Positions 1 to 64,000 of a stretch of 64,000 bases of DNA are shown one piece after another. The notes under the pieces are model-generated. The model saw only the letters and a program-made list of their open reading frames with translations. It was not told where the DNA came from and made no database searches. Within the stretch, counting starts at the first letter, position 1; each line of letters opens with the position of its first letter. Origin of the DNA: Ureibacillus manganicus DSM 26584 (GTDB lineage: Bacteria; Bacillota; Bacilli; Bacillales_A; Planococcaceae). The stretch is taken from NCBI RefSeq assembly GCF_000772945.1, contig NZ_JPVN01000014.1, positions 1 through 64,000 on the forward strand. The letters are read 5' to 3'. Made by a program: the position numbers and the translations under genes.

Positions 1-5
1 TTGTG

Positions 6-40
6 AGAGGGGCGAAAATAAGTTAACTTATTTTCCCTCT
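6..40 (+). terminator. Inverted repeat, probable terminator of the gene left of the window
   Basis: An AGAGGG arm pairs with CCCTCT, and inside it AAAATAAG pairs with CTTATTTT around TTAA. The T-rich stretch is inside the 3' arm and not after it, so the terminator role is inferred from its place just before the first gene. Confidence 0.45.
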
Positions 41-54
41 ACTCGATTGAAGTA

Positions 55-762
55 ATGAATTATCGGAGTAGGGTTCTTGAAGAAAAGGGGGAGTTTCTGA
101 TAGCAGCTACAACCAATAAAAATTATATTTGGCTATATTTCATAGCATTTTTCTTCTTTTGGAGTATCAGGGAATTATGGTTGGTTCAGTTTTTAGATTT
201 GATGGAACCCGTTCCAAGAGCTATTATATCAGCCGTTATTAAAATAGGTATTTGGGTAATTCCTGTGGTTTTATTAGTTAAATTTGTAGATAAAGTTGAA
301 CCGTTTTCTTATTTAGGTTTGCGTCATAACTTTAGAAACGGCTTGAAATGGACGGGTTGGGTATCGTTAGTTTTGCTATTCTATGTGGTGCTAAAAATTA
401 CTGTATTAGGGGATACGATTGATTTTCAATTAGAGGTTAACGAATGGCTAAATGTTGTTCTATTAGTTGGAATCACTGAGGAGATTGTCTTTAGAGGTTT
501 TCTATTAAGAAAACTTATGGAATCTTTTAAATTTGGGATTGCAAATACTATCACTTCTTTGCTCTTTGTATCAATCCACTTTCCAATTTGGATTTATAAA
601 GGTGAGTTTGAGTTTTCTAATCTTCTAGTTACTATGACTACGATACTCTCAATTTTGGTTTTAAGTATATTATTTGGAATTATATATAAAAAGAGTAATT
701 CTCTTTGGACAGTGATTATCATTCATTCTCTATATAATTTGATTGTGTTGATCTTCAACTGA
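55..762 (+). CDS. CPBP family intramembrane metalloprotease (CAAX protease/Abi type)
   Basis: This is a multi-pass membrane protein of about 235 residues. The three CPBP motifs are visible: EEIVFR near residue 142 (the EExxxR glutamates), FVSIH near 171 and HSLYN near 223. Family members cleave peptides or prenylated proteins within the membrane, and in Firmicutes many serve peptide immunity or maturation; no partner peptide gene is seen nearby. The start is uncertain. The ATG at 55 has no ribosome site, while a strong AAGGGGGAG at 85-93 stands 6 bases before an in-frame ATA codon at 100, which would give a protein starting just before the first membrane helix. A non-standard or mutated start is therefore possible. 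The gene is monocistronic and followed at once by a repeat array. Confidence 0.85.
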   Translation: MNYRSRVLEEKGEFLIAATTNKNYIWLYFIAFFFFWSIRELWLVQFLDLMEPVPRAIISAVIKIGIWVIPVVLLVKFVDKVEPFSYLGLRHNFRNGLKWTGWVSLVLLFYVVLKITVLGDTIDFQLEVNEWLNVVLLVGITEEIVFRGFLLRKLMESFKFGIANTITSLLFVSIHFPIWIYKGEFEFSNLLVTMTTILSILVLSILFGIIYKKSNSLWTVIIIHSLYNLIVLIFN

Positions 763-771
763 CAGAGGCGG

Positions 772-1025
772 TTTCGTGACAACTCGAAGTAATTTCGTCC
801 GACTACTGTCACGAAAAGCGTTCTTTCGTGACAACTCGGAGTGATTTCATGCCTCTACTGTCACGAAAACAGATCTTTCGTGACAACTCGGAGTGATTTC
901 ATGCCTCTACTGTCACGAAAAGCGTTCTTTCGTGACAACACAAAGCGATTTCGCACCTCTACTGTCACGAAACCCAATCTTTCGTGACAACTCCTTGTGG
1001 TTTCGTCCCTCAACTGTCCTCCAAG
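772..1025 (+). repeat. Array A: five 52-bp units of TTTCGTGACA-N25-TGTCACGAAA
   Basis: Units begin at 772, 824, 876, 928 and 980, exactly 52 bp apart. Each holds TTTCGTGACA, 25 bases, the reverse complement TGTCACGAAA, then 7 bases. Units 2 and 3 have identical 25-base spacers; the others differ. The last unit keeps only TGTC of its right arm. The array fills the gap between the CPBP gene and the sigma factor gene. Each unit could fold as a 10-bp stem with a 25-base loop. No protein-coding role is supported. It shares the GACA-N25-TGTC-N19 plan with the arrays at 4660, 28880 and 59625. Confidence 0.95.
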
Positions 1026-1109
1026 CAGTTTACTCCCAAAATAAAATAACTTTAGAGTATTTGAAACAAAATGAATTGCAGCACGACTTGTTAGTGAGGG
1101 GGGATGTTA

Positions 1110-1661
1110 GTGAGTAGCGGGTTAGATATAGAACGTTTATATACAGAATTTCATTTAGATATTTATCATTTTTCTTTATATTTTTCCAGTAACAAACAAG
1201 ATGCAGAAGATATTACACAAGAAACCTTTTTAAAAGCAATACGAAATATTCATATGCTGAAAGATCGTAATCGTGCAAAGTATTGGTTACTATCGATAGC
1301 AAGGAATACAGCAATCGATCATTTCCGAAAGAGGAAGCAAAAGTCATCATTACCTGAAATAATTGAAAAAACTACAAACGAAGATATGAAGAATTCCTTG
1401 GATGACTTTCTTTTAATAAAGGAACAGTGGGAGGAAATTCAACATGCTTTACTTAGAATTAAGCCTCATTATCGGAGTTTACTCATATTAAGGGGAATCC
1501 AAGAAATGACAATTAAAGAAACAGCCGAAATATTGGGTTGTTCTGAATTGAAGATACGAGTGGACTTTTATCGTGCAGTAAAGGTTTTGAAAAAGGAACT
1601 ACATGTATTGGAGGGAGTGAATAAAAATGGAAAATTCCAAAAATCTAACTCAAGAAGCTAA
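1110..1661 (+). CDS. RNA polymerase ECF-type sigma-70 factor
   Basis: The protein has the two expected domains: a region 2 with DAEDITQETFLKAI near residues 25-40 and a C-terminal region 4 helix-turn-helix (TIKETAEILGCSELKIRVDF). Its length of about 183 residues is usual for ECF factors. The GTG at 1110 is preferred because the ribosome site GAGGGGGG (1096-1103) abuts the in-frame ATG at 1104 but sits 6 bases before the GTG. The 3' end overlaps the next gene by 35 bases, the usual arrangement of a sigma factor and its membrane anti-sigma factor. It should direct RNA polymerase to a small envelope-stress regulon, probably including its own promoter. The regulon cannot be told from this sequence. 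Confidence 0.92.
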   Translation: MSSGLDIERLYTEFHLDIYHFSLYFSSNKQDAEDITQETFLKAIRNIHMLKDRNRAKYWLLSIARNTAIDHFRKRKQKSSLPEIIEKTTNEDMKNSLDDFLLIKEQWEEIQHALLRIKPHYRSLLILRGIQEMTIKETAEILGCSELKIRVDFYRAVKVLKKELHVLEGVNKNGKFQKSNSRS

Positions 1662-3087
1662 ACAGCTACTTCGTCCAATTAAAGATAGGCCAGACTTACA
1701 ACCATCGCCAGACTTTGTAAAAGAGTTATATCGTCAAATTATGCTAGAAAATACAAAAAAGAAACAAAAGGTGAAGAAATTATTTCCTTTGATTGTTGCA
1801 GTAGCGATTATTTTTATATTGCCAATAATAATTTTTTCCTATCAAATTGACGTAGAAACAACAAAAGGATTTTTAATTGAAGAATCCTCACGTATCCAAT
1901 TGGTGGACACTATCAATTATGGAAGTGAAGAAGGAGAAATTGGTTTAAGTGCTCATGGTATTAATCCAGTGAGTAGTTTTGATATTGAGCACGGAACATT
2001 ATATCTTTTAGATGAGGTTAATTCTCAGGTAGTTATTAGGAGTGTTGATGGTAATACAAGGTCATTTCCAATTCATAAAGACCAAACTATTATTGGTGGA
2101 CTTGAAGATATATTGGTTACAGAAGATGAAAATATATTTATTTTAAACTCTGTGGAGAAAATCGTTTATCAATATCATCCGGACGGAAAACTAGCAAAGA
2201 CATACGATTTAACGAAATTGGATTTATTTTTTCCAGACGCATTATATGAAGTAGCAAAAAATGAAATTATCGTTGGTCAAAATCAAAACAAGTTTGCTAA
2301 CCTCCAAACTATGAGTTTCATAGATGATAAAAATCTTCCTTTTCAAATTAGGAATATTAACCGTAAGGAAAGCTTATTAGTAATTAATGATAAAGAGAAA
2401 CAGATTGAAATTCCTATGATATCAGACTTAGGAATTGGGAATTTAGCGATCCTAGAGGAAATGGATGAACAAATAATTTATATGCAGACCGTTACACCTC
2501 CCGTAAATACTCCCATTTCAGAGACGCATATATATGGACTTAACAAACAAGGTTCTAAGCTGGGAGGTGTGCGTATTCCAGAGGAGAATTTTATAGAAAA
2601 ACCTCAGCGGCTAGAAAATTATATTAAAATAGATCAAAATAAAATCTATCTCGTAATTCCTGAAAACGAACATGTAGCCTTATATGAAATAACGTTAGGA
2701 AAACAGTATGAAAGCTTTATTGAGGAACAAGTGGAAAGAGTTAATGTTGGTTTTGATTATAAAACATTTGGAGAACCTTTTCCGGAATTGGAGATTGAAA
2801 TTAGAAATCTTCTAAAAGATGATAAAATCCAATATGGGAATGAAAACTCATTGAATGGAGCATCAATCAATAAAGATGGGACGGTAATTATTGATTTTAA
2901 GGATTTCTTAGCTGGAAGTCCAGCAAGCGCTGAAGCCCAATACTTTTTTAATGAACTTTATTCAGCAACCTTCGAGAAATTTCCAGAAATACAACAAATC
3001 TATTTCCAGTTCGACGGTAGCTTCAGTGCGTGGGTTCATTGGTTAGAAAGTATTGAAGAACCTTGGAAAAGGCTAGACTCACAATAA
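1627..3087 (+). CDS. Membrane-anchored anti-sigma factor-like protein with large extracytoplasmic domain
   Basis: The protein has about 50 cytoplasmic residues, one membrane helix at roughly 52-71, and over 400 residues outside the membrane. The outer part has beta-rich stretches reminiscent of a beta-propeller (residues 100-360), followed by a C-terminal part (about 390-486) that resembles the GerMN or sporulation-spore-germination type fold in its DFKDFLAGSP segment. That last comparison is weak. The overlap with the ECF sigma gene and the short cytoplasmic head fit an anti-sigma factor that senses an envelope signal. I see no clear zinc-binding HxxxCxxC motif in the head, so it would not be a classical ZAS protein. 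Confidence 0.7.
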   Translation: MENSKNLTQEAKQLLRPIKDRPDLQPSPDFVKELYRQIMLENTKKKQKVKKLFPLIVAVAIIFILPIIIFSYQIDVETTKGFLIEESSRIQLVDTINYGSEEGEIGLSAHGINPVSSFDIEHGTLYLLDEVNSQVVIRSVDGNTRSFPIHKDQTIIGGLEDILVTEDENIFILNSVEKIVYQYHPDGKLAKTYDLTKLDLFFPDALYEVAKNEIIVGQNQNKFANLQTMSFIDDKNLPFQIRNINRKESLLVINDKEKQIEIPMISDLGIGNLAILEEMDEQIIYMQTVTPPVNTPISETHIYGLNKQGSKLGGVRIPEENFIEKPQRLENYIKIDQNKIYLVIPENEHVALYEITLGKQYESFIEEQVERVNVGFDYKTFGEPFPELEIEIRNLLKDDKIQYGNENSLNGASINKDGTVIIDFKDFLAGSPASAEAQYFFNELYSATFEKFPEIQQIYFQFDGSFSAWVHWLESIEEPWKRLDSQ

Positions 3088-3159
3088 TATTAAGTGAGAA
3101 TTGAAACAGTGGGGGTTCATTCCCTACTAATTGTTAGTCTACAAAGTTCAAATTGAAAG

Positions 3160-3189
3160 TGGGTTGCTGCGGCAATCCATTTTTCTTTT
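3160..3189 (+). terminator. Intrinsic terminator of the sigma/anti-sigma operon
   Basis: An 8-bp stem TGGGTTGC/GCAATCCA with loop TGCG is followed by TTTTTCTTTT. It closes the operon 70 bases after the anti-sigma stop codon. Confidence 0.85.
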
Positions 3190-3266
3190 AAGCTAAAGAA
3201 TGAGATTGATACAAATAAAGGAAATGAATTTGAAAGAAAGAATATGTAGGGGGAGGGGGATTAGAG

Positions 3267-4178
3267 ATGAGTAAACAGTCTTTTATTGAATTTGAAAAGA
3301 AACTTAAAAGTATAAGAATTGAAGCATTCGTAATTTATAAGGGGGATACGCGGATCTTCGAATACTTAAAGAATAAGAAAGTCGTAGAAAAGCCTGCGAA
3401 GGTGTACTCCATAACAAAGAGCATTGTTTCATTGTTAATTGGAATTATTGTAGATAAAGGGTTAATCCAAACAATCCACGAACCCATCCAAAACTACTTT
3501 CCAGAAATTGTAGAGTCAAAAGATTCAAAGAAGAAGGAAATCACCATCTTTCATTTGCTGACCATGACTTCAGGATTACAAGTAGTGAATTTTCAAGGCT
3601 CAAAAAACTGGGTTAAATCCATACTCGAACAGCCTATGATCTATAAAGCCGGTTCAACCTTTCAGTACAATTCCGGAGACTATCATTTACTAAGTGCAAT
3701 CATACATAAAATAACTGGTGTACCTACAGCTTCATTTGCTGATAAATATCTATTCCAACCATTAGGGATCAATAAATACACATGGCTAACGGACCCGCAA
3801 GGAATTCATGGGGGTGGTTTTAGTATTTCGCTAACTTTAGAGGATATGGTGAAGATTGGACAGCTCTATTTAAATGAAGGTCGATACAATTCCAGGCAGT
3901 TGATTTCATCCAACTGGATTCTTCAATCCAAAAAACAAAATAAAGAAGTTGATACAACAGAAGAAGGAACCTATGGATATGGTTATCAGCTATGGACTTA
4001 TGAAAGTACGAACAAGAGCATGGAGTACTACTATGCAAATGGTCTATTTGGACAATATATATTTATAGTTCCTGAGTTAAATATAATGGCTGTGGCGAAA
4101 AGCCAACTACAAGAAGACCTGCAGTCTGCACCGAGAGTCTTTTTCGAAGAACTTTTAGGTAGTTGGCAGGGTGTGTGA
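3267..4178 (+). CDS. Serine hydrolase, beta-lactamase class C/esterase family
   Basis: The active-site SxxK motif is SITK at residues 48-51, with the nucleophile Ser48. The second motif is YNS at about 134 in FQYNSGDYHLL, typical of the class C-like hydrolase subfamily, and HGGGF near 178 suits the third motif. At 303 residues it is near the usual length. No signal peptide or membrane anchor is seen, so it is probably cytoplasmic. Members hydrolyse esters, D-amino-acid peptides or beta-lactams, and the substrate here is unknown. It has its own ribosome site, GGGGGAGGGGG, and stands alone after a terminator. Confidence 0.88.
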   Translation: MSKQSFIEFEKKLKSIRIEAFVIYKGDTRIFEYLKNKKVVEKPAKVYSITKSIVSLLIGIIVDKGLIQTIHEPIQNYFPEIVESKDSKKKEITIFHLLTMTSGLQVVNFQGSKNWVKSILEQPMIYKAGSTFQYNSGDYHLLSAIIHKITGVPTASFADKYLFQPLGINKYTWLTDPQGIHGGGFSISLTLEDMVKIGQLYLNEGRYNSRQLISSNWILQSKKQNKEVDTTEEGTYGYGYQLWTYESTNKSMEYYYANGLFGQYIFIVPELNIMAVAKSQLQEDLQSAPRVFFEELLGSWQGV

Positions 4179-4238
4179 GACATAAGTTGGTAAATAAGGC
4201 GAATTAGTTTAATAAAGTTTTTTTAAAGGAGCGAAGAA

Positions 4239-4640
4239 ATGGTCCTTACAAAACTGTTACTATTTTTAGCAATGTTCTTTTGTTTAAAGTTTTTATTAAA
4301 AAGGGCTCTTATTAAGATATTCAAGGTAGAAAAGGAGTCTTATCATAAGGAGTTCGTTCACAAGAAACATAAAATCATTAATGTCATTTTAGGAACATTC
4401 TTAATTCCTATTTTTATTCTCCTGTTATACTTTTTGCAAATAGGAGTTATTTCACAAATGTCAGTATTAGGTATCTTTCTTTTATCAGCAGCTGTACCTT
4501 GGGTGATAGAATCGTTCTTTTGGTGGAAGCAAGATCCTGACTCAAGATATTACGTAGTATGTATTGGAGAAGCAATATTCTTTGTTATTTTTGCAGTAAT
4601 TGTATGGCAGTTTGGGATCTTTGGACTTACAACAATTTAA
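4239..4640 (+). CDS. DUF4181-like small membrane protein
   Basis: This is a 133-residue protein with about four membrane helices and a charged cytoplasmic loop (KVEKESYHKEFVHKKHK) after the first helix. The HKKHK segment and the WWKQDPDSRYYVV segment before the last helix resemble DUF4181 proteins of Bacillus, whose function is unknown. A weaker relative lies at 56009 in this window. The ribosome site AAAGGAG lies 8 bases before the ATG. It is followed by a repeat array and not by a terminator. Confidence 0.65.
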   Translation: MVLTKLLLFLAMFFCLKFLLKRALIKIFKVEKESYHKEFVHKKHKIINVILGTFLIPIFILLLYFLQIGVISQMSVLGIFLLSAAVPWVIESFFWWKQDPDSRYYVVCIGEAIFFVIFAVIVWQFGIFGLTTI

Positions 4641-4659
4641 TTTGAAATGGCGTAAGTCC

Positions 4660-5015
4660 GCTTATTAAGACAGTAGAGCCACAAACGGAGCGGCTAATGT
4701 CCCAATAGACTGCTTATTAAGACAGTAGAGCCACAAACAGAGAGGCTATTGTCCCAATAGATTGCTTATTAAGACAGTAGAGCCATAAATAGAGCTTCTA
4801 GTGTCCAAAAACTCAGCTTATTAAGACAGTAGAGCGACAAACAAAGCGGCTAATGTCCCAATAGACTGCTTATTAAGACAGTAGAGCGACAAACAGAGCA
4901 GCTATTGTCCAAAAACTCAGCTTATTAAGACAGTAGAGCCTCAAACAGAGCGGCTAGTGTCCAAAAACTCGGCTTATTAAGACGGTAGAGTACAAACTAA
5001 ACGCCTAGTGTTCTG
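4660..5015 (+). repeat. Array B: seven 52-bp units of GCTTATTAAGACAG...TGTC
   Basis: Units start at 4660, 4712, 4764, 4816, 4868, 4920 and 4972, always exactly 52 bp apart. Each has TTATTAAGACAGTAGAG, then a variable middle containing GGCTA, then TGTCC and a short AT-rich linker. GACA and TGTC are 25 bases apart, and the next GACA follows after 19, exactly as in array A. The inner arms AGCC/GGCT can pair. Linkers alternate between two versions, CAATAGACT and AAAAACTC. The array is a head-to-tail family that keeps its spacing while drifting in sequence, and it separates a DUF4181 gene from a DinB gene. Confidence 0.95.
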
Positions 5016-5148
5016 CAGATTCACTTTTCATCATAACAGCTCCGATCAAATCCTATATTTGAGTAGAATCATTTTGTATAGTAGGTATGATTATAGAGAT
5101 ATATTTTCATAAAAATTGACGTATATAATTATGGGAAGGAGTAGTTGC

Positions 5149-5682
5149 ATGCATTTTAAAATGAATGAAGCTATTGAGTTGCTAGAACGTACACCCCAAA
5201 CGCTGGAGTATTTTTTATCTGGTTTATCGGAAGGATGGCTCCACTGTAATGAAGGCGAAGGAACTTGGAACGCCATTGAAGTAGTGGAACACCTTATTGA
5301 GGGAGAGAAAAATAATTGGATTCCAAGGTTAGAATTTATTCTTCAGGAAATTTCTAATAATCCATTCCCTCCCTTTGACCGGTTTTCACATTTGAAAAAT
5401 ATGTCTCAAACTTCAATTGATCAGAAGCTCCAGGAATTTAAAGCAATCCGAATGCAAAACATTAGTAAGCTTAAATCTTTGATTGAACCTGATCTACATC
5501 TCGAGTTAGAGGGTTCACACCCTGCATTTGGTACAGTTAAGGTAAGAGAGTTGCTTTCAACCTGGGTTGTCCATGATTTAACTCATATTTCTCAAATTGT
5601 ACGAGTAATGGCTGAGCGATACAGGGCAGATGTGGGTCCTTGGGAAGAATATTTAGGTATTTTGAAAGAGACTAAGCATTAA
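5149..5682 (+). CDS. DinB family protein
   Basis: This is a four-helix DinB_2-type protein of about 177 residues. The three histidines expected to bind a metal are visible: His48 in VVEHL and His142/His146 in HDLTHISQI. Family members include thiol-dependent transferases such as the BstA and bacillithiol transferase groups, but many have no known reaction. The ATG at 5149 is chosen because AAGGAG lies just upstream at 5139-5144; the earlier in-frame ATGs lack a site. It is monocistronic, and its 3' region runs into a large repeat array and then a terminator. Confidence 0.88.
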
Positions 5683-5734
5683 GAAAGAATTTGATTTTGA
5701 TAATCAGCAAGATGAAGATTTAGATAAAGAGAGA

Positions 5735-6259
5735 TTCTAATAATACCTTCACTTTTTCTAATAACGCCCTCAGATTTTCTAATAAGTAGCCCATTTTTTC
5801 TAATAACAGCAACTTGAGGACTGGAATTAAGGTGAACTTCTAATAACTACATCATTTTTTCTAATAACGCCCTCAGATTTTCTAATAAGTAGCCCAATTT
5901 TTCTAATAACAGCAACTTGAGGACTGAAATTAAGGTGAACTTCTAATAACTACATCATTTTTTCTAATAACACCCTCAGATTTTCTAATAAGTAGCCCAA
6001 TTTTTCTAATAACAGCAACTTGAGGACTGAAATTAAGGTGAACTTCTAATAACTACATCATTTTTTCTAATAACACCCTCAGATTTTCTAATAAGTAGCC
6101 CAATTTTTCTAATAACAGCAACTTGAGGACTGAAATTAAGGTGAACTTCTAATAACTACATCATTTTTTCTAATAACACCCTCAGATTTTCTAATAAGTA
6201 GCCCAATTTTTCTAATAACAGCAACTTGAGGACTAGAATTAACATGAACTTCTAATAAG
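5735..6259 (+). repeat. Array C: 103-bp tandem repeat of phased TTCTAATAA motifs
   Basis: TTCTAATAA recurs with the spacing 21, 21, 21 and 40 bp, making a 103-bp unit repeated about five times (GGTGAAC or its variant at 5831, 5934, 6037, 6140 and 6243). The 40-bp linker is nearly constant (CAGCAACTTGAGGACTG). Copies differ at only a few bases, so expansion is recent. The motif carries overlapping TAA stops and the array holds no reading frame. It lies between the DinB stop codon and a strong terminator, so it is probably transcribed as part of that gene's 3' untranslated region. Confidence 0.95.
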
Positions 6260-6260
6260 A

Positions 6261-6297
6261 GAACCTGACGAAGTGTGAATTTCGTCAGGTTCTTTTT
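6261..6297 (+). terminator. Strong intrinsic terminator after array C
   Basis: A perfect 12-bp stem GAACCTGACGAA/TTCGTCAGGTTC with an 8-base loop is followed by TTTTTCATTTT. It begins one base after the last repeat motif. Confidence 0.93.
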
Positions 6298-6419
6298 CAT
6301 TTTCTCACAAATGAAATTAAAGTAATACGTACGAAAATAAAAACTTTTTTATATTTTGTATAAGTTTACTTTACTTTTGTAAAAACTAAATTTATAATTT
6401 GATTCAAGAGGTGAGGATC

Positions 6420-6659
6420 ATGAAGAAAGATTTTGGTGATTCGATATCAAATAAGGTTTATGAATATCGTGTACTTGCCAGAATGTCTCAGCAAGAATTA
6501 GCAGAGAAAGTTGGGGTTTCTAAACAAACCATCTTTGTAATGGAAAAAGGAAACTATGTTCCGACTCTGTTGTTAGCTTTTCGTATTGCAGAATTTTTTA
6601 ATGTTGATGTAAACGAAATTTTTACTTATGTAAAAGGAGATGATGAAAATGGTAAATAA
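6420..6659 (+). CDS. Small XRE/Cro-type helix-turn-helix regulator
   Basis: This 79-residue protein is little more than one HTH_3 domain (MSQQELAEKVGVSKQTIFVMEKGNYVP, residues about 24-50). Regulators of this short type usually repress the operon they begin. GAGGTGAGG stands just before the ATG at 6420. The gene overlaps the following membrane-protein gene by 11 bases, so both are made from one message, and the regulator probably controls that pair. Confidence 0.92.
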   Translation: MKKDFGDSISNKVYEYRVLARMSQQELAEKVGVSKQTIFVMEKGNYVPTLLLAFRIAEFFNVDVNEIFTYVKGDDENGK

Positions 6660-6999
6660 ATTTTTCACAGATATCCAAAACGCTATTTTTCTTCCTTTAA
6701 AGTCGTGGGCTGAACAATCGCCTGGAAATTGGAATATTCTCATCGTTGCTGGTTTTTTACTACTTATGGGGAGTGCGATTTTAGCCTATGTAATGCATAA
6801 AATGATGGGGCAAAAAGACGAACGTACAAATATAATCTCTTTGAAAAGCGCTTACTGTGTGCTGGCGGTAGTAATCCTATGTGACATCATTTTTCCTAAA
6901 GAATATATGTGGAACATCTTTTTCTTGTTCAAATATGGTATCGCATTTTTAGCTGGAGGAATTTACTTGGCCGTACAATATAAAAAGGATTTTTCATAA
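6649..6999 (+). CDS. Small membrane protein cotranscribed with XRE regulator
   Basis: The protein of about 116 residues has an amphipathic start, a membrane helix at about 25-48, then two more near 67-85 and 89-107. I do not recognise a named domain, but an XRE regulator followed by a short multi-pass membrane protein is a common pair in Firmicutes. AAAGGAG at 6632-6638 favours the ATG at 6649 over the one at 6640. The overlap with the upstream stop suggests translational coupling. The candidate structured RNA starts directly after the stop codon. Confidence 0.75.
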   Translation: MVNKFFTDIQNAIFLPLKSWAEQSPGNWNILIVAGFLLLMGSAILAYVMHKMMGQKDERTNIISLKSAYCVLAVVILCDIIFPKEYMWNIFFLFKYGIAFLAGGIYLAVQYKKDFS

Positions 7000-7005
7000 G
7001 TAATG

Positions 7006-7165
7006 CCGAGGGGCATGGCTGAGAGAAGGATGGTGGTTAGACGGCTAATCTCCAGTGGATAATCAATAACAAGTTTTGATTGAGGATTTGTTCAGGAAGT
7101 ACTAACCAAATATAGTCATGCCAAATCCGCACTCTCCTCAACAATATTCTGGAAGCAGCCCTACG
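7006..7165 (+). ncRNA. Candidate structured RNA or leader element upstream of the Pr6Pr gene
   Basis: Long-range pairing is strong. GGCATGGCT (7012-7020) pairs over 9 bp with AGTCATGCC (7114-7122), closing a domain of about 110 bases. Inside it, TGGTTAG (7034-7040) can pair either with CTAATC (7045-7050) or with CTAACCA (7102-7108), and AATCAA (7061-7066) pairs with TTGATT (7076-7081). GGATTTG (7084-7090) pairs with CAAATCC (7122-7128), competing for base 7122. Such mutually exclusive helices are typical of riboswitches or attenuators. CTGAGAG and GGATAAT recall the TPP riboswitch, but the rest of that consensus is missing. I cannot assign a family. Confidence 0.45.
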
Positions 7166-7204
7166 TCTTAAGGATTATTAAATTAAAAGGAGTAGCGTGA
7201 TAGT

Positions 7205-7885
7205 GTGAATGAAAACTCCATAAACCTAATATTAAAGGCAATTTTTCACTTATTAATATCATTCCTTGGATTCTTCAGCATTGTATTACATATCATTTAC
7301 TCTCCTGATCCCTGGGTCACTATAACAAAATTCACAATCCAGTCGAATCTAATTGTTTCTATAACCTTCTTATTTAGCTGTTTAGCAATTTTAACGAGAA
7401 AATATTCGACTCCTTTCTTGGATTATTTGAAAAATTGTTGCGTTATCTTCATGTTCATAGTTATTGTTACCTACCATTTCCTTCTCTCAAGTGGTGGAGA
7501 ATACGTTGGAATTCGGAATATCACTAACTTTACACTACATTATTTAATACCCATATTTGTATTTATGAATTGGTTTGTTTTTGAAATCATGAAAAAATAC
7601 AGCTATAAGTTCATCTTTTACTGGATGATATATCCTTTTCTATATACCTTTGTTTCAATGGTTAGAGGCTTATTTGATGGTTTTTATCCATATTTCTTTT
7701 TGAATCCTAATGGTGAAATTCCTGTAGGTGTTGGTAGTTATACAAATGTTGTATTGTTTATATTAGCTTATTTATCTGTCTATATAATTTTGGGCTTTTT
7801 ATTGATTACATTTAATAGGGTATTTGTAAAATTAAAAACAACATTGCCACAAATTCAAACACGATATACTAGAAAAAATCTTTGA
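7205..7885 (+). CDS. Pr6Pr family membrane protein
   Basis: The protein of 226 residues has six predicted membrane helices. The motif HYLIPIFVFMNWFVF and the late segment YPFLYTFVSMVRG with FYPYFFLNP are characteristic of the bacterial Pr6Pr/FAR-17a-like membrane family, whose biochemical role is unknown. The start is the GTG at 7205, preceded by AAAAGGAG. It lies downstream of the candidate structured RNA, which could act as its leader, since about 200 bases separate it from the previous gene and no terminator intervenes. Confidence 0.8.
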   Translation: MNENSINLILKAIFHLLISFLGFFSIVLHIIYSPDPWVTITKFTIQSNLIVSITFLFSCLAILTRKYSTPFLDYLKNCCVIFMFIVIVTYHFLLSSGGEYVGIRNITNFTLHYLIPIFVFMNWFVFEIMKKYSYKFIFYWMIYPFLYTFVSMVRGLFDGFYPYFFLNPNGEIPVGVGSYTNVVLFILAYLSVYIILGFLLITFNRVFVKLKTTLPQIQTRYTRKNL

Positions 7886-7919
7886 CCGTGTGAGCTCTAA
7901 ATTGCACTTATAGCTAAAT

Positions 7920-7955
7920 AGGCATTTCTTCAAGAAGGAGATATGCCTCTTTTTA
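7920..7955 (+). terminator. Intrinsic terminator of the Pr6Pr gene
   Basis: AGGCAT pairs with ATGCCT and CTTC with GAAG, followed by CTTTTT. It belongs to a set of similar GGCATT...ATGCC hairpins in this window. Confidence 0.8.
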
Positions 7956-8011
7956 TTGAATAAAGGAAGTGGTATTAATCAATAAAATAATAACTGTGTT
8001 ACTCAACAACT

Positions 8012-8046
8012 GGGCGCAATTCATTAACGAGAATTGTGCCCTTGTT
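8012..8046 (+). terminator. Hairpin with short T tail just before the 8084 hydrolase gene
   Basis: An 11-bp stem GGGCGCAATTC/GAATTGTGCCC with an 8-base loop is followed by TTGTT. It lies 38 bases before the next start codon, so it may be an attenuator or insulator and not the end of a coding transcript. Confidence 0.55.
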
Positions 8047-8083
8047 TATAAAGTGACTTTACAAAAGCGAGGAAACGAACTAA

Positions 8084-8809
8084 ATGTCCAAAGAGATGTA
8101 TGTACAAATAAATGTTTGTAAACTATACGCTAAATTGGTTGGAGAAAATAAAGGAAAACCGACTATTGTAATGGATGCTGGGTATGGAGATACTTCAAAG
8201 GTTTGGGATTCATTGATTAGTGATCTATCAAAGCTGTCTGATGTTCTCGTTTATGATCGAGCGGGACTTGGGAAAAGTGAAACAAGTTCTAAACCCAGAA
8301 CTAGTAGTGAGATGGTAAGAGAATTGCATGAACTTCTGGATAAAGTAAATATAAAACCCCCATACATATTAGTTGGACATTCATTTGGTGGAGTTAATAC
8401 ACGTCTGTATGCAACTGAATATGAAAATGAGGTATTTGGGCTTGTCTTGGTCGATTCTACACCAGAAGAATATAGGGAGAGATTCCTTCCTACGATGCCA
8501 CAAGAGTTTCAACAAGCATACAACAAGCAATTCATTTACGAAGGTAATTACGATGAGTTTATGAAAAGCTTAAAACAGTTGAAGAATACAAGAAGAATGT
8601 TAAATGTCCCGTTGATTGTTCTTTCAGCGGGAAAGAAAGCTCATTATTCAAAAGAATCACAAGCATTGTGGCATGAGATGCAAAGAGAGATTCTTGAAAT
8701 ATCCTCAAACGGGGAATTTATCATTGCTGAAAATAGTGCCCATTATATACAGAATGATGAACCAGAAGTAATCGTTAGCGCAATAAAGAGGCTTATTGAA
8801 AACTATTAA
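8084..8809 (+). CDS. Alpha/beta hydrolase
   Basis: This is a 241-residue cytoplasmic hydrolase of the alpha/beta fold. The nucleophile elbow is GHSFGG near residues 102-107, and the catalytic histidine is probably that of NSAHYIQ near the C terminus. The stretch VYDRAGLGKSE near residue 62 is the usual fold marker. An acid residue probably lies in the strand before the last helices but is not clear. The substrate is unknown. It is a single-gene unit bounded by hairpins at 8012 and 8834. A second hydrolase of the same fold follows at 8927 but is only distantly similar. Confidence 0.88.
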   Translation: MSKEMYVQINVCKLYAKLVGENKGKPTIVMDAGYGDTSKVWDSLISDLSKLSDVLVYDRAGLGKSETSSKPRTSSEMVRELHELLDKVNIKPPYILVGHSFGGVNTRLYATEYENEVFGLVLVDSTPEEYRERFLPTMPQEFQQAYNKQFIYEGNYDEFMKSLKQLKNTRRMLNVPLIVLSAGKKAHYSKESQALWHEMQREILEISSNGEFIIAENSAHYIQNDEPEVIVSAIKRLIENY

Positions 8810-8833
8810 TATATATTACTGCAAATGAACCGA

Positions 8834-8867
8834 GGCATTCCTTAAAGAAGGAGAAATGCCATTTCTT
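8834..8867 (+). terminator. Intrinsic terminator after the first alpha/beta hydrolase
   Basis: GGCATTCCTT and AAGGAGAAATGCC form an imperfect stem followed by ATTTCTT. Confidence 0.7.
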
Positions 8868-8926
8868 ATTGAAGATTTCTACATATGGAGTTTAATTAAT
8901 CTTAATAATAGTTTAGGAGCTTGCAT

Positions 8927-9964
8927 GTGAAAAGGAAAAGAAAGGTCATTATTTTTCTTATTACAATAACTTTGTTCATATTAACTATTCTTTTATTTCC
9001 TACCTGGACACCTAAAATCGAAGGAGTAAACAGTGTTGCAGAATTAAAACAAATCGAAATAAATGGTACAAAACTTGAAGTGATGATTAGAGGTGTTGAT
9101 AAGAGTAATCCGATTATCATCTTCGTGCATGGTGGTCCTGGCTGTTCAGAGATTCCTTATGTCAGAAAGTATCAAGATCTTCTGGAGGAACATTTTACAA
9201 TTGTTCATTACGACCAGAGGGGGAGTGGAAAGTCATTTCACTTTTTTGAAGACTACTCAAATATATCGATAGATCAACATGTGGAAGATTTATTGGCTCT
9301 GACTGAGTATGTTAAAAATGAATTACACCAAGAAAAAGTAATATTAATAGGCCATTCTTTTGGAACAAACATAGGATTGCAGGCTGCAAGTCAAAACCCA
9401 AATAGCTACGCAGCTTATGTTGGTATTGGTCAAGTTTCCAACATTATAGATAGCGAGACAGATAGCTTAGAATATACAATAGACCAAGCGCACCAAGCGG
9501 GAAATCAAAAAGATTTAGAGCAATTAGAGCTGCTTAGAGATTCTATTAAAAGCGGCGAAGCACTTACACCAAGAAGCATGGTCCGTAAATACGGAGGAGC
9601 AGCAAGGTTAATCGATGATAATATGGACTATTTCACTGGGTTTCTAACGAGCCCAGAATATAACGTGCTTGATGTGATACGTTATTTTAGTGGAATTTCA
9701 GCAACACAAGCAATATTACTAAATGAACAAAACAAGAAGGATATCACAACAATAGTAGATAAAGTTGATATTCCTTTGTATTTCGTCATGGGAAAATATG
9801 ATTATATGACATCAACAAAAGCAGCAAAAGAATATTTTGATCAATTGGAAGCCCCAGTGAAGGATTTCGTTGTATTTGAGAGTTCTGCACATTACCCGCA
9901 GTTTGAAGAAGAAGTACTTTTTGCTGAATGGTTGATCAAAACGTGGAGAAGTTTGGAGAAGTAG
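8927..9964 (+). CDS. Membrane-anchored alpha/beta hydrolase, proline iminopeptidase-like
   Basis: After a basic start (KRKRK) a single membrane helix spans about residues 7-25, so the catalytic domain should face outward. HGGPGCSE near residue 68 is the oxyanion-hole motif of the proline iminopeptidase-like group, and GHSFGT near 142 carries the nucleophile serine. The late SSAHYPQF supplies the probable catalytic histidine. TAGGAG (8914-8919) is 7 bases before the GTG at 8927, which is why this start is chosen over the TTG at 8921. The substrate is unknown. Confidence 0.87.
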   Translation: MKRKRKVIIFLITITLFILTILLFPTWTPKIEGVNSVAELKQIEINGTKLEVMIRGVDKSNPIIIFVHGGPGCSEIPYVRKYQDLLEEHFTIVHYDQRGSGKSFHFFEDYSNISIDQHVEDLLALTEYVKNELHQEKVILIGHSFGTNIGLQAASQNPNSYAAYVGIGQVSNIIDSETDSLEYTIDQAHQAGNQKDLEQLELLRDSIKSGEALTPRSMVRKYGGAARLIDDNMDYFTGFLTSPEYNVLDVIRYFSGISATQAILLNEQNKKDITTIVDKVDIPLYFVMGKYDYMTSTKAAKEYFDQLEAPVKDFVVFESSAHYPQFEEEVLFAEWLIKTWRSLEK

Positions 9965-10004
9965 TTCACCTAAAATTTAAACATCTGATAGGGGGAAGGA
10001 ATTT

Positions 10005-10454
10005 ATGAAGAAAGTATTTAAGCAATTTGAAGATACACTGCATGAGATTCAAAAATTAAAAGAGGTAAAAGAATCCCAGCTAGTTGACCCGATTAGTGAA
10101 GGAAAGTGGTCTATTAGAGAAATTATAGGACACTTATATTATTGGGATAAGTATATTCTTGAAAATATGGTTCCTGCTATGTTTAATGGAGCAAACTTGC
10201 CACAGTTTCCAGACCATGACCAACATAATAAGGAAGCAATATCATATTTAATAGACTATTCAGTAGATGAAATTATAGATGCTTTCACTGAAACACGGAA
10301 GGAACTAATTGAAAGTACCTTAATAGTTGTTGAAGATGTTAGGTTTACTATTGGAAGTGGTAATCGACAGTTCTCAGTTGAAAGTTTTATAAAAATGTTT
10401 GTAGAACATGATATTCATCATTTGAAACAGATAAAAGAGAAGTTAAGTCATTAG
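10005..10454 (+). CDS. DinB family protein
   Basis: This 149-residue protein shares the DinB_2 layout. The first metal-binding histidine is in IREIIGHLYYWD (about residue 45), and the second pair is in EHDIHHLKQI near the C terminus. It is only distantly related to the DinB protein at 5149. The ribosome site GGGGGAAGG precedes the ATG. The kinase-like gene follows 13 bases after the stop, so the two are probably cotranscribed. Confidence 0.88.
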   Translation: MKKVFKQFEDTLHEIQKLKEVKESQLVDPISEGKWSIREIIGHLYYWDKYILENMVPAMFNGANLPQFPDHDQHNKEAISYLIDYSVDEIIDAFTETRKELIESTLIVVEDVRFTIGSGNRQFSVESFIKMFVEHDIHHLKQIKEKLSH

Positions 10455-10467
10455 AAGGGAGAAATCT

Positions 10468-11037
10468 ATGATTATCCTAATTAGCGCTGTCAGCAGTACC
10501 GGGAAAACCTTGATGGCCCAAAAGTTGTTAGAAAAATATCATATTACTTATCTTTCAATCGATCATTTAAAAATGGGTTTGTACAGAGGAGATAAGAATT
10601 GTGGATTCACACCACTAGATAGTAACGAAGTGATTGGTGATAAGCTCTGGCCAATAGTAAAAGGAATCATAATGACAAATATAGAGAATGAACAACACCT
10701 TATTATTGAAGGATGCTATATATTGCCGCACTATCTGAAAGACTTTGACAATTTTTACTCAGAAAAAATCATTCCAGTATTCTTCGGGTTTTCAACGAAT
10801 TATATTCAAGAAAACTTTGAAACAAAAATAGTAGAACATAGAAATGCAATCGAACACCGTGCTGGGTCAGAAGAAAGAACAGTAAACGAAGTAATAAACG
10901 AACATACAGAATTTAAAGAAGCCTGTATAAATGCAGATGTAAGGTATTTTGAAATTGAAAATGACTATGATACTGAAATAATGAAAATCTATGACTATAT
11001 TGAGACTGAAAAACGGAGAATCAATTGTTTAAAATAG
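10468..11037 (+). CDS. P-loop kinase-like protein
   Basis: The N terminus is a Walker A motif, SAVSSTGKT (residues 5-13), followed by a probable Walker B-like region (LSIDHLKMG, near 31) of the kind seen in small-molecule kinases and zeta-like or 2-phosphoglycerate kinase-like proteins. The length of 189 residues suits a single kinase domain. No substrate-specific motif is clear. It follows the DinB gene closely, with GAAGGGAG before the ATG. Confidence 0.7.
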   Translation: MIILISAVSSTGKTLMAQKLLEKYHITYLSIDHLKMGLYRGDKNCGFTPLDSNEVIGDKLWPIVKGIIMTNIENEQHLIIEGCYILPHYLKDFDNFYSEKIIPVFFGFSTNYIQENFETKIVEHRNAIEHRAGSEERTVNEVINEHTEFKEACINADVRYFEIENDYDTEIMKIYDYIETEKRRINCLK

Positions 11038-11092
11038 GGGGCTTGAGAAGTTCATTGTGGAGGATATTTCTTTTTGTAGAATTAACTATCCA

Positions 11093-11125
11093 ACAAAAAA
11101 GCCCCCTTAATAAGCAATTAAGGGG
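11093..11125 (-). terminator. Terminator of the minus-strand lipoprotein gene
   Basis: CCCCTTAAT pairs with ATTAAGGGG. On the minus strand the hairpin is followed by CTTTTTTGTT, so it ends transcription from the lipoprotein gene at 11255-11704. On the plus strand it lacks a T run. Confidence 0.75.
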
Positions 11126-11254
11126 AATCAAGATGCGCAACTAAAAAGGAAATCTCTTTTCATCTTCAATGGTCAGTTAATTAGTATATGTCCAATAATG
11201 ATAAGAGCTTAGATTGATATGGTTTAACAAAACTGTAAATAGAATAACTATTCC

Positions 11255-11704
11255 CTACTCTAAAATCCATTCGGTTATTAAAGGTTTTTTATCATAAGAA
11301 ATAGTGTATTGAAGTTTGGAGTACATCCATGTTTCAGGTTCGTATGTTTCTTCAATAATAATAGAATCTTTGTTGAAAATAATTAAGACTTTATTTTGTT
11401 CTTTGTTTGGAACAGTGAATATAAATCCACCATCTCCGTCTGGAATTTTCCAACCATTTTCTGATTTATCATAAAGCGAATCAACGATCTTAACACTTAA
11501 CTCAGAACTAAAATACTTTTCATATAACATAACTATTGATTCTTTGTTGTTCGTTTCTTTGGGTATGTCAGAAATATAATTTTGAATCTCATTTAAATAA
11601 TTATAAACTTTTTCGTCATTCCACTTTGAAAAATCATCCGACTTAGCTGCACTACATCCCACTAATAATGGTATACAAAGCATTACAAATAAAATAATTC
11701 GCAT
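11255..11704 (-). CDS. Small lipoprotein of unknown function
   Basis: The signal peptide ends in a lipobox, LLVGC, with the lipidated Cys17, so the mature protein of about 132 residues should be anchored to the outer face of the membrane. The rest is soluble and charged, and I recognise no domain. The ribosome site AAGGAGG lies before the ATG at 11704. It is monocistronic and runs opposite to its neighbours, with its own terminator downstream at 11093. Confidence 0.75.
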   Translation of the reverse strand: MRIILFVMLCIPLLVGCSAAKSDDFSKWNDEKVYNYLNEIQNYISDIPKETNNKESIVMLYEKYFSSELSVKIVDSLYDKSENGWKIPDGDGGFIFTVPNKEQNKVLIIFNKDSIIIEETYEPETWMYSKLQYTISYDKKPLITEWILE

Positions 11705-11940
11705 AGGCTAAAACCTCCTTCATATTTAGTTTCATAGACCTTATCTTACTAAATATATTTTATAGTTTTAGAAAGTTGACCATTTATTGATTTTCGGTGA
11801 GTAATATCCCGTGGCTTTAAAATATAAATCTATGTAGTATAGGATTTTTTCATTTATCATGTAGAATAAATAGAATGAACGAATCCGATTTTAGGTGGAT
11901 TTGTACCGTTCTACAAAAAGATAAATTAGGTGAAGATTCA

Positions 11941-12555
11941 ATGTTCGGAGAAATTTTAATTAAGGGACTTATTATTGGGTTCAGTATTGCGGCACCTGTT
12001 GGTCCCATTGGGGTTTTATGTATTCGCCGAACACTTGAGCATGGTAGGTTCGTTGGATTCGTTTCTGGTTTAGGAGCTGCAACAGCAGATGGAGTATATG
12101 GATTAATTGCTGGTCTTGGTTTGACACTAATCACAAATTTTTTAGTTGGACAGCAGTGGTGGCTTCAGCTTATTGGTGGAGCTTTCTTGTGTTACTTGGG
12201 TGTGAAAATATTCTTTTCAAGACCATCGAATACATCAGCCAAGGCAAAAGGAACCAACCCTTTTACAGCATACGCGTCAACCTTTTTCTTAACATTAACG
12301 AACCCAGTAACGATTTTATCATTCATTGCTATTTTTTCAGGTCTCGGAATAATGGATAAATACTCTACAACACTTGGCTTAGTTTTAGTGTTAGGAATAT
12401 TTTTAGGTTCAGCAATATGGTGGCTTTTGCTAAGTAACATAGCTGGAATTGTTGCGAACCGGATAGAGAAGTCTTCTCTAAGTCTTGTTAACCGTATTTC
12501 AGGATTAATATTATTATTGTTTGGCTTATATGGTTTAATAATTGGGATTATTTAA
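11941..12555 (+). CDS. LysE family amino-acid/metabolite exporter
   Basis: The protein has about 204 residues and six membrane helices. The N-terminal family signature GFSIAAPVGPIGVLCIRR is clear (residues about 12-29), as is the glycine-rich GLGAATADGVYGL. LysE/RhtB proteins export amino acids or related compounds using the proton gradient; the substrate cannot be read from the sequence. AGGTGA lies 8-10 bases before the ATG at 11941, while the in-frame ATG at 11875 has no site and would add a charged extension not seen in the family. Confidence 0.92.
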   Translation: MFGEILIKGLIIGFSIAAPVGPIGVLCIRRTLEHGRFVGFVSGLGAATADGVYGLIAGLGLTLITNFLVGQQWWLQLIGGAFLCYLGVKIFFSRPSNTSAKAKGTNPFTAYASTFFLTLTNPVTILSFIAIFSGLGIMDKYSTTLGLVLVLGIFLGSAIWWLLLSNIAGIVANRIEKSSLSLVNRISGLILLLFGLYGLIIGII

Positions 12556-12559
12556 AGAG

Positions 12560-12590
12560 GGCATTAATCTGAAAAGATTAATGCCTTTTT
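12560..12590 (+). terminator. Intrinsic terminator of the LysE gene
   Basis: A perfect 11-bp stem GGCATTAATCT/AGATTAATGCC with a GAAA loop is followed by TTTTT. Confidence 0.95.
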
Positions 12591-12937
12591 AACACGTTCA
12601 TTTCCTCAAAAAATTATGTTTCTTCTATTATATATTCCAATCTTCCAGACGAAAAAACTCGATTTGCTAATTTCAACCCCCAAAAAAACATTCCTCGTAA
12701 TCTACTTGTAACACGAAAGTAAAAGGTTTGTATTTTAATATAAAACTATAAAACTGTCAATAGGTTCTGAGTGGTAATATTCCTTTGCAGTGGTTATCAC
12801 TGGAAAATCTATAGAATAAAATCCTCTGACATATTAGGATTTTAAAATTAACTGTCACTCCTACCAGTTTATGGACCCTTTATTACGAAAATCGTGCTGT
12901 AACATTGTTGTTGTAGACGAAAGGGAGGAATTCAAAA
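12591..12937. other. Non-coding gap before the CAP-protein gene
   Basis: I find no convincing gene here. AAAATCCT and AGGATTTT (12817-12844) form a hairpin that could belong to the leader of the next gene. A 25-codon minus-strand frame at 12614-12691 has a ribosome-like ACGAGGA before its ATG but resembles nothing I know. The gap probably holds the promoter of the secreted CAP protein. Confidence 0.4.
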
Positions 12938-13771
12938 ATGAAAAAATTATTAACAACATCTTTAGTGGCAGCAACATTATTCGGAGCATCTTTTACAGCA
13001 GCAGATGCAGCAAGCTTAGATAAAGAAGTTAAGAGTGAAGCAAATCCGCAAGTCTTCCAAATTCAAGGCGATAACTATAAAGGAATAGCTATTAAATTAA
13101 TAGATAAAATCTCACTACAAAACGGAGATTTTGATTTTAATAAATTCAAATATTTAGTATTGAAAACGTTAAATGATTCAGAAGCTTATAAAGTAATTCA
13201 AGCTGGTAAAGTAGTAGAAAAACCTGCTTCAAATGAAGCTACTACTAATAAACCGGTAGAAAATGAGGTTAAAACACCTCAAGCACCAGCAACACCTGTA
13301 ACAAACAACAATACAAAAGCTCCAACGAATTCAAATAACCAACAAGTTGAAGCACCTGTAAAACAAACACCTACTACAAATGCAAATCAATCAGTTTCTG
13401 AATTTGAGAAACAAGTAGTAGATTTAACAAATGCAGAACGTCAAAAAGCAGGACTTAAACCGCTTGCAATTCATTCACAATTAATGAATGTAGCTGAAGC
13501 AAAATCAGCTGATATGGCGAAAAACAATTACTTTAGCCATAATAGCCCAACTTACGGAAGCCCATTTGATCAAATTAAAGCAGCTGGAATTTCATACCGT
13601 GCAGCGGGTGAAAACATTGCGCAAGGTCAAAGAACGCCAGCTCAAGTAGTACAAGCTTGGATGGATTCACCAGGTCACCGTGCAAACATCTTAAATGCTA
13701 ACTTCACTCATATTGGTGTAGGTTATGTAGCTGATGGTAACTACTGGACACAACAATTTATCCAACAATAA
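12938..13771 (+). CDS. Secreted CAP-domain (SCP/YkwD-like) protein
   Basis: A signal peptide (MKKLLTTSLVAATLFGASF, then an AxA site at about residues 23-25) is followed by a short folded segment, a low-complexity linker rich in Thr, Pro, Asn and Ala (about 95-155), and a C-terminal CAP domain (about 157-277). The domain motifs VVDLTNAERQKAGL, YFSHNSP, GENIAQG and MDSPGHRANIL are clear, with the conserved His and Glu residues in place. Relatives such as YkwD are extracellular proteins of uncertain role, some linked to spores or cell wall. GGGAGG precedes the ATG. Confidence 0.93.
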   Translation: MKKLLTTSLVAATLFGASFTAADAASLDKEVKSEANPQVFQIQGDNYKGIAIKLIDKISLQNGDFDFNKFKYLVLKTLNDSEAYKVIQAGKVVEKPASNEATTNKPVENEVKTPQAPATPVTNNNTKAPTNSNNQQVEAPVKQTPTTNANQSVSEFEKQVVDLTNAERQKAGLKPLAIHSQLMNVAEAKSADMAKNNYFSHNSPTYGSPFDQIKAAGISYRAAGENIAQGQRTPAQVVQAWMDSPGHRANILNANFTHIGVGYVADGNYWTQQFIQQ

Positions 13772-13790
13772 TAGAATCATATTTTAGAGA

Positions 13791-13832
13791 AGATGGTCTT
13801 TAAGTCATAATGGCTTAAGGCCATCTTTTTTT
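13791..13832 (+). terminator. Intrinsic terminator of the CAP-protein gene
   Basis: AGATGG and a TCTTTAAG arm pair with CTTAAGG and CCATCT, followed by TTTTTT. Confidence 0.92.
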
Positions 13833-13899
13833 GTTCATAATAAGGGGATGTAAATTTAGGATATAAATGGAAATGCGTGTTATCATAACATTAACAGAA

Positions 13900-13932
13900 G
13901 TGTTAATCTACTAGATTAATGCTTTTTATTTT
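13900..13932 (+). terminator. Second hairpin terminator in the 13772-13971 gap
   Basis: GTGTTAATC pairs with GATTAATGC, followed by TTTTTATTTT. It resembles the LysE terminator and lies upstream of the next gene, so it may be an insulator or an attenuator. Confidence 0.65.
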
Positions 13933-13971
13933 GCGCTTCGTTACTAATAGATAATGAACGGAGGAATAGAA

Positions 13972-14448
13972 ATGATATCAAAACGTACATTTACGATTAC
14001 AGCTTTCTTAGTTCTAGCTTTTATCATTTTTATAAATATTTTTAAGAAGGACTTATGGGAAACAAACGAAGAATTATTAAAACAGGAAGTGTTAGCAATT
14101 GGAGATTCAGTATATGCAGTGAAACTAACAGATGTTACGCCATTTGAATGGGATGTCGTTTATACCTTTGACCCATACATACCAAAAGAAACAATCTACG
14201 AAACAGTTGGCTATAAGTGGGACAGTATTAGAGAAACAGTAAGTGAAGGTATGAACCAAATTGTGTTTTTAAAGGATGGAAAAGTGGTTTGCTATTTGTA
14301 TGGGTACCCAGAAAATAACGGCTACGGAATAGACTTTCGAAGAGGAAAATATAATAAAGTAGAATTCGCTTCTGTACTTAGTGTTGACGATGACTTAACC
14401 TTCCAAGTAGTAAAAAGGGATGAAGTGATCTATTTAATGAGTCTTTAA
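13972..14448 (+). CDS. Membrane-anchored protein of unknown function
   Basis: The protein of about 158 residues has a single N-terminal membrane helix (residues about 7-25) and an outward domain with alternating beta-like segments. I do not recognise a named family. The stretch ending YLYGYPENNGYG resembles nothing diagnostic. ACGGAGGA stands 6-8 bases before the ATG at 13972, so the earlier ATG at 13954 is not used. A small lipoprotein gene follows 31 bases downstream and is probably cotranscribed. Confidence 0.72.
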   Translation: MISKRTFTITAFLVLAFIIFINIFKKDLWETNEELLKQEVLAIGDSVYAVKLTDVTPFEWDVVYTFDPYIPKETIYETVGYKWDSIRETVSEGMNQIVFLKDGKVVCYLYGYPENNGYGIDFRRGKYNKVEFASVLSVDDDLTFQVVKRDEVIYLMSL

Positions 14449-14479
14449 GCAAATTAGTCTGGGGTGATTTGTCATAAAG

Positions 14480-14965
14480 TTGTTTGCTCTTTTTTCGATC
14501 GCATTAACTCTATTGCTAGTAGGTTGCCAGTCGGACAATATTCATACAATTCCACCTTCACATCCTCAATACTTCGATATGACCATTGATTTGCACGGTG
14601 AAAATAGTGAATATATCGTTGATACAAAAGTGACACTTCTAATGCAAACCTCACAAATTACAACACTCCATTTCACTTTTGAAGAAATAAACACTTCGAA
14701 TGTCGCAACAGTAGAAAATCAAGGCTCGCAACTACAAAAATACGAGAAAGAACTTTACCGTGGAAAGTTGGAGGTTGGGGAAGAAATGCACTTTGAAATT
14801 CCAATTAATACGTTGGATAAAGGGGAGTATTACCTACGAGTACAGGCTTTGACGGAGGAAAATGAAAACGGTGAACGATGGGGAGGTCTAGCAACAATTC
14901 ATCTAAAAACTGATGAGGATGGAAATGTTGTAGAAAAAGTAATCAATATCATTGCGGATAATTAG
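14480..14965 (+). CDS. Small lipoprotein of unknown function
   Basis: A short hydrophobic signal ends in LLLVGC with the lipidated cysteine at residue 16 from the TTG at 14480. The mature part is about 145 residues and beta-rich, with FDMTIDLHGENSEYIVD at its start; no domain is recognised. The start is odd. Counted from TTG, the signal lacks the usual basic residue, while an in-frame ATA at 14474 followed by AAG would give the normal start Met-Lys-Leu and stands 5-6 bases after the ribosome site GGGGTGAT. It may use ATA or have lost an ATG. It probably shares a message with the gene at 13972. Confidence 0.72.
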   Translation: MFALFSIALTLLLVGCQSDNIHTIPPSHPQYFDMTIDLHGENSEYIVDTKVTLLMQTSQITTLHFTFEEINTSNVATVENQGSQLQKYEKELYRGKLEVGEEMHFEIPINTLDKGEYYLRVQALTEENENGERWGGLATIHLKTDEDGNVVEKVINIIADN

Positions 14966-15076
14966 TGATCAATAACTAGGGTGATGAATTCTCAGGAGCA
15001 ATGGTCCAAGAAGGATTGTTGCTCTTTTATGTAGAAATAATTGAAAGAACAAGCAGCTTGGGTAGGGGGAGGAAGT

Positions 15077-15574
15077 TTGAGAAAAAGAAAACATAGCATA
15101 TTTTTGATAGGTGCTTTTATTATTTGTAGTGTATTTTATTTTGTATTCATCAGAGATAAATATCCTATCGTTGAAGAACTTCCAGAGGCCATGCAAAAAC
15201 AATTTAATATTGTCTATCATGAAGATATGAACAGAGTTTCCCTAGAACGAAATGGTGCAAACGAAAGAATTGGTATTACGATTGATGAAGATAAGACACT
15301 ATATATTGCAAATCCTGTAGGGAATAACATTACCGATTTCAATATTGATAAAAATAAAAAGGAAATTTACTTATTTAAGAGTGAGTTCAGCTACCATGAA
15401 GGGGACAATGATAAATTTCAACTTATCACAGTACCATATACTAAGTACGAGGAAGTAATAATTAACAATACATTAACTGTATATATAGATTATGGACCAG
15501 GGAATGAATTAAGAAAATATAATGTTACTAACGGAGAGTACGAATTATTGGAATATAATTATCCAGTAAAATAG
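15077..15574 (+). CDS. Membrane-anchored protein of unknown function
   Basis: The protein has about 165 residues, a basic start (RKRKH), one membrane helix at about 8-26, and a mostly polar outer domain. No domain is recognised. GGGGGAGGAAG ends just before the TTG at 15077, which decides the start; the frame continues upstream to 15041 without a ribosome site. It is the third in a series of small envelope proteins (13972, 14480, 15077). Confidence 0.7.
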   Translation: MRKRKHSIFLIGAFIICSVFYFVFIRDKYPIVEELPEAMQKQFNIVYHEDMNRVSLERNGANERIGITIDEDKTLYIANPVGNNITDFNIDKNKKEIYLFKSEFSYHEGDNDKFQLITVPYTKYEEVIINNTLTVYIDYGPGNELRKYNVTNGEYELLEYNYPVK

Positions 15575-15597
15575 TGTGGATTGGGAGTTAATGAAAA

Positions 15598-15630
15598 AAA
15601 CTACATCCACTGGATGCAGTTTTATTTTTT
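15598..15630. terminator. Bidirectional terminator between convergent genes
   Basis: AACTACATCC pairs with GGATGCAGTT with one mismatch and is flanked by TTTTATTTTTT on the plus side and by TTTTTTTCATT on the minus side. It serves the gene at 15077 and the convergent small gene at 15622. Confidence 0.88.
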
Positions 15631-15729
15631 CTTAAGTAGAATATCCCCAAGTGGGAGTCCAACTACAATAAATAGAACTGTTACAACTGTTAAGGCTTGG
15701 ATAATAAATACACCAGCTTGATCGAACAT
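15622..15729 (-). CDS. Small single-pass membrane protein (35 residues)
   Basis: This short minus-strand gene begins with ATG at 15729, with a perfect AAAGGAGG 7-8 bases upstream, and ends in TAA inside the T tail of the terminator. The product has a short polar start (MFDQAGVF), one membrane helix of about 20 residues (IIQALTVVTVLFIVVGLPLG) and a basic tail (KKK), a plan typical of small bacterial membrane proteins that bind larger complexes. Nothing shows its partner. The coding sequence, ribosome site, helix and terminator together make it a real gene. Confidence 0.72.
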   Translation of the reverse strand: MFDQAGVFIIQALTVVTVLFIVVGLPLGDILLKKK

Positions 15730-15962
15730 CGTGTTTTTCCTCCTTTACGGTCTTTCAATCTATCATACCTTATATACTATTTTATTTCCATCTACCTACT
15801 AAAAAGTACAGAAAAATTACAAAAGATACTTTTTCAAGAGGTAAATGTGGTTTTCAAAGCAGTTACCTGTTAAGGATTCTGTTAATCCTTAGGTTGCGAA
15901 GATTTGTGAATTACTATACTTAATATAAAAAGTAAAAAAAATGAATTTTCGGAGGGATAAAA

Positions 15963-16520
15963 ATGACAAAAATATTATTAGTGCCTCAAAATATCGATTT
16001 TGCAAAAGCGATGTCTTCACTTTCATCAGCACCAGAAGTGAAAAATGCATTAGGTATGACTGATGAACAAACCTCACTTGAAGGGACTGTTGAATTTATC
16101 GAGTACATTCTTGAACAAGAAAAGCTTGGAAAGCAATATTCACGGGTGATACTGAATGAAAACGGAGATTTAATAGGGGTCATAACAATAAAAGATATAA
16201 ATGAAGCCAATAAAACAGCGCATATCGGTACTTGGATTGGTCATCAATATTGGGGTAAAGGTTATAACGAACTAGCTAAACTAGAAATCCTACATACTGC
16301 ATTTACAGAATTGGATTTAGATTTTGTATTTGCCGGGGCAAAACTAAGCAATATCCGCTCTCAAAAAGCTCAAGAAAAGCTACCCTATATTAGAATTGAC
16401 GTCCAATCTGAATTCCCAGATGAACACAAAAAATTAGAGTTCCAAGTAAAAGCACCGTGTATTTTGAATGTAATAGAGAAGGAAATGTTTTTGAAGTGGT
16501 ATTCGGAAAATAAGAAATAG
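15963..16520 (+). CDS. GNAT family N-acetyltransferase
   Basis: The 185-residue protein has the GNAT fold marks: GDLIGVITIKDI (beta4), HIGTWIGHQYWGKGYNELAKL (beta4/alpha3 with a loosely kept acetyl-CoA loop GKGYN) and ANIR-like SNIRSQKAQEK for the late helix. RimJ/RimL-type relatives acetylate the N terminus of proteins or small amines; the substrate is unknown. GGAGGGAT lies before the ATG. The DUF1428-like gene follows 28 bases later. Confidence 0.8.
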   Translation: MTKILLVPQNIDFAKAMSSLSSAPEVKNALGMTDEQTSLEGTVEFIEYILEQEKLGKQYSRVILNENGDLIGVITIKDINEANKTAHIGTWIGHQYWGKGYNELAKLEILHTAFTELDLDFVFAGAKLSNIRSQKAQEKLPYIRIDVQSEFPDEHKKLEFQVKAPCILNVIEKEMFLKWYSENKK

Positions 16521-16548
16521 TCGTGGATTAAAAACAAAGGAGAATTAA

Positions 16549-16899
16549 ATGTATAAAGTTTTATATTTATATCCAGTCTTGAAACAGAAAAAAGATAGAT
16601 TTATAGAAATTAATAAAAAGGCATCTCTTATTTACAAGGAATATGGTGCTATTGAAGATGATACTTTCCAAAGCACTCTCATTGATGCCATGTATGGGTG
16701 TAAAGGAATGGAGGCATCGGTTGAGCTCCATGATGATGAAACTTTGATGTGCTCAGTTTCTACATTTAGTAATAAACAGCATCACGATATAGTTATGGAG
16801 AAGGTTGACTCTGATCTTCGAATTGAAGAATTATATAATGAAATGATTAAGTTAATTGATATGAGCCGAGTCGTTCGGGGTGAATTTGAAAAGGTTTAA
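16549..16899 (+). CDS. DUF1428-like protein
   Basis: The 116-residue soluble protein shows the layout of DUF1428 (YbaA-like dimeric alpha/beta barrel): a strand-rich start (YKVLYLYPVLKQKK), a helix ending YKEYGAIEDDTF, the strand VELHDDETLMCSVSTF and the helix KQHHDIVMEKVDSD with DLRIEELY. Similarity to the family is modest but the order of these parts is right. The function of DUF1428 is unknown. AAAGGAG precedes the ATG. Confidence 0.6.
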   Translation: MYKVLYLYPVLKQKKDRFIEINKKASLIYKEYGAIEDDTFQSTLIDAMYGCKGMEASVELHDDETLMCSVSTFSNKQHHDIVMEKVDSDLRIEELYNEMIKLIDMSRVVRGEFEKV

Positions 16900-16950
16900 T
16901 TAGATAGACCAATTTACTGATGCCAAGTAGTTTTGAAGGAGGATGTATCA

Positions 16951-17394
16951 TTGGAATACTATAAATATTTAAGACAGTATGTAGGACATAAACCAATTAT
17001 TTTGCCGGGTTCTGTTGTAATTATTATCAATGAAAACAATGAAGTATTATTGCAAAAAAGACACGATGGATCTTGGGGACTCCCAGGTGGTTTAATGGAT
17101 TTAGGAGAAAGTTTTGAAGAAGTCGCAAAGAGAGAGGTTTTTGAAGAAACAGGATTAATCGTTGAAAACTTAAAATTACTTAATGTCTTCTCAGGATCAA
17201 AGTATTATTTGAAGGTTTCAAATGGAGACGAATTATATTCAGTCACAGCGGTTTATTATACTAAAGATGTAAGTGGAGAAATGAAGATCGATTATAGTGA
17301 ATCAGAAAAAATGCAATATTTCTCAACAAATGATCTACCTGAACAAATAACAGATGAGTATAGAGAATTTATTGAAGAATATATTAATGTTTAA
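16951..17394 (+). CDS. Nudix hydrolase
   Basis: The Nudix box is complete: GGLMDLGESFEEVAKREVFE followed by ETGL (residues about 52-75), with the REVFEETG glutamates that bind magnesium. The protein should hydrolyse a nucleoside diphosphate linked to another group. The start HKPIILPGSVVIIINENNEV is typical of small ADP-ribose or 8-oxo-dGTP pyrophosphatase-like members. AAGGAGG stands before the TTG at 16951, so the frame's earlier TTG is not used. A second Nudix gene lies at 48017. Confidence 0.93.
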   Translation: MEYYKYLRQYVGHKPIILPGSVVIIINENNEVLLQKRHDGSWGLPGGLMDLGESFEEVAKREVFEETGLIVENLKLLNVFSGSKYYLKVSNGDELYSVTAVYYTKDVSGEMKIDYSESEKMQYFSTNDLPEQITDEYREFIEEYINV

Positions 17395-17443
17395 ATGAAA
17401 GACTAGAATAACAGTGGCGATGAAGGAAATGGGGGAGGGCCAG

Positions 17444-17971
17444 ATGTTTGAAAAGTTCAACTTTGACATAATTTATCGCGAACGAGATGGCTTAAATCCT
17501 CTGATAGTAATGATGTGTGGTGTGGCTGGTTCAGGGAAAACTACATTCTCACAACAATTAGAAAAAGAAGGTTTTGTACGTCTTTCAATTGATGAAGAAA
17601 TTTGGGCTACTCATGGCCGATTTGGGATAGATTTTCCAATGGAAAAGATTGAAGAATACAAGAAAGATGCAGAAATAAAATTGCGTAATCACTTAATCAA
17701 GTTAATACAAGATAAGCAACAGGTGGTAATAGACTTCAGTTTTTGGAATTGTGCAAGAAGAAAGCAGTATAAACAACTGATTGAAAAGTATGGCGGTAAA
17801 TGGAAACTGATTTATTTAAAGGTTCAACCTGATGTTTTGCTGGAAAGGCTAAACATACGAAACAAACGTTTTGGTGCTAATTCATTTCCTATAACAGAAG
17901 AAATGTTAACCTCCTATCTTAATGGTTTCCAAGCACCAAAAAACGAAGGAGAAATTGTAATTGAAAATTAG
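17444..17971 (+). CDS. AAA/P-loop small-molecule kinase
   Basis: Walker A is GVAGSGKTT (near residues 24-32), and the following RLSIDEEIW strand carries the acidic residue typical of gluconate-kinase or zeta-like P-loop kinases. The helix near the C terminus, RLNIRNKRFGANSF, would act as the lid and supply arginines. At about 175 residues it is one domain. The ATG at 17444 has GGGGGAGGG just upstream. The substrate is unknown, and it is only distantly similar to the kinase at 10468. Confidence 0.8.
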   Translation: MFEKFNFDIIYRERDGLNPLIVMMCGVAGSGKTTFSQQLEKEGFVRLSIDEEIWATHGRFGIDFPMEKIEEYKKDAEIKLRNHLIKLIQDKQQVVIDFSFWNCARRKQYKQLIEKYGGKWKLIYLKVQPDVLLERLNIRNKRFGANSFPITEEMLTSYLNGFQAPKNEGEIVIEN

Positions 17972-18065
17972 CTATGAAATTTTAAAACCTCAATTTCACT
18001 GGTAATGATGGCTTGAAGGTCAAAGCTTTGTTACAAAAAATACATAGTAGTTAGAGGCGGATCCA

Positions 18066-18449
18066 TTGTTTAAGAGAATTAAGGCTTGGGCAAAAAATTT
18101 AAAGAAACAAATAATTATTCTCTATTTGGCTTATAAAGATAAAAGAGTACCTTTGTATGCAAAAATATTTACAGCTTGTGTAGTCGCCTATGCGTTCAGT
18201 CCAATTGATTTAATACCAGATTTCATCCCCATTCTTGGCTATTTAGATGACGTAATTCTACTGCCGATAGGGATTTTAATTGCATTGAAGATGATACCGA
18301 AAGATGTAATAGCTGACTGTGAAGTTAAGGCAAAAGAAATGATGAATAATAAGAAGCCGAAAAATTGGATAGTTGGTGCGCTTATTGTATTGGTTTGGTG
18401 TGTCGTTACAGTATGGGTTGTTATAAAAATGTATCAATTTTTTTCCTAA
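18066..18449 (+). CDS. DUF1232 (YkvA-type) membrane protein
   Basis: The 127-residue protein carries the DUF1232 core, YAFSPIDLIPDFIPILGYLD followed by DVILLP (about residues 40-66), a hydrophobic hairpin typical of the YkvA family. A second membrane helix lies at about 101-122. The function of the family is unknown; members sit in the cytoplasmic membrane. GAGGCGGAT precedes the TTG at 18066. Confidence 0.9.
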   Translation: MFKRIKAWAKNLKKQIIILYLAYKDKRVPLYAKIFTACVVAYAFSPIDLIPDFIPILGYLDDVILLPIGILIALKMIPKDVIADCEVKAKEMMNNKKPKNWIVGALIVLVWCVVTVWVVIKMYQFFS

Positions 18450-18465
18450 CTGATAGGGGGTAAAA

Positions 18466-19362
18466 ATGTTATCAATCGTTTACACAGTTATATTAATTGT
18501 TAGTTTCATATTTTTGGTGTTGAAAAAAGAAGATGCAGAATCATATTTTGCTTTAAAAATAGTTGGATATTTTATATTAGGTTCTTTTGCATTAAATATC
18601 AATGAAATATCGCTTCCTCTTGGGTTTATTGTATACCTTCTATTTTTTCGACCTTCTGCGAATATTGATGTAAAACGAATGGCATCGATCTTTGGTGTTC
18701 TTGCATTTATATTGGTCCATTGGATTTTGCCATATGCTATTGACGAATGGAATAAACGTCCAGTATTCATAGAACATGAACTTGGATCAGTCTATACGAT
18801 GAACTTTCAAGATGAATATGAACAAATTAAACAAGAACTAAAGCTAGAGAACCAAAATAGTAGGCTTGAGAATTTTAAAATAGAATATGTTAAAGATGGT
18901 AGAATTACAGATTTGAGCTGGGATTTACTGGTGCAGAATAGCAGTACATATAATCTTTATCATATACGATATGATATTGGTAAGAGGAGTTATCAAATTA
19001 CGATTAATGAGGTTGAAACATGGACTCAATATAATCGTTTAATTGAAGCTGACCATTTCTTTGAAAATCTTAATATGCTTGATATTAATAGTGTGACTGA
19101 GGCAAAAGGTGAATTTTCTTCCTTTGTGATACAAAGTACAGGAGAACGAACCAATTATGGTGTAGAAAACCGAACCCTTTATTTCGTATTAAATGGAGAA
19201 ACAGAATTACTAGATGATATACAGTTACCAGTCGAATGTTATTATATTTCAACCTACGCAATGAAGAAAACTTCAGAAATCAAAGATGATCAAGGAGAAA
19301 TCAGACAAGAAAGCTTCGAGGGTACCGAGTACTCTGATTATTTGTTTGATGTGAATCGCTAA
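18466..19362 (+). CDS. Membrane protein of unknown function
   Basis: The 298-residue protein begins with four membrane helices (about 3-18, 27-40, 42-60, 68-88) and continues as a polar domain of roughly 200 residues that should sit on one side of the membrane. The polar part has a beta-rich middle (RYDIGKRSYQITINEVETW). I recognise no family. GATAGGGGG precedes the ATG, 16 bases after the DUF1232 stop codon, so the two are likely in one operon. Confidence 0.7.
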   Translation: MLSIVYTVILIVSFIFLVLKKEDAESYFALKIVGYFILGSFALNINEISLPLGFIVYLLFFRPSANIDVKRMASIFGVLAFILVHWILPYAIDEWNKRPVFIEHELGSVYTMNFQDEYEQIKQELKLENQNSRLENFKIEYVKDGRITDLSWDLLVQNSSTYNLYHIRYDIGKRSYQITINEVETWTQYNRLIEADHFFENLNMLDINSVTEAKGEFSSFVIQSTGERTNYGVENRTLYFVLNGETELLDDIQLPVECYYISTYAMKKTSEIKDDQGEIRQESFEGTEYSDYLFDVNR

Positions 19363-19377
19363 ATTTGAATGTAATCA

Positions 19378-19518
19378 ATGAACCCTATACTAAATCAAGT
19401 TGGTACGAAATTTATTCCTTTAAGGAACATTGGAGAAGATCGTAAATGGCATATTAGGTTTGTCATAGGGTATGGAGAAATTAAAATAACTCTCAATAGA
19501 AGAAATCAGAGGGGGTAA
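19378..19518 (+). pseudogene. Decayed N-terminal fragment of a VOC (glyoxalase-like) gene
   Basis: The frame starts ILNQVGTKFIPLRNIGEDRK-W, which matches the usual first strand and helix of small VOC family proteins (pattern VGTVFIPVRDIEKARxWYCDILGL). After the tryptophan the frame changes: a second frame reads ILGLS, the expected next residues, so a short deletion has broken the gene. The downstream body of about 90-100 residues is missing and the frame stops at 19516. It follows the gene at 18466 by 15 bases and has no ribosome site. The reading as a relic is inference from the pattern. Confidence 0.5.
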
Positions 19519-19536
19519 CCATCTAGTCTAGTTTCT

Positions 19537-19872
19537 CTATTCATTATTATCTCTTGGCATAGATAAAACCCAAATAAAATCATCTTCAAGCATAATTTGT
19601 ATGTCAAACCCAAGGCTTATCAGCTGCTTAGCTTTTAAGTGTTTCGAACTTATTCCACAGACGTTTTTGCCAAGAATAACAAAATCTGTATCCTTTGTAA
19701 CAGCCCCTTGCAACATTCCGCCACATGCTTGTACTTTTTTCGCAGCTTCTGAACGAGTCATCGTGGAAAGAGACCCTGTAAAGACGATTTGTTTATTGTA
19801 AAAGGGATGTACCAATTGTTGTGATGGATCCGAAAGTAGGATTATTTCTATGTTGTCTTTGCTTTGGTTCAT
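19537..19872 (-). CDS. Stand-alone BRCT domain protein
   Basis: The 111-residue protein is one BRCT domain: IVFTGSLSTMTRSEAAKKVQ (first strand and helix), GGMLQGAVTKDTDFVILGK (second and third strands), then KAKQLISLGFDIQIMLEDDF with a final W near the end. BRCT domains bind phosphopeptides or DNA and are normally fused to DNA ligase or polymerase III epsilon-like exonucleases, and a free one is uncommon. The ATG at 19872 follows AAGGAGA. It might act as a regulatory partner in DNA repair, which is inference. It is monocistronic on the minus strand. Confidence 0.82.
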   Translation of the reverse strand: MNQSKDNIEIILLSDPSQQLVHPFYNKQIVFTGSLSTMTRSEAAKKVQACGGMLQGAVTKDTDFVILGKNVCGISSKHLKAKQLISLGFDIQIMLEDDFIWVLSMPRDNNE

Positions 19873-19953
19873 AGTAGTTCTCCTTGATTGATAGAAGAAT
19901 TTATTATACCAAAATTATTAATAAAGTTTAATATTTTTTCAATAGAAATGAAA

Positions 19954-19993
19954 ACTGGAGTGTTGCTTTAACGCAATCACTCCAGTTATTTTT
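19954..19993. terminator. Bidirectional-looking terminator below array D
   Basis: ACTGGAGTG pairs with CACTCCAGT over 9 bp. On the plus strand it is followed by TATTTTTT and on the minus strand by TTTTCATTT. On the minus strand it would end the transcript of the L,D-transpeptidase gene after array D. Confidence 0.85.
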
Positions 19994-20018
19994 TAATATT
20001 GATCTACATTCTATAGAT

Positions 20019-20191
20019 TTCTAATATTTGCTTCTTTTTTCTAATAAGTCCCTGATTATTTCTAATAACCCATCTATATTATCTAATAACGACTGTAGAG
20101 TAGCTAAATTTCCGAACAAATTCTAATAATCCCTTTGTTTTTTCTAATAAGTCAGTAATTTTTCTAATAACTCATAATAATATTCTAATAT
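20019..20191. repeat. Array D: phased TTCTAATAA motifs
   Basis: TTCTAATA-like motifs start at 20019, 20039, 20060, 20081, 20121, 20142, 20162 and 20183, giving spacings of 20, 21, 21, 40, 21, 20 and 21 bp. This is the same 21/21/21/40 plan as arrays C and H with different sequence between the motifs. On the minus strand, the sense of the flanking genes, it lies between the L,D-transpeptidase stop codon and a terminator, so it is probably transcribed there in the opposite sense to array C. Confidence 0.9.
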
Positions 20192-20257
20192 CTACTCCAA
20201 GTTAGCTGAAAGAATTCTTATCTAGATAAGCAACACACTCTTTCGCCAGGAAACCGT

Positions 20258-21820
20258 TTAATTCAACCACTCATAGATAGTTTTAGCATCCATTTCTCTG
20301 CCACCACCGCTTCCATTAGCAAAAGGAGCAATGCTCGGAATAATGTTATCAAATGGTTTTCCTTGATTCCCATCGAGACTATCAACAACGTGTCCATCAC
20401 TTCCTGAGATATTCCCGTTTTCAATAAAAACCGTAGTGAAAAGGGGGATGACCTCGAATAATTTCTCGATATCTTTATTAAATAATCGGATACATCCATT
20501 TGAAAGACTCCTTCCGATACTTTCTTCAACATAGGTTCCATGAATGGCGACGTTTAGGCCAGACAATTCCATTCCTCTTGTACCAAAATAACGATTTTTC
20601 TCTTGTAGTTGATGATTAGGGAATGCGACGCGTTTACTAATATAAAAGCTACCTTCTGGGGTAGCGTCATATTTTCCGATTCCGACACTCATCTCGCCAA
20701 ATGACACACCACCAATGAGGATACTTAGTTTATGTATGGATTGATCGATATGTATTTCGATTGGTTGAAATGTACAACCCTTTGTGCAAGTGTGATAAAA
20801 GTTTGGGTAAACACTTTCACTAATTACTTGTCTTAGTTCCGACATGGTTAACGTATTTAGATTCAAATCTTGTTGTGGTTCATACACCCAGCCGCCAGTG
20901 CCGTCATACTTCTGTTTTATTTCATTTTGGGAAAATTGCTGGTCTTTAGGGATGGAGGATAAATAATTGTTTGGAAATGGTTGTGTTAATTCTTCAAGGG
21001 AGTGGGGGAATTGTTTTGTATTTAATACGTAGTGATAGATGGCGCTTCGCAAAATTGTTAACGAAAATGCATCTTGATCAACAGGGAGCGTTGCGGCTTT
21101 TTTATATCTTTTCGCTATTAACGGTTCTATTTGACTTTTACTTACACTAACACTTCCAAGCTCGTAATCGAATCCATTTCTACGTTGAAGAATCACAACC
21201 TCCAACGACTCATCCAATGCGGATTCACGCATCAGCTCGATTCTTTCCTTGGCACGTTTGTAACCTTCAGATTCTTCAATTCCTTCGTCAATTCGAAGGT
21301 ATGATACTCTGTGTTGGTTCGTGTCTATCAATGTTAGTTCTTTTTCGTCAATTGGAGGTACTGATGTCCTCATTTCCGGTAGTTCTCTAGCTACTGACTT
21401 CTTCTCATTTATATCGAAAAGAAACCATCCGACGCTGCTGCAAAATAAAATAAAGAGCCCTAAAGCGATGAGTAAGAATGCTTTTAGAAAAGGGTTCTTG
21501 GCGTTCACCTTTTGCATTGTGATTATTTGTTGTGATTTTAGTTTTTGCCATAGCTGAAAGTGTTCATTTGCTAAACCTTCGTATCCATATCTAGTTGCTA
21601 ATTCTAAATACTGTATAGCTTTTATTAACTTTTTTTGATATTGAATGGGGTCTGTTTTTTCAAAGAACGATGCTAGTTGTGAATATTTGAAAGCCAACCA
21701 TCTTAATAGATATGCATCATTTGGTTTTTGTTTCAACAATTGTTCGTAATTCCGAATCTCTTGTTCAACGACTAACCGTTCTTTTTCTACAACTCCTCCT
21801 CCTTTTAAAAACCGAATCAA
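20258..21820 (-). CDS. L,D-transpeptidase (YkuD domain) with N-terminal membrane anchor
   Basis: The protein starts with a helical TPR-like segment, followed by a membrane helix (FLKAFLLIALGLFILFCSS) and then a long outer part. The C-terminal YkuD domain has HGTYVEESIGRSLSNGCIRL with the catalytic cysteine in NGC and the preceding histidine. Such enzymes make or attach L,D cross-links in peptidoglycan. The start is unresolved. A strong AAAGGAGGAGGAG on the minus strand (21808-21796) is followed in frame by GTT GTA, and the only TTG in phase with good spacing runs directly into TAG. I give the TTG at 21820. The gene may use a rare start or have a damaged one. Confidence 0.85.
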   Translation of the reverse strand: MIRFLKGGGVVEKERLVVEQEIRNYEQLLKQKPNDAYLLRWLAFKYSQLASFFEKTDPIQYQKKLIKAIQYLELATRYGYEGLANEHFQLWQKLKSQQIITMQKVNAKNPFLKAFLLIALGLFILFCSSVGWFLFDINEKKSVARELPEMRTSVPPIDEKELTLIDTNQHRVSYLRIDEGIEESEGYKRAKERIELMRESALDESLEVVILQRRNGFDYELGSVSVSKSQIEPLIAKRYKKAATLPVDQDAFSLTILRSAIYHYVLNTKQFPHSLEELTQPFPNNYLSSIPKDQQFSQNEIKQKYDGTGGWVYEPQQDLNLNTLTMSELRQVISESVYPNFYHTCTKGCTFQPIEIHIDQSIHKLSILIGGVSFGEMSVGIGKYDATPEGSFYISKRVAFPNHQLQEKNRYFGTRGMELSGLNVAIHGTYVEESIGRSLSNGCIRLFNKDIEKLFEVIPLFTTVFIENGNISGSDGHVVDSLDGNQGKPFDNIIPSIAPFANGSGGGREMDAKTIYEWLN

Positions 21821-22017
21821 ACAGTTTAATAATATGAATTTTCTGTATTCTTTATGCGGATGGTTGAGAGACCGATATCCATCTTGCAATGATGAAAAGT
21901 AAGTATAGACACAGAATAATGAGTAAAAAAATACCTCTGTGCATATCGATTTACTATAGCCTATAATTATCTTTAAATCATTTAAGATTTTGAACGTAGA
22001 ATAAAAGGGGTACAGGA

Positions 22018-22305
22018 ATGAATTACACATTAGTTGGTCTACTAATCATCGTGTTCCTAATTGGAGGCATGATCTATACTGGACTACAGAAGTTAGCCCC
22101 AGCATTTTATCGGCAATTATTCTTTCTTCTAGTTATGATTGTTATAAATATATTCACTGGTTTTCTTGCATTTTTTATGGGAGCAATTGCGACTCAGACT
22201 GGAGGAGCCGCAGGATTTTGGTTGATTTTCTTAGCCGTAGAAGGACTCCCGTTTTTACTCTTAATTCTTAGTGTGATTTTGCTAATGCGAAAGGTAAGTA
22301 AATAA
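22018..22305 (+). CDS. Small membrane protein of unknown function
   Basis: The 95-residue protein has three membrane helices (about 4-22, 33-53, 65-87). The start MNYTLVGLLIIVFLIGGMIY and a basic end are typical, but no family is recognised. GGGGTACAGGA lies before the ATG. It is divergent from the L,D-transpeptidase gene and is followed by its own terminator at 22322. Confidence 0.72.
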   Translation: MNYTLVGLLIIVFLIGGMIYTGLQKLAPAFYRQLFFLLVMIVINIFTGFLAFFMGAIATQTGGAAGFWLIFLAVEGLPFLLLILSVILLMRKVSK

Positions 22306-22321
22306 TTAATAAATCGAACGG

Positions 22322-22354
22322 GGCATTAATCCTAGAAGGATTAATGCCTCTTTT
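22322..22354 (+). terminator. Intrinsic terminator of the small membrane protein gene
   Basis: A perfect 11-bp stem GGCATTAATCC/GGATTAATGCC with loop TAGAA is followed by TCTTTT. It is nearly the same as the LysE terminator at 12560. Confidence 0.92.
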
Positions 22355-22395
22355 CATTGAAATAATAATAACTTAACTATAAAGGTGGAATCGTT

Positions 22396-23178
22396 GTGTT
22401 TGAAAAATTCCCAATATATATGACTTTGTTTAAACAAGAAAGACAGATTAGAGTATATTTACCTAAAAACTATAATAACGAAAATCGGAACTACCCAGTG
22501 TTATATATGCATGATGGACAAAACGTATTTAATGATCAAGAAGCAATCGGTGGTAATTCTTTAAAGCTAGAAGATTATTTAGATGAGCATGAATCCAAAG
22601 TAATCGTTGTTGGAATTGACCAAAATAGTGAGGAAAGAGTCAATGAATACTGTCCTTGGGTACGGGGGGATTATAGCAAGAACATATTTGGTAGGGAATC
22701 TGTTCTAGGTGGAAAAGGAAAAGAGTTTGTAGATTTTATCGTAAATGAATTAAAGCCATTCATAGATAATAAGTATCGTACGATAAAAGATCAATCTGCA
22801 ATGGCAGGGATATCGTTAGGAGGACTAATTTCCATTTACGCCATGTGTCGCTACCCTGAAGTGTTCAGAAGCATCGCTGTATTTTCATCAGCATTTTATT
22901 GGAACCAAGAGGAAATTGAAAAACTCATAGAGACTTCAGATTTATCGATGATTAATAGTGTCTACTTAGACTGCGGAACGAAGGAAGCTGGGGATGATGA
23001 ACGGATTAACCGGGAGTTTTTATCTTCAAACAAAGTTGTTTATGAACTTTTAAAAGAAAAACTACCGAGTGCAAAATTTGTAGAGATTCAAGATGCGGAA
23101 CATAATTATTTAACTTTTAGAGAGAGAGTCCCTAAGTTATTACCGTTTTTAACAACAAGTTTCCTCCCGCATCCTTAG
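22396..23178 (+). CDS. Esterase of the alpha/beta-hydrolase putative esterase family
   Basis: The 260-residue protein begins IRVYLPKNYNNENRNYPVLY followed by MHDGQN, a start shared by the Fes/YbbA esterase group (PF00756-like). The nucleophile elbow is AGISLGGLIS (near residue 136). The probable catalytic histidine lies in DAEHNYLTF near the C terminus. There is no signal peptide, so it acts in the cytoplasm. Substrates of relatives include siderophore esters, S-formylglutathione and acyl esters; no iron-uptake genes are near. Confidence 0.9.
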   Translation: MFEKFPIYMTLFKQERQIRVYLPKNYNNENRNYPVLYMHDGQNVFNDQEAIGGNSLKLEDYLDEHESKVIVVGIDQNSEERVNEYCPWVRGDYSKNIFGRESVLGGKGKEFVDFIVNELKPFIDNKYRTIKDQSAMAGISLGGLISIYAMCRYPEVFRSIAVFSSAFYWNQEEIEKLIETSDLSMINSVYLDCGTKEAGDDERINREFLSSNKVVYELLKEKLPSAKFVEIQDAEHNYLTFRERVPKLLPFLTTSFLPHP

Positions 23179-23232
23179 GATTTTGTTATGCTACTATGGA
23201 TATAGTAGTAGTTTTAAAGAGGAGATATTGAA

Positions 23233-24579
23233 ATGACTGTGGGGAAAAATGAAAAATTAATCATACTAGCTGTGGCATTAGGGGTAATCCTGAATCCATT
23301 AAATACGACGATGATTACAGTCGCATTACCGGCGATTCAAAAGGATTATCAGTTGAGCTCAACCAATATATCATGGTTAATTGCTTCTTATTTTATCATT
23401 AGTGCTATCTTTACACCGCTAATAGGGAAATTGAGTGATATATATGGAAGAAAATTGATCTTTTTAACGGGTCTTGGGCTAGTAGTGGTATCTTCGATTT
23501 TAGCACCACTATCTCCGAACTTGCCTATGTTATTGGCGATGCGCGGCATTCAAGCAGTTGGTACATCGGCACTGTTCCCAGCTGGGGTAGGCATCATTCG
23601 TAATACGATTCAACACAACCAAAACCGGGTGATTGGAACATTAGCAGTTTTTGCAACAACGTCAGCTGCATTTGGACCCACGATAGGTGGAATGCTCGTT
23701 CAATTTGGTGGATGGCCGATAATTTTTTATGTGAACTTGCCGATTCTTGCCATTGGAATTGCATTAACGATTGCGTTTATCCCGAAAGATGTGAAAAATA
23801 AGGCTACATCTTATAAGTTGGATTTCTTAGGTATTTTATTATTTAGTTTAGTTATTCCGTGTTGGATGATTTTTTTACTTGGACTCGAGCAACGTGTTCA
23901 ATACGGAACATTATTGCTTGCAATTGTATTGACAATCGTTTTCTACATGTATGAGAAACGAAGAAATGAACCTTTTATAGATGTGAATTTCTTTCGTAAA
24001 AACTTAAATATCACTGTTATTTATTGTCAATACATATTATCAACGGTCATATTCTTTGGAGTACTTTTAAGTTTTCCAACATTTATTCAAATAGTGTTAG
24101 GGAAAAGCTCACAGGTTGCGGGAATCGTGATGCTGTCACTTTCTGTTTTTGCAATGATTATGACACCTTTGTCTACGAGATGGATGGAGCGAGTAGGATT
24201 TAGAATTCCGTTATTAGCCAGTGTCCTAGTAGGATTATTAGGGGTCACTTTATTATTTACCGTTAGGGAAGATTCTCTATTAATTTGGGTTGGAGTCGTA
24301 ATTGCAGTTACGGGGATTAGTAATGGGATACAGAATATTGGACTGCAAAACTTGTTGTACACTCATATCGCTCCTGCGGAAAGTGGTATTGCATCTGGCC
24401 TTCTTATGACATCAAGGTTTATTGGGAATATTTTAGCTTCAAGCATTTACGGGATTGCATTTGCTACAGGTATGAATGTAACTAATATGAGTACAATGGC
24501 AATTGGGTTATTAGTTGTAGCTGTTATATTGGTTCCGGGTATGGTCTATGTTACCGTAAAAAAGAAAAAGAATGGATAG
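23233..24579 (+). CDS. MFS transporter, drug-efflux (DHA) type
   Basis: The 448-residue protein has 12 or more membrane helices. Motif A, GKLSDIYGRKL, lies in the cytoplasmic loop after helix 2 (near residue 70), and the start VALGVILNPLNTTMITVALP resembles motif D1 of the multidrug pumps. RGIQAVGTSALFPAGVGIIR is the helix 4 motif B. It should pump a hydrophobic compound out with protons. The gene is separate from the esterase by 54 bases, and GAGGAGAT precedes the ATG. Confidence 0.93.
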   Translation: MTVGKNEKLIILAVALGVILNPLNTTMITVALPAIQKDYQLSSTNISWLIASYFIISAIFTPLIGKLSDIYGRKLIFLTGLGLVVVSSILAPLSPNLPMLLAMRGIQAVGTSALFPAGVGIIRNTIQHNQNRVIGTLAVFATTSAAFGPTIGGMLVQFGGWPIIFYVNLPILAIGIALTIAFIPKDVKNKATSYKLDFLGILLFSLVIPCWMIFLLGLEQRVQYGTLLLAIVLTIVFYMYEKRRNEPFIDVNFFRKNLNITVIYCQYILSTVIFFGVLLSFPTFIQIVLGKSSQVAGIVMLSLSVFAMIMTPLSTRWMERVGFRIPLLASVLVGLLGVTLLFTVREDSLLIWVGVVIAVTGISNGIQNIGLQNLLYTHIAPAESGIASGLLMTSRFIGNILASSIYGIAFATGMNVTNMSTMAIGLLVVAVILVPGMVYVTVKKKKNG

Positions 24580-24694
24580 ATAAAAACAATTTAAATGTGG
24601 GCTTGGGATGAACTATTGTAAATGTGTCACTAGGAACAGTATTTATAATAGCTCATCTTTTAATTTATTTTCATAATATTCTCGAGATAAGAAA

Positions 24695-24724
24695 AAACAC
24701 CTCTCCAAATTTTGAAGAGGTGTT
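24695..24724 (-). terminator. Terminator of the FMN reductase gene
   Basis: AACACCTCT and AGAGGTGTT form a 9-bp stem around CCAAATTTTGA. On the minus strand it is followed by TTTTTTCTT. It begins just below the stop codon at 24734. Confidence 0.9.
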
Positions 24725-24733
24725 AGATTTAAA

Positions 24734-25279
24734 TTATACGTAGTATTTTCTCATCCAGTCTTGGAAGTTAGCGATAACTCCATCTAAGAATTGGATCGTT
24801 CCCTCATCAGTTAAATTACCTTCAGCATCAAACTTTTCGTGAACAGCCCCAACATATACTTCGTTTCCGCCAAGTACTGGAGAGCCTAATCCACCAGCAA
24901 ATAAAATATCGCGTAAGTGCATTTGGGCTTTTACAGAACCTAAAATTCCCATAGAAGATCCCATAATAATCGATGGTTTTCCGATCATAACTTTGTCCAC
25001 ACGGCTTAACCAGTCAATTGCGTTTCCTAACACACCAGGGATTGTTGAGTTATATTCTGGAGTTACCCAAAGAACTGCGTCAGCTTCTTTTACTTTCGCT
25101 TTGAAATCAAGTACTTCTTGTGGTGCTTCTAACTCGATATCTTGGTTGTACATTGGAAGGGGAGCCAAGTCTAAAATTTCCACTTCAAATTGTTCTGCGA
25201 AACGTGTTTGTACCTGTTTTGCTAGTTGTAAATTATATGAATCTTTACGAATACTTCCTACGATTGCTACTACTTTCAT
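24734..25279 (-). CDS. NADPH-dependent FMN reductase
   Basis: The 181-residue flavodoxin-fold protein starts MKVVAIVGSIRKDSYNLQLA, with the GSIRKxS phosphate loop for FMN. The later motif WVTPEYNSTIPGVLGNAIDW is diagnostic of the NADPH-dependent FMN reductase/azoreductase family. Such enzymes reduce FMN or quinone-like compounds. GGAGGTATATATC before the ATG at 25279 decides the start. It is a single-gene unit. Confidence 0.93.
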   Translation of the reverse strand: MKVVAIVGSIRKDSYNLQLAKQVQTRFAEQFEVEILDLAPLPMYNQDIELEAPQEVLDFKAKVKEADAVLWVTPEYNSTIPGVLGNAIDWLSRVDKVMIGKPSIIMGSSMGILGSVKAQMHLRDILFAGGLGSPVLGGNEVYVGAVHEKFDAEGNLTDEGTIQFLDGVIANFQDWMRKYYV

Positions 25280-25594
25280 GATATATACCTCCAAAATCCT
25301 CTTTTTAATGTCGAAACTTCATTTTGTGCCATTTCATCACCTCAGTTCTCGTTAGTATAAATGGTTTAATTTTTTCGTTCAAAATATGCAAGAAAAGTTT
25401 CATTAAATGAAACTCGGATGCAGTAAGCTTATTATAATTGTGTAAAATGAAAGCGATTATACGAAACGTACATGGAGAAGCTAAATATAAAGAGAATTTA
25501 GTTTTGCACAACTTGTTAAAAAAAGGTATTATTGATGGAAATATTATGGTTCATTAGAAACATCAATCTAAAAAATTTGTCTTGAGGGAGCAAT
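25280..25594. other. Non-coding gap between FMN reductase and diguanylate cyclase
   Basis: I see no gene I can support. A 36-codon plus-strand frame at 25447-25557 (MKAIIRNVHGEAKYKENLVL) has no ribosome site and may be a gene remnant or chance. The divergent promoters of the two flanking genes must lie here. Confidence 0.35.
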
Positions 25595-27208
25595 ATGCGA
25601 AATTTTATCGAACAATTTGAGCAGGCTTTTTACCATGCATCAATTGGAATGGCAATCTTATCGTTAGATGGAATAAGGATAAAAGTGAATCCGGCTTTAT
25701 CGTATATTACTGGCTATGCAGAAGGTGAACTTTTATCCGTTTGTTATCGTGATATTATTCATCCAGATGATGTGGAAGAAGATTTTCATCATATTGAAGC
25801 ATTGCTTACAGGTGAAAGAAATTCATATGAAATGGAAACAAGATATATTCACAAAAATGGAAGTGTTGCATGGGTTTTGCATTCGGTTTTCATTGTTCGA
25901 AATGATGATGATAGTCTATTTTTTATCTCCCAAGTTCAGGACATAACGAAAAGAAAGAAACTGGAACTTGCTGTATCAGAAAGTGAAGAAAGGCTCCGTA
26001 ATCTAATCTCTCAATTACCAGATCCAGTCGTGGTACATGACGGAGAGACGATTTTGTTTGCCAACCCTTCAGCTGCCCAACTTGTGGACATGCCTTTGAA
26101 GGATCTCATAGGGGAGCCGACGATGGAATTCGTAGCTCCAGAACATTTGGACCTTGCAGAGAGAATTATTAAGGAAATTTTAGAGACAAATCAACCAAAC
26201 CACGATTTTGACTTAAGGCTACGAACTAAAAAAGGGCAATTAAAGGACGCCATTCTTTCTGCCATTCCCATTATGTATCTAGGTAAAGAATCCATTATGG
26301 TAAGTTATCGGGAGATTACGGAAAGGAAAAAAGTTGAACAAGAGTTGAAAGAAAGTGAAGAACGTTACCGGCAATTGGTTGAATTTTCGCCACTAGGAAT
26401 TGTTGTCCACCAAGATAAAATCATTAGCTATGTTAACTCGACTGCTTTACGATTATTAGGTGCAGAAAACATAAATGATGTCATTGGTTCTCATATTAGT
26501 AAATATATCCACCCAAATTATCAGGAAACTGTTTTTAATGAAATTTCAGCTCTCAATAATGGTGAAATCATACCAACAACTACTGAAAAATATATTCGAC
26601 ATGATGGAAAAGTCATTGATGTCGAAGTAAATGCAATGCCTATTCAATTAAATGGGAAATCTGCCGTCCAAGTAGTATTTTGGGATATAACCGAAAAAAA
26701 GAAAGAATCAGATTTAGTTCGCTACCGAGCTTATCATGATACATTAACGGATTTACCGAATAGGCTCAAATTCCAAATGGATCTGGAAGAAGAACTAAAA
26801 AAGAACAACGTATTTACGGTGATGTTTTTGGATTTGCATGGCTTAAAACCGGTGAATGATACGTATGGTCACCAAGCTGGCGATGTCCTGTTAGTAAAAG
26901 TGACATCACGCTTAAGCGGAGTGATTGAGACACAAGGATTTATTTATCGAATTGGCGGAGATGAGTTTGCAGTAGTTGTGCCTGGAGAAAATAATCAAAC
27001 AGAAATTATTGATATTATTAACAATATCGATGAAGCTATGAAACAGCCTATTTATATTTCAAATTCATTTGTTGAGATTTCTGCAAGTATCGGTGTTGTC
27101 TTTTATCCAGAACACGGTGATGACATAGAATCCCTTCTAAGACATGCAGATATGGCGATGTATCACGCGAAGAAAACGAAAACACTTTATAAAATTTATA
27201 GCAATTAA
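25595..27208 (+). CDS. Diguanylate cyclase with three PAS domains and GGDEF domain
   Basis: Three PAS domains lie at roughly residues 5-125, 130-245 and 255-370; each is followed by a short PAC-like segment ending DITKRKK, EITERKK or DITEKKK. The GGDEF domain occupies about 375-537 and has an intact GGDEF signature (residues 454-458) preceded by RIGG. The enzyme should make cyclic di-GMP from two GTP, with the PAS domains sensing a ligand or redox state. No membrane helix is seen, so it is cytoplasmic. No EAL or PilZ partner lies in the window. The ribosome site GAGGGAG precedes the ATG. Confidence 0.95.
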   Translation: MRNFIEQFEQAFYHASIGMAILSLDGIRIKVNPALSYITGYAEGELLSVCYRDIIHPDDVEEDFHHIEALLTGERNSYEMETRYIHKNGSVAWVLHSVFIVRNDDDSLFFISQVQDITKRKKLELAVSESEERLRNLISQLPDPVVVHDGETILFANPSAAQLVDMPLKDLIGEPTMEFVAPEHLDLAERIIKEILETNQPNHDFDLRLRTKKGQLKDAILSAIPIMYLGKESIMVSYREITERKKVEQELKESEERYRQLVEFSPLGIVVHQDKIISYVNSTALRLLGAENINDVIGSHISKYIHPNYQETVFNEISALNNGEIIPTTTEKYIRHDGKVIDVEVNAMPIQLNGKSAVQVVFWDITEKKKESDLVRYRAYHDTLTDLPNRLKFQMDLEEELKKNNVFTVMFLDLHGLKPVNDTYGHQAGDVLLVKVTSRLSGVIETQGFIYRIGGDEFAVVVPGENNQTEIIDIINNIDEAMKQPIYISNSFVEISASIGVVFYPEHGDDIESLLRHADMAMYHAKKTKTLYKIYSN

Positions 27209-27219
27209 AAATTAGAAAA

Positions 27220-27248
27220 AGCGCACCTCATCGAAGGGGTGCTTTTAT
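27220..27248 (+). terminator. Terminator of the diguanylate cyclase gene
   Basis: AGCGCACC pairs with GGGGTGCT imperfectly, followed by TTTATT. Confidence 0.75.
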
Positions 27249-27260
27249 TCATTAATTGAC

Positions 27261-27293
27261 AAAAAGCTACCAACATTGACTTTGGTAGCTTTT
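27261..27293. terminator. Bidirectional terminator between convergent genes
   Basis: AAAAGCTACCAA pairs with TTGGTAGCTTTT around CATTGACT. T runs occur on both strands, so it can serve the plus-strand cyclase gene and the minus-strand small membrane protein. Confidence 0.9.
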
Positions 27294-27295
27294 CA

Positions 27296-27526
27296 TCAGT
27301 TCATCATCTGATTGAATAGAAACATTTGATAGAACGCAGGCACCAATAATCCGAGTGCCAATGTTAATACTGCAAGAGATTTCGATTTGTTCATTTGTTC
27401 GTCTTCGTCATGTTTTAAATGTTCGAAATAAGTTAGAAAGAAATAGAGACAGAGAACAAACATAAGCGAAGAAAAGATTCCAATCCAAATTCCCATCGTC
27501 CCAAATGATGCAAATTGTTCCATCAT
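27296..27526 (-). CDS. Small two-helix membrane protein of unknown function
   Basis: The product of about 76 residues has two membrane helices (about 12-34 and 48-70) joined by a charged loop with EHLKHDEDEQMNKSK. No family is recognised. The ribosome site AAAGGTGG (minus strand 27539-27532) lies 5 and 8 bases before two ATG codons at 27526 and 27523, so the GTG within it is not the start. The terminator follows directly. Confidence 0.62.
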   Translation of the reverse strand: MMEQFASFGTMGIWIGIFSSLMFVLCLYFFLTYFEHLKHDEDEQMNKSKSLAVLTLALGLLVPAFYQMFLFNQMMN

Positions 27527-27768
27527 ATCAACCACCTTTCATTTTACTAACATTGAAAATTGTACCATTTACTGTTTAAATGGTTCTATCTTTTTTTATT
27601 TTTCGAATGGAATATAGAGAGAATTACATTAATTAAGTAGTCCTGCCACCAATAATATAAGTAATAATTTCCATTTTACCATAAATGCAAAAACTCCGAA
27701 TGTTGATGGGGTGCTAATAAACCGTAACTGTTCGCTTTTCAACAAACCTAATTTCAGCTAATATGATA

Positions 27769-27784
27769 TTAGATATGTATCTAA
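27769..27784. promoter_or_regulatory. Palindromic operator TTAGATATGTATCTAA upstream of the ArsR-like gene
   Basis: The 16-bp palindrome TTAGATA-TG-TATCTAA lies 31 bases before the regulator's start codon. The same palindrome, with AG in the centre, precedes the ABC transporter operon at 29816. Two identical arms in two promoter regions support binding by one regulator, most likely the ArsR-like protein between them. Confidence 0.8.
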
Positions 27785-27815
27785 TGAGTAACGAAGGTTG
27801 AGGGGAAGATTGCAT

Positions 27816-28835
27816 ATGGGAAGTGAGATGGATTTATTTGACCAGCCATTGGAGCAGGTCATGTATGTATCTTCACCGGTCGTTGAAAGCATAGGAATGT
27901 TATGTGCGATAACAACGAATAATAAAGAGTTTTTAGGAGAAGACCTTGCAAAAATGCAAGAGCTATTAGGAGAGCAACCTGTCATTGAACAGTTGAGAAT
28001 GCTGCCTCAAAATGGGGTTTTTTTCATATATAATCTACTTATTCCGATTCCGAACTTTACATCCGTTGAGCAGTTTACAGAAAAGCTCAAGCAATTGAAA
28101 GATGAGTATTTTGTTTATTATTTTTGGAGTGAGGAAATTCCACTAGAAACGGTTCACCAGCTTATACATAACCCCGCTTCCATCTGGGGTGTTGAAGCGA
28201 CTTATTATTGGCAGACGGATGAAAATCGTGCCTTTGTGGAAAAATGGCTGTCGGAGATAACAAACTTTAAGGAACAGTTTGCCAATCTAATATTGCAGAT
28301 TAGCCAAAATAGTCTATTTCAGGATTTGTTGGAATCCAAACAATCCGTCGCGCAACAGTCGATTGCGACACTGAAGCAATTATCGCTAGAACCGTTATTA
28401 CTTGCTCAATATGTAATGGGAAAGACTTTCAGACGTGTGAGCGATTATAAAATGTATTATTTCTTGCCGAGTTATTTTTTATCTCCTGTACGGATTCGAA
28501 TTTTTAATGAATCGGTTTGTTTTATCGTTTACGGCTGTGCGAAGCCACTATCCGATGATCGGGAAAAGAGTGAGACTTTAGCGAAGCAGCTTAAAGCTAT
28601 TGCGGATCCGAATCGACTGTTAATGCTTAGAATGCTTGCGACTCAAAAAGAGTACGGAGCGAAACTAGCGGAGTATTTAGGAATTACTACGGCAACTGTC
28701 TCCCACCATCTCGAAACATTGAAAAAAGTAGGCCTCGTACAAGAAGAAAAAATCGGGACAATCAAATATTTTACTGCAGACAAAGAACAAGTAAACGAAA
28801 TGTTTCGTTCGATGCAGATTTTCCTAAAAGCTTAA
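27816..28835 (+). CDS. ArsR-like winged-helix transcriptional regulator with long N-terminal domain
   Basis: The last 90 residues form an ArsR-type winged helix: LAKQLKAIADPNRLLMLRML, then a recognition helix in YLGITTATVSHHLETLKKVG. The first 245 residues form a separate domain of the kind found in the larger ArsR regulators of Bacillus, probably for ligand sensing or dimerisation. No CxC metal-binding motif is seen. AGGGGA lies 9 bases before the ATG at 27816. The paired operators at 27769 and 29816 suggest it represses itself and the ABC exporter. Confidence 0.85.
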   Translation: MGSEMDLFDQPLEQVMYVSSPVVESIGMLCAITTNNKEFLGEDLAKMQELLGEQPVIEQLRMLPQNGVFFIYNLLIPIPNFTSVEQFTEKLKQLKDEYFVYYFWSEEIPLETVHQLIHNPASIWGVEATYYWQTDENRAFVEKWLSEITNFKEQFANLILQISQNSLFQDLLESKQSVAQQSIATLKQLSLEPLLLAQYVMGKTFRRVSDYKMYYFLPSYFLSPVRIRIFNESVCFIVYGCAKPLSDDREKSETLAKQLKAIADPNRLLMLRMLATQKEYGAKLAEYLGITTATVSHHLETLKKVGLVQEEKIGTIKYFTADKEQVNEMFRSMQIFLKA

Positions 28836-28861
28836 CCGTGATTGGTTGAGCTTTTTGTTTT
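28829..28861 (+). terminator. Terminator of the ArsR-like gene
   Basis: AGCTTAACC pairs with GGTTGAGCT, followed by TTTTTGTTTTTTT. The 5' arm overlaps the stop codon. Confidence 0.9.
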
Positions 28862-28879
28862 TTTATTAAGGGGGCTGGC

Positions 28880-29700
28880 TTCTCAAGGACAGAAAAAGTG
28901 AATTTTCTCTAAAAGTTGTTCTTGAGACTGCTTCGCGAGGACAGAAAAAGTGATTTATTCGGAAAATTGTCTTCGAAACCGCTTCTCAAGGACAAAAAGA
29001 GTAATTTTTTCGGAAAATTGTCTTCGAAACCGCTTCTCAAGGACAAAAAATGTCTTCGAGAACGCTTCTCGAGGACAGAAAAAGTGATTTATTCGAAAAG
29101 TTGTCCTTGAGGCCGCCTCTCGAGGACAGAAAAAGTGATTTATTCGAAAAGTTGTCCTCGAGACCGCTTCTCGAGGACAAAAAGAGTGATTTTTTCGAAA
29201 AGTTGTCTTCGAGACCGCTTTTCGAGGACAGAAAGAGTGATTTATTCGGAAAATTGTCTTCGAAACCGCTTCTCAAGGACAAAAAGAGTAATTTTTTCGG
29301 AAAATTGTCTTCGAAACCGCTTCTCAAGGACAAAAAATGTCTTCGAGAACGCTTCTCGAGGACAGAAAAAGTGATTTATTCGGAAAATTGTCTTCGAAAC
29401 CGCTTCTCGAGGACAAAAAGAGTGATTTTTTCGAAAAGTTGTCTTCGAGACCGCTTTTCGAGGACAGAAAGAGTGATTTATTCGGAAAATTGTCCTTGAG
29501 ACCGCTTCTCGAAGACAGAAAAAGTGATTTATTCGGAAAATTGTCTTCGAAACTGCCTCTCGAGGACAAAAAGAGTAATTTTTTCGAAAAATTGTACTCG
29601 AGGCCACCTCTCGAAGACAGAAAGAGTGATTTATTCGGAAGATTGTCTTTGAAACATCTTCTCGTGGAAAAAAAGAGTAGTTTTATCGAAAAACTGTTCT
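28880..29700. repeat. Array E: seventeen 51-bp units of GAGGACA...TGTCCTCGAG
   Basis: GGACA cores start at or near 28885, 28937, 28988, 29039, 29071, 29122, 29173, 29224, 29275, 29326, 29358, 29409, 29460, 29511, 29562, 29613 and 29664. The period is 51 bp except for one 52 and two 32. Each unit holds CTCGAGGACA, 24 bases, TGTCCTCGAG and 19 bases, so GACA and TGTC keep the plan of arrays A, B and G. The segment from about 28937 to 29100 recurs 287 bp later, a sign of recent unequal exchange. The array lies after the regulator's terminator and before the exporter promoter. Confidence 0.95.
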
Positions 29701-29815
29701 AGAACTGGCCCGACAAACCCGATTCGATTATCCTCAACCTCATCCCAACCTATAATCCTCCTTAATTTTCAGAAAACTATTGAAATTCACACCCTAATAT
29801 TAGATAATCACCTTA

Positions 29816-29831
29816 TTAGATAAGTATCTAA
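29816..29831. promoter_or_regulatory. Palindromic operator TTAGATAAGTATCTAA upstream of the ABC exporter
   Basis: It matches the palindrome at 27769 in both 7-base arms, and a half-like TTAGATAATC follows at 29800-29809. The site lies 22 bases before the ATPase start codon. Confidence 0.8.
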
Positions 29832-29852
29832 TATTAGAGGGGAGATCAATCA

Positions 29853-30830
29853 ATGTCGGAATCAGTAATTCAAGTTCAACAAGTGAAACGAATTTATGAA
29901 GTGAAAACGGGGATTTGGAAGAAAGAGAAAAAGGAAGTTGAAGCAGTGAAGGGGATTTCTTTTGAAGTCAAAAAAGGTGAGATTTTTGGGTTGCTTGGTC
30001 CGAATGGTGCTGGGAAAACAACGATGATAAAAATGTTAACTACGATGTTGATCCCGACATCTGGTTCAATCCAGGTGCTTGGTTTCAATCCTATAAATCA
30101 GCACAAACAACTTAGGCCGCATATTAATTTCATTTTAGGTGGGGAGCGAAATTTATACTGGCGTCTGTCCGCTTATGATAATCTTGCTTATTTTGCTGAT
30201 CTATATAAAATTCCACGTTCAGTTCAAAAAGAGCGAATTCCACAATTACTAAAGCTTGTCGAATTGGAGGAAGCAGCTGATCGTAGAGTGGAAACCTTTT
30301 CGAAAGGAATGAAGCAGCGGCTTCAAATCGCAAGAGGACTGCTGAACAATCCGAAAATCCTATTTTTAGATGAACCTTCTATTGGACTCGATCCAGTGAG
30401 TGCAAGAAAGCTTCGTGACATTTTAAGGGATTTAAATGAACAAGGAACGACGATTGTACTGACGACTCATTACATGTATGAAGCTGATGAGCTGTGTGAC
30501 AGGATTGCTTTTATTAACCACGGAGAGCTTATAGCTATCGATACACCGCAAAATTTAAAACAACGTACGAATCATCTTTCGGTTATTGAATGCAAACTTG
30601 AAAACTGTACGAAACAAGAGATTACCAGATTTTTAGAGGAAGGCTCCAGCTCCATTTCAGAATATGAGATTCAAGAAGAACTAAACTTATTGAAAGTCCG
30701 ACTTCATGCAGATGAACCACAAAAGGTTGTTTCATTGCTATATAACTTGCCAAATTTAAATGTGCAAGATCTATCCATTACAAAACCAACATTAGAGGAT
30801 GCCTACATTACGATGGTAGGAGGGGTGTAA
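29853..30830 (+). CDS. ABC transporter ATP-binding protein (DrrA/ABC-2 type)
   Basis: The ATPase has Walker A GPNGAGKT (residues 49-56), a signature variant FSKGMKQRL (near 149), and Walker B LFLDEPSIGLDP (near 170). The H-loop follows at TTHYMYEADELCD. The last 80 residues resemble the C-terminal extension of DrrA/CcmA-like exporters. It should drive the two permeases encoded next. The gene starts at an ATG preceded by GAGGGGAGAT, and the downstream permease starts 2 bases after its stop. Confidence 0.95.
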   Translation: MSESVIQVQQVKRIYEVKTGIWKKEKKEVEAVKGISFEVKKGEIFGLLGPNGAGKTTMIKMLTTMLIPTSGSIQVLGFNPINQHKQLRPHINFILGGERNLYWRLSAYDNLAYFADLYKIPRSVQKERIPQLLKLVELEEAADRRVETFSKGMKQRLQIARGLLNNPKILFLDEPSIGLDPVSARKLRDILRDLNEQGTTIVLTTHYMYEADELCDRIAFINHGELIAIDTPQNLKQRTNHLSVIECKLENCTKQEITRFLEEGSSSISEYEIQEELNLLKVRLHADEPQKVVSLLYNLPNLNVQDLSITKPTLEDAYITMVGGV

Positions 30831-30831
30831 G

Positions 30832-31617
30832 ATGAGCGGAAATCTACAAGCCTTTTTCAAAACGATAATTGTACAAATGAAGTTATCCATAGCAAGACCA
30901 ATGTTTCAGTTTGTGATCTGGATATCGCCATTTTTTTACGCGACCATTACCTATTTCGTATACGGAGGGCAATCACCAGAGAAGATCTTTCAATATGTCG
31001 TTCTAGGTTCAGGATTTATGGGTTTATGGACGTCAATTGTTTATTCTTCCGCAAGTGATATAAACCGTGAACGCTATTATGGAACGTTGGAAAATATATT
31101 TGTTGCGCCAGTTTCATTCTCCTATATAATCATGGGGAAAATTGTGGGTAATACCATCTGGGGATTCGTCTCGATGCATTTGTCATTCATATATTTGCGG
31201 TTTGTCTTTAATCTAGAATATCCAATGTTAGAGCCATTACTAATCGTTTCGGCACACCTTGCAGTTGTCATTTCCATATCAGTATTTGCCTTTGTAATGG
31301 CGTTACTTTTTACATTATCAAAACAGGCAGAGGCATTAATGAACTTTATCGAATATCCGATATTTTTAATTTGCGGCTTTTTATTTCCTATTGTGATTTT
31401 ACCGACGTGGCTTCAACCATTTTCCGCTATCTTACCACCGACTTGGGCAATCGAGCTGTTAAGAACCGTTACGAATAGTGCAAGCACATCAACTCAAATT
31501 ATTCAGGCGTTCGTTATCTTAATTGCCATAACTACCATTTATGTTGGGATCGCATTTGTAGCGTATAAAGCGGTAGATAGGAAAGCTCGAATAGATGGAA
31601 AATTGGGGGTGTATTAA
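30832..31617 (+). CDS. ABC-2 type permease
   Basis: The 261-residue protein has six membrane helices and the ABC-2 pattern: early helices, GTLENIFVAPVSFSYIIMGK as the coupling-loop region, and the late FPIVILPTWLQPFSAILPPTW signature. It pairs with the next permease under the ATPase at 29853. The exported substrate is unknown. Confidence 0.9.
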   Translation: MSGNLQAFFKTIIVQMKLSIARPMFQFVIWISPFFYATITYFVYGGQSPEKIFQYVVLGSGFMGLWTSIVYSSASDINRERYYGTLENIFVAPVSFSYIIMGKIVGNTIWGFVSMHLSFIYLRFVFNLEYPMLEPLLIVSAHLAVVISISVFAFVMALLFTLSKQAEALMNFIEYPIFLICGFLFPIVILPTWLQPFSAILPPTWAIELLRTVTNSASTSTQIIQAFVILIAITTIYVGIAFVAYKAVDRKARIDGKLGVY

Positions 31618-31618
31618 C

Positions 31619-32407
31619 TTGGAAAGTATAAAACGATTTTTTAGACACGCACTACTATCATATAAGGCACTTTTTAGCATGTTAGATCCTAAAAACTATA
31701 TCCTTGTCATGTTATTAAATCCATTAACTCAAATGATCTTTTTTGCGATGTTGGTGAATTATGTTTATGGAGGAAAATGGCTAGAGGGATATGTTGCTTC
31801 CAATGCACTATTACTTTGCGTGATGAGCTCAGTGTTTGGCATGATGTCAGTTGTGATGTCAGACCGTGGGATGGGGACGTTACCGATCGTCATGGCATCA
31901 CCAGTCAATAAAGGGGTATTATTTTTCGCAAGATCTATTCCGCATATATTAAATGGGGCTTTTACTGCTATCCTCGGCTTAATTTTCGGTGTACTTATTT
32001 TTGGTATATCAATTCCAGTTGAAGCGATTTTGCCACTTCTGTGTATCTGGACCATTTCTATTTTTTCTGCATGTGGACTTGGCTTAATTCTAGGGTCATG
32101 TAGTTTTTGGACCCCATCGATGCATTTGCTATCAAACATACTAGCTAGTAGCTTATTACTTTTAAGTGGTGCGAATTATTCATTATCTGTTATGCCTAGT
32201 TGGTTGAGTGATTTAGCGAAGTTTTTCCCGTTAACACGCGGGGTTGAATTAACAAAAGCCATAGTAAATGAAGGTGACACTTCACATTTTTTACGATTAA
32301 TGTCGGAGGAATTTTTATTAGGCTGTATATATTTTGCGATTAGTATCGTTGCAATCCGTTACGCAGAGTATCTTGCGCGAGTGAAAGGCACTATGGAGAT
32401 GAGTTAA
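31619..32407 (+). CDS. ABC-2 type permease
   Basis: This second permease has about 263 residues and six membrane helices, with MGTLPIVMASPVNKGVLFFAR as the coupling region and SVMPSWLSDLAKFFPLTRGVEL as the late ABC-2 motif. The start is set by TTGGGGGTG upstream of the TTG at 31619, which lies two bases after the previous stop, so translation is tightly coupled. Frame sequence upstream of this has no ribosome site. The permeases resemble each other only in plan. Confidence 0.88.
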   Translation: MESIKRFFRHALLSYKALFSMLDPKNYILVMLLNPLTQMIFFAMLVNYVYGGKWLEGYVASNALLLCVMSSVFGMMSVVMSDRGMGTLPIVMASPVNKGVLFFARSIPHILNGAFTAILGLIFGVLIFGISIPVEAILPLLCIWTISIFSACGLGLILGSCSFWTPSMHLLSNILASSLLLLSGANYSLSVMPSWLSDLAKFFPLTRGVELTKAIVNEGDTSHFLRLMSEEFLLGCIYFAISIVAIRYAEYLARVKGTMEMS

Positions 32408-32523
32408 TCCACATCCTCAAAAAAATGAAGGAAAAAGACCGTTTCAGTTGAATTAATAAACTAAGGATCCATCCATAGAATGGTTCATGGATTCATAGAA
32501 TAATAGTTCAATGGGGGATAGGA

Positions 32524-32916
32524 ATGGAACACATCACAACATATACGGTGAAAGAAAATGAAATTGACGAACTTGGTCATATGAATTATTTGAATTATAT
32601 TATGAATTTTACAAGTGCTCGTATGGAATGGTTAAAGGAAATTGGACTTGGCTTTGAAGAATTAGTTGAACAGCAGCTTGGTCCGGTTTTACTAAAATTA
32701 GAAACAGATTATGTTAAAGAGGTCCGCTTGGGCGATCAGGTACAAATACGTACAAAGTTGAAAAGAGTGGGGACGAAAAGCTTTACACTAGAACAATATA
32801 CGTATCATGAGGATCAACTTTCAGCTTCATCTACTGCTATTATGACGATTATGGATTTACAAGCACGAAAAGCAATTCCAGTGCCAGAAGAAATCGCGCG
32901 GCATAAATCTGAGTAA
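32524..32916 (+). CDS. Acyl-CoA thioesterase (4HBT hotdog family)
   Basis: The 130-residue hotdog protein has the 4HBT motif ELGHMNYLNYIMNF (residues about 16-29), with Asp replaced by Gly-His-Met in the usual catalytic stretch. The later VRLGDQVQIRTKLKRVGTKSF is the family's second strand motif. It should hydrolyse the thioester of an acyl-CoA or related molecule. GGGGGATAGG precedes the ATG. It is separate from the ABC operon by 116 bases. Confidence 0.85.
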   Translation: MEHITTYTVKENEIDELGHMNYLNYIMNFTSARMEWLKEIGLGFEELVEQQLGPVLLKLETDYVKEVRLGDQVQIRTKLKRVGTKSFTLEQYTYHEDQLSASSTAIMTIMDLQARKAIPVPEEIARHKSE

Positions 32917-32937
32917 TCCAGCAAGGGGTGAATGTTC

Positions 32938-33294
32938 TTGAAGATTTATCAATTCAGTCAAGAAGTTGGGAAGAAGATTTCACATTACAATTCTAATTTT
33001 ATCATGTCTCGTATTACCCAAACCGAAAAGGTAACAAGGATAGGGTGTATGTACTTGGAGGGAAACGGGATTATTGGCTACCATCAAGCAACAGTTCCTC
33101 AACTTCTGCTAATTTTGAGCGGAGAGGGCACTGTAAGAGGGGAACAAGAGGAATACGTTAAGGTTAAACCTGGGGACGCAGTTTTTTGGGAGAAAGATGA
33201 ATGGCACGAGACAAAAACAGAGCAAGGGTTAACGGCAATTGTAATTGAGAGTGAAGAACTGAATCCATCAATGTTTATGCCTATCTATGATTAA
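32938..33294 (+). CDS. Cupin domain protein
   Basis: The protein of about 118 residues carries a single cupin barrel: GIIGYHQATVPQLLLILSGEG (first motif, with few histidines) and PGDAVFWEKDEWHETKTEQG (second motif with Asp, Trp, His). The metal-binding set is incomplete in the first motif, so it may bind a ligand and not catalyse. AAGGGGTGA lies 9 bases before the TTG at 32938, preferred over the ATG six bases earlier. It follows the thioesterase by 21 bases and is probably cotranscribed. Confidence 0.8.
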   Translation: MKIYQFSQEVGKKISHYNSNFIMSRITQTEKVTRIGCMYLEGNGIIGYHQATVPQLLLILSGEGTVRGEQEEYVKVKPGDAVFWEKDEWHETKTEQGLTAIVIESEELNPSMFMPIYD

Positions 33295-33450
33295 AATTAA
33301 CCATTCAAACCTACAGTAAATGTCTTCCAAACAATTTAATATCTTCCGCTTTTAAGAGTATGACGAACCCCCCTAAGGGAAATTTGCCTTGAAGAATACC
33401 AACCTATGAGAATTTTTTTAATAAGTATAAAGCTAATTGATTTTGAGAAA

Positions 33451-33494
33451 GAGAGTAAGCGAGGGATGTATCCCTACGTTTACTCTCTTTTTTT
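33451..33494 (+). terminator. Terminator of the thioesterase/cupin operon
   Basis: GAGAGTAA pairs with TTACTCTC and inside it GGAT with ATCC, followed by TTTTTTT. Confidence 0.9.
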
Positions 33495-33500
33495 GACTCT

Positions 33501-33850
33501 TTAGTTGGGAATAAGCAAAAAGTAGAATGTCTGTTTTGTTTTTGTTTACAACATAATTAGTTGGGAATAGGTTTGGTTATCATTCAATTTTCGATGTGAC
33601 TAAAAGATTGTTATTTTAACAACTAAAAATCGATAAATTATAGCTATAATTTACAATTTTGGTGCCAACGTTTACAAATTATTAAAAATTCTCACATAGT
33701 CAGTTAATATTTTGTTTTTATATTTGAGAAGTAAAAACAAATCAAAACAAAACAAAATTTGTTGTTTTTATGTTTGTTTTAAAAGAAATAAATGTTTGAT
33801 TGTTTCAAAATTAAAACCTGGAATATGAACATACCTATAAAAATTGCAAG
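33501..33850. promoter_or_regulatory. Upstream regulatory region of the sugar ABC operon with repeated elements
   Basis: A 13-base direct repeat, TTAGTTGGGAATA, occurs at 33501 and 33557. From 33700 the region is very AT-rich, with repeated AAACAAA and TTTGTTTT blocks (33730-33780). Such T/A-rich repeats are typical binding sites for DeoR-family repressors, and the operon ends in a DeoR gene, so a site here is plausible. No clear sigma-A promoter stands out. Confidence 0.4.
33663..33676. promoter_or_regulatory. Candidate cre site (CcpA) before the sugar ABC operon
   Basis: TGCCAACGTTTACA matches the cre consensus TGWAANCGNTNWCA at all but two positions. It lies about 200 bases before the operon start in the long AT-rich upstream region. 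Carbon catabolite repression of a sugar transporter is expected, but the two mismatches keep this a candidate. Confidence 0.5.
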
Positions 33851-33873
33851 AATGGTAACTGGAGGAGAGAGAT

Positions 33874-35019
33874 TTGGCAAAAATCGAGTTAAAGCATATG
33901 TATAAAGATTATGTTGAGGGTGTCCATGCCGTAACCGATTTCGATTTAACAATTGAAAATGAAGAATTTATCGTTCTAGTTGGGCCATCTGGTTGTGGAA
34001 AATCAACTACATTACGTATGATTGCTGGACTTGAGGATATTTCTTCAGGAGAAATCTATATCGACGGCAAAAAACAAAATAATCTACACCCAAAAGACCG
34101 GGATATTGCCATGGTATTCCAAAACTATGCGTTATATCCTCACATGAATGTTTATGACAACATGGCTTTTGGTTTGAAAATGCGTAAAACTCCGAAGGAA
34201 GAAATTGATCGTCGAGTGAAAAATGCTGCAAGAATATTAGATATTGAACAATTACTAGAGCGTAAACCGAAGGAACTTTCTGGCGGGCAAAGGCAAAGGG
34301 TAGCACTAGGCCGGGCTATTGTCCGCGAAGCAAAAGTTTTCTTAATGGATGAGCCGCTATCGAATTTAGATGCTAAACTTCGCTTCCAAACACGTGCAGA
34401 AATTACGAAGCTCCATCGAAACTTAAAAGCAACAACAATCTATGTAACTCACGACCAAACAGAAGCGATGTCTATGGCAACTCGTATTGTTGTCATGAAA
34501 GATGGACTGATTCAGCAAATCGGTACACCGAAGGAAATCTATACAAAACCGGCTAATGTGTTCGTTGGAAAATTTATCGGATCCCCAGCGATGAACTTTA
34601 TTAATACAACGGTAAAAGAAAATCGAATCAAGATCGGTGAACACTCATTTGAATTACCTAAAACGGTTCAAGAAAAACTCAAATCACAAGGCTATTCAAA
34701 CAAAGACATGTTATTGGGTATTCGACCGGAAGACTTAGAATTGGTCCATGAAGAAAAGAAAGACCTTACTATCTCGGTTCAAGTAGAACTATCTGAATTA
34801 ATGGGTGCGGAAACTTTAGTATACTTCAAGATTCAAAACGAAACGATCATTTCAAAGATTAATAGTATGGATCAATTCGAAGCGGGACAAAAAGTTCAAT
34901 TTGGCATTAACTTTGACCAAATTCATTTCTTTGATCGAGACACAGAGCTTCGAGTACCGACTTTAGATGAGACTCTAACGAATCAGAAAACTAAGGATAA
35001 GGACCGCTTTACTGCATGA
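33874..35019 (+). CDS. ugpC: UgpC/MsmX-type sugar ABC transporter ATPase
   Basis: Walker A is GPSGCGKST (residues 37-45), the signature LSGGQRQR (near 135) and Walker B VFLMDEPLSNLDA (near 153). After residue 240 comes the TOBE-like regulatory domain of the MalK/UgpC/MsmX group (GIRPEDLELV). The protein should power the two LplB/LplC-like permeases downstream. The start is the TTG at 33874 after GGAGGAGAGA. The ATGA overlap with the next gene shows coupled translation. The symbol marks the family and not a proven glycerol-3-phosphate substrate. Confidence 0.95.
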   Translation: MAKIELKHMYKDYVEGVHAVTDFDLTIENEEFIVLVGPSGCGKSTTLRMIAGLEDISSGEIYIDGKKQNNLHPKDRDIAMVFQNYALYPHMNVYDNMAFGLKMRKTPKEEIDRRVKNAARILDIEQLLERKPKELSGGQRQRVALGRAIVREAKVFLMDEPLSNLDAKLRFQTRAEITKLHRNLKATTIYVTHDQTEAMSMATRIVVMKDGLIQQIGTPKEIYTKPANVFVGKFIGSPAMNFINTTVKENRIKIGEHSFELPKTVQEKLKSQGYSNKDMLLGIRPEDLELVHEEKKDLTISVQVELSELMGAETLVYFKIQNETIISKINSMDQFEAGQKVQFGINFDQIHFFDRDTELRVPTLDETLTNQKTKDKDRFTA

Positions 35020-36491
35020 ATGTAGAACTTTTTAAACAAGATTTTCAAATGACACAATCAGCACATCAAGCCCATCTCGTATATCGAGTCTATGTACCAA
35101 ACAATCTATCAGAAATTCAAGTGCGATTTCAATACGGTCCTATCGTCGAAACAGATCAAGTAATGATTCGACAAGCTGTTGTCCGTGAAGGGTTAAGTGA
35201 ATCCCTTGTCCAAGATGAAACAACGGTAAGAAATTTACTAACGGTCTCAATCAATGACCCAGGGAATATTCGTGGTGCTCATCATTTCTTCGCAGAAGAC
35301 CAGTTGATCATCATCAATGAGGAGAAAGCAACAGAAGGATTTCTCGCAGGTAAGATTCAAGAAGGGTTTTGGGAATTTATCATCAGCGGTCATGGCGTTT
35401 TTTCAAACGTCATAACTGGTCAATTTGTAGTCACTGGTGTTTCGGAAAACAATCAAGATAAAAATGAAGAAACGGTACCATTTAAAAATCTTCAATTCGA
35501 GGCAGTAAAGAAAAACCGAAGTCGAAAACCGAAAGAAGAACCGATTCAAGTAAAGCGATTGGAACTTCATAGTCACACCGTTCACAGTGATGCCCCACAA
35601 ACAACAGAAGAATTAATAACGCAGGCGGAAAATGAAAAAATCGATTGGCTCGCAATTACAGATCATAATACAATGACTGCTTTAATCGAGGCAGAACAGA
35701 ATAACAACTTTAACCGTCAAGTGCGACTGTTAAATGGCATTGAATACACTACGTTTTATGGTCACTTTTTAGTACATGGGCCAAGAGAACAAATTCTATT
35801 TGATTGGACAAAACTTTCAAAGAACACGATTGAACAATATTTAAAAAAGCTAAAGGAACAAGATGTTTATATTACCATCGCACATCCTTTTGATAGTGGC
35901 AATCCGTTTTGTACAGGCTGTCGGTGGGAGTATCATTTAGATCATCTAAAATTTGTAGATGCAATCGAAGTTTGGAATAGTACAAACCCACATCAATCAT
36001 TATCAAACGAAGATGCTTTCCATCAATGGAAACGATTATTAAAAAATGGGATTGAAATTGCTGCTTCAAGCGGCAGGGATTGGCACAGGTTATACCCGAA
36101 TGAAGCAATTGCTTATACTTATGTCCTCGTTCCAAACAATGAAACAGAAGATGATATTTTACAAGCTCTTAAACTGGGAAGAACATATAGTTCTATTCGT
36201 CCGCAAATCGACTTCAAAGTAAATGAGATTCATATTTTAGGAGATCGTGTAGAGGATTACGCCGGTGAGATAGATCTGTCGGTTCACCTCAATCAACTTA
36301 AAGGTGGTGATACGTTCCAGATTTACTCCCAACATGGCCTCATCTATGAAAAAGTCTTTACGGGTGAAAAGCAATGGGAAGAAATCATCCGACTCCAAAA
36401 CGATGGATTTTCGCTACTAAGAGTTGAAATGTTAAATGAAGCGAATGAACGGATCGCTTTTACAAACCCAATTTATATCCATCGATCATAG
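35016..36491 (+). CDS. PHP-domain metallohydrolase (CehA/McbA type)
   Basis: A first domain of about 170 residues of unknown role precedes a PHP domain (about 180-420). The metal-binding histidines are in LELHSHTVHSDAP (near 185), AITDHNTM, GIEYTTFYGHFL and TIAHPFD. CehA-like hydrolases cleave carbamate or phosphate esters, and PHP phosphatases remove phosphate from small molecules. The gene overlaps the ATPase by 4 bases, so it is part of the transport operon, where it may process the imported compound. The C-terminal 70 residues look beta-rich. Confidence 0.85.
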   Translation: MNVELFKQDFQMTQSAHQAHLVYRVYVPNNLSEIQVRFQYGPIVETDQVMIRQAVVREGLSESLVQDETTVRNLLTVSINDPGNIRGAHHFFAEDQLIIINEEKATEGFLAGKIQEGFWEFIISGHGVFSNVITGQFVVTGVSENNQDKNEETVPFKNLQFEAVKKNRSRKPKEEPIQVKRLELHSHTVHSDAPQTTEELITQAENEKIDWLAITDHNTMTALIEAEQNNNFNRQVRLLNGIEYTTFYGHFLVHGPREQILFDWTKLSKNTIEQYLKKLKEQDVYITIAHPFDSGNPFCTGCRWEYHLDHLKFVDAIEVWNSTNPHQSLSNEDAFHQWKRLLKNGIEIAASSGRDWHRLYPNEAIAYTYVLVPNNETEDDILQALKLGRTYSSIRPQIDFKVNEIHILGDRVEDYAGEIDLSVHLNQLKGGDTFQIYSQHGLIYEKVFTGEKQWEEIIRLQNDGFSLLRVEMLNEANERIAFTNPIYIHRS

Positions 36492-36508
36492 GAAAGGAGC
36501 GAATTTAC

Positions 36509-37489
36509 TTGGAAAACGTTGTCGTCCATAATGGTGTATTAAAAACAAAGGAAGAGCTTGAAAAACACTATAACCCTGTCAAGGAAACACTATGGACAAA
36601 AATGAATAAACATAAAATCTTTTATATCATGCTTTTTCCATGTCTGGCCTTCTTCCTAATTTTCTCATATTGGCCAATGGCAGGTTTGATTTTAGCTTTT
36701 AAACAGTATGGCTTCAATACAGGAATTTTAGGTGGCGACTGGGTAGGTTTCAAGTACTTTGAACAGTTCTTTAACGATCCGAGAAGCTGGTTATATGTAA
36801 AAAACACAATTATTATCAGTATTTTAAAACTATTTGTCTATTTACCATTTCCAATTTTACTTGCTTTAATGCTAAACGACGTGAAAAACAACAAATTACG
36901 AGGTGCTTTACAAAGTATTACGTATCTCCCGTACTTCATTTCTTGGGTAGTTGTTGTTGGTTTAATGAACCGAATACTCGCTCCGAACACAGGAATGATC
37001 AATCAAGCAATTGAGTCATTTGGCGGAGATGGAAGTAAGTTCTTTATGATGGAAGAAGGCTTGTTCTTACCATTAGTCTTTATCAGTTATCTTTGGAAAA
37101 GTATTGGTTGGGATTCGATTATTTATTTCGCTGCCATTGTTGCAATTGTACCTACACTGTATGAAGCAGCAGCGATCGATGGGGCAGGGAAGTTACGTCA
37201 AATCTGGCACGTTACGTTACCTGGAATCTCTGCAACTATCATTATCCTTTTCATCTTATCTTTAGGAAGTATTTTATCTTCCGGATTCGATCAAGTTTAT
37301 TTAATGCAAAACCCAGGAAATGCAAATGTTTCCGAAACAATCGATACGTATATCGTCCGAACTGGTCTACAAGGCGGTCAATTTGGCTACGCAACAGCGA
37401 TTGGTTTGATGCAAGGGATTGCAGGCTTAATCATCACAATTATTGTCAATAAAATCACAAGTAAAAAATTCGGTACTTCACTATGGTAA
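36509..37489 (+). CDS. Sugar ABC transporter permease, LplB type
   Basis: The 326-residue inner-membrane permease has six helices. The EAA loop is YEAAAIDGAGKLRQIWHVTL followed by PGI (near residues 220-240), and the helix 3 stretch LQSITYLPYFISWVVVVGLM is typical of LplB/YtcP-type permeases. It works with the LplC-like permease and the UgpC-like ATPase. TTG at 36509 follows AAAGGAGCG. An A/T-rich spacer of 17 bases separates it from the PHP gene. Confidence 0.93.
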   Translation: MENVVVHNGVLKTKEELEKHYNPVKETLWTKMNKHKIFYIMLFPCLAFFLIFSYWPMAGLILAFKQYGFNTGILGGDWVGFKYFEQFFNDPRSWLYVKNTIIISILKLFVYLPFPILLALMLNDVKNNKLRGALQSITYLPYFISWVVVVGLMNRILAPNTGMINQAIESFGGDGSKFFMMEEGLFLPLVFISYLWKSIGWDSIIYFAAIVAIVPTLYEAAAIDGAGKLRQIWHVTLPGISATIIILFILSLGSILSSGFDQVYLMQNPGNANVSETIDTYIVRTGLQGGQFGYATAIGLMQGIAGLIITIIVNKITSKKFGTSLW

Positions 37490-37509
37490 TTATAGGAGGA
37501 AACAACAAG

Positions 37510-39210
37510 ATGAACGCTTCATTTAAAAGATTTTTAACAACAGTTTTACTCGTGTTAACAGCTATTGTTGCTGTTGGTTGTTCAAATAAGAATTCAGAGA
37601 TTATTACAGAAAAACCAGAAGGCGCTCCGGATACTTGGATTGCGGACCGTACGATAACTGGTCTCGTTTTTCAATCAGCAAATGACGCTGGTATAGACAT
37701 GAATGAAGAAGTTCTAGCTTACATCAAAGAAAGAACAGGGATTACGTTAGAATTACAAACAGTAACAAACGATAATTCCACTGAAGCTTTAGCAGCAGGA
37801 TTAGCAGCAGGCGATTTAGCAGACTTTGTAGCTTTCTATTTAAATAATAGTGGTCGTCCAGAAATGTCCCTATTACTAAAAGCGGCAAATGAAGGAATGT
37901 TCCATGATTTAACGCCATTAATGCAAAACACAAAAGTGTACTCAAAGTATTTGGAAGAAGATTACTTACCAGCCGACACACGTGACAACATTATGTTCCG
38001 TGAAGAATGGAATGGCGCTTCTTACTTAGTTCATATGGCAATCAACCGTAACGGTGGGGATGTAGGACGTCCTACTGTTGGTGGGCTTTACATTAAGAAA
38101 GACATAGTAGATGCATTAGGAATTGATCCAAACGAAGTAAACACATCAGAAGAATTAGTAGAGTTAGCACAACAAATGAAATCAGGCAATTTCGTTGATG
38201 ATAACGGAAGACCGATTACTGTAATTGGTCCTACAGCTTGGGGCGGTTCAGACCGTGATTGGTTATACAATGACCTTGTTTGGACAGGCGTTAGTGGTGA
38301 AAAATTCATGAAGGATGAAAATGGAAAAATTCTTCACGAAGCACAAACAAACTACGGGATTGAACGAGTGAAATTTGTTCAACAATTAATCAGTCAAGGG
38401 TTAATGACACCTGAGTATTACACAATGGAAGAAACACGTGCAAAAGAAGGTATCGTGAACGGTTCATTCGGAATTGTGTCAGATATGCATAACTATATGC
38501 CAGAAAATAATGATATGACGTATATCCCATTAGGTCCAATCTCACGTGTTGATGGCACAAATGACATGGTTGTCTCTTATAAATCTGGTTATGCTGGCTG
38601 GGCGATACCAAGTACAACAGAGTATCCAGAACATATCATGCAATTTGCTGATTGGTTAGCAAGTGAAGAAGGAAAAATGCTGTACTTCTATGGTCTTGAA
38701 GGAAGAGATTACGATTTAGATGAACATGGTAACCCAGTTGTAAAACAAGAAGTGCTTGATCTGAAAGAATCAAATCCAGAAGAAGCGAAAAAACTTGGTT
38801 TCCGTGGTGTTGGTGCTTACTGGGGTGAGCATTTAGCTTATACAGATATGGATAATCTAGGTGACTTTGGTGAACGTAGTTATGGGGAAAGTGTAACTGG
38901 CGAAAAAGCATCTGCTGCAACCGAAATTCTAGATTTATATCAATACGAAGAAAAGTTTGCAAATGCAAGAATCATTGATGGAATGACGGTTCAATCATTC
39001 CTTTACGAATTCGAAGGAAATGATGGCGGACTTTCAACTGCATTATCTCGCTACAACGATGATGTTCTTCGTGCATACTATGCAAAATCTATTGAAGAAG
39101 CACAAGTAATTTTAGACGAATCTCGTAAAAATCTTGAAAAGAATCGATTACAAGAATTCCTTGATTTTGTTGAACAAAAAGAATCAGATGGCGCAACAAT
39201 TAAATTCTAA
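37510..39210 (+). CDS. Sugar-binding lipoprotein of the LplA type
   Basis: The signal peptide ends VAVGC with the lipidated Cys24; the mature protein of about 543 residues is the large substrate-binding form seen with LplB/LplC-like permeases. The ATG at 37510 is fixed by AGGAGG upstream, and the frame's earlier ATG at 37483 only overlaps the permease end. The ligand is unknown. It is the highest-copy component in such systems, and a hairpin terminator directly follows it. Confidence 0.92.
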   Translation: MNASFKRFLTTVLLVLTAIVAVGCSNKNSEIITEKPEGAPDTWIADRTITGLVFQSANDAGIDMNEEVLAYIKERTGITLELQTVTNDNSTEALAAGLAAGDLADFVAFYLNNSGRPEMSLLLKAANEGMFHDLTPLMQNTKVYSKYLEEDYLPADTRDNIMFREEWNGASYLVHMAINRNGGDVGRPTVGGLYIKKDIVDALGIDPNEVNTSEELVELAQQMKSGNFVDDNGRPITVIGPTAWGGSDRDWLYNDLVWTGVSGEKFMKDENGKILHEAQTNYGIERVKFVQQLISQGLMTPEYYTMEETRAKEGIVNGSFGIVSDMHNYMPENNDMTYIPLGPISRVDGTNDMVVSYKSGYAGWAIPSTTEYPEHIMQFADWLASEEGKMLYFYGLEGRDYDLDEHGNPVVKQEVLDLKESNPEEAKKLGFRGVGAYWGEHLAYTDMDNLGDFGERSYGESVTGEKASAATEILDLYQYEEKFANARIIDGMTVQSFLYEFEGNDGGLSTALSRYNDDVLRAYYAKSIEEAQVILDESRKNLEKNRLQEFLDFVEQKESDGATIKF

Positions 39211-39338
39211 CTAAAAGAATTATCAAAGGCTACTTTCCGGAATTCATGTATCTAAAAAATCCTCCAAATTTTATAGTTCGTTATGTACGGAAAAAAGATA
39301 GCTAAAAAGACAGATAGTAATAAGTAGAAATTCAAATG

Positions 39339-39381
39339 AAACCTCTCCTAATCCACTCGGAGCGAGGGAGGTTTTCATTTT
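39339..39381 (+). terminator. Hairpin after the binding-lipoprotein gene, inside the operon
   Basis: AAACCTC pairs with GAGGTTT, with more pairing inside, and TTTTCATTTT follows. It lies between the binding protein and the LplC permease, which has no obvious promoter of its own. A partial terminator here would make the binding protein more abundant than the downstream proteins, as is known for other ABC operons. Confidence 0.75.
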
Positions 39382-39436
39382 AAATGTAGAAATCTATGAA
39401 AATAAAAAATGCTCACTTGATAAGGAGAATAATTGA

Positions 39437-40336
39437 ATGAGTAATAGTATGGTAGGACCAAAAGCATTAAGATTCTTAAATATACTGTTGATTGTACTAT
39501 TTTGCTTAGCGATCATTCTACCATTTTTGCATGTATTAGCGATTTCGTTTAATAGCGGTGTAGATGCACAAAAAGGTGGAATTGGTTTTTGGCCAAGAGA
39601 GTGGTCTTTCGAAAACTATACCGAAGTGTTCAAACAAGATAATTTACTAAATGGTTTATTTATTTCAATTTTTAGAACAGTAGTAGGGACAGTAATCGGT
39701 GTAGCGCTAATGTCTATGGCAGCATACGCCATGACGATTAAAACATTGCCAGGTCGAAAACAAATCACATTCTTTGTATTCTTCACGATGCTATTTAGCG
39801 GGGGAACTGTTCCTTATTACCTCGTTTTAACAGAATTAAATTTAACAAATACCATTTGGGTATTTATCATCCCAAGTCTGTATAGTGTAACGAATATTTT
39901 ATTACTTCGAACATCATTCAATCAATTACCTTTCTCTGTCATTGAGGCAGCGCGAATTGATGGTTGCAGTGAGTTTAAGATTTTTAGAAGTATCGTGATT
40001 CCAATGAGTAAACCAGTACTTGCAACGATTAGTCTATTTACAGCTGTTGGCCATTGGAATGACTGGTATTACGGATCATTCTTTGTACGTGATGCGAGTT
40101 TAAAACCATTAGCAACACTTCTACAAGAAATGTTAACAAGACAAGCGGCACTATCGGATATTTTACTAAGAAATTCAGGATCGATGGCTTACTCTCAATT
40201 GGACAAAATCACAGTTACGAGTGAATCGCTACAAATGGCTACTATTATTGTAGTTATGATTCCAATGGTGTTAATTTACCCATTCATTCAAAAATACTTT
40301 GTTAAAGGGATTACAGTTGGGTCCATTAAAGAATAA
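39437..40336 (+). CDS. Sugar ABC transporter permease, LplC type
   Basis: The 299-residue permease has six membrane helices and the LplC/YtcP-like EAA loop IEAARIDGCSEFKIFRSIVI with PMSKP (near 180-205). The middle GGTVPYYLVLTELNLTNTIW is typical of the second permease of large-binding-protein systems. TAAGGAG precedes the ATG. The spacing of 227 bases after the lipoprotein gene holds a terminator hairpin but no other gene. Confidence 0.93.
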   Translation: MSNSMVGPKALRFLNILLIVLFCLAIILPFLHVLAISFNSGVDAQKGGIGFWPREWSFENYTEVFKQDNLLNGLFISIFRTVVGTVIGVALMSMAAYAMTIKTLPGRKQITFFVFFTMLFSGGTVPYYLVLTELNLTNTIWVFIIPSLYSVTNILLLRTSFNQLPFSVIEAARIDGCSEFKIFRSIVIPMSKPVLATISLFTAVGHWNDWYYGSFFVRDASLKPLATLLQEMLTRQAALSDILLRNSGSMAYSQLDKITVTSESLQMATIIVVMIPMVLIYPFIQKYFVKGITVGSIKE

Positions 40337-40353
40337 ACATTGAGGTGAAAATG

Positions 40354-41235
40354 ATGAAATTAAAATTAAGAGAAGATGGCACATTTAAAATTGTTCAATT
40401 AACTGACTTGCATATCGGGTCATTACCACACCATGAGGATGACTATAAAACATTTGATTTAATCGATAAAGCCTTTGATAACTTAGATGCAGATTTAGTC
40501 ATGATTACTGGAGATTTAATTTGGAGTGAAGGTGTTCCAAATGCAGATAAAGTATTCACTGAATTATTAGAGCGCATCAACAAACATGAAGTTCCAGTAG
40601 CAATCACTTACGGAAATCATGATTCTGAGGATGAATTTGTTCGCTCAGATATGCGAAAAATGGAAAGCATTTTAGAGCACTTAGTTGAAAAGAAAAACTC
40701 CTTTATCGTAGAAGACCGTGAAAGCTATACAGTAGAGATCTATGACGAAAAAGGTGAAGATATTAAACACGTTCTTTATGTCATTGATTCAGGTGCATCT
40801 GCGCCGTTACCAGTTGGAATTTACGAATGGGTACATCCTGAACAGGTGAACTGGTTCCGAAAGGTTTCACAAAACTACAAGCAGCCGCACGGACAAAAAA
40901 CAGATTTAATCTTTATGCATATTCCACTCCCTGAATATTGGCAAGCTTCTCAAAATATTCTATCAGGCGAGTGTAATGAAACAAATGATACAATTTCTGC
41001 TCCTTATATTAACACAGGGTTATTTGCCGCAGCTTATATGAATGGTCAAGTTGAAGCAGTTTTTTGCGGTCACGATCATGATAATAACTTTGTCGGAGAG
41101 CATCATGGCATTAAGTTAGTTTATGGACAAGTCAGTGGTTATCAGTGCTATGGAGATTTTGAAAGAGGCGCAAGAATCATTAGACTAACTGCAAATGGTA
41201 TGGAGACGAAAACCGTTGTTGAACGCAAATTCTAA
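40354..41235 (+). CDS. Metallophosphoesterase (calcineurin-like)
   Basis: The motifs of the calcineurin fold are present: QLTDLHIG (near residues 15-22), ITGDLIW (near 49), YGNHDSE (near 88), MHIPLPE (near 190), and CGHDHDNNFV (near 238). It should hydrolyse a phosphate mono- or diester using two metal ions. The 294-residue enzyme is cytoplasmic. AGGTGA favours the ATG at 40354 over the one three bases earlier. It belongs to the sugar ABC operon, so a phosphorylated substrate is likely, which is inference. Confidence 0.92.
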   Translation: MKLKLREDGTFKIVQLTDLHIGSLPHHEDDYKTFDLIDKAFDNLDADLVMITGDLIWSEGVPNADKVFTELLERINKHEVPVAITYGNHDSEDEFVRSDMRKMESILEHLVEKKNSFIVEDRESYTVEIYDEKGEDIKHVLYVIDSGASAPLPVGIYEWVHPEQVNWFRKVSQNYKQPHGQKTDLIFMHIPLPEYWQASQNILSGECNETNDTISAPYINTGLFAAAYMNGQVEAVFCGHDHDNNFVGEHHGIKLVYGQVSGYQCYGDFERGARIIRLTANGMETKTVVERKF

Positions 41236-42589
41236 TCCCATCTCAGCTCAAGAAAATACGCAAGCGATCCCTCGCTTTACTGTGTTGTTTATCCCCATAC
41301 TAATTGAACAACTATTTAGTATGTTACTAGGAAATATTGATGTACTAATGCTCAGTCAATATAGTGATGACGCCGTTGCGGCAGTGGGGATGTCCAATCA
41401 GTTAGTAATGGTAGGACTCATGGTACTTGGAATTGTTTCTATAGGAAGTTCCATTCAGCTGTTACAGCTTGTTAGTTCAAAGAGACAACAATACTTGAAA
41501 TCGGTAATCAAACATTCTGTCTACTTAAATGTATTGATTTCAACCGTTTTGTCGCTTATTTTTTTCCTCTTTGGCAGAACATTTTTAAGCTGGATTCAAA
41601 CACCCCAAGAGTTACTTGACGGTGCTTACACATACCTCATTATTGTTGGCTTTAGTCTGATTTTGCAATCTATTACAACCAGCATGAGTGCTGTATTTCG
41701 AAGTTTTGCAATCGTAAAGGTAATTATGGGTATATCCATTATTACAAATGTTATTAATGTTATTGGAAATTACATTGTTATTTTATCTCCATGGGAATTT
41801 CTAGGGACAGGTATTACAGGAGTAGCCAATTCCACAATCATTGCCCGCTTAATTGGTGCAGTCCTAGTCTTATTTGCTTTTGTAAAATTAATTCCGCAAC
41901 ATCGAGATGCTTTTAAAACGTTCAAGTTAGAGAAAGGAACGAGCCGGTCGATTTTTAAATTAGGGCTTCCTTCGGCATTAGAAAATGTCTCATACACAAC
42001 ATCACAAATGATGATTACAGGTATAATTGCAACCTTTGGGACCACAATGATTACATCAAAAATCTATACACAAAACATTACAGCTATAATATTTACATTG
42101 GCTGCGTCTATCTCTATAGCGAACCAGGTGATTGTAGGGAGATATATTGGCTTAGACTATAAACGGGAAGCTAAAAATTATACAAAAAAAGTGATGTTCC
42201 GATCGGTAGGGGTTGCCGTTGCAACGTCATTTATATTAGCACTTTCTGGTTCCATGATTATCCCATTCTTTACAAATGATCCAGTCATTCAACATACTGT
42301 GTTAACACTAATGTGGTTTAGTATATTACTAGAACCTGGTCGTATGGTAAATGAAATTGTAATTGGTGCGTTAAATACTGCTGGAGACGTAAAGTTTCCG
42401 ACAATGCTTTCAATTATTTTTACATTTTTATTTACCATTCCTATGAGTTTTCTTATAGGAGTTTATCTCGGCTACGGGTTAGTCGGAGTTTGGATTGTGT
42501 TTATTTTAGATGAATGGGTTCGAGCAATCATCCTTTATATTCGATGGAACAAAGAATCTTGGCACGATATTCAGATTTTTGAACAATAA
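41216..42589 (+). CDS. MATE family efflux transporter
   Basis: The protein has about 457 residues and 12 membrane helices in the MATE pattern, with IPILIEQLFSMLLGNIDVLM for the first helix and ASISIANQVIVGRYIGLDY in the second half. MATE proteins export cationic drugs or metabolites using sodium or proton gradients. TTG at 41216 follows GGAG at 41204-41207 and overlaps the end of the metallophosphoesterase gene by 20 bases; the ATG at 41195 would overlap by 41 and has no ribosome site. Inclusion in a sugar-import operon is unusual and may remove a by-product. Confidence 0.88.
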   Translation: MLNANSNPISAQENTQAIPRFTVLFIPILIEQLFSMLLGNIDVLMLSQYSDDAVAAVGMSNQLVMVGLMVLGIVSIGSSIQLLQLVSSKRQQYLKSVIKHSVYLNVLISTVLSLIFFLFGRTFLSWIQTPQELLDGAYTYLIIVGFSLILQSITTSMSAVFRSFAIVKVIMGISIITNVINVIGNYIVILSPWEFLGTGITGVANSTIIARLIGAVLVLFAFVKLIPQHRDAFKTFKLEKGTSRSIFKLGLPSALENVSYTTSQMMITGIIATFGTTMITSKIYTQNITAIIFTLAASISIANQVIVGRYIGLDYKREAKNYTKKVMFRSVGVAVATSFILALSGSMIIPFFTNDPVIQHTVLTLMWFSILLEPGRMVNEIVIGALNTAGDVKFPTMLSIIFTFLFTIPMSFLIGVYLGYGLVGVWIVFILDEWVRAIILYIRWNKESWHDIQIFEQ

Positions 42590-42614
42590 AGAACAAAATG
42601 AAAAGGTGAGTAAT

Positions 42615-43454
42615 TTGAAGAAAGATGGTCATACACATACAGAGTTCTGCCCCCATGGTTCTGGGGAGGAAGTGGAGCTTTTTATACAAAAAGCAATTGA
42701 ATTAGGTTTTACGGAATACAGTATTACTGAACATAATCCACTTCCGCAGAGTTTTATGGAACAAGTATCAGGAGAACCTGAAGCAATTAGTACAGGTGGA
42801 ATGAATGCAGGTGATGTAGAGACCTACTTAAAAAAGATGCAAAACCTAAAAGAAAAATATAAAAGCGAATTAAAAATCAATGTTGGTTTTGAAATCGACT
42901 ATTTACCAGGTTTCGAGAACTGGACGATGGATTTTTTACGTGAATATGGAAAACAAATAGATGACAGTATTCTTTCCTTGCATTTTCAAATGGGGAATGG
43001 TGGGTTTCGTTCCATCGATTTTAGCGCAGAAGACTATGAAGATGGACTTGTAAAACATTATGGTAGTTTCCAAAAAGTCCAAGAAAAGTACTTTTCGGAC
43101 TATTTAAATATGGTTGAATCAGATCTCGGAAACTTTAAACCTAAGCGTATGGGGCATTTAACTTTATGCCAAAAGTTTCAAACCTATTTTAAAAATGAAA
43201 ACACGGAATTGAGTACAGAATCATTAATGTTAGTAGATCAGATTTTAACGAGAATTGTAGAAAAAGGATACGAATTAGATTTTAATACAGCCGGTCTTTT
43301 TAAGGAATATTGTGGAGAAACGTATCCGCCTTCCAATGTAATGCAGTTAATTCGAAAAAAAGGGGTACCGTTCGTATACGGTTCAGACTCTCATGCGATT
43401 AAGGATTTAGGTAGAGGATACGATGCTTTTTTATATGAAGTAACAAGACGGTAA
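42615..43454 (+). CDS. HisK-like PHP histidinol phosphatase family protein
   Basis: The PHP phosphatase of about 280 residues starts LKKDGHTHTEFCPHG with the metal-binding His6 and His8, then YSITEHNPLP, GFEIDYLPGFENW and SDSHAIKDLGR near the C terminus. The HisJ/HisK subfamily cleaves histidinol phosphate, but members in sugar operons may act on other phosphomonoesters, and no histidine genes are near. AAGGTGA lies 5 bases before the TTG at 42615. It is the third phosphoesterase-type gene of the operon. Confidence 0.85.
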   Translation: MKKDGHTHTEFCPHGSGEEVELFIQKAIELGFTEYSITEHNPLPQSFMEQVSGEPEAISTGGMNAGDVETYLKKMQNLKEKYKSELKINVGFEIDYLPGFENWTMDFLREYGKQIDDSILSLHFQMGNGGFRSIDFSAEDYEDGLVKHYGSFQKVQEKYFSDYLNMVESDLGNFKPKRMGHLTLCQKFQTYFKNENTELSTESLMLVDQILTRIVEKGYELDFNTAGLFKEYCGETYPPSNVMQLIRKKGVPFVYGSDSHAIKDLGRGYDAFLYEVTRR

Positions 43455-43518
43455 GGTCGGACAAGTTGACTTCTTGAATACAAGGAATAGAGACGAGAAT
43501 TAAAGGGAGAGAAAAACA

Positions 43519-44181
43519 TTGCAAGAATTCAACAATAGGTTAAATCGTTTTGGAGAATGGGTTATTCGACTAGTATCACTAAACTTTCTATGGATTGGTT
43601 TTACAGTTCTTGGTCTTGGAGTTTTCGGAATATTTCCAGCAACAAGTGCCATGTTTTCAATGATTCGAAAATGGTTAGTAGGCAATGAAGATATAAAAAT
43701 CGCTTCAGGATTTATAGAATTCTATAAAAAAGATTTTATGAAAAGTAACTTACTAGGCTATATCTTTGTCATCTTTGCCATAATCATTTGGATAGATTAT
43801 CGTTGGATCAGCTCGAATGTGAGTCTTGGGATGTTTGCGTTAGGTTATTTCATGCTCATTGTGTTGGTTTTTGCTCTATTGTCTTTCATTGTTTTATTTC
43901 CAATTTATTCTCATTATCAATTATCGATTATCCAATATATGAAAAATGCAATATTCTTCCCATTAGCGAATGTGTTAACGATGGTTGTCCTTGGTGCGGC
44001 TTTATTTATGATTCAATTGTTATTCAGTCAAATCCCTGGAATCCTATTATTTGTAGGAGTGAGTTTTCCAGCCTATGTGACGATGAAAATCATTTTACCA
44101 GTATTTCAAGGCAAACCGCTTTCGATTAATGGGTTCTTTAAGATCTTCCGAAAATCGAACGAGGAAAGAATGTATTACTAA
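43519..44181 (+). CDS. DUF624 (YesL-type) membrane protein
   Basis: The 220-residue protein has five or six membrane helices. FLWIGFTVLGLGVFGIFPATSAMF near residues 20-44 is the DUF624 signature. YesL-like proteins are found next to LplB/LplC transporters in Bacillus (for example the yes operon) but their role is unknown. TTG at 43519 follows GGGAGAG. It closes the transport part of the operon before the regulator. Confidence 0.92.
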   Translation: MQEFNNRLNRFGEWVIRLVSLNFLWIGFTVLGLGVFGIFPATSAMFSMIRKWLVGNEDIKIASGFIEFYKKDFMKSNLLGYIFVIFAIIIWIDYRWISSNVSLGMFALGYFMLIVLVFALLSFIVLFPIYSHYQLSIIQYMKNAIFFPLANVLTMVVLGAALFMIQLLFSQIPGILLFVGVSFPAYVTMKIILPVFQGKPLSINGFFKIFRKSNEERMYY

Positions 44182-44375
44182 GGGGGAAATCCTAACCCAA
44201 CTTAGGGATTATCAATTTAGACTATATTAGTGTTAGGTGAGTTATTAGAATGACTACTTACAGAGATTAATGTCCTATAAAATTTCCAATTATTTTGGTA
44301 TAGTTAATTATGGAAATTTAGTTTTACGGATTAGGATGGAATATGAACAATGGATTCTATGGAGGGAACGCTTAA

Positions 44376-45161
44376 ATGAATAAGGATGAAAGGCATACCT
44401 TAATTTTAGATAAACTACAAGTGAATCAAAAGGTTCTTGTCATAGATTTAGCAAAGGTTCTAGATGTAACACCCGAAACCATAAGGCGAGATCTAGCTGA
44501 ACTTGAAATGAATGAACAGCTATCTCGTATTCATGGAGGAGCGGTTCCTTTCATTCCCAATCATAAAGAGATGGTCTTTGAAAAGAAGATGTCTTTACAT
44601 ATTGATGAAAAAAAGAAAATCGCAAAATGTGCAGCTACGCTGATTCAAGATGGTGACACAATCGCCGTGGATGTTGGCTCAACAACTGTTCACATTGCGG
44701 ATATGATTGACAATGTACAAGGTTTAACAGTGGTAACCAATTCCCTTAGTGCAGCAAGTCGGTTTAATTTGGCAATTGAAGAAAAAAGAATTACCGGCCA
44801 AGTGATCATGTTGCCTGGAGTGACTAATCCCTATCAGGCTTCTGTGAAAGGAACCTATACCGTCGAGTTTTTACGTCGTTTTAATTTTAACAGTGCTTTT
44901 ATATCTTGCGGTGGGGTAACCAAAAATGCTGTATATGATTTTGACATGGATGAATCGCTTGTATCAGAAGCGATGATACAATACAGCCAAGAAGCGATTT
45001 TACTGACAGATTCTTGGAAATTAAATAAGAAGTCGTTATTTGAGATTTGTCCTATATCTAATATCGCGAAAATTATCTGCGACAAAGAAAAACCACAAGA
45101 CTGGTATGAAAATAGATATGAGTGGTTAACTGTAGATCCTCTTTACCACATCAACCGATAG
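44376..45161 (+). CDS. DeoR family transcriptional regulator
   Basis: The N terminus is a DeoR helix-turn-helix (KVLDVTPETIRRDLAELEMN, residues about 27-46, with the recognition helix TPETIRRDL). The C-terminal part is the phosphosugar-binding isomerase-like DeoRC domain, with DVGSTTVHIADM and TNSLSAASR. Such repressors release DNA when a phosphorylated sugar binds, which suits an operon with three phosphoesterases. GGAGGGA precedes the ATG. It is 195 bases after the DUF624 gene and may have its own promoter. Confidence 0.93.
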   Translation: MNKDERHTLILDKLQVNQKVLVIDLAKVLDVTPETIRRDLAELEMNEQLSRIHGGAVPFIPNHKEMVFEKKMSLHIDEKKKIAKCAATLIQDGDTIAVDVGSTTVHIADMIDNVQGLTVVTNSLSAASRFNLAIEEKRITGQVIMLPGVTNPYQASVKGTYTVEFLRRFNFNSAFISCGGVTKNAVYDFDMDESLVSEAMIQYSQEAILLTDSWKLNKKSLFEICPISNIAKIICDKEKPQDWYENRYEWLTVDPLYHINR

Positions 45162-45382
45162 TGACATCTTTTTGGAAGATTTATGAATCTGATAGTTCCA
45201 TTGAATGTTTTAAAGGATTTTCAGTAAGCTTAATTTGTTTCCTTTGAATCTATCTTTGACTAAGTCCTTAACCATTGCATTGTCATGGAAGGATTAAAAT
45301 TTGGGAGGAACTGTTTTTTACTGTTATCTCTCATTCTTTTTTCTATTTAAGAACTAGACCAACACTTAAAATATTTATATAA

Positions 45383-45427
45383 AAGTAATCCCCTGAGTTT
45401 ATTAAACCGGTGGATTACTTATTTTTC
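45383..45427. terminator. Bidirectional terminator below the DeoR gene
   Basis: AAGTAATCC pairs with GGATTACTT around a 21-base loop that can pair further. TTATTTTT follows on the plus strand and TTTTATAT on the minus. It can serve the DeoR gene and the convergent YfmQ gene. Confidence 0.78.
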
Positions 45428-45463
45428 GTATATCGGAATGCTAATTTAAAAAATAGCTTTCAT

Positions 45464-45907
45464 TTAAATACTAATACTGCTTGAAACAGCAAACTTCTGC
45501 AAATTCTCAGAACTAAGACAATAAGAAGCAACTTTTTTCTTCCATTGCTTCACGACGTCTACTTGGGTCTTGGAGCAATAAAGGAAAAATTTCATTTCTT
45601 TGTTGTTCCTTTTTACGCTTACAACGAAAGGAGCAACCTCTGTATCTGGATTTAAAAATGAATTTTCAGTCCCAGGGAAGATATGGTTTCTCTCTAAAAA
45701 TAACGCTTCATTGAAATAATCGGTGATTTTATTTTTCTCATCTTCTTCTAGCTGTACTCCGTTGTAAGTGACAATCACATTCGTTGCATCTAGCTTTGGA
45801 TGAAGGGCAAATTTACTAACAACCCATCCAACTACCGCACTTGGGGGACTCATAGCAAATTTAATAAGTATGCCAAAGATGATAAATAATACAGCCCACC
45901 ATGTCAT
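45464..45907 (-). CDS. yfmQ: YfmQ family protein
   Basis: The 147-residue protein has one N-terminal membrane helix (about 4-22) and the YfmQ signature that follows it, PPSAVVGWVVSKFALHPK (about 23-40), then YNGVQLEEDEKNKI and FPGTENSF. The family is found in Bacillus and its function is unknown. AAGGAG lies 9 bases before the ATG at 45907, giving the same start MTWW as relatives; the TTG at 45916 is not needed. Confidence 0.8.
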   Translation of the reverse strand: MTWWAVLFIIFGILIKFAMSPPSAVVGWVVSKFALHPKLDATNVIVTYNGVQLEEDEKNKITDYFNEALFLERNHIFPGTENSFLNPDTEVAPFVVSVKRNNKEMKFFLYCSKTQVDVVKQWKKKVASYCLSSENLQKFAVSSSISI

Positions 45908-46070
45908 TTTGAACAACTCCTTAACTTCTCCCTAATGTAAAAAATACAATAAATAAAGATTATCATAAAACAATCATTTTTAATTTGACTATTTTCCAAC
46001 AAATAAAAAAGGTAAATTACCAAAATATGTGGAACTATTAATCAGTAAAAAAGATTGTGAGGGTTATATA

Positions 46071-46475
46071 ATGGTTGATTTAAATAGTCTGTTAGATGAA
46101 TTTACCCATATGCATAATGAATTTATCGCAGATTGGAACAAAGCGATGAAAACAGGCGACACTACATCATTAGACCGAATGGCAGAATATTACTATGTTG
46201 CGTTTTTTAAAAGTGGTACAGAAAAGCCAATGTTCTTCAACAAAGACGAATCTCTTAGTGGGATGAGGCAGTCGGTGCAACATTTTATAGGATCGAAAAA
46301 GAGATTCGAAAATCGAGTCATTCGCCTGAGAACTACTGAAAATGTTGTGGTTTTTTATGAACTTCTTATTGAAAAAAACGATAAAATCCTTGCAAGACTG
46401 TTTACTATCGAAAACTGGATACTAATTGATGGAAACTGGATGATTACCAGAGAAACGGAAGAATCAATAAGTTAG
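46071..46475 (+). CDS. NTF2-like protein (DUF4440 type)
   Basis: The protein has about 134 residues with an N-terminal helix (NSLLDEFTHMHNEFIADWNKA), then ADEMYYV-like turns and a beta-sheet ending NWILIDGNWMITRETEE. This order and the closing WMITRE-type strand fit the SnoaL/DUF4440 half-barrel fold. No catalytic residue can be assigned. GTGAGGG lies 8 bases before the ATG at 46071, which is preferred to the GTG at 46029. Confidence 0.55.
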   Translation: MVDLNSLLDEFTHMHNEFIADWNKAMKTGDTTSLDRMAEYYYVAFFKSGTEKPMFFNKDESLSGMRQSVQHFIGSKKRFENRVIRLRTTENVVVFYELLIEKNDKILARLFTIENWILIDGNWMITRETEESIS

Positions 46476-46514
46476 TGCTTAATTTGCAAATAAGATTTGA
46501 AAAGAGGAATGTAT

Positions 46515-47273
46515 TTGTTAGCTTACTATAGTAATCTTTCTTCAGAAGTATACGATTTAGACAAATATATTGGGCTTTCGTTCGGCGATGTGGAATATTA
46601 TAGCGAACGTTTAGCTACATGTAATGGCCCGATTCTCGAGCCGGGTGTCGGAACGGGTCGAATGCTGATTCCACTATTAGAACAGGGTTTAAAAGTAGAT
46701 GGCTTCGATGTTTCAGAAGAAATGTTAACCATTTGCCGTACGAATTGCGAAAGCAGGGGGCTGCAGCCACACCTATTTATAGGAAATATGGAATCTGTTT
46801 CACTCGATACAAAGTATGAGGTAATTATTGTACCAACTGGAACTTTTCTATTGCTACATAATCGTGAAGACTCAATAAAGGCATTAAAGAATTTCTACCA
46901 CCATCTTGCTAATGGTGGCAAGCTATACATTGATCTATTTTTACAAACGGAATTCCCAATAGACAAAGTATCCACAAGAACGTGGGAAACGAAAGACGGT
47001 GACCTTATTACTTTAGAAAGTAAAATGGTTGAAGTGGATTTTATGAATCAGTACACTATCTCTCATCATCGATACGAAAAATGGCGTAACGGACAACTAA
47101 TTCAATCTGAATTAGAACGTTTTCCACTCCGTTGGTATGGGGTAGAGGAATTTAAACTGATTCTAGAACAAGTGGGATTCCAAGATATCATCATCTCTGC
47201 AGATTACCAACACGGCCAGTATCCTACAAAATCTACGAAAATGATTACGTTTGAAGCGGTTGTTAAAAAATAA
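46515..47273 (+). CDS. Class I SAM-dependent methyltransferase
   Basis: Motif I of the Rossmann fold is ILEPGVGTGRMLIPLLEQG (near residue 42), followed by DGFDVSEEMLTICR for the acidic residue, and the strand EVIIVPTGTF. The C terminus (FPLRWYGVEEFKLILEQVGF) is typical of methyltransferase domain 25-like proteins. It should methylate a small molecule with S-adenosylmethionine. The start is uncertain; TTG at 46515 lies about 8 bases after AAAGAGGA and the frame opens at 46497. Confidence 0.88.
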   Translation: MLAYYSNLSSEVYDLDKYIGLSFGDVEYYSERLATCNGPILEPGVGTGRMLIPLLEQGLKVDGFDVSEEMLTICRTNCESRGLQPHLFIGNMESVSLDTKYEVIIVPTGTFLLLHNREDSIKALKNFYHHLANGGKLYIDLFLQTEFPIDKVSTRTWETKDGDLITLESKMVEVDFMNQYTISHHRYEKWRNGQLIQSELERFPLRWYGVEEFKLILEQVGFQDIIISADYQHGQYPTKSTKMITFEAVVKK

Positions 47274-47295
47274 AACCATAAATAGAGCATTAACT

Positions 47296-47330
47296 GACAG
47301 CCCCTGCATATAAAAGCATTGGCTGTTTTT
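47296..47330 (+). terminator. Terminator of the methyltransferase gene
   Basis: ACAGCC pairs with GGCTGT around an AT-rich loop and is followed by TTTTTTC. Confidence 0.72.
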
Positions 47331-47438
47331 TCATTACAAAATTCTACTGCTCCTTTTAGTCATCCCAAAAGGATTCAGAGAAAAATTGTTGAAGTTATAT
47401 AGAAACATATCACAGTGAATTTAAATTGGAGGAATAGA

Positions 47439-47981
47439 ATGTTAAAGCGGAAATACGGAGATCGACCTGGTTGGCAGCGAGTAGATGAAAAACAATATGC
47501 GCAAACCTACTTAGAAACTACTGAATTTAAAGGGTACGTCACACTCGTAAAAACCATAAAAGTTTCAAAACCGCTTTTCGTGAACTATGGCGGTACGGAG
47601 AATGTTTGTATTGTGGGGGATGGGTATTCCTGGCTTCAGCATTTTCCTTTGAACGAAAACTATTCTGTGACAACAATGTTTGACCCTGAAGGGAGAATTA
47701 TTCAATGGTATATTGATATCTGTAAGGAAATAGGAGTTGAAGACCAAATACCTTGGATGGATGATTTATATTTAGACCTGATCGTATTGCCAACTGGTGA
47801 AATCTACGAAAAAGATGCGGACGAACTTGAAGATGCATATATAAAAGGATGGATCGACAAACCCCTATATGACCTGGCATGGATGGAATTGAAAAAGCTA
47901 AAAAGGTTAATTGAAGAAAATCAATTCCAGTTAATAAAATTATCAAAAGAGCATAAAGAAATAGTAGAAAGCCAATATTGA
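47439..47981 (+). CDS. DUF402 domain protein
   Basis: The 180-residue protein carries the DUF402/FomD-like fold: VCIVGDGYSWLQHFPLNENY, then MFDPEGRIIQWYIDIC, and LDLIVLPTGEIYEKDADELE for the metal-binding acids. Relatives hydrolyse phosphate or nucleotide bonds (for example FomD and nucleoside tri/diphosphatase Ntdp). Here D and E residues of the core are kept. TTGGAGGA lies before the ATG at 47439, so the earlier GTG is not the start. Confidence 0.88.
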   Translation: MLKRKYGDRPGWQRVDEKQYAQTYLETTEFKGYVTLVKTIKVSKPLFVNYGGTENVCIVGDGYSWLQHFPLNENYSVTTMFDPEGRIIQWYIDICKEIGVEDQIPWMDDLYLDLIVLPTGEIYEKDADELEDAYIKGWIDKPLYDLAWMELKKLKRLIEENQFQLIKLSKEHKEIVESQY

Positions 47982-48016
47982 TTCATTAATTTGGCTTGAT
48001 TTTTGGAGGAATTGAC

Positions 48017-48472
48017 GTGGCAAAAGTTACACTGACAAACATGTGCATGATCTACGATAAAGAAAATAATAAAGTACTCGTTCAAGATCGCATTAAATCT
48101 TGGAAAGGGATTTCATTTCCTGGTGGACATGTGGAGGATGGGGAAAGTCTTATCGACTCTACAATTAGAGAAGTGAAGGAAGAAACGGGTTTGACGGTTT
48201 CAAATTTAGAATCATGTGGCGTAATCTATTGGTTTAATAACGAAACAGGTGAAAAGTATTTTGTGTTTCAATACCGTACAGAAGAATTTAGTGGCGAATT
48301 ATTACATAAAACTGATGAAGGTAGTAATTTCTGGGTGGATCTTGAAGAATTATCGAACCTCCACTTTGCAGAAGGTATGGATGAAAGATTGTCGATGTTC
48401 CTTGAGAAAGAGTATTCAGAAGGATTCGGTAGTTGGAATCAACATCAACCTGGGAAGTTACAATTTCAATAG
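48017..48472 (+). CDS. Nudix hydrolase (8-oxo-dGTP diphosphatase-like)
   Basis: The 151-residue protein begins VAKVTLTNMCMIYDKENNKV and has the complete Nudix box GGHVEDGESLIDSTIREVKE with ETGL (about residues 37-60). The early LTNMCMIYD start is typical of YtkD/MutT-like members. It should hydrolyse an oxidised or surplus nucleotide. TTGGAGGA stands 7 bases before the GTG at 48017. It is the second Nudix gene in the window. Confidence 0.93.
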   Translation: MAKVTLTNMCMIYDKENNKVLVQDRIKSWKGISFPGGHVEDGESLIDSTIREVKEETGLTVSNLESCGVIYWFNNETGEKYFVFQYRTEEFSGELLHKTDEGSNFWVDLEELSNLHFAEGMDERLSMFLEKEYSEGFGSWNQHQPGKLQFQ

Positions 48473-48496
48473 TTCAATTTATCAAAGCAGAATAGT

Positions 48497-48530
48497 AGCT
48501 TAGGGATCATATTAAGTCTCTAAGCTTTTT
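48497..48530 (+). terminator. Terminator of the Nudix gene
   Basis: AGCTTAGGGA pairs with TCTCTAAGCT with one wobble, followed by TTTTT. Confidence 0.85.
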
Positions 48531-48660
48531 AAGTATAAAGATATTTCGTGCAATGGATGGTTACTCAACGACCAATGAATCTGAATGAATTGAAACTTAT
48601 TATAGGAGTGAATCGTATATTAACAAAGAATGGTAACCACTCTTTTTAGGAGGTATACCA

Positions 48661-48975
48661 ATGGAATATTTCGCTGAAATCACGATTTTTGTAATATTGA
48701 TGATCCCCGTTTACGGTTTATTAATCTGGTCGTACTTAGAGCCTGAAGAAAGTATGCTTTTCGGAAATCGCTGGAAGTATAAAGAAGATCCAGAACCATC
48801 CCAAAAAGCAATACGCCATACGAAGTTTACATCGATGACAGCCATGATTGGAATTCCAGTGGTTGTAATAAGTGTGCTATCTAGCTCTCTTATTCTCAAA
48901 TTAGTACCGGTAATCGTCATTTTGATATATATCTTTGGTGCACTAAAGATATTTGTATCTGAAGAAGATTCATAA
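48661..48975 (+). CDS. Small membrane protein of unknown function
   Basis: The 104-residue protein has one helix at about 5-22, a cytoplasmic loop with PEESMLFGNRWKYKEDPEPS, then two helices near 57-73 and 78-97. The FGNRWKYKEDPEPS segment recalls small DUF6199-like proteins of Bacillus, but I cannot confirm a family. AGGAGGT precedes the ATG. The next gene begins just downstream. Confidence 0.62.
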   Translation: MEYFAEITIFVILMIPVYGLLIWSYLEPEESMLFGNRWKYKEDPEPSQKAIRHTKFTSMTAMIGIPVVVISVLSSSLILKLVPVIVILIYIFGALKIFVSEEDS

Positions 48976-49011
48976 ACTATGCGCGTTTTAAGAAATAAGG
49001 AGGTTTCCAAC

Positions 49012-49191
49012 TTGAGCAATGATAAGAAATGTCCAAATTGTAATGGGAGTGAGTTTAAAGAGGCTACAGATTTTATTCCTATCAGACTTAAAAAATCCTC
49101 TTTTACTGGATCAAATAAAATCTATACTTTTTGTTTAAATTGCGGGGAAGTCGTTTCGATTAGAATTGAAAATCCTGAAAAGTTCAGGTAA
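49012..49191 (+). CDS. Zinc-ribbon small protein
   Basis: The protein of about 59 residues has two CxxC pairs, CPNCN near the start and CLNCGE near the end, with spacing that fits one zinc ribbon. Its role is unknown. AAGGAGG lies before the TTG at 49012, which is in frame; the longer frame from 48979 has no site. It overlaps no other gene and follows the small membrane protein by 36 bases. Confidence 0.72.
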   Translation: MSNDKKCPNCNGSEFKEATDFIPIRLKKSSFTGSNKIYTFCLNCGEVVSIRIENPEKFR

Positions 49192-49245
49192 TAAAGGTAC
49201 GCTCTTAAACTACTTCTTATCATTTATGGAGAAAGGGTGGGTTTA

Positions 49246-49521
49246 ATGGAGAATGATGTTTTGATGTTTATAATGGTCATATTAGTACAGTTGATATTTG
49301 CCAGTTTAATGTTGGGCATATTCACTTCCTACTTTGTGAACAGCAGAAAGAAAGGATTTGTGTTTTTAACGATTTATTTATTACTAACTATTAACTCACT
49401 ATATTCTGGATATCAATATTCAGCGATAGTTGGGACTAGTATCGTGTTGATAAACATTGGATTAGGGATAGTTTCTTACTTTGTTATTAGAAAAAGACTT
49501 ACAAATGTTAGTGATAGTTAG
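49246..49521 (+). CDS. Small membrane protein of unknown function
   Basis: The protein of about 91 residues has three membrane helices (about 5-28, 37-52, 60-80) and a basic C-terminal tail (RKRL). No family is recognised. AAAGGGTGGG precedes the ATG at 49246. Confidence 0.6.
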   Translation: MENDVLMFIMVILVQLIFASLMLGIFTSYFVNSRKKGFVFLTIYLLLTINSLYSGYQYSAIVGTSIVLINIGLGIVSYFVIRKRLTNVSDS

Positions 49522-49585
49522 GAGGTAACCATTTGAAAGTGGATGGGGTTTGATTAAAATAACTCACCAAAAGGAAGGAGAAGTT

Positions 49586-49951
49586 ATGTCTAGGCTTCAC
49601 AAATTTATTTTATTAGTAGCAATTTTAATAATAATATTTGTCTTATCACCAATTATTTATGTGGAAGCGAACAAAAAGATTTTTGAGAATCGGGTAACTG
49701 AATATCTAGTAAACGAAAAAGGCTATCACCCGAATGATATTGAATTAGTAGAAGGTGTTTATGGATTTAAAATGCCTGAATTCTATACAAAGGTGATTTT
49801 TAAAGACGAACCTTATATTGTATACACATACTTTGCTCACGGTAGTGTAGCTCAGTTTGATTATGAAATTATAGACAATGTCTACAATAGAATTACTTTT
49901 AAGGAATTAAAAAATTATGATTCCAATGGATCAATTGATAAGTATAAATAA
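49586..49951 (+). CDS. DUF3139-like membrane-anchored protein
   Basis: A single membrane helix (about 5-27) is followed by an outer domain of about 95 residues. ENRVTEYLVNEKGYHPNDIELVEGVYG and FKDEPYIVYTYF fit DUF3139, a family of small Bacillus exported proteins of unknown function. GAAGGAGAAG sits before the ATG at 49586, which decides the start. Confidence 0.75.
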   Translation: MSRLHKFILLVAILIIIFVLSPIIYVEANKKIFENRVTEYLVNEKGYHPNDIELVEGVYGFKMPEFYTKVIFKDEPYIVYTYFAHGSVAQFDYEIIDNVYNRITFKELKNYDSNGSIDKYK

Positions 49952-49984
49952 AGTATAGTCATGTCTCTTTTATAAGTAAGTAGT

Positions 49985-50242
49985 TTAAGATAATTTAAAT
50001 CTCCTATAGAAAAACCTTACTGCGTAAAAAACAACGAAAAATATGCCGTTTAATATGGCAGTCAAAAAAGTCCCCCGAAATATTGTATAAATCAAGTATA
50101 GAGGTGTGAACATGTACATATCTCTATCAATCCCCTCGTATGCGTAGGAAGGGTAATAATACATAGCAGAATCTATAAAGGATACTAATGTTAATAACAC
50201 TGCCATTACTAATGGGAAATTCGACTTGAAAAATCTTTTCAA
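49985..50242 (-). CDS. Small membrane protein of unknown function
   Basis: The protein of about 85 residues has two membrane helices (about 9-24 and 52-74). A tyrosine-rich extracytoplasmic loop (YYYPSYAYEGIDRDMY) joins them. I recognise no family. AAGGGG on the minus strand lies next to the ATG at 50251 but 9 bases before the TTG at 50242, which is preferred. It is divergent from the acyltransferase relic. Confidence 0.55.
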   Translation of the reverse strand: MKRFFKSNFPLVMAVLLTLVSFIDSAMYYYPSYAYEGIDRDMYMFTPLYLIYTIFRGTFLTAILNGIFFVVFYAVRFFYRRFKLS

Positions 50243-50383
50243 AACAAACATCCCCTTATTATGTTATTTGAAATAAGCTTCCGAAAAGTACGGTTTAGAA
50301 GATTATATTTTTCAAAAAAATGTATATGGATTTTTTTGTATATATTGTATAATCTAGCAGAAAACCGTTTAAAGGGGAAGTTT

Positions 50384-51513
50384 ATGAACAATATTAGCAG
50401 GAATTTAAGACAACATGATTTAGATTGGATCAAGGTATTAGCTACATTTATCGTTTTTCTATATCATTGTTCCATGTTTTTTAATACCTTTGCTTGGCAC
50501 ATTAAAAACAATGAAATCAATCAATCTACTATTCAATTTTTTTCTCTCTTAGTCGGCAATTGGATTATGCCGATATTTTTGTGATTTCAGGAATTGGTAC
50601 ATATTTTGCCTTATCGAAAAGAACTACACAAAGTTTTGTTAAGGAAAGGTTTCACCGCCTGGGTATCCCATTGCTTCTAGGAATCTTTCTATTGTCACCA
50701 CCACAAGTATATATTGAAAGAGTAACAGCGAATGAATATGAGGGGTCATTCTTTTCATTTTTCCCTCATTATTTCGATGGCTTCTATTTAGAGATCGGTG
50801 GTTCTGGAAACTTTGCATTTTTCGGTCATCATCTATGGTATTTACTAGGATTATTGTTATTTTCAATGATTACATTGCCACTTTTCCTAAAAGGAAGGAA
50901 AAAGGGGAAGAAATCGGAGGAATTTGGATTCTTCCATTACTTTGTATTACCCATTCCACTGATTGCTCTAGCTTTGACTACTAATAATATTTTGAATTTA
51001 GGTAGTTGGGGAATTTTATTTTATCTAACTTTATATATATATGGTTACTATTTCTTTTCAAATGCCTCGTTAAAGGTATTCGTTCGAAAAGTAGAAGTAC
51101 TTACCGGGGTTTTAAGTGTTCTTAGTACTGCTGGATATCTTATCTGGGTGATATATTTTGGATTTCCAGAAACAGTTTCAATTACTTGGGCACTTTTTAT
51201 GGCGCTGCGAGTCATCTTAGTTTGGAATGTTCTATTCTTTATCTTCTATCTAGCAGATAAATACTTAAACTTCTCAAATAGTACCTTAAAATATGCAAGC
51301 GATGCATCTATGCCGTTTTATGTGCTCCATCAACCTATTATTATTTTGCTCGGCTTTTTTATTTATAACCTAGATTGGGAGATTCCTATTAAGGCCGTAT
51401 TTTTGGTAGTAATCGCATTTAGCAGCATAATGATTGTCTATCACGTAATCATTCGCCGAAATAATTGGCTGCGTGTTTTGTTTGGATTAAAGATGATTAA
51501 GGATAGGAGATGA
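50384..51513 (+). pseudogene. Acyltransferase family 3 (OafA/NodX-like) gene broken by a frameshift
   Basis: The first part (50384-50583) encodes HDLDWIKVLATFIVFLYHCS, the usual start with the family's first helix, and breaks at MPIFL-stop. The second part continues VISGIGTYFALSKRTTQSFV and eight or more helices to ALFGLKMIK. Both parts fit one protein of about 375 residues; adding one T to the TTTTT run near 50577-50581 restores MPIFFVISGIG. This could be a real loss, a phase-variable homopolymer or a sequencing slip. The functional gene would be a membrane O-acyltransferase. AAAGGGG precedes the ATG at 50384, and TATAAT at 50348-50353 may be its -10 box. Confidence 0.85.
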
Positions 51514-51517
51514 AAAA

Positions 51518-52072
51518 ATGTTTACAATTGACTGTGGGGACATCTTACTACGTGAATTTCAAGTCGAGGATGTAGATGCGATTTATGAAATTACGAACCA
51601 ACCAGAAGTTTACGAATTTCTACCTGATTGGAAATCCACAAGAGAGCAAAGATTCAACTGGGTAACTAATTATGAAATCCCTTCAAATAAGAGTTTCTTA
51701 GAAGCAGTGCCGAATATTGAGGAGCAGAGGTATTTGAGGTTGGGGATCGTCTTAAAAGAAACGGGTGAATTTATTGGATTTTGTACTACAGGAATTAAAG
51801 AGGAACTTCCAGCACCAAATCGAGAAATTGCTTTTGGGATTTCAAAGTACCACACAAACAAAGGATATACATCACTAGCAGTAAAGGGTTTGATTCAATT
51901 TTTGTTTGCGAATACAAATGTGGAATGTTTAAATGCAGTGGCATTGGAACGGAATGTCGGATCGAATCGTGTCATTCAAAAAAATGGTTTCGAATTTGTG
52001 GGGCAAATTGAAATTGATAAGGAACTTCATAATCATTATGTGCTACAAAAGAGTGAATGGCAGGGTAGATGA
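51518..52072 (+). CDS. GNAT family N-acetyltransferase (RimJ/RimL type)
   Basis: The 184-residue protein has the RimL-like order: ILLREFQVEDVDAIYEITNQ, FIGFCTTGIKEE for beta4, HTNKGYTSLAVKGLIQFLF for the acetyl-CoA loop and NVGSNRVIQKNGFEFVGQIE for the last helix and strand. It should acetylate the N terminus of a protein or a small amine. It begins 4 bases after the acyltransferase frame, with GATAGGAGATG in front, and is probably cotranscribed with it. Confidence 0.9.
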   Translation: MFTIDCGDILLREFQVEDVDAIYEITNQPEVYEFLPDWKSTREQRFNWVTNYEIPSNKSFLEAVPNIEEQRYLRLGIVLKETGEFIGFCTTGIKEELPAPNREIAFGISKYHTNKGYTSLAVKGLIQFLFANTNVECLNAVALERNVGSNRVIQKNGFEFVGQIEIDKELHNHYVLQKSEWQGR

Positions 52073-52085
52073 TTTTCGGAAGGGG

Positions 52086-52116
52086 CGATTACTTAAGATG
52101 AGTAATCGTTTTTTTT
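52086..52116 (+). terminator. Terminator of the GNAT gene
   Basis: CGATTACT pairs with AGTAATCG around TTAAGATG, followed by TTTTTTTT. Confidence 0.92.
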
Positions 52117-52151
52117 ATGGAGTGGAGAAAGTTCTAATAAGTCTCCTTAGA

Positions 52152-52353
52152 ATAATAGACAATCCAGCCGGGATAATAGACAAAAGAGGGCAGATAATAG
52201 ACACACTTAGAAAGCAGAGCGGATATTAGACACTCAAGTCAGCATAATAGACCAAAGAGGGCAAATAATAGACAAACGGAGCTGGATAATAGACACACGT
52301 AGAAAGCAGAGCAGATAATAGACATACGCAGAAAGCTCAGGAGATAATAGAAT
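52152..52353. repeat. Array F: ATAATAGACA at 21- or 29-bp steps
   Basis: ATAATAGACA or a close variant starts at 52152, 52173, 52194, 52223, 52244, 52265, 52286, 52315 and 52344, with spacings of 21, 21, 29, 21, 21, 21, 29 and 29 bp. A TTCTAATAA motif at 52132 lies just before it. The sequence between the motifs is variable but often contains GCAGAGC or CAGAAAGC. The GACA core is that of arrays A, B, E and G, and the 21-bp step is that of arrays C, D and H, so this array looks intermediate between the two plans. Confidence 0.85.
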
Positions 52354-52462
52354 TTTTCATTTGTAACTATATTATCCTCGGGGGATAATATAGTACATTC
52401 CTATTTTATTTCCTACAGCTTCTATAGTTAATGGCTACCTGCAGTAGAGGCCCGCAACTAAA

Positions 52463-52843
52463 TTCTAATAACACCCTGATTTTTTCTAATATGTACCTGA
52501 GATTTTCTAATAACTCACTGAAACTTTCTAATAACTCCTCTGCAGAACCCAGGCGCTCGACTAAATTCTAATAACACCCTGATTTTTTCTAATAAGTGCC
52601 TCAGATTTTCTAATAACTCACTGAAACTTTCTAATAACTCTTCTGCAGAACTCAAGCGCACGACTAAATTCTAATAATACCCTGATTTTTTCTAATATGT
52701 ACCTGAGATTTTCTAATAACTCACTGAAACTTTCTAATAACTCCTCTGAAGAACGCAAGCGGTCGACTAAATTCTAATAACACCCAGAATTTTTCTAATA
52801 AGTACCTCAGATTTTCTAATAACTCATAGGAAATTTCTAATAT
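52463..52843. repeat. Array H: 103-bp tandem repeat of phased TTCTAATAA motifs
   Basis: TTCTAATAA starts at 52463, 52484, 52505, 52526 and then 52566, so the 21/21/21/40 plan of array C repeats, here close to four times. The 40-bp linker holds CTCTGCAGAACCC and CGACTAAA, unlike the linker of array C, while the motifs and steps are the same. It lies beside array F in one gap between two co-directional GNAT genes. Confidence 0.93.
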
Positions 52844-52967
52844 CCACACAACAAACCCAAAAGCACTAATTCTCTAAGAAGGAATTTAACGCTCCAATAT
52901 GGAATTTATTAAAGTTATACGTCTGTTAAGGCATACGCAGTTAGTTAGAAACAAGAGGTGAGAAGTA

Positions 52968-53414
52968 TTGAAAATATATCAAGCAACAATCGAAGATTTA
53001 GATGGAGTATCAAACTTATTTAACTTTTATCGGATGTTTTATAATCAGGAATCTGATTTAGAAGGGGCTAAAACTTACATAAAGCAAAGGATTGAAAAAG
53101 AGGAATCCGTTATATTTGTCGTTAAAGTAGAACAAAATTATCTTGGATTTACTCAACTTTATCCAACATTTTCATCAATTTCTATGAAACGAGCATGGAT
53201 TTTAAATGACTTATATGTTGATGTAGAAGCTAGAAAACAAGGCGTAGGTGAGATGCTACTACATAAAGCAAAAGAATTTGCTATTGAAACAGGAGCGAAA
53301 AGCTTAAGTTTAAGTACAGCGCCAGATAATTATTCTGCTCAAAAATTATACGAAAAAAATGGATACGAAAAAGATTCAACATTTTATCATTATGAATTAG
53401 ATTTAGCTAAATAG
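52968..53414 (+). CDS. GNAT family N-acetyltransferase
   Basis: The 148-residue protein has the classical GNAT fold: GFTQLYPTFSSISMKRAWIL for beta4, then LNDLYVDVEARKQGVGEMLL as motif A (with RKQGVGE for acetyl-CoA) and KSLSLSTAPDNYSAQKLYEK as motif B. It should acetylate an amine. The TTG at 52968 follows AGAGGTGAG. It is unrelated to the GNAT genes at 15963 and 51518 beyond the fold. Confidence 0.92.
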   Translation: MKIYQATIEDLDGVSNLFNFYRMFYNQESDLEGAKTYIKQRIEKEESVIFVVKVEQNYLGFTQLYPTFSSISMKRAWILNDLYVDVEARKQGVGEMLLHKAKEFAIETGAKSLSLSTAPDNYSAQKLYEKNGYEKDSTFYHYELDLAK

Positions 53415-53426
53415 TTTTTGCATTGG

Positions 53427-53458
53427 AAAATAAAAAACCCGGAAATAAATTTCCGGGT
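53427..53458 (-). terminator. Terminator of the candidate small RNA
   Basis: A perfect 10-bp stem ACCCGGAAAT/ATTTCCGGGT has a T run only on the minus strand (TTTTTTATTTTCC). It therefore ends a minus-strand transcript and not the plus-strand GNAT gene. Confidence 0.9.
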
Positions 53459-53614
53459 CGATGTCACTTACGATCTGCCTCCATGACAAACTGCCTCCGC
53501 TTCCGCTAGGATTTACCTTGCATTAGCTTTCCTCAGTTGACGGTCCTTCTGAGTTAACGATCATTCGCACTCATCGGGTTAACCCTCCTTAGTCACATAG
53601 ACTTGAAGTGAAAT
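53437..53614 (-). ncRNA. Candidate small RNA with three micro-ORFs
   Basis: A minus-strand transcript from about 53614 would end at the terminator at 53437. It has three very short reading frames, each with a well-spaced ribosome site: 53574-53554 (AAGGAGG, MSANDR), 53523-53506 (GAGGA, MQGKS) and 53484-53464 (GGAGG, MEADRK). No longer gene is present. It lies in the gap between the GNAT gene and the convergent VanZ gene. The promoter at 53621-53649 has a forespore look. CsfG, a sporulation RNA known from endospore formers, is a candidate family that I cannot confirm. Confidence 0.55.
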
Positions 53615-53620
53615 CTTTAA

Positions 53621-53649
53621 TAGTATAGATCGTTCTCACATTTTCATAC
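53621..53649 (-). promoter_or_regulatory. Candidate sigma-F/sigma-G-like promoter of the small RNA
   Basis: On the minus strand GTATG (53649-53645) and TATACTA (53627-53621) are 17 bases apart. This is close to forespore promoters, whose -35 is GHATR and -10 CATNMTA. The -10 also fits sigma-A in part, but no TTGACA is present. Confidence 0.4.
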
Positions 53650-53701
53650 GCACTTTTTTAAAAATAATGAACTAGCTCTAAAACGTCCATACTAATAAGC
53701 A

Positions 53702-54289
53702 CTAACGGATCACAAACACTTTCCTAAACACAGGAAAAATAATATACCCAAGAAAAACCCCTAAAACATTTAAAATTAAATCATCAATATCCAAACTTCC
53801 TCGTCTTGTCAAAAACTGTACGAATTCAATCAAACTAATTGATCCTATAGAAATCAAAATCAGCTGCATCATAGAAGGTGCATTTTTAACATATCGATAA
53901 TACAACCCAAAAGGAATAAATAAACCGATATTTGCCCCCAAATTATAAAGTGCAATCAAAAAACTAACACTGTCAGTTAAATAATAAGAAATCGTCTCTA
54001 ACGGAATTAAATTCACAGATCCATTATTAGCACCACCTGGCCTAAAATATAATAAAATAAGCAAAACTAGCGCATATAAAAAAATTAATCTATTGAGACT
54101 CCGCTTTGATATTCGAACTTCCTCTTTACGAATCCAACTAACCCCAAACAAAAATACAAAAAGGATCAGAACCCAAACGACTACAATAACAATTGAATGT
54201 AGATATTTAGTCAACTCAATCCAAACAGGGAAAAAGATGAAAAAGACAATTTGAGAAAATAAAATACTTAATTTCATGCTTTTGTTCAT
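53702..54289 (-). CDS. VanZ family membrane protein
   Basis: The 195-residue protein has five membrane helices. The family marks are visible: FRPGGANNGSVNLIPLETIS (near residue 82), NIGLFIPFGLYYRY (near 118) and FVQFLTRRGSLDIDDLILN followed by VLGVFLGYIIFP (near 157). VanZ-like proteins are common in Firmicutes, and the original member gives low teicoplanin resistance; most have no tested role. Its start is the ATG at 54289, with no strong ribosome site directly before it. Confidence 0.92.
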   Translation of the reverse strand: MNKSMKLSILFSQIVFFIFFPVWIELTKYLHSIVIVVVWVLILFVFLFGVSWIRKEEVRISKRSLNRLIFLYALVLLILLYFRPGGANNGSVNLIPLETISYYLTDSVSFLIALYNLGANIGLFIPFGLYYRYVKNAPSMMQLILISIGSISLIEFVQFLTRRGSLDIDDLILNVLGVFLGYIIFPVFRKVFVIR

Positions 54290-54397
54290 TCACATAATCC
54301 GCCATTTCTAATTGTTCATGAGCAAATTATAACAGTTAAAGGGATTATTAGTCTCATAGAGAATTACTTAGTGAGTATAAAGGATTGGGGGGCTAAG

Positions 54398-54766
54398 ATG
54401 AACAGAAGATATTTGTTTCTACTCATAGCATTACTATCAACAGTCATTCTCGTAAGCTGCTCAAATGAGCCCGAAAGAGAAGAAGTGATCGAAGCTCGAG
54501 ATGATCAGTATGGAGAAATTCGATCCGTAGCATGGGATTTTATTCAACAAAATGATTGGCATACTAGGGCAGATGAAAATTGGGAAAGTGCAAAAGTAGA
54601 GAAAATACTAGCTGATGATCGCTATGAAATATTAGATCCTACGGTTGAAGGCAAAGAGGTATTCAGTGTTTCTTTTAAAGATATAGAAAATGTTGTAGTC
54701 GGTACACCTCAAATCCTTGTTGATCCAAAAACAAAAAAAGTAGTTGGTTATATGTTAGGTGAATAA
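54398..54766 (+). CDS. Small lipoprotein of unknown function
   Basis: A signal peptide ends STVILVSC with the lipidated Cys21, and the mature protein of about 100 residues is acidic. The second half (ESAKVEKILADDRYEI, VVGTPQILVDPKTKKVVGYM) resembles a PepSY- or cystatin-like fold, but this is a guess from the pattern. GGGGGGCT precedes the ATG at 54398, which sets the start. Confidence 0.75.
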   Translation: MNRRYLFLLIALLSTVILVSCSNEPEREEVIEARDDQYGEIRSVAWDFIQQNDWHTRADENWESAKVEKILADDRYEILDPTVEGKEVFSVSFKDIENVVVGTPQILVDPKTKKVVGYMLGE

Positions 54767-54796
54767 AAAATCGTCAAAGGGCAGGTGGGGTATAGT

Positions 54797-54835
54797 AAAT
54801 AAAAAGGGAAATCCTCCTTCACGGAAGATTCCCCT
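54797..54835 (-). terminator. Terminator of the ctaB gene
   Basis: AGGGGAATCTTCC pairs with GGAGGATTTCCCT on the minus strand, followed by TTTTTATTTAC. The stop codon of the heme O synthase gene lies in the 5' arm. Confidence 0.9.
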
Positions 54836-55775
54836 AATTGAAAATTGGTGAAGTTAATAAAATCATTACTAACGATAGTAAAACTAAATAGATTAATGAA
54901 TAGCGTAGATTCGCCTGTGCCCATTTTTTCACATCTATAGCTCGTGAACCTTTTGCAGCAAGGATAATCCAGCCAATTGTTAAGACAATAGCAACAAAAA
55001 AGAATATCCAACCTAAAGAAGTAATCAATAAAAACGGAAATGGCAGCAAAGTGATTATATAAATTAAGTTTTGACGAATCGTAACATCCACACCGTAAAC
55101 GACTGGCAACATTGGAACACCAGCTCTTGTGTAATCTTCCAATCTTTTAATTGCCACGGCAAATGTGTGTGGGACTTGCCAAATGAATAAGATACAAAAC
55201 ATCACGATGGGCACGATATGATTTGCAGGTGCAATCACTGCCCAGCCAATTAAAGGTGTAAATGCCCCCGAAACACTACCTACAACTGTGTTCAATGTAT
55301 ACCTACGCTTTGACCAAAATGTATAAAGAACAACATAGATAAACCAACCTAAAAAGGAATAAAGGGTAGCTTCAATTGTTGTAAATAACATCATGACAAG
55401 TCCAATTATTGTTGTAATAATCCCTGACCATAAAACAGCTTTCAAGGCGAAATGCCCGTTCACTGTTGGTCTATTTTGAGTGCGGACCATTTTTTTATCT
55501 AAATCGACTTCATACCAATTATTGAGCATTAACGCCCCAGAAATAACGAGCGTACTCCCAAGCATAGTTAATAGAAACGTACCCCAATAATCGACAAATC
55601 GTTCCCCATGAAAATAAAGCGCTAACCAATAAGCTGTGAAAACAGGCAGTACATTGGCAACTAACACTTTTCCTTTTAATAAGAATTTAATATCTATTAA
55701 AAAGCGAAGAAGTTTAGAAGAACTCTGAGCTGTTGTGTCTAAAGCCGAATCAGCTAGCAATTGTCCATTTTCCAT
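54834..55775 (-). CDS. ctaB: Heme O synthase (protoheme IX farnesyltransferase)
   Basis: The 313-residue membrane prenyltransferase has about nine helices. The first prenyl-binding motif is NNWYEVDLDKKMVRTQNRPT, where relatives have NDxxDxxxD, and the second is YTRAGVPMLPVVYG after KRLEDY. It adds a farnesyl group to heme B to make heme O for cytochrome oxidase. No other cta gene is nearby, so it stands alone, possibly as a second copy. The start is the ATG at 55775 after TAGGAGAT. Confidence 0.93.
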   Translation of the reverse strand: MENGQLLADSALDTTAQSSSKLLRFLIDIKFLLKGKVLVANVLPVFTAYWLALYFHGERFVDYWGTFLLTMLGSTLVISGALMLNNWYEVDLDKKMVRTQNRPTVNGHFALKAVLWSGIITTIIGLVMMLFTTIEATLYSFLGWFIYVVLYTFWSKRRYTLNTVVGSVSGAFTPLIGWAVIAPANHIVPIVMFCILFIWQVPHTFAVAIKRLEDYTRAGVPMLPVVYGVDVTIRQNLIYIITLLPFPFLLITSLGWIFFFVAIVLTIGWIILAAKGSRAIDVKKWAQANLRYSLIYLVLLSLVMILLTSPIFN

Positions 55776-56008
55776 AAATATCTCCTACTTTTATCGTATT
55801 TGAAGTGAGATTGCAATAACATTATTATATCATGAGAGGTTTGTCCTATCTGTGTATATTATTCGAAATGATCTTCCGATAAACGTTCAATTAAATAAAA
55901 ATAGAGTAGCTTTCAAATACTAAAGCTCATTTTGCTTTTATATAGAAGGATTAACCAATTCTCATATTGAAGTAATTACAGTAGAACCTTGTGAAAGGGG
56001 GATACATA

Positions 56009-56353
56009 GTGGGGATTTCAGCACCATTATTAGTGTTTGTTGTCGGTATTGCCAATCTCATCGTTGGTCATTTTCTAATTGAGGGTAAAAGAAAGAAAAT
56101 TTCTGAAACGAAAGGGAAATATATACATAAGTGGGGATACTCAATAATTGCGACAATGGGAATAGGTAGTCTTTTTATTTTAGACATTTTTGATCCGAAT
56201 GTGATGAAGTGGTTTTGGTTAGGTTTATTAATTCTAATTATAGGTTTTCAAACACTTTTGGATTGGAAATATCTTAAAGGAACTAAGGAATATCTTGTTT
56301 CATTAATCGTACTAGTCATTGGAATAATCTATATTTTAGTAGTTATGTTTTAA
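56009..56353 (+). CDS. DUF4181-like small membrane protein
   Basis: The protein of about 114 residues has four membrane helices with an early charged loop (EGKRKKISETKGKYIHKWGY). The late segment NVMKWFWLGLLILIIGFQTL with DWKYLKGTKEYLVSLI resembles DUF4181 more clearly than its relative at 4239. The function is unknown. AAAGGGGG (55994-56001) lies 7 bases before the GTG at 56009, so the earlier GTG at 55991 is not used. Confidence 0.72.
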   Translation: MGISAPLLVFVVGIANLIVGHFLIEGKRKKISETKGKYIHKWGYSIIATMGIGSLFILDIFDPNVMKWFWLGLLILIIGFQTLLDWKYLKGTKEYLVSLIVLVIGIIYILVVMF

Positions 56354-56378
56354 ATGGTGGGGATAAAGGAGGGGCAAG

Positions 56379-56639
56379 TTGAGAAGCAGAGGTGAAGATG
56401 AAAAATTTGATTTATTAACAATCATACAAATTTGCATCATGATCTGTATTCTAATTGTCAGTTCATATTTATTAATGACAAGGAACTTTGAATTAGAGAG
56501 ATTGATAAGGTCGATATTGCTTATTGTGTTAAGTGTAACTTTAGCTTTCCAAAAATATAAAGCTAAAAGGATAGGGTGGTGTATCTTCTTTAGTTTTCTT
56601 TCTATCTGCTTCTTATTCTCAATACTTTTAAGATTATGA
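56379..56639 (+). CDS. Small membrane protein of unknown function
   Basis: The 86-residue protein has three membrane helices (about 13-30, 42-57, 64-83) after a charged start (SRGEDEKFD). No family is recognised. TTG at 56379 follows AGGAGGGGC. It lies 25 bases after the DUF4181-like gene, so both are likely in one operon. Confidence 0.68.
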   Translation: MRSRGEDEKFDLLTIIQICIMICILIVSSYLLMTRNFELERLIRSILLIVLSVTLAFQKYKAKRIGWCIFFSFLSICFLFSILLRL

Positions 56640-56668
56640 AAAGCCTAAGCTAAAATATTAGGCTTTTT
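56640..56668. terminator. Bidirectional terminator between convergent genes
   Basis: AAGCCTAA pairs with TTAGGCTT around GCTAAAATA, followed by TTTATT on the plus strand and by TTTTC on the minus. It can end the 56379 gene and the MFS gene. Confidence 0.85.
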
Positions 56669-56680
56669 ATTGATTCGCTA

Positions 56681-57940
56681 TTACTTATTGACTAATGGTC
56701 TAGACGGTTGTTTTTTAATAACAATGACAAACAGACTCGCTAGCACACAGAATACTCCTGCCATGAAAAACGCCCAAGTATACGTATTAAAATATTGATA
56801 AACCAACCCTCCACCATAAGCCGCTACAGCAGCACCAGCCTGGTGAGATGCATAAATCCATCCATAAATAATGGCACTTTTATGAAGACCAAAGATTTGT
56901 CTTGAAATATTGATGGTTGGGGGAACAGTAGCCACCCAATCTAACCCATAAAACACGGAAAACACTATGATCCAAGTAATATTTCCTTCCATTAGTGCAA
57001 AAGGTAGTAGTACGAGGGAACCGCCTCTAAACAAGTAATACCAAAATAAAAGCCAACGATTATCAATACGGTCCGAAAGCCATCCTGATAATGTTGTACC
57101 AACCATGTTAAAGACGCCCATAAATGAAAGCAGGGATGCCGCAGTAACAAGTGGAATTCCAAAGCTAATACAAAAAGAAATAAAATGAGTCCCAATTAGT
57201 CCACTCGTTGAAAATCCACAAATAAAGAAACTCCCTGCAAGTAGCCAAAACTCTTTTGACTTTAGAGCATCAGCCAACCCCTTGAATGCAACGATGATGG
57301 GATTTCCTTTTTGAGATTGAGAGATTTCCTCACTTTCCTCCATTTGACCGTATGGAAGAATTCCAATCTCTTTTGGTGAGTTTTTGATAAATAATAAGAT
57401 AATGAAGAACATAATAATGCTAAGACCTATAATTAACCCCATTGCCCAACGCCAAGAATAACCTTCAATCACCATCGCTAAGACAGGCAGTAAGATTAGC
57501 TGGCCCATCGCCGTGCTCGCCGTTAAGATTCCTGTTGCGAGTCCTCGTTTTTCTTTAAACCAATGATTCGCAACGTATGGACTTAATACTGTTAAGAAAA
57601 GACTAGATCCAAGTCCAATAATAATTCCCCAAATGATAATGAGGTGCCAAGATTGGTGCATCAAGTATGTTAATAGAAGCCCAGTCATCAAGGTAGCCAT
57701 TGATGCAAGCATCATTTTCTTTAGCCCTAATTTTTCTAATAAGGCCGCCATGAACGGACCAGCCAATCCAAAGAAAAACAAGCAAATCCCAAAGGCTACG
57801 GAAATCTCTGGCCGTTGCCAGCCAAATTCCTTTTCAAAAGGAGTTAAAAAGACTCCAGACGATGCCACCACGATTCCCGCTACAATGATGGAGAAAAATG
57901 TAACAATCAGTATAAACCAGCTATAGTGAATTTGTTTCAA
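56681..57940 (-). CDS. MFS transporter (OFA/oxalate-formate antiporter-like)
   Basis: The 419-residue protein has 12 helices. The start SWFILIVTFFSIIVAGIVVA and SSGVFLTPFEKEFGW is typical of the OFA/MCT-like family, and motif A-like LSDRIDNRWLL lies in the central loop. PYVANHWFKEKRGLATGILT is the usual helix 4 motif. Such carriers move small carboxylates or export toxic compounds. It is divergent from the MarR gene, and an MhqR-type palindrome lies between them, so the same regulator may control it. Confidence 0.92.
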   Translation of the reverse strand: MKQIHYSWFILIVTFFSIIVAGIVVASSGVFLTPFEKEFGWQRPEISVAFGICLFFFGLAGPFMAALLEKLGLKKMMLASMATLMTGLLLTYLMHQSWHLIIIWGIIIGLGSSLFLTVLSPYVANHWFKEKRGLATGILTASTAMGQLILLPVLAMVIEGYSWRWAMGLIIGLSIIMFFIILLFIKNSPKEIGILPYGQMEESEEISQSQKGNPIIVAFKGLADALKSKEFWLLAGSFFICGFSTSGLIGTHFISFCISFGIPLVTAASLLSFMGVFNMVGTTLSGWLSDRIDNRWLLFWYYLFRGGSLVLLPFALMEGNITWIIVFSVFYGLDWVATVPPTINISRQIFGLHKSAIIYGWIYASHQAGAAVAAYGGGLVYQYFNTYTWAFFMAGVFCVLASLFVIVIKKQPSRPLVNK

Positions 57941-58088
57941 GACAAACCTTCTCTCTCTATCTATGATTCTTAATTGTAACTAGTTGTGTGGTAGGTGTAA
58001 AATTGAATTTCTGATTACGGAACTCTGCTTAATGCTTTCGGGGATTAATACCTTCAATAAAGCATGATATGAATGAGTTTCACAAATT

Positions 58089-58106
58089 TATTTCGAATTC
58101 GAGATA
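58089..58106. promoter_or_regulatory. MhqR-type operator in the divergent promoter region
   Basis: TATTTCGAATTCGAGATA is an 18-bp palindrome with one mismatch and matches the known MhqR box TATCTCGAATTCGAGATA at all positions but one. It lies 62 bases before the MarR start at 58168 and about 150 bases before the MFS start on the other strand. It predicts autoregulation in response to quinones. Confidence 0.85.
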
Positions 58107-58167
58107 TTTTCCTTGCGTTTCTTTCACTTGAGATGTAAAGTGATAGTAACGAAAGGAAGTGAGCATA

Positions 58168-58605
58168 TTGAGAAGAAATACACTAGGAACACTTATTTGG
58201 TTACGTATTGCTCGTTTTACACATCAAAGTAATTTGTTATCGAATGATTTCTTAAAACCGTTTGGAATTACAGCTGCACAGTTTGATGTATTAAATCAGA
58301 TTGCAACTTATCAGCCAATTAAGCAAAGTGAGCTTGCTGTGAAAGCAACCTTATCGGAAGGTGGAATTTCACGAATGCTCACTCGCCTCGAACAAGATGG
58401 GTATATACAACGTAAGCAGGAATGGAAGACGAAATGGATTTCATTGACTTCAAGCGGGGAGGCAAAAATGCAGGAAGTCTTTCAACACCAGCTTACTTTC
58501 CAAACGACCATGGTTGATGAATGTTTGACAGAGGAAGAACAGAAAACACTTTATAAGCTCATGACGAAATTACAAAAGAATACGGAAAATAAATTGGGAT
58601 GCTAG
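58168..58605 (+). CDS. mhqR: MarR family regulator, MhqR-like
   Basis: The 145-residue protein has a winged-helix core: [20 protein letters not shown] and [20 protein letters not shown] (recognition helix) followed by the wing [15 protein letters not shown]. It resembles MhqR of Bacillus, a repressor of quinone and catechol resistance genes. Support comes from the MhqR box upstream and the two ring-cleaving dioxygenase genes downstream. TTG at 58168 is 10 bases after AAGGA, while the frame's GTG at 58159 is too close. No redox cysteine is obvious near the N terminus. Confidence 0.82.
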
Positions 58606-58664
58606 AAATCCTATTTATTTTTAACCAATCACTTGACTAGTAAACTGAAAAAGGAGAGCTAACT

Positions 58665-59612
58665 ATGTATAAAATTCCAGGACATCATCACATTTCAATG
58701 ATCACCAAAAATGCTAGTGAAAATAACCATTTTTATCGAAAAATACTTGGGTTGCGCCGAGCGAAAGTAACCGTTAACCAAGATGATCCTTCTATGTATC
58801 ATCTATTCTTCGGAGATCGAACTGGGAGCCCAGGTACAGAACTTTCTTTCTTTGAAATTCCGATGGTTGGAAGAACGCATCGTGGCACGAATGCCATTAC
58901 AAGAATCGGGTTACTTGTCCCAACTGTAGATAGTTTACTGTATTGGCAACAACGCTTGGAGGATTTTGGTGTCCAAACTAGCCATTTTACGAAATTCGCT
59001 AATCATACATCGATTCTTTTTGAAGATCCAGAAGGGTTACGTTTGGCTCTGATTGTTTCAAATGGGGCGAAGGTGGAACACTGGGAAACTTGGGAAAAAT
59101 CAGAAGTCCCTGAAGAACATCAAATTCAAGGAATGGGTGCTGTGGAAATAACGGTAAGAAGACTTGATAAGCTAGCAAACACATTGACAGAGATTTTTGG
59201 CTACGTAGAAGTCAGCCGTACTGAGGAAGAAGCAATTTTCCAATCAGTTGAGGGCGAGCTTTTTGGAGAAATCGTCGTGAAGTATTTAGATGGTGAATCT
59301 GAAAGACCTGGGCGAGGAAGTATTCATCATTTAGCAATCCGAGTAAAAAATGATGAAGAACTAGAATACTGGGATCAACAAGTTCGTGCTCGTGGCTTCC
59401 ATTCATCAGGTATTGTGGATCGATTCTACTTCAAGAGCTTATACTTCCGCGAATCAAATGGCATTCTTTTTGAAATCGCAACGGATGGCCCAGGCTTCAC
59501 TGCTGATGGAGATAATATCGAAACACTAGGTGAAAAATTAGTTTTACCACCATTTTTAGAAAACCGCCGTGCGGAAATTGAAGCAATTTTAAAGCCGATT
59601 GAGGAATATTAA
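58665..59612 (+). CDS. Ring-cleaving dioxygenase (MhqO/MhqA-like, VOC fold)
   Basis: The 315-residue protein has two VOC modules. GHHHISMITKNASENNHFYR and KILGLR open the first, and MGAVEITVRRLDKLANTLTE opens the second, with IHHLAIRVKN and SNGILFEIATDGPGFT near the C terminus providing the metal-binding His and Glu of the extradiol-type site. Such enzymes open hydroquinone or catechol rings during quinone stress. It starts 60 bases after the MarR gene, with AAAGGAGAGC before the ATG, and is probably cotranscribed with it. Confidence 0.92.
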   Translation: MYKIPGHHHISMITKNASENNHFYRKILGLRRAKVTVNQDDPSMYHLFFGDRTGSPGTELSFFEIPMVGRTHRGTNAITRIGLLVPTVDSLLYWQQRLEDFGVQTSHFTKFANHTSILFEDPEGLRLALIVSNGAKVEHWETWEKSEVPEEHQIQGMGAVEITVRRLDKLANTLTEIFGYVEVSRTEEEAIFQSVEGELFGEIVVKYLDGESERPGRGSIHHLAIRVKNDEELEYWDQQVRARGFHSSGIVDRFYFKSLYFRESNGILFEIATDGPGFTADGDNIETLGEKLVLPPFLENRRAEIEAILKPIEEY

Positions 59613-59624
59613 TAAAATCAATTT

Positions 59625-60060
59625 TATTGGACAAAAGAGGCGGAAAAAGCGGTTGACCTGTCTAATAAAAGGGCTCTAATGGACAAATGCAGCGGAAAAG
59701 TGATCGAGTTGTCCAATAACCGGACTTTATTGGACAACAGAGGCGTAAAAAGCGAGTGAGTTGTCCAATAACTAGGCTTTATTGGACAGAAGAAGCAGAA
59801 AAAGCGAGTGAGTTGTCCAATAACTAGGCTTTATTGGACAGAAGAAGCAGAAAAAGCGAGTGAGTTGTCCAATAACCAGGCTTTATTGGACAACAGAGGC
59901 GTAAAAAGTGAGTGAGTTGTCCAATAACCAGGTTTTATTGGACAGAAGAAGCAGAAAAAGTGAGTGAGTTGTCCAATAACCAGACTTTATTGGACAACAG
60001 AGGCGTAAAAAGCTAGTGAGCTGTCCAATAGACGAGCACCAGTGGACAAAACAAGTCGAA
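59625..60060. repeat. Array G: nine 52-bp units of TTATTGGACA-N25-TGTCCAATAA
   Basis: GGACA cores start at 59629, 59681, 59732, 59784, 59836, 59888, 59940, 59992 and 60044, so the step is 52 bp (one 51). Each unit holds TTATTGGACA, 25 bases with AGAGGCGTAAAAAG or AGAAGCAGAAAAAG, then TGTCCAATAA and a linker with CNGGCTT. Left and right arms are exact reverse complements in most units, giving a 10-bp stem. It lies between the two dioxygenase genes. Two spacer types alternate in the middle of the array. Confidence 0.95.
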
Positions 60061-60118
60061 TACGAAGCAGAGCTGTTCAAAACAGCCCAGTTCCCTAAAA
60101 ACCAAGGAGGAAAATAAA

Positions 60119-61096
60119 ATGAACCATTTAAAAGGTATTCACCACGTAACAGCAATTACAAGCAGTGCAGAAAAGAACTATGAATTTTTCACATACGTTT
60201 TAGGAATGCGATTAGTGAAAAAAACAGTGAACCAAGATAGCATTCAAACTTATCATTTATTCTTCGCGGATGATAAAGGTAGCGCGGGAACAGACATGAC
60301 GTTCTTTGACTTCCAAGGCATTCCGAAAGGCGTGCATGGTACAAATGAGATTTCGAAAACTTCATTCCGTGTTCCAAGTGATGCAGCATTAGATTATTGG
60401 GTAAAACGTTTTGATCGCCTTGAAGTGAATCATACGGGTATAAAAGAGCAATTTGGTAAGAAAACTCTTTCATTCGTTGACTTTGACGATCAACAATACC
60501 AACTAATTTCAGATGAATTCAATACAGGAGTGGAATCTGGTACACCTTGGCAAAAAGGTCCAATTCCATTAGAGTATGCGATTACTGGTTTAGGTCCGGT
60601 TTTTGTTCGAATTGCTAACTTTGATTACTTAAAAGAAATGCTTGAAAAAGTCCTACTATTTAAAGAGACAGCACAAGAGGGTTCATTCCACTTATTCGAA
60701 GTAGGAGAAGGGGGCAACGGTGCTTCTGTCATTGTGGAATATAACACGGTTCTTCCTCAAGCACGACAAGGATACGGAACAGTACACCATGCTGCATTCC
60801 GTGTGGAGGATACGGCAGTATTAAATGAATGGACGGAGCGTCTGAATAAATTTGGACTTCCAAATTCAGGATATATCGATCGCTTCTTCTTTGAGTCATT
60901 ATACGCAAGAGTGTCACCACATATCTTATTTGAATTTGCGACAGATGGGCCTGGATTTATGGGGGATGAACCTTACGAAACACTTGGGGAAAAATTATCT
61001 TTACCTCCATTCCTAGAGCCAAAACGTGAACAAATCGAAAAAGTTGTTCGTCCTATTGATACAGTGAGAAGTACAATCGAATTTGTAAAAGAATAA
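60119..61096 (+). CDS. Ring-cleaving dioxygenase (MhqO/MhqA-like, VOC fold)
   Basis: The 325-residue protein shares the two-module plan of the first dioxygenase and clear sequence similarity (GIHHVTAITSSAEKNYEFFT, VHHAAFRVED, HILFEFATDGPGFM). The two genes look like paralogues that have separated by array G. It has a strong ribosome site, AAGGAGG, before the ATG, and no MhqR box of its own is visible, so it may depend on the upstream promoter or be constitutive. Confidence 0.92.
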   Translation: MNHLKGIHHVTAITSSAEKNYEFFTYVLGMRLVKKTVNQDSIQTYHLFFADDKGSAGTDMTFFDFQGIPKGVHGTNEISKTSFRVPSDAALDYWVKRFDRLEVNHTGIKEQFGKKTLSFVDFDDQQYQLISDEFNTGVESGTPWQKGPIPLEYAITGLGPVFVRIANFDYLKEMLEKVLLFKETAQEGSFHLFEVGEGGNGASVIVEYNTVLPQARQGYGTVHHAAFRVEDTAVLNEWTERLNKFGLPNSGYIDRFFFESLYARVSPHILFEFATDGPGFMGDEPYETLGEKLSLPPFLEPKREQIEKVVRPIDTVRSTIEFVKE

Positions 61097-61102
61097 ATCG
61101 AT

Positions 61103-61146
61103 AAACCGCTAGAGAGCAACGCGATATTCTCTAGCGGTTTTATATA
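61103..61146 (+). terminator. Terminator of the second dioxygenase gene
   Basis: A 12-bp stem AACCGCTAGAGA/TCTCTAGCGGTT is followed by TTATATAT. The loop is GCAACGCGATAT. Confidence 0.88.
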
Positions 61147-61234
61147 TAAAGAAGGGAATCCGCTCTACATAGCGAAGTAAGGGATAGGTCAGCAAAACTG
61201 GTTTGATTATGTCTGAAATAAAGGGGACGTTTGT

Positions 61235-61768
61235 ATGAAACTAGGGTTAAAAAATAACGAAGTAAGAATTGTACCGTTTGATGAGGAATGGAAAGTTGAA
61301 TTTTCAAATGTAAAGAAAGAAATTCAATTAACCTTAGACATCGATGAAAGTCGCATAGAGCATATTGGAAGTACAGCAATCGAGGGGATGAGTGCAAAGC
61401 CGATTATTGATATTATCCTTGGTGTTGATGATCTTAAAAAAATCGATCAAGAGATGGAAAGAAAGCTTCGAACAATCGGTTTTTACCGTCTGCGTGTAGA
61501 AAGACCGAATGAAGTAGTTTTTGCAAAATTTAAAGATGACACTTTCGAAACCAAAACACATTTTATTCATACCGTAGTTTTTAAAGAGGAATTGTGGGAA
61601 AATCTAGTCTTTTTCAGAGATTACTTAAATTCAAATGATGAAGAAAAAATTGCTTATGCTAAACTTAAAGAAGATTACTTGCGACAAGCTCACGCAATAA
61701 GTATTGCTGAATATACAGATTATAAAGAGGGATTTGTTAAGAGGATTTTTTCTAAAAGGAAACTGTAA
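61235..61768 (+). CDS. GrpB family protein (UPF0157)
   Basis: The 177-residue protein has the GrpB/UPF0157 nucleotidyltransferase-like core: VRIVPFDEEWKVEFSNVKKE, then IEHIGSTAIEGMSAKPIIDI with the GST and paired aspartate of the fold (residues about 47-66), and THFIHTVVF. Family function is unproven. GGGGACG precedes the ATG. Confidence 0.92.
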   Translation: MKLGLKNNEVRIVPFDEEWKVEFSNVKKEIQLTLDIDESRIEHIGSTAIEGMSAKPIIDIILGVDDLKKIDQEMERKLRTIGFYRLRVERPNEVVFAKFKDDTFETKTHFIHTVVFKEELWENLVFFRDYLNSNDEEKIAYAKLKEDYLRQAHAISIAEYTDYKEGFVKRIFSKRKL

Positions 61769-61817
61769 AATTAGATGAGACTATCGAGGATCAAATTACT
61801 TAATAAAGGGTGTTTTT

Positions 61818-62066
61818 ATGAGTAATCAAGAGCAAAATTTATCAACTAATGGTTTTGCTATTGGATCTTTAATAATAGGATGCTTATCAATTATCGGACT
61901 AATATTTAGTCAAGACGGAAGACTATTATCTATCATGGGTATACTTCTGGGGATTATTGGTTTGAAAGAAGTTAAACAGTTCAAACAAAAGGGAACAAAA
62001 TTAGCTTTGGTAGGCATTATCTTAAATTGCATTGGGTTAGTAGGCGGCATTGCAATGAAATTATAG
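61818..62066 (+). CDS. DUF4190 domain protein
   Basis: The 82-residue protein has two membrane helices (about 12-30 and 60-80) joined by a loop. NGFAIGSLIIGCLSIIGLIF and LLGIIGLKEVKQ are the DUF4190 signatures. Its role is unknown; such proteins often sit in small membrane complexes. The gene follows the GrpB gene by 49 bases. Confidence 0.87.
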   Translation: MSNQEQNLSTNGFAIGSLIIGCLSIIGLIFSQDGRLLSIMGILLGIIGLKEVKQFKQKGTKLALVGIILNCIGLVGGIAMKL

Positions 62067-62069
62067 CAT

Positions 62070-62100
62070 GCGATTGTTAAATGAGAACAATCGCTTTTTT
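62070..62100 (+). terminator. Terminator of the GrpB/DUF4190 operon
   Basis: GCGATTGTT pairs with AACAATCGC around AAATGAG, followed by TTTTTT. Confidence 0.93.
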
Positions 62101-62202
62101 AATTGGTAATGGAAGCGGTGACCAAAAATCCCATAACAATCCAATGAGTATTTGTATATACTATGGTGAATAAGCTTTTACCAATTAAAAGGAAGTGTTC
62201 GA

Positions 62203-63381
62203 TTGCTTACCGAATGGCTTCAAGAGGTTGAAGATGTGTACGATCAAATGGTTGCTTGGCGAAGACACTTGCATGAGAATCCGGAATTACCCTTTGAAGA
62301 AGAAAATACAGCGAGAATGGTCGGTGATATTTTAGCTGGATATGGTATAGAGGTTCGGCGGAATGTCGGTGGTTATGGAGTCGTTGGAACTTTAAAAGGT
62401 GCAAATACTGGACCGACAATCGGACTTCGTGCAGATATGGATGCATTACCAATTCAAGAAGAAAATGAAGTCTCCTATAAATCACAAGTCCCAGGTGTCA
62501 TGCATGCTTGTGGTCATGACGCACATACCGCAACATTGTTAGGTGTGGCAAAAATTTTAAGTAGACATCGTGATGAACTGGACGGAACGGTAGTATTTAT
62601 TTTCCAACCTGCTGAAGAACAATCACCTGGTGGAGCAATAAAAATGATTGAAGACGGCGCACTAGAAGGGATAGATTTTATTTTTGGCAATCATGTACTA
62701 TCTTCTATTGAATTAGGAAACTTTGCAGTGCCAAAAGGGAATGCAACAACTTCACTTGATACATTTACATTAACAATTCAAGGAGTTGGGGGGCATTCAT
62801 CCGCTCCACATACGGCGTCAAATCCCATCGTAATTGGGTCTATCATGGTTAATCAAAGTCTTATTTTTTTAAATCAAAGATTAAATCCTGCGGAGCCTAT
62901 AGTTGCTGCCTATACAAATTTCAACTCTGGAGTTGCGCAAAATGTAATTCCTTCTGAGGCGATCCTTTCTGGTACGATCCGCACCTTTAATCAAGCACAA
63001 AGGGAAAGAGTAGAGCAATATTTCAAAGAAATTATTGATTATGTTACAAAATCATATGGAGCAACCTATAAAATAGATTACAATAAAGGCTACCCAGCGT
63101 TGTTTAATACAGAGAAGGAAGTTGAAATTGTTAGAGAAGCATTGCACATTAATGGATTAAACTTAATCGAAGTTCCGCCAGTCATGGCAAGTGAGGATTT
63201 TGCTTACTACGTTCAAAAAATTCCAGGAGTTTATTTTTTCACAGGATCAGCTACGGAAGATCCAAACACTCGATTTCCGCATCACCATCCACGCTTTAAT
63301 GTTGATGAACGCGCGATGAAAAACTCAGCAAAAGCATTCTTAAGTATTGTTGATCATTATTTAGTTAAAAAACTTACTTGA
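62203..63381 (+). CDS. M20 family amidohydrolase
   Basis: The 392-residue protein follows the HipO/AmaA layout: RRHLHENPELPFEEENTARM near residue 20, GLRADMDALPIQE near 75, MHACGHDAHTATLLG near 103, and QPAEEQSPGGA near 138, with the late PPVMASEDFAYYVQ. The Asp, His and Glu metal ligands are present. It removes an acyl group from an N-acylamino acid. TTG at 62203 follows GGAAGTG. The gene has its own hairpin downstream at 63394. Confidence 0.95.
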   Translation: MLTEWLQEVEDVYDQMVAWRRHLHENPELPFEEENTARMVGDILAGYGIEVRRNVGGYGVVGTLKGANTGPTIGLRADMDALPIQEENEVSYKSQVPGVMHACGHDAHTATLLGVAKILSRHRDELDGTVVFIFQPAEEQSPGGAIKMIEDGALEGIDFIFGNHVLSSIELGNFAVPKGNATTSLDTFTLTIQGVGGHSSAPHTASNPIVIGSIMVNQSLIFLNQRLNPAEPIVAAYTNFNSGVAQNVIPSEAILSGTIRTFNQAQRERVEQYFKEIIDYVTKSYGATYKIDYNKGYPALFNTEKEVEIVREALHINGLNLIEVPPVMASEDFAYYVQKIPGVYFFTGSATEDPNTRFPHHHPRFNVDERAMKNSAKAFLSIVDHYLVKKLT

Positions 63382-63393
63382 AATTTAACACAA

Positions 63394-63424
63394 GGCAAGT
63401 AAACATGTTAGCTGTATACTTGCC
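63394..63424 (+). terminator. Weak hairpin after the amidohydrolase gene
   Basis: GGCAAGTA pairs with TACTTGCC over 8 bp around a 15-base loop, but the following ATAATTATT is a poor T run. Confidence 0.5.
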
Positions 63425-63443
63425 ATAATTATTGTCACTCAAA

Positions 63444-63773
63444 TCAGTTCTGTCTTTCTTTAATCTGATTACGAATCCTCTGAAGCTCCTCAATAGATAA
63501 CTCACCTAGAGATTCTTTGATTTCATCTTCAATTAATTGTCTATTTTTTTCCTTGTATTCGTTCCACCAATCACGCAGTCCATCGGTATTATCAATGATA
63601 AATTCAACATCAATGACCTCATTTTCATCATCCGACATATAGTTTAATACGGCTGCTAACATGCGAGATAAATCATCGACTGAATGTCCTTGTTGCTCTT
63701 GTTGGTGCGAATTAGGTATTATTATTCCTTGCTCCATATCTGCATCATCAGGTTGACTAGACTTTCGTGGCAT
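63444..63773 (-). CDS. Uncharacterised acidic protein
   Basis: The 109-residue protein is acidic and has no membrane helix. A disordered glutamine-rich start (PNSHQQEQQGHSVDDLS) is followed by a helical end with EIKESLGELSIEELQRIRNQ. I do not recognise it; the layout recalls small adaptor or phage proteins, without more support. GAGGAGAG precedes the ATG at 63773. It is divergent from the truncated gene at the window edge. Confidence 0.62.
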   Translation of the reverse strand: MPRKSSQPDDADMEQGIIIPNSHQQEQQGHSVDDLSRMLAAVLNYMSDDENEVIDVEFIIDNTDGLRDWWNEYKEKNRQLIEDEIKESLGELSIEELQRIRNQIKERQN

Positions 63774-63925
63774 TTTTACTCTCCTCGTTTTTTCTCATAG
63801 TTTCTTTATTATTCCCGTTAAAATCAAAGACAACCCTACGAATTCTTATATTTCCACTTTCCAAGAGGAAATATGGTGAAAGTATGGAATTTGAACAATA
63901 GAAATAAGGAAAGGGGATATTATTA

Positions 63926-64000
63926 ATGGTAAAAACAAAATATCGCTCAAATACATATATTCCAGAGCTAGTTCAAGCTACCAAAAAATTAGCTAAAAGC
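63926..64000 (+). CDS. Truncated gene at the window edge, product unknown
   Basis: AAAGGGG lies 9 bases before the ATG at 63926, and the frame is open to the end of the window (25 codons, starting MVKTKYRSNTYIPEL). It is cut by the window, so no family can be given. The short start is rich in Lys and Thr. Confidence 0.6.
   Translation, partial: MVKTKYRSNTYIPELVQATKKLAKS

Follow-up and report, generated by a model that had tools for sequence, protein, structure and literature searches.

We consider it likely that the repeat arrays of this DNA are helically phased rows of candidate binding sites for NERD proteins, with two subfamilies of these proteins reading two geometries. Arrays adjoin NERD genes of two clades, the clade matches the layout of the array, the half-sites are less variable than the spacers, the sites are in phase with the DNA helix, and the predicted active site of the proteins is conserved. 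These observations point to a repeat system of Bacillus-like bacteria that has not been described before. The NERD-array link is new here; the first-pass annotation had named no candidate protein.

The window is the whole 64-kb stretch of Ureibacillus manganicus DNA that was analysed. The eight arrays that the first-pass annotation had placed in it were confirmed at those positions by TRF and by reading of the sequence, with a summed length of about 3.1 kb:

772..1018, unstranded: array A, inverted half-sites TTTCGTGACA / TGTCACGAAA in 52-bp units, clade-I-type layout
4660..5011, unstranded: array B, inverted half-sites TTATTAAGACA / TGTCCCAATA in 52-bp units, clade-I-type layout
5735..6258, plus strand: array C, direct sites TTCTAATAA with steps of 21,21,21,40 (103 bp), clade-D-type layout
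20019..20190, plus strand: array D, degenerate direct TTCTAATAA sites (TCTAAT) with steps of 20,21,21,40,21,20,21
28878..29697, unstranded: array E, inverted half-sites CTCGAGGACA / TGTCCTCGAG in 51-bp units, some shortened
52152..52356, plus strand: array F, direct sites ATAATAGACA (TAnTAGA) with steps of 21,21,29,21,21,21,29,29
52457..52842, plus strand: array H, direct sites TTCTAATAA/TTCTAAT with steps of 21,21,21,40 (103 bp)
59623..60060, unstranded: array G, inverted half-sites TTATTGGACA / TGTCCAATAA in 51/52-bp units

The step rule 21,21,21,40 had been claimed for arrays C, D, and H. It is exact in array C, five times over, and it holds for array H with the 7-mer TTCTAAT; the steps of array D are 20,21,21,40,21,20,21. 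Two descriptions are corrected here: the geometry of array F is the direct rule with 21/29 steps, and array E has shortened units among its 51-bp units. No NERD gene of clade I or D was found within the window.

Both spacing motifs lie far above shuffled sequence in the window, where GACA-N24/25-TGTC has 31 matches vs. 1.25 expected from dinucleotide shuffles (maximum 5 in 100 shuffles) and TTCTAATAA occurs 44 times vs. 2.55 expected. The spacing rules recur outside the window as well, in the same genome, in congeners, and in other families. GACA-N24/25-TGTC-N19 has 344 matches on a single strand of the U. manganicus genome, with 0 for a reversed-pattern control, and is present in six families of Bacilli. 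Not all arrays have the GACA core, which had been taken as part of the rule: the U. manganicus genome also has 52-bp arrays whose core is GACC/GGTC. The N19 segment is a palindrome, with two 6-bp arms and a 7-bp loop between them, and the super-periods seen in direct arrays include 4 × 21 + 19 = 103, 4 × 21 + 29 = 113, and 4 × 21 + 18 = 102. A common origin for the motifs of different arrays is plausible. In C1:1-320000 of the same genome, there are ten arrays, 4,267 bp in total, one of which (L230:2923) is of doubtful kind.

The NERD link first emerged from the array side, at loci L159, L162, L166, L168, and L235. An array was counted as lying behind a gene if it was within 300 bp past the stop codon. 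The first set held 79 NERD ORFs from 16 genomes, three of them outside the tree by length. An array lies behind 24/24 genes of clade I and 28/36 of clade D, four more of which have one in front, and behind 0/19 of the other NERD ORFs (16 in the tree and the three outside by length). The base rate for ordinary genes, from C1:1-320000 at the same settings, is 16/292 ORFs with an array behind and 23/292 with one on either side, and non-NERD ORFs inside the NERD stretches have an array behind in 34/256 cases. When arrays of at least 100 bp are counted, the numbers are 24/24, 20/36, and 0/19, with a base rate of 11/292; eight of the 28 arrays behind clade D genes are shorter than this, the shortest being 42 to 60 bp (L364, L347, L416, and L427). 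Four clade D genes of the first set have no TRF array: by eye, L442 and L367 have a degenerate one, and none was seen at L436 and L366. Gene families other than NERD also recur beside arrays, at four loci or more.

The first set was sampled as follows, in loci fetched per matches: own genome, 11/12; G234, 8/9; G255, 5/6; G248, 6/7; G256, 9/9; G250, 4/4; G253, 3/4; G254, 3/4; G247, 2/2; G242, 2/3; G243, 1/1; G239, 3/7; G235, 2/8; G493, 11/11; G604, 6/6; and G572, 3/9. For G239, G235, and G572, the kind of roughly 300 amino acids was picked, a choice that favours array-linked genes. Because the array labels were visible when the clades were drawn, a held-out set was assigned by HMM scores, with cut-offs chosen by hand (59/60 loci gave a hit). 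This set comprises 40 further genes, from loci fetched earlier and left unexamined until the clades were drawn, after 19 repeats of the first set were dropped. An array lies behind 6/10 held-out clade I genes, with one more in front, a weaker linkage than the 24/24 of the first set. Two of the three bare genes have sequence that looks array-like by eye (L331, at a contig end, and L404, in front), and the third, L341, has a trace in front at most. Among the held-out clade D genes, 5/13 have an array behind and six have one in front, so that with both sides counted the clade D linkage is 32/36 in the first set and 11/13 in the held-out set. None of the 17 other held-out NERD genes has an array behind, and one has an array with a 36-bp period in front. 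With both sets pooled, an array lies behind 30/34 clade I genes, 33/49 clade D genes, and 0/36 of the others. The Fisher and binomial p values computed here take no account of common descent.

A 51/52-bp period is found in every array-bearing clade I gene, 24 in the first set and seven in the held-out set, and in no clade D gene. The clade I arrays are mostly inverted, and those of clade D are direct, at about 21 bp. Since the NERD clade predicts the array layout, the two spacing rules of the first-pass annotation would be the footprints of two protein subfamilies.

The NERD domain was reportedly first described by Grynberg and Godzik in 2004. The array-linked proteins match it (PF08378) above the curated cut-off in 7/7 cases scanned, and their plan combines a nuclease-related domain of the PD-(D/E)XK type with a zinc ribbon of four cysteines and a winged-helix-like C terminus. 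PF08378 covers the domain alone; the zinc ribbon, the winged-helix-like end, and the array linkage are additions made here. The predicted active-site D and K columns are kept in all proteins of clade I (24/24) and clade D (36/36), and the cysteines in 24/24 and 35/36. The best AlphaFold2 model has a pLDDT of 89. Clades I and D are splits of the tree, with FastTree support of 0.86 and 0.76. A genome may have up to ten NERD paralogues of the array-linked kind, and that of U. manganicus has ten array-linked NERD genes. No described role for NERD proteins of the clade I/D type was found, nor, among the matches listed from the open-access literature, any paper joining NERD proteins to tandem repeats.

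The helical repeat that best fits the arrays is 10.28 bp, from a raw fit to 3,980 pair distances. Sites are spaced 21 bp apart while the spacer sequence varies freely, and steps of 18, 19, 29, or 40 return the row to about whole helical turns. Deviations from the array consensus affect 4.2% of cells in the arms, 13.4% in the loop, and 12.4% in the inner middle (48 arrays). Across 96 arrays, the left arm covaries with the right arm, with z of 7 to 12, and all four pair types are seen at 5/6 positions, as is expected if one protein reads both half-sites. Within arrays, 0/123 deviations are compensated, though this is a weak test, as chance predicts no more than 2.4; across the N25, in a similarly weak test, there are three compensated deviations vs. 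2.3 expected. Shuffles equal the inverted arms in at most 10 of 100 trials for 20/24 clade I consensus units, as compared to 1/22 clade D units, and in four of the 24 clade I units, the arms are not beyond chance by this test. The first-pass annotation had taken spacing kept while sequence drifts to suggest selection on geometry, for example through a protein that binds two sites on one helix face or through a fixed RNA fold. The phased spacing, the less variable half-sites, and the clade-predicted layout support that reading and favour the DNA-binding protein.

Could the arrays instead be neutral satellites that arose by slippage during replication and by correction of palindromes, and that have no cognate protein? 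Tandem homogenisation is evident, and the motifs turn over fast. However, slippage predicts neither a 103-bp rule in which the fifth site is left unoccupied, nor half-sites less variable than spacers, nor linkage to NERD genes and a match of clade with layout. This explanation is strongly disfavoured, and we give it hardly any credence.

It is also very unlikely that the arrays are RNA elements, that is, transcribed rows of 3′-UTR hairpins (terminators, stabilisers, or sponges) merely carried by NERD genes. The N19 could fold into a stem of 10 bp closed by a 7-nt loop, and the placement of 106 arrays would suit transcription, with 64 between codirectional genes, 33 between convergent genes, and 9 between divergent genes; a further 36 arrays at locus edges and 19 that overlapped a mechanical ORF are outside this count. 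Nevertheless, G.T and A.C mispairs on the gene strand are about equal, 19 vs. 21 in consensus pairs and 94 vs. 81 in units, and this lack of a G.U excess leaves the RNA-fold branch of the earlier reading without support. Stems are no commoner than chance in the direct arrays (1/22), which occur in both orientations relative to genes (13 arrays). The window has no Rfam match of any kind, and 0 at the gathering threshold; neither Rfam families nor a G.U excess over A.C indicates a known structured RNA. Furthermore, an RNA element would leave the clade-predicted layout of the NERD arrays unexplained.

The arrays of the window were compared by blastn with 56 NERD-adjacent arrays. Array G matches the array behind a NERD gene of its own genome, C20:30470-31363, over 221 bp (E = 4.3e-13); further similar stretches are present in that genome, and G234 has an orthologous array. 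Arrays D, F, and H all match the array behind NERD gene L372 of G256, over 33 bp (E = 2.7e-4), 50 bp (E = 2.7e-5), and 57 bp (E = 5.2e-5), respectively. Array E matches arrays behind NERD genes in G255 (E = 1.7e-21), G248 (E = 5.8e-21), and G604, of another family (E = 7.6e-7), and none of the NERD arrays of its own genome. The NERD-adjacent matches of arrays D, E, F, and H are thus solely in other species, and for arrays A, B, and C blastn found none among the 56, although the U. manganicus genome has ten array-linked NERD genes; this counts against the binding proposal. The longest word common to array A and a NERD-adjacent array is 10 bp (G234 L354), and by raw word sharing, the repeated 9-mer AGACAGTAG is the sole word that array B shares with the array behind the NERD gene C62 of its own genome. 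The 21,21,21,40 rule of array C also adjoins clade D NERD genes L349, L359, L411, and L419, and the 21 × 4 + 29 rule, akin to array F, adjoins NERD genes L348, L356, and L360. The NERD gene C72 of U. manganicus has repeated 15-mers in common with the distant arrays L239, L245a, and L248a.

We infer that a NERD protein of clade I or D binds its own array, either in dimeric form or lined up along one face of the DNA. The clade I protein would read inverted half-sites with 10-bp arms around 7 bp, every 51/52 bp or about five helical turns. The clade D protein would read direct sites spaced by about 21 bp, and correction steps would restore whole turns (103 bp, about ten turns). Such a NERD paralogue usually has an adjoining array of its own motif, and further arrays are dispersed between other genes, rarely between divergent ones. 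With less confidence, we suggest that arrays may expand and be copied because their sites are nicked or cut, by analogy with proposals for RAYT and REP. The fullest version of this idea, which we put forward tentatively, is a nuclease-driven satellite system of Bacilli. A NERD protein would nick or cut its private array, and repair would build, homogenise, and seed arrays over the whole chromosome; specificity and motif would drift together, several different protein-array pairs would coexist in a genome, and orphan arrays would be those with lost partners.

A different role for the proteins, which we find rather doubtful, is that of a DNA-binding regulator or chromosome organiser, for which the arrays would be anchoring or titration sites not spread by the nuclease fold. 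The winged-helix-like C terminus and the phased sites would suit such a role. The secA-prfB locus keeps arrays in several species while their motif and layout change, and tblastn (E up to 1e-5) with a single query from each of clades I and D found no match among 72,556 plasmid records and 50,697 phage records. On the other hand, there is almost no variation in the predicted active-site residues, few arrays lie between divergent genes (9/106), and the recurrent neighbours of arrays are of several kinds, with no outstanding single target gene. An anti-phage or self/non-self system, with a nuclease held or restrained by the array, is improbable. NERD domains occur in defence proteins too, and there are weak domain-level hits to PglW, MADS6, MkoA, and PDC-M16A. 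However, these hits are limited to the NERD domain, the best scoring 31.6 bits vs. a curated cut-off of 990. No full-length PADLOC defence model was matched, and the best partial hit covers positions 36-114 of the 1403 of PglW (E = 1.2e-7).

The nearest analogue of the NERD arrays is the RAYT/REP system. As outlined in PMC2817692, a DNA-processing gene there has repeats on its flanks, many extragenic copies of which are dispersed, the repeats in BIMEs have regular spacing and alternating orientation, with more than one family per genome, and RAYT protein and REP repeat coevolve. The likeness lies in an array that adjoins a gene and has dispersed copies, with NERD, whose processing role is putative, in place of RAYT. 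The arrays do not fit the RAYT/REP system, however. RAYT is a Y1 transposase, whereas the NERD array protein is of the PD-(D/E)XK type, and the arrays are helically phased tandem rows with a second, purely direct layout. PF01797 (Y1, RAYT) has 0 matches in U. manganicus, G241, G248, and G255, all array-rich, and its matches in 14/25 congeners do not track the arrays. The GTAG-type tag beside a 20-40 bp palindrome is absent, the cores being GACA/TGTC, GACC/GGTC, or others and the direct arrays having no palindrome. The TAACTGA repeats of Beggiatoaceae, Cyanobacteria, and Bacteroidetes are likewise short direct repeats in many intergenic regions; according to the abstract of PMC4679880, they lie mostly directly upstream of start codons in a Beggiatoaceae genome, in sets of two to six, and their binding protein is unknown. 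They differ in being a single fixed heptamer, and that abstract mentions neither a private motif per locus nor a linked gene. CRISPR has regularly spaced palindromic repeats too, but the spacers of the window arrays repeat along with the unit and are not unique, and the linked gene is NERD.

If this is correct, the arrays would add another type to the gene-linked repeats of bacteria, one whose enzyme is not related to the CRISPR or REP/RAYT enzymes, and these NERD proteins would gain a concrete candidate substrate. Much intergenic repeat DNA would be accounted for, including the 3.1 kb or so of the 64-kb window and the 4,267 bp of C1:1-320000. There would also be dozens of natural protein-motif pairs for studying how DNA specificity changes. 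Against the binding proposal, motif similarity correlates only weakly with protein identity (r = 0.22 and 0.19, reached by 3 and 1 of 500 permutations), some arrays being too short for scoring. The proteins of L411 and L419 are 81% identical, and their motifs are nearly unrelated (cosine 0.02).

The eight arrays, A to H, that the first-pass annotation placed in the window were confirmed at their positions by a tandem-repeat search and in the printed sequence. Arrays A, B, E and G are inverted, with a 51/52-bp period, and C, D, F and H are direct, with steps of about 21 bp. The window contains 31 matches to GACA-N24/25-TGTC, against 1.25 in shuffles, and 44 matches to TTCTAATAA, against 2.55. 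Both spacing rules recur beyond the window: across the 81 contigs of the 4.05-Mb genome, in which the window is C7:1-64000, GACA-N24/25-TGTC-N18-20-GACA gave 344 matches on one strand and 325 matches on the opposite one, with 0 for the reversed-pattern control, and TTCTAATAA-N12-TTCTAATAA gave 78, with 0 for its control. Two genes with alike starts (MxxxxGxHHxT), at 58665-59612 and 60119-61096, lie on either side of array G and resemble the two copies of a tandem duplication, separated by the array.

Of 261 genomes in the family, only members of the window's genus clearly exceeded the reversed-pattern control, and the arrays are patchy there, from 539 matches down to 0 across 25 species (the congeners). 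The two-unit pattern matched at least 116 stretches in named genomes, and among the 80 matches listed nearly all were from Bacillaceae sensu lato (among them Neobacillus, Mesobacillus, Cytobacillus, Robertmurraya, Litchfieldia, Evansella, Oceanobacillus, Gracilibacillus and Ureibacillus); a few bore unexpected names, such as Sedimentibacter, Balneolales, Chryseobacterium and Paenibacillus. Contigs labelled Chryseobacterium sp. ISL-80 and Paenibacillus sp. BSR1-1 (loci L081, L096 and L135) bear Bacillaceae-type arrays, and these records may carry a wrong name. In an even sample of the class, 12 of 398 genomes had a match, and the nine with at least four fall in families f1, f27, f33, f41, f57 and f58; the control pattern matched once, in one genome.

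When the 525 ORFs near 161 arrays were clustered, several families recurred, one of them a protein of about 302 aa with a NERD (PD-(D/E)XK nuclease-related) domain, and the array-linked proteins do belong to the NERD family. The stop codon of this gene faces the array at five loci of the window's own genome (L159, L162, L166, L168 and L235), and NERD genes are present in 25/25 congeners, with 1 to 12 each. In a first set of 79 NERD ORFs from 16 genomes, a tandem array was sought within 300 bp behind (3' of) the stop codon and was found for 52, as listed here (an earlier pass with other limits gives slightly different counts). G numbers are other genomes compared.

NERD ORFs of the first set with an array behind the stop codon
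Window's own genome, 10/11
G234, 5/8
G255, 5/5
G248, 3/6
G256, 5/9
G250, 2/4
G253, 2/3
G254, 2/3
G247, 1/2
G242, 0/2
G243, 0/1
G239, 3/3
G235, 2/2
G493, 5/11
G604, 4/6
G572, 3/3

With the same settings, the base rate was 16/292 ORFs in C1:1-320000 of the own genome, and 34/256 other ORFs in the NERD stretches had an array behind them.

The layout of the array matches the clade of the protein. The 76 first-set proteins that are 200 to 420 aa long fall into three parts of a tree. All 24 members of clade I (split support 0.86) have a 51/52-bp array behind the gene. The 36 members of clade D (support 0.76) have a direct array behind in 28 cases (27 by the period from the tandem-repeat finder, TRF, plus L372, with steps 21,21,21,21,18), in front in 4 and none by TRF in 4; the other NERD proteins have none behind (0/16). 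Arrays of at least 100 bp lie behind 24/24, 20/36 and 0/19 (the 16 tree members and three ORFs outside the tree), respectively, against a base of 11/292. Inverted arms, accepted when no more than 10 of 100 shuffles were as good, were found in 20/24 clade I consensus units vs 1/22 clade D units tested. Clade I occurs in the window's genus and three further families (f33, G493; f41, G604; f57, G572).

A held-out set of 60 NERD loci not examined before, assigned to clades by HMM score, contained 40 new genes. The array was behind 6/10 clade I genes (1 in front, 3 bare), 5/13 clade D genes (6 in front, 2 bare) and 0/17 others (1 in front, with a 36-bp period). Periods were 51, 52 or 104 bp in 7/7 clade I arrays and 20, 21, 42 or 102/21 in 11/11 clade D arrays. 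By eye, bare genes have array-like sequence at L331 (contig end), L404 (in front) and L333, a trace at most at L341 and none at L407. The gene-array link holds in this set, less absolutely than in the first, and our confidence in it is unchanged. With both sets pooled, an array is behind 30/34 clade I, 33/49 clade D and 0/36 other NERD genes, and on either side of 31/34 and 43/49 of the first two vs 23/292 ordinary ORFs. Clade D arrays are frequently in front of the gene in G350, G572 and G580; the loci outside the genus with this tendency include L391, L397, L400, L402, L405 and L408, among others, and L350, which is in the own genome, does not belong to them. The other NERD clades of the same genomes, 0/36 with an array behind, are kinds of about 220-290 aa and a type of 333-345 aa.

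The rule GACA-N24/25-TGTC-N19, first read from the window, describes 142 inverted arrays (751 units in all): the inner distance measures 25 in 592 units and 24 in 142, rarely 26 (15) or 23 (2), and the outer distance is 19 in 597/609. The first-pass annotation had suggested selection on geometry, for example by a protein that binds two sites on one helix face or by a fixed RNA fold. In 96 non-redundant arrays of at least three units, positions 1-6 of N19, between TGTC and the next GACA, pair with 19-14 in 64 to 83% vs 27 to 44% when shuffled, with all four pair types at 5/6 positions; in the inner N25, pairing is clearly raised for the outermost pair only. Among 2,007 cells within arrays, 123 deviate and 0 are compensated, but chance predicts only 2.4, and deviations matched across N25 number 3 vs 2.3 expected. 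Within 48 arrays, the arms vary least (4.2%) and the loop (13.4%) and inner middle (12.4%) most; GACA, fixed by the search pattern, cannot be judged in this count. At the ends of 81 arrays, conservation extends through the 6-bp arm past GACA/TGTC (0.78 to 0.93), and identity falls beyond it. G.T and A.C mispairs are about equally common on the gene strand. This anatomy fits a pair of inverted half-sites for a protein better than it fits a hairpin in RNA.

Among direct arrays, TTGTCC repeated every 21 bp is present in 4/25 congeners (50 matches in G244, 37 in G248, 25 in G255 and 10 in G256), and its control gave 0 in all congeners. Runs of 21 bp are interrupted by 19-bp steps, as in L285 (21,21,21,21,19). 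The steps of array C are 21,21,21,40, as had been claimed; this is the same 103 bp as 21,21,21,21,19 with the fifth site empty. The steps keep their length, and the spacer bases are free to vary. Several rules occur beside NERD genes.

Step rules of arrays beside NERD genes
21x3+40: L349, L359, L411, L419
21x4+18: L372, parts of L358
21x4+29: L348, L356, L360
20/21: L377
Plain 21: L413, L443
Plain 20: L444
Irregular: L365, L370

Fitted to 3,980 pair distances, the helical repeat comes out best at 10.28 bp, a value for which no null was computed, and rows of plain 21-bp steps gradually lose phase.

The simplest reading that we propose is that the NERD protein would bind the half-sites of its own array, clade I as inverted pairs and clade D as a one-sided row. 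Such binding would account for the phasing, the symmetry and the match of clade and layout. The system resembles RAYT/REP in that its predicted active site is conserved, an array adjoins the gene and further copies are dispersed. We put nuclease-driven upkeep or spread of the arrays at a little under an even chance; the main rival is that NERD binding would serve anchoring or regulation. When tested for membership, the arrays did not belong to RAYT/REP, CRISPR, Rfam families or known defence systems, and searches of an open-access library found no description of the NERD-array system. On these grounds we regard it as a new kind of system whose functional analogue is RAYT/REP.

In the own genome, the array behind the NERD gene on C72 (GGTCTTCAT) has repeated 15-mers in common with the distant arrays L239, L245a and L248a, the NERD array at C11:163747 an 11-mer with L247b, and that on C4 TCTATGAGACA with L231 and L238, all counted with no null. 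By blastn, array G is similar to the array behind the own NERD gene on C20 (E 4e-13), array E to those behind NERD genes of G255, G248 and G604, and arrays D, F and H to that behind the G256 gene at L372; arrays A, B and C had no blastn match to any NERD-adjacent array. Protein identity and motif similarity are only weakly correlated. The explanation offered is either lost partners or quick motif drift. At L245 (17536-18074), an array switches motif midway, from CTTGAG/CTCAAG to CAGTAA/TTACTA arms, with the 51-bp register retained.

The secA-prfB gap contains 51-bp inverted arrays in the own genome and G234 and direct ones in G244 and G256, and the sites of the G256 array change from GTGC to GTCC within one array. 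These differences in layout and motif show motif turnover there. The loci of this gap, L259-L282, lie upstream of prfB and differ in layout and motif between congeners; by eye, G240 and G248 have degenerate rows. At L277 (G256, upstream of prfB), sites such as TGTGCGGATAG and TGTGTGGATAG are similar to the DnaA box, TGTGGATAA, a likeness that may be chance.
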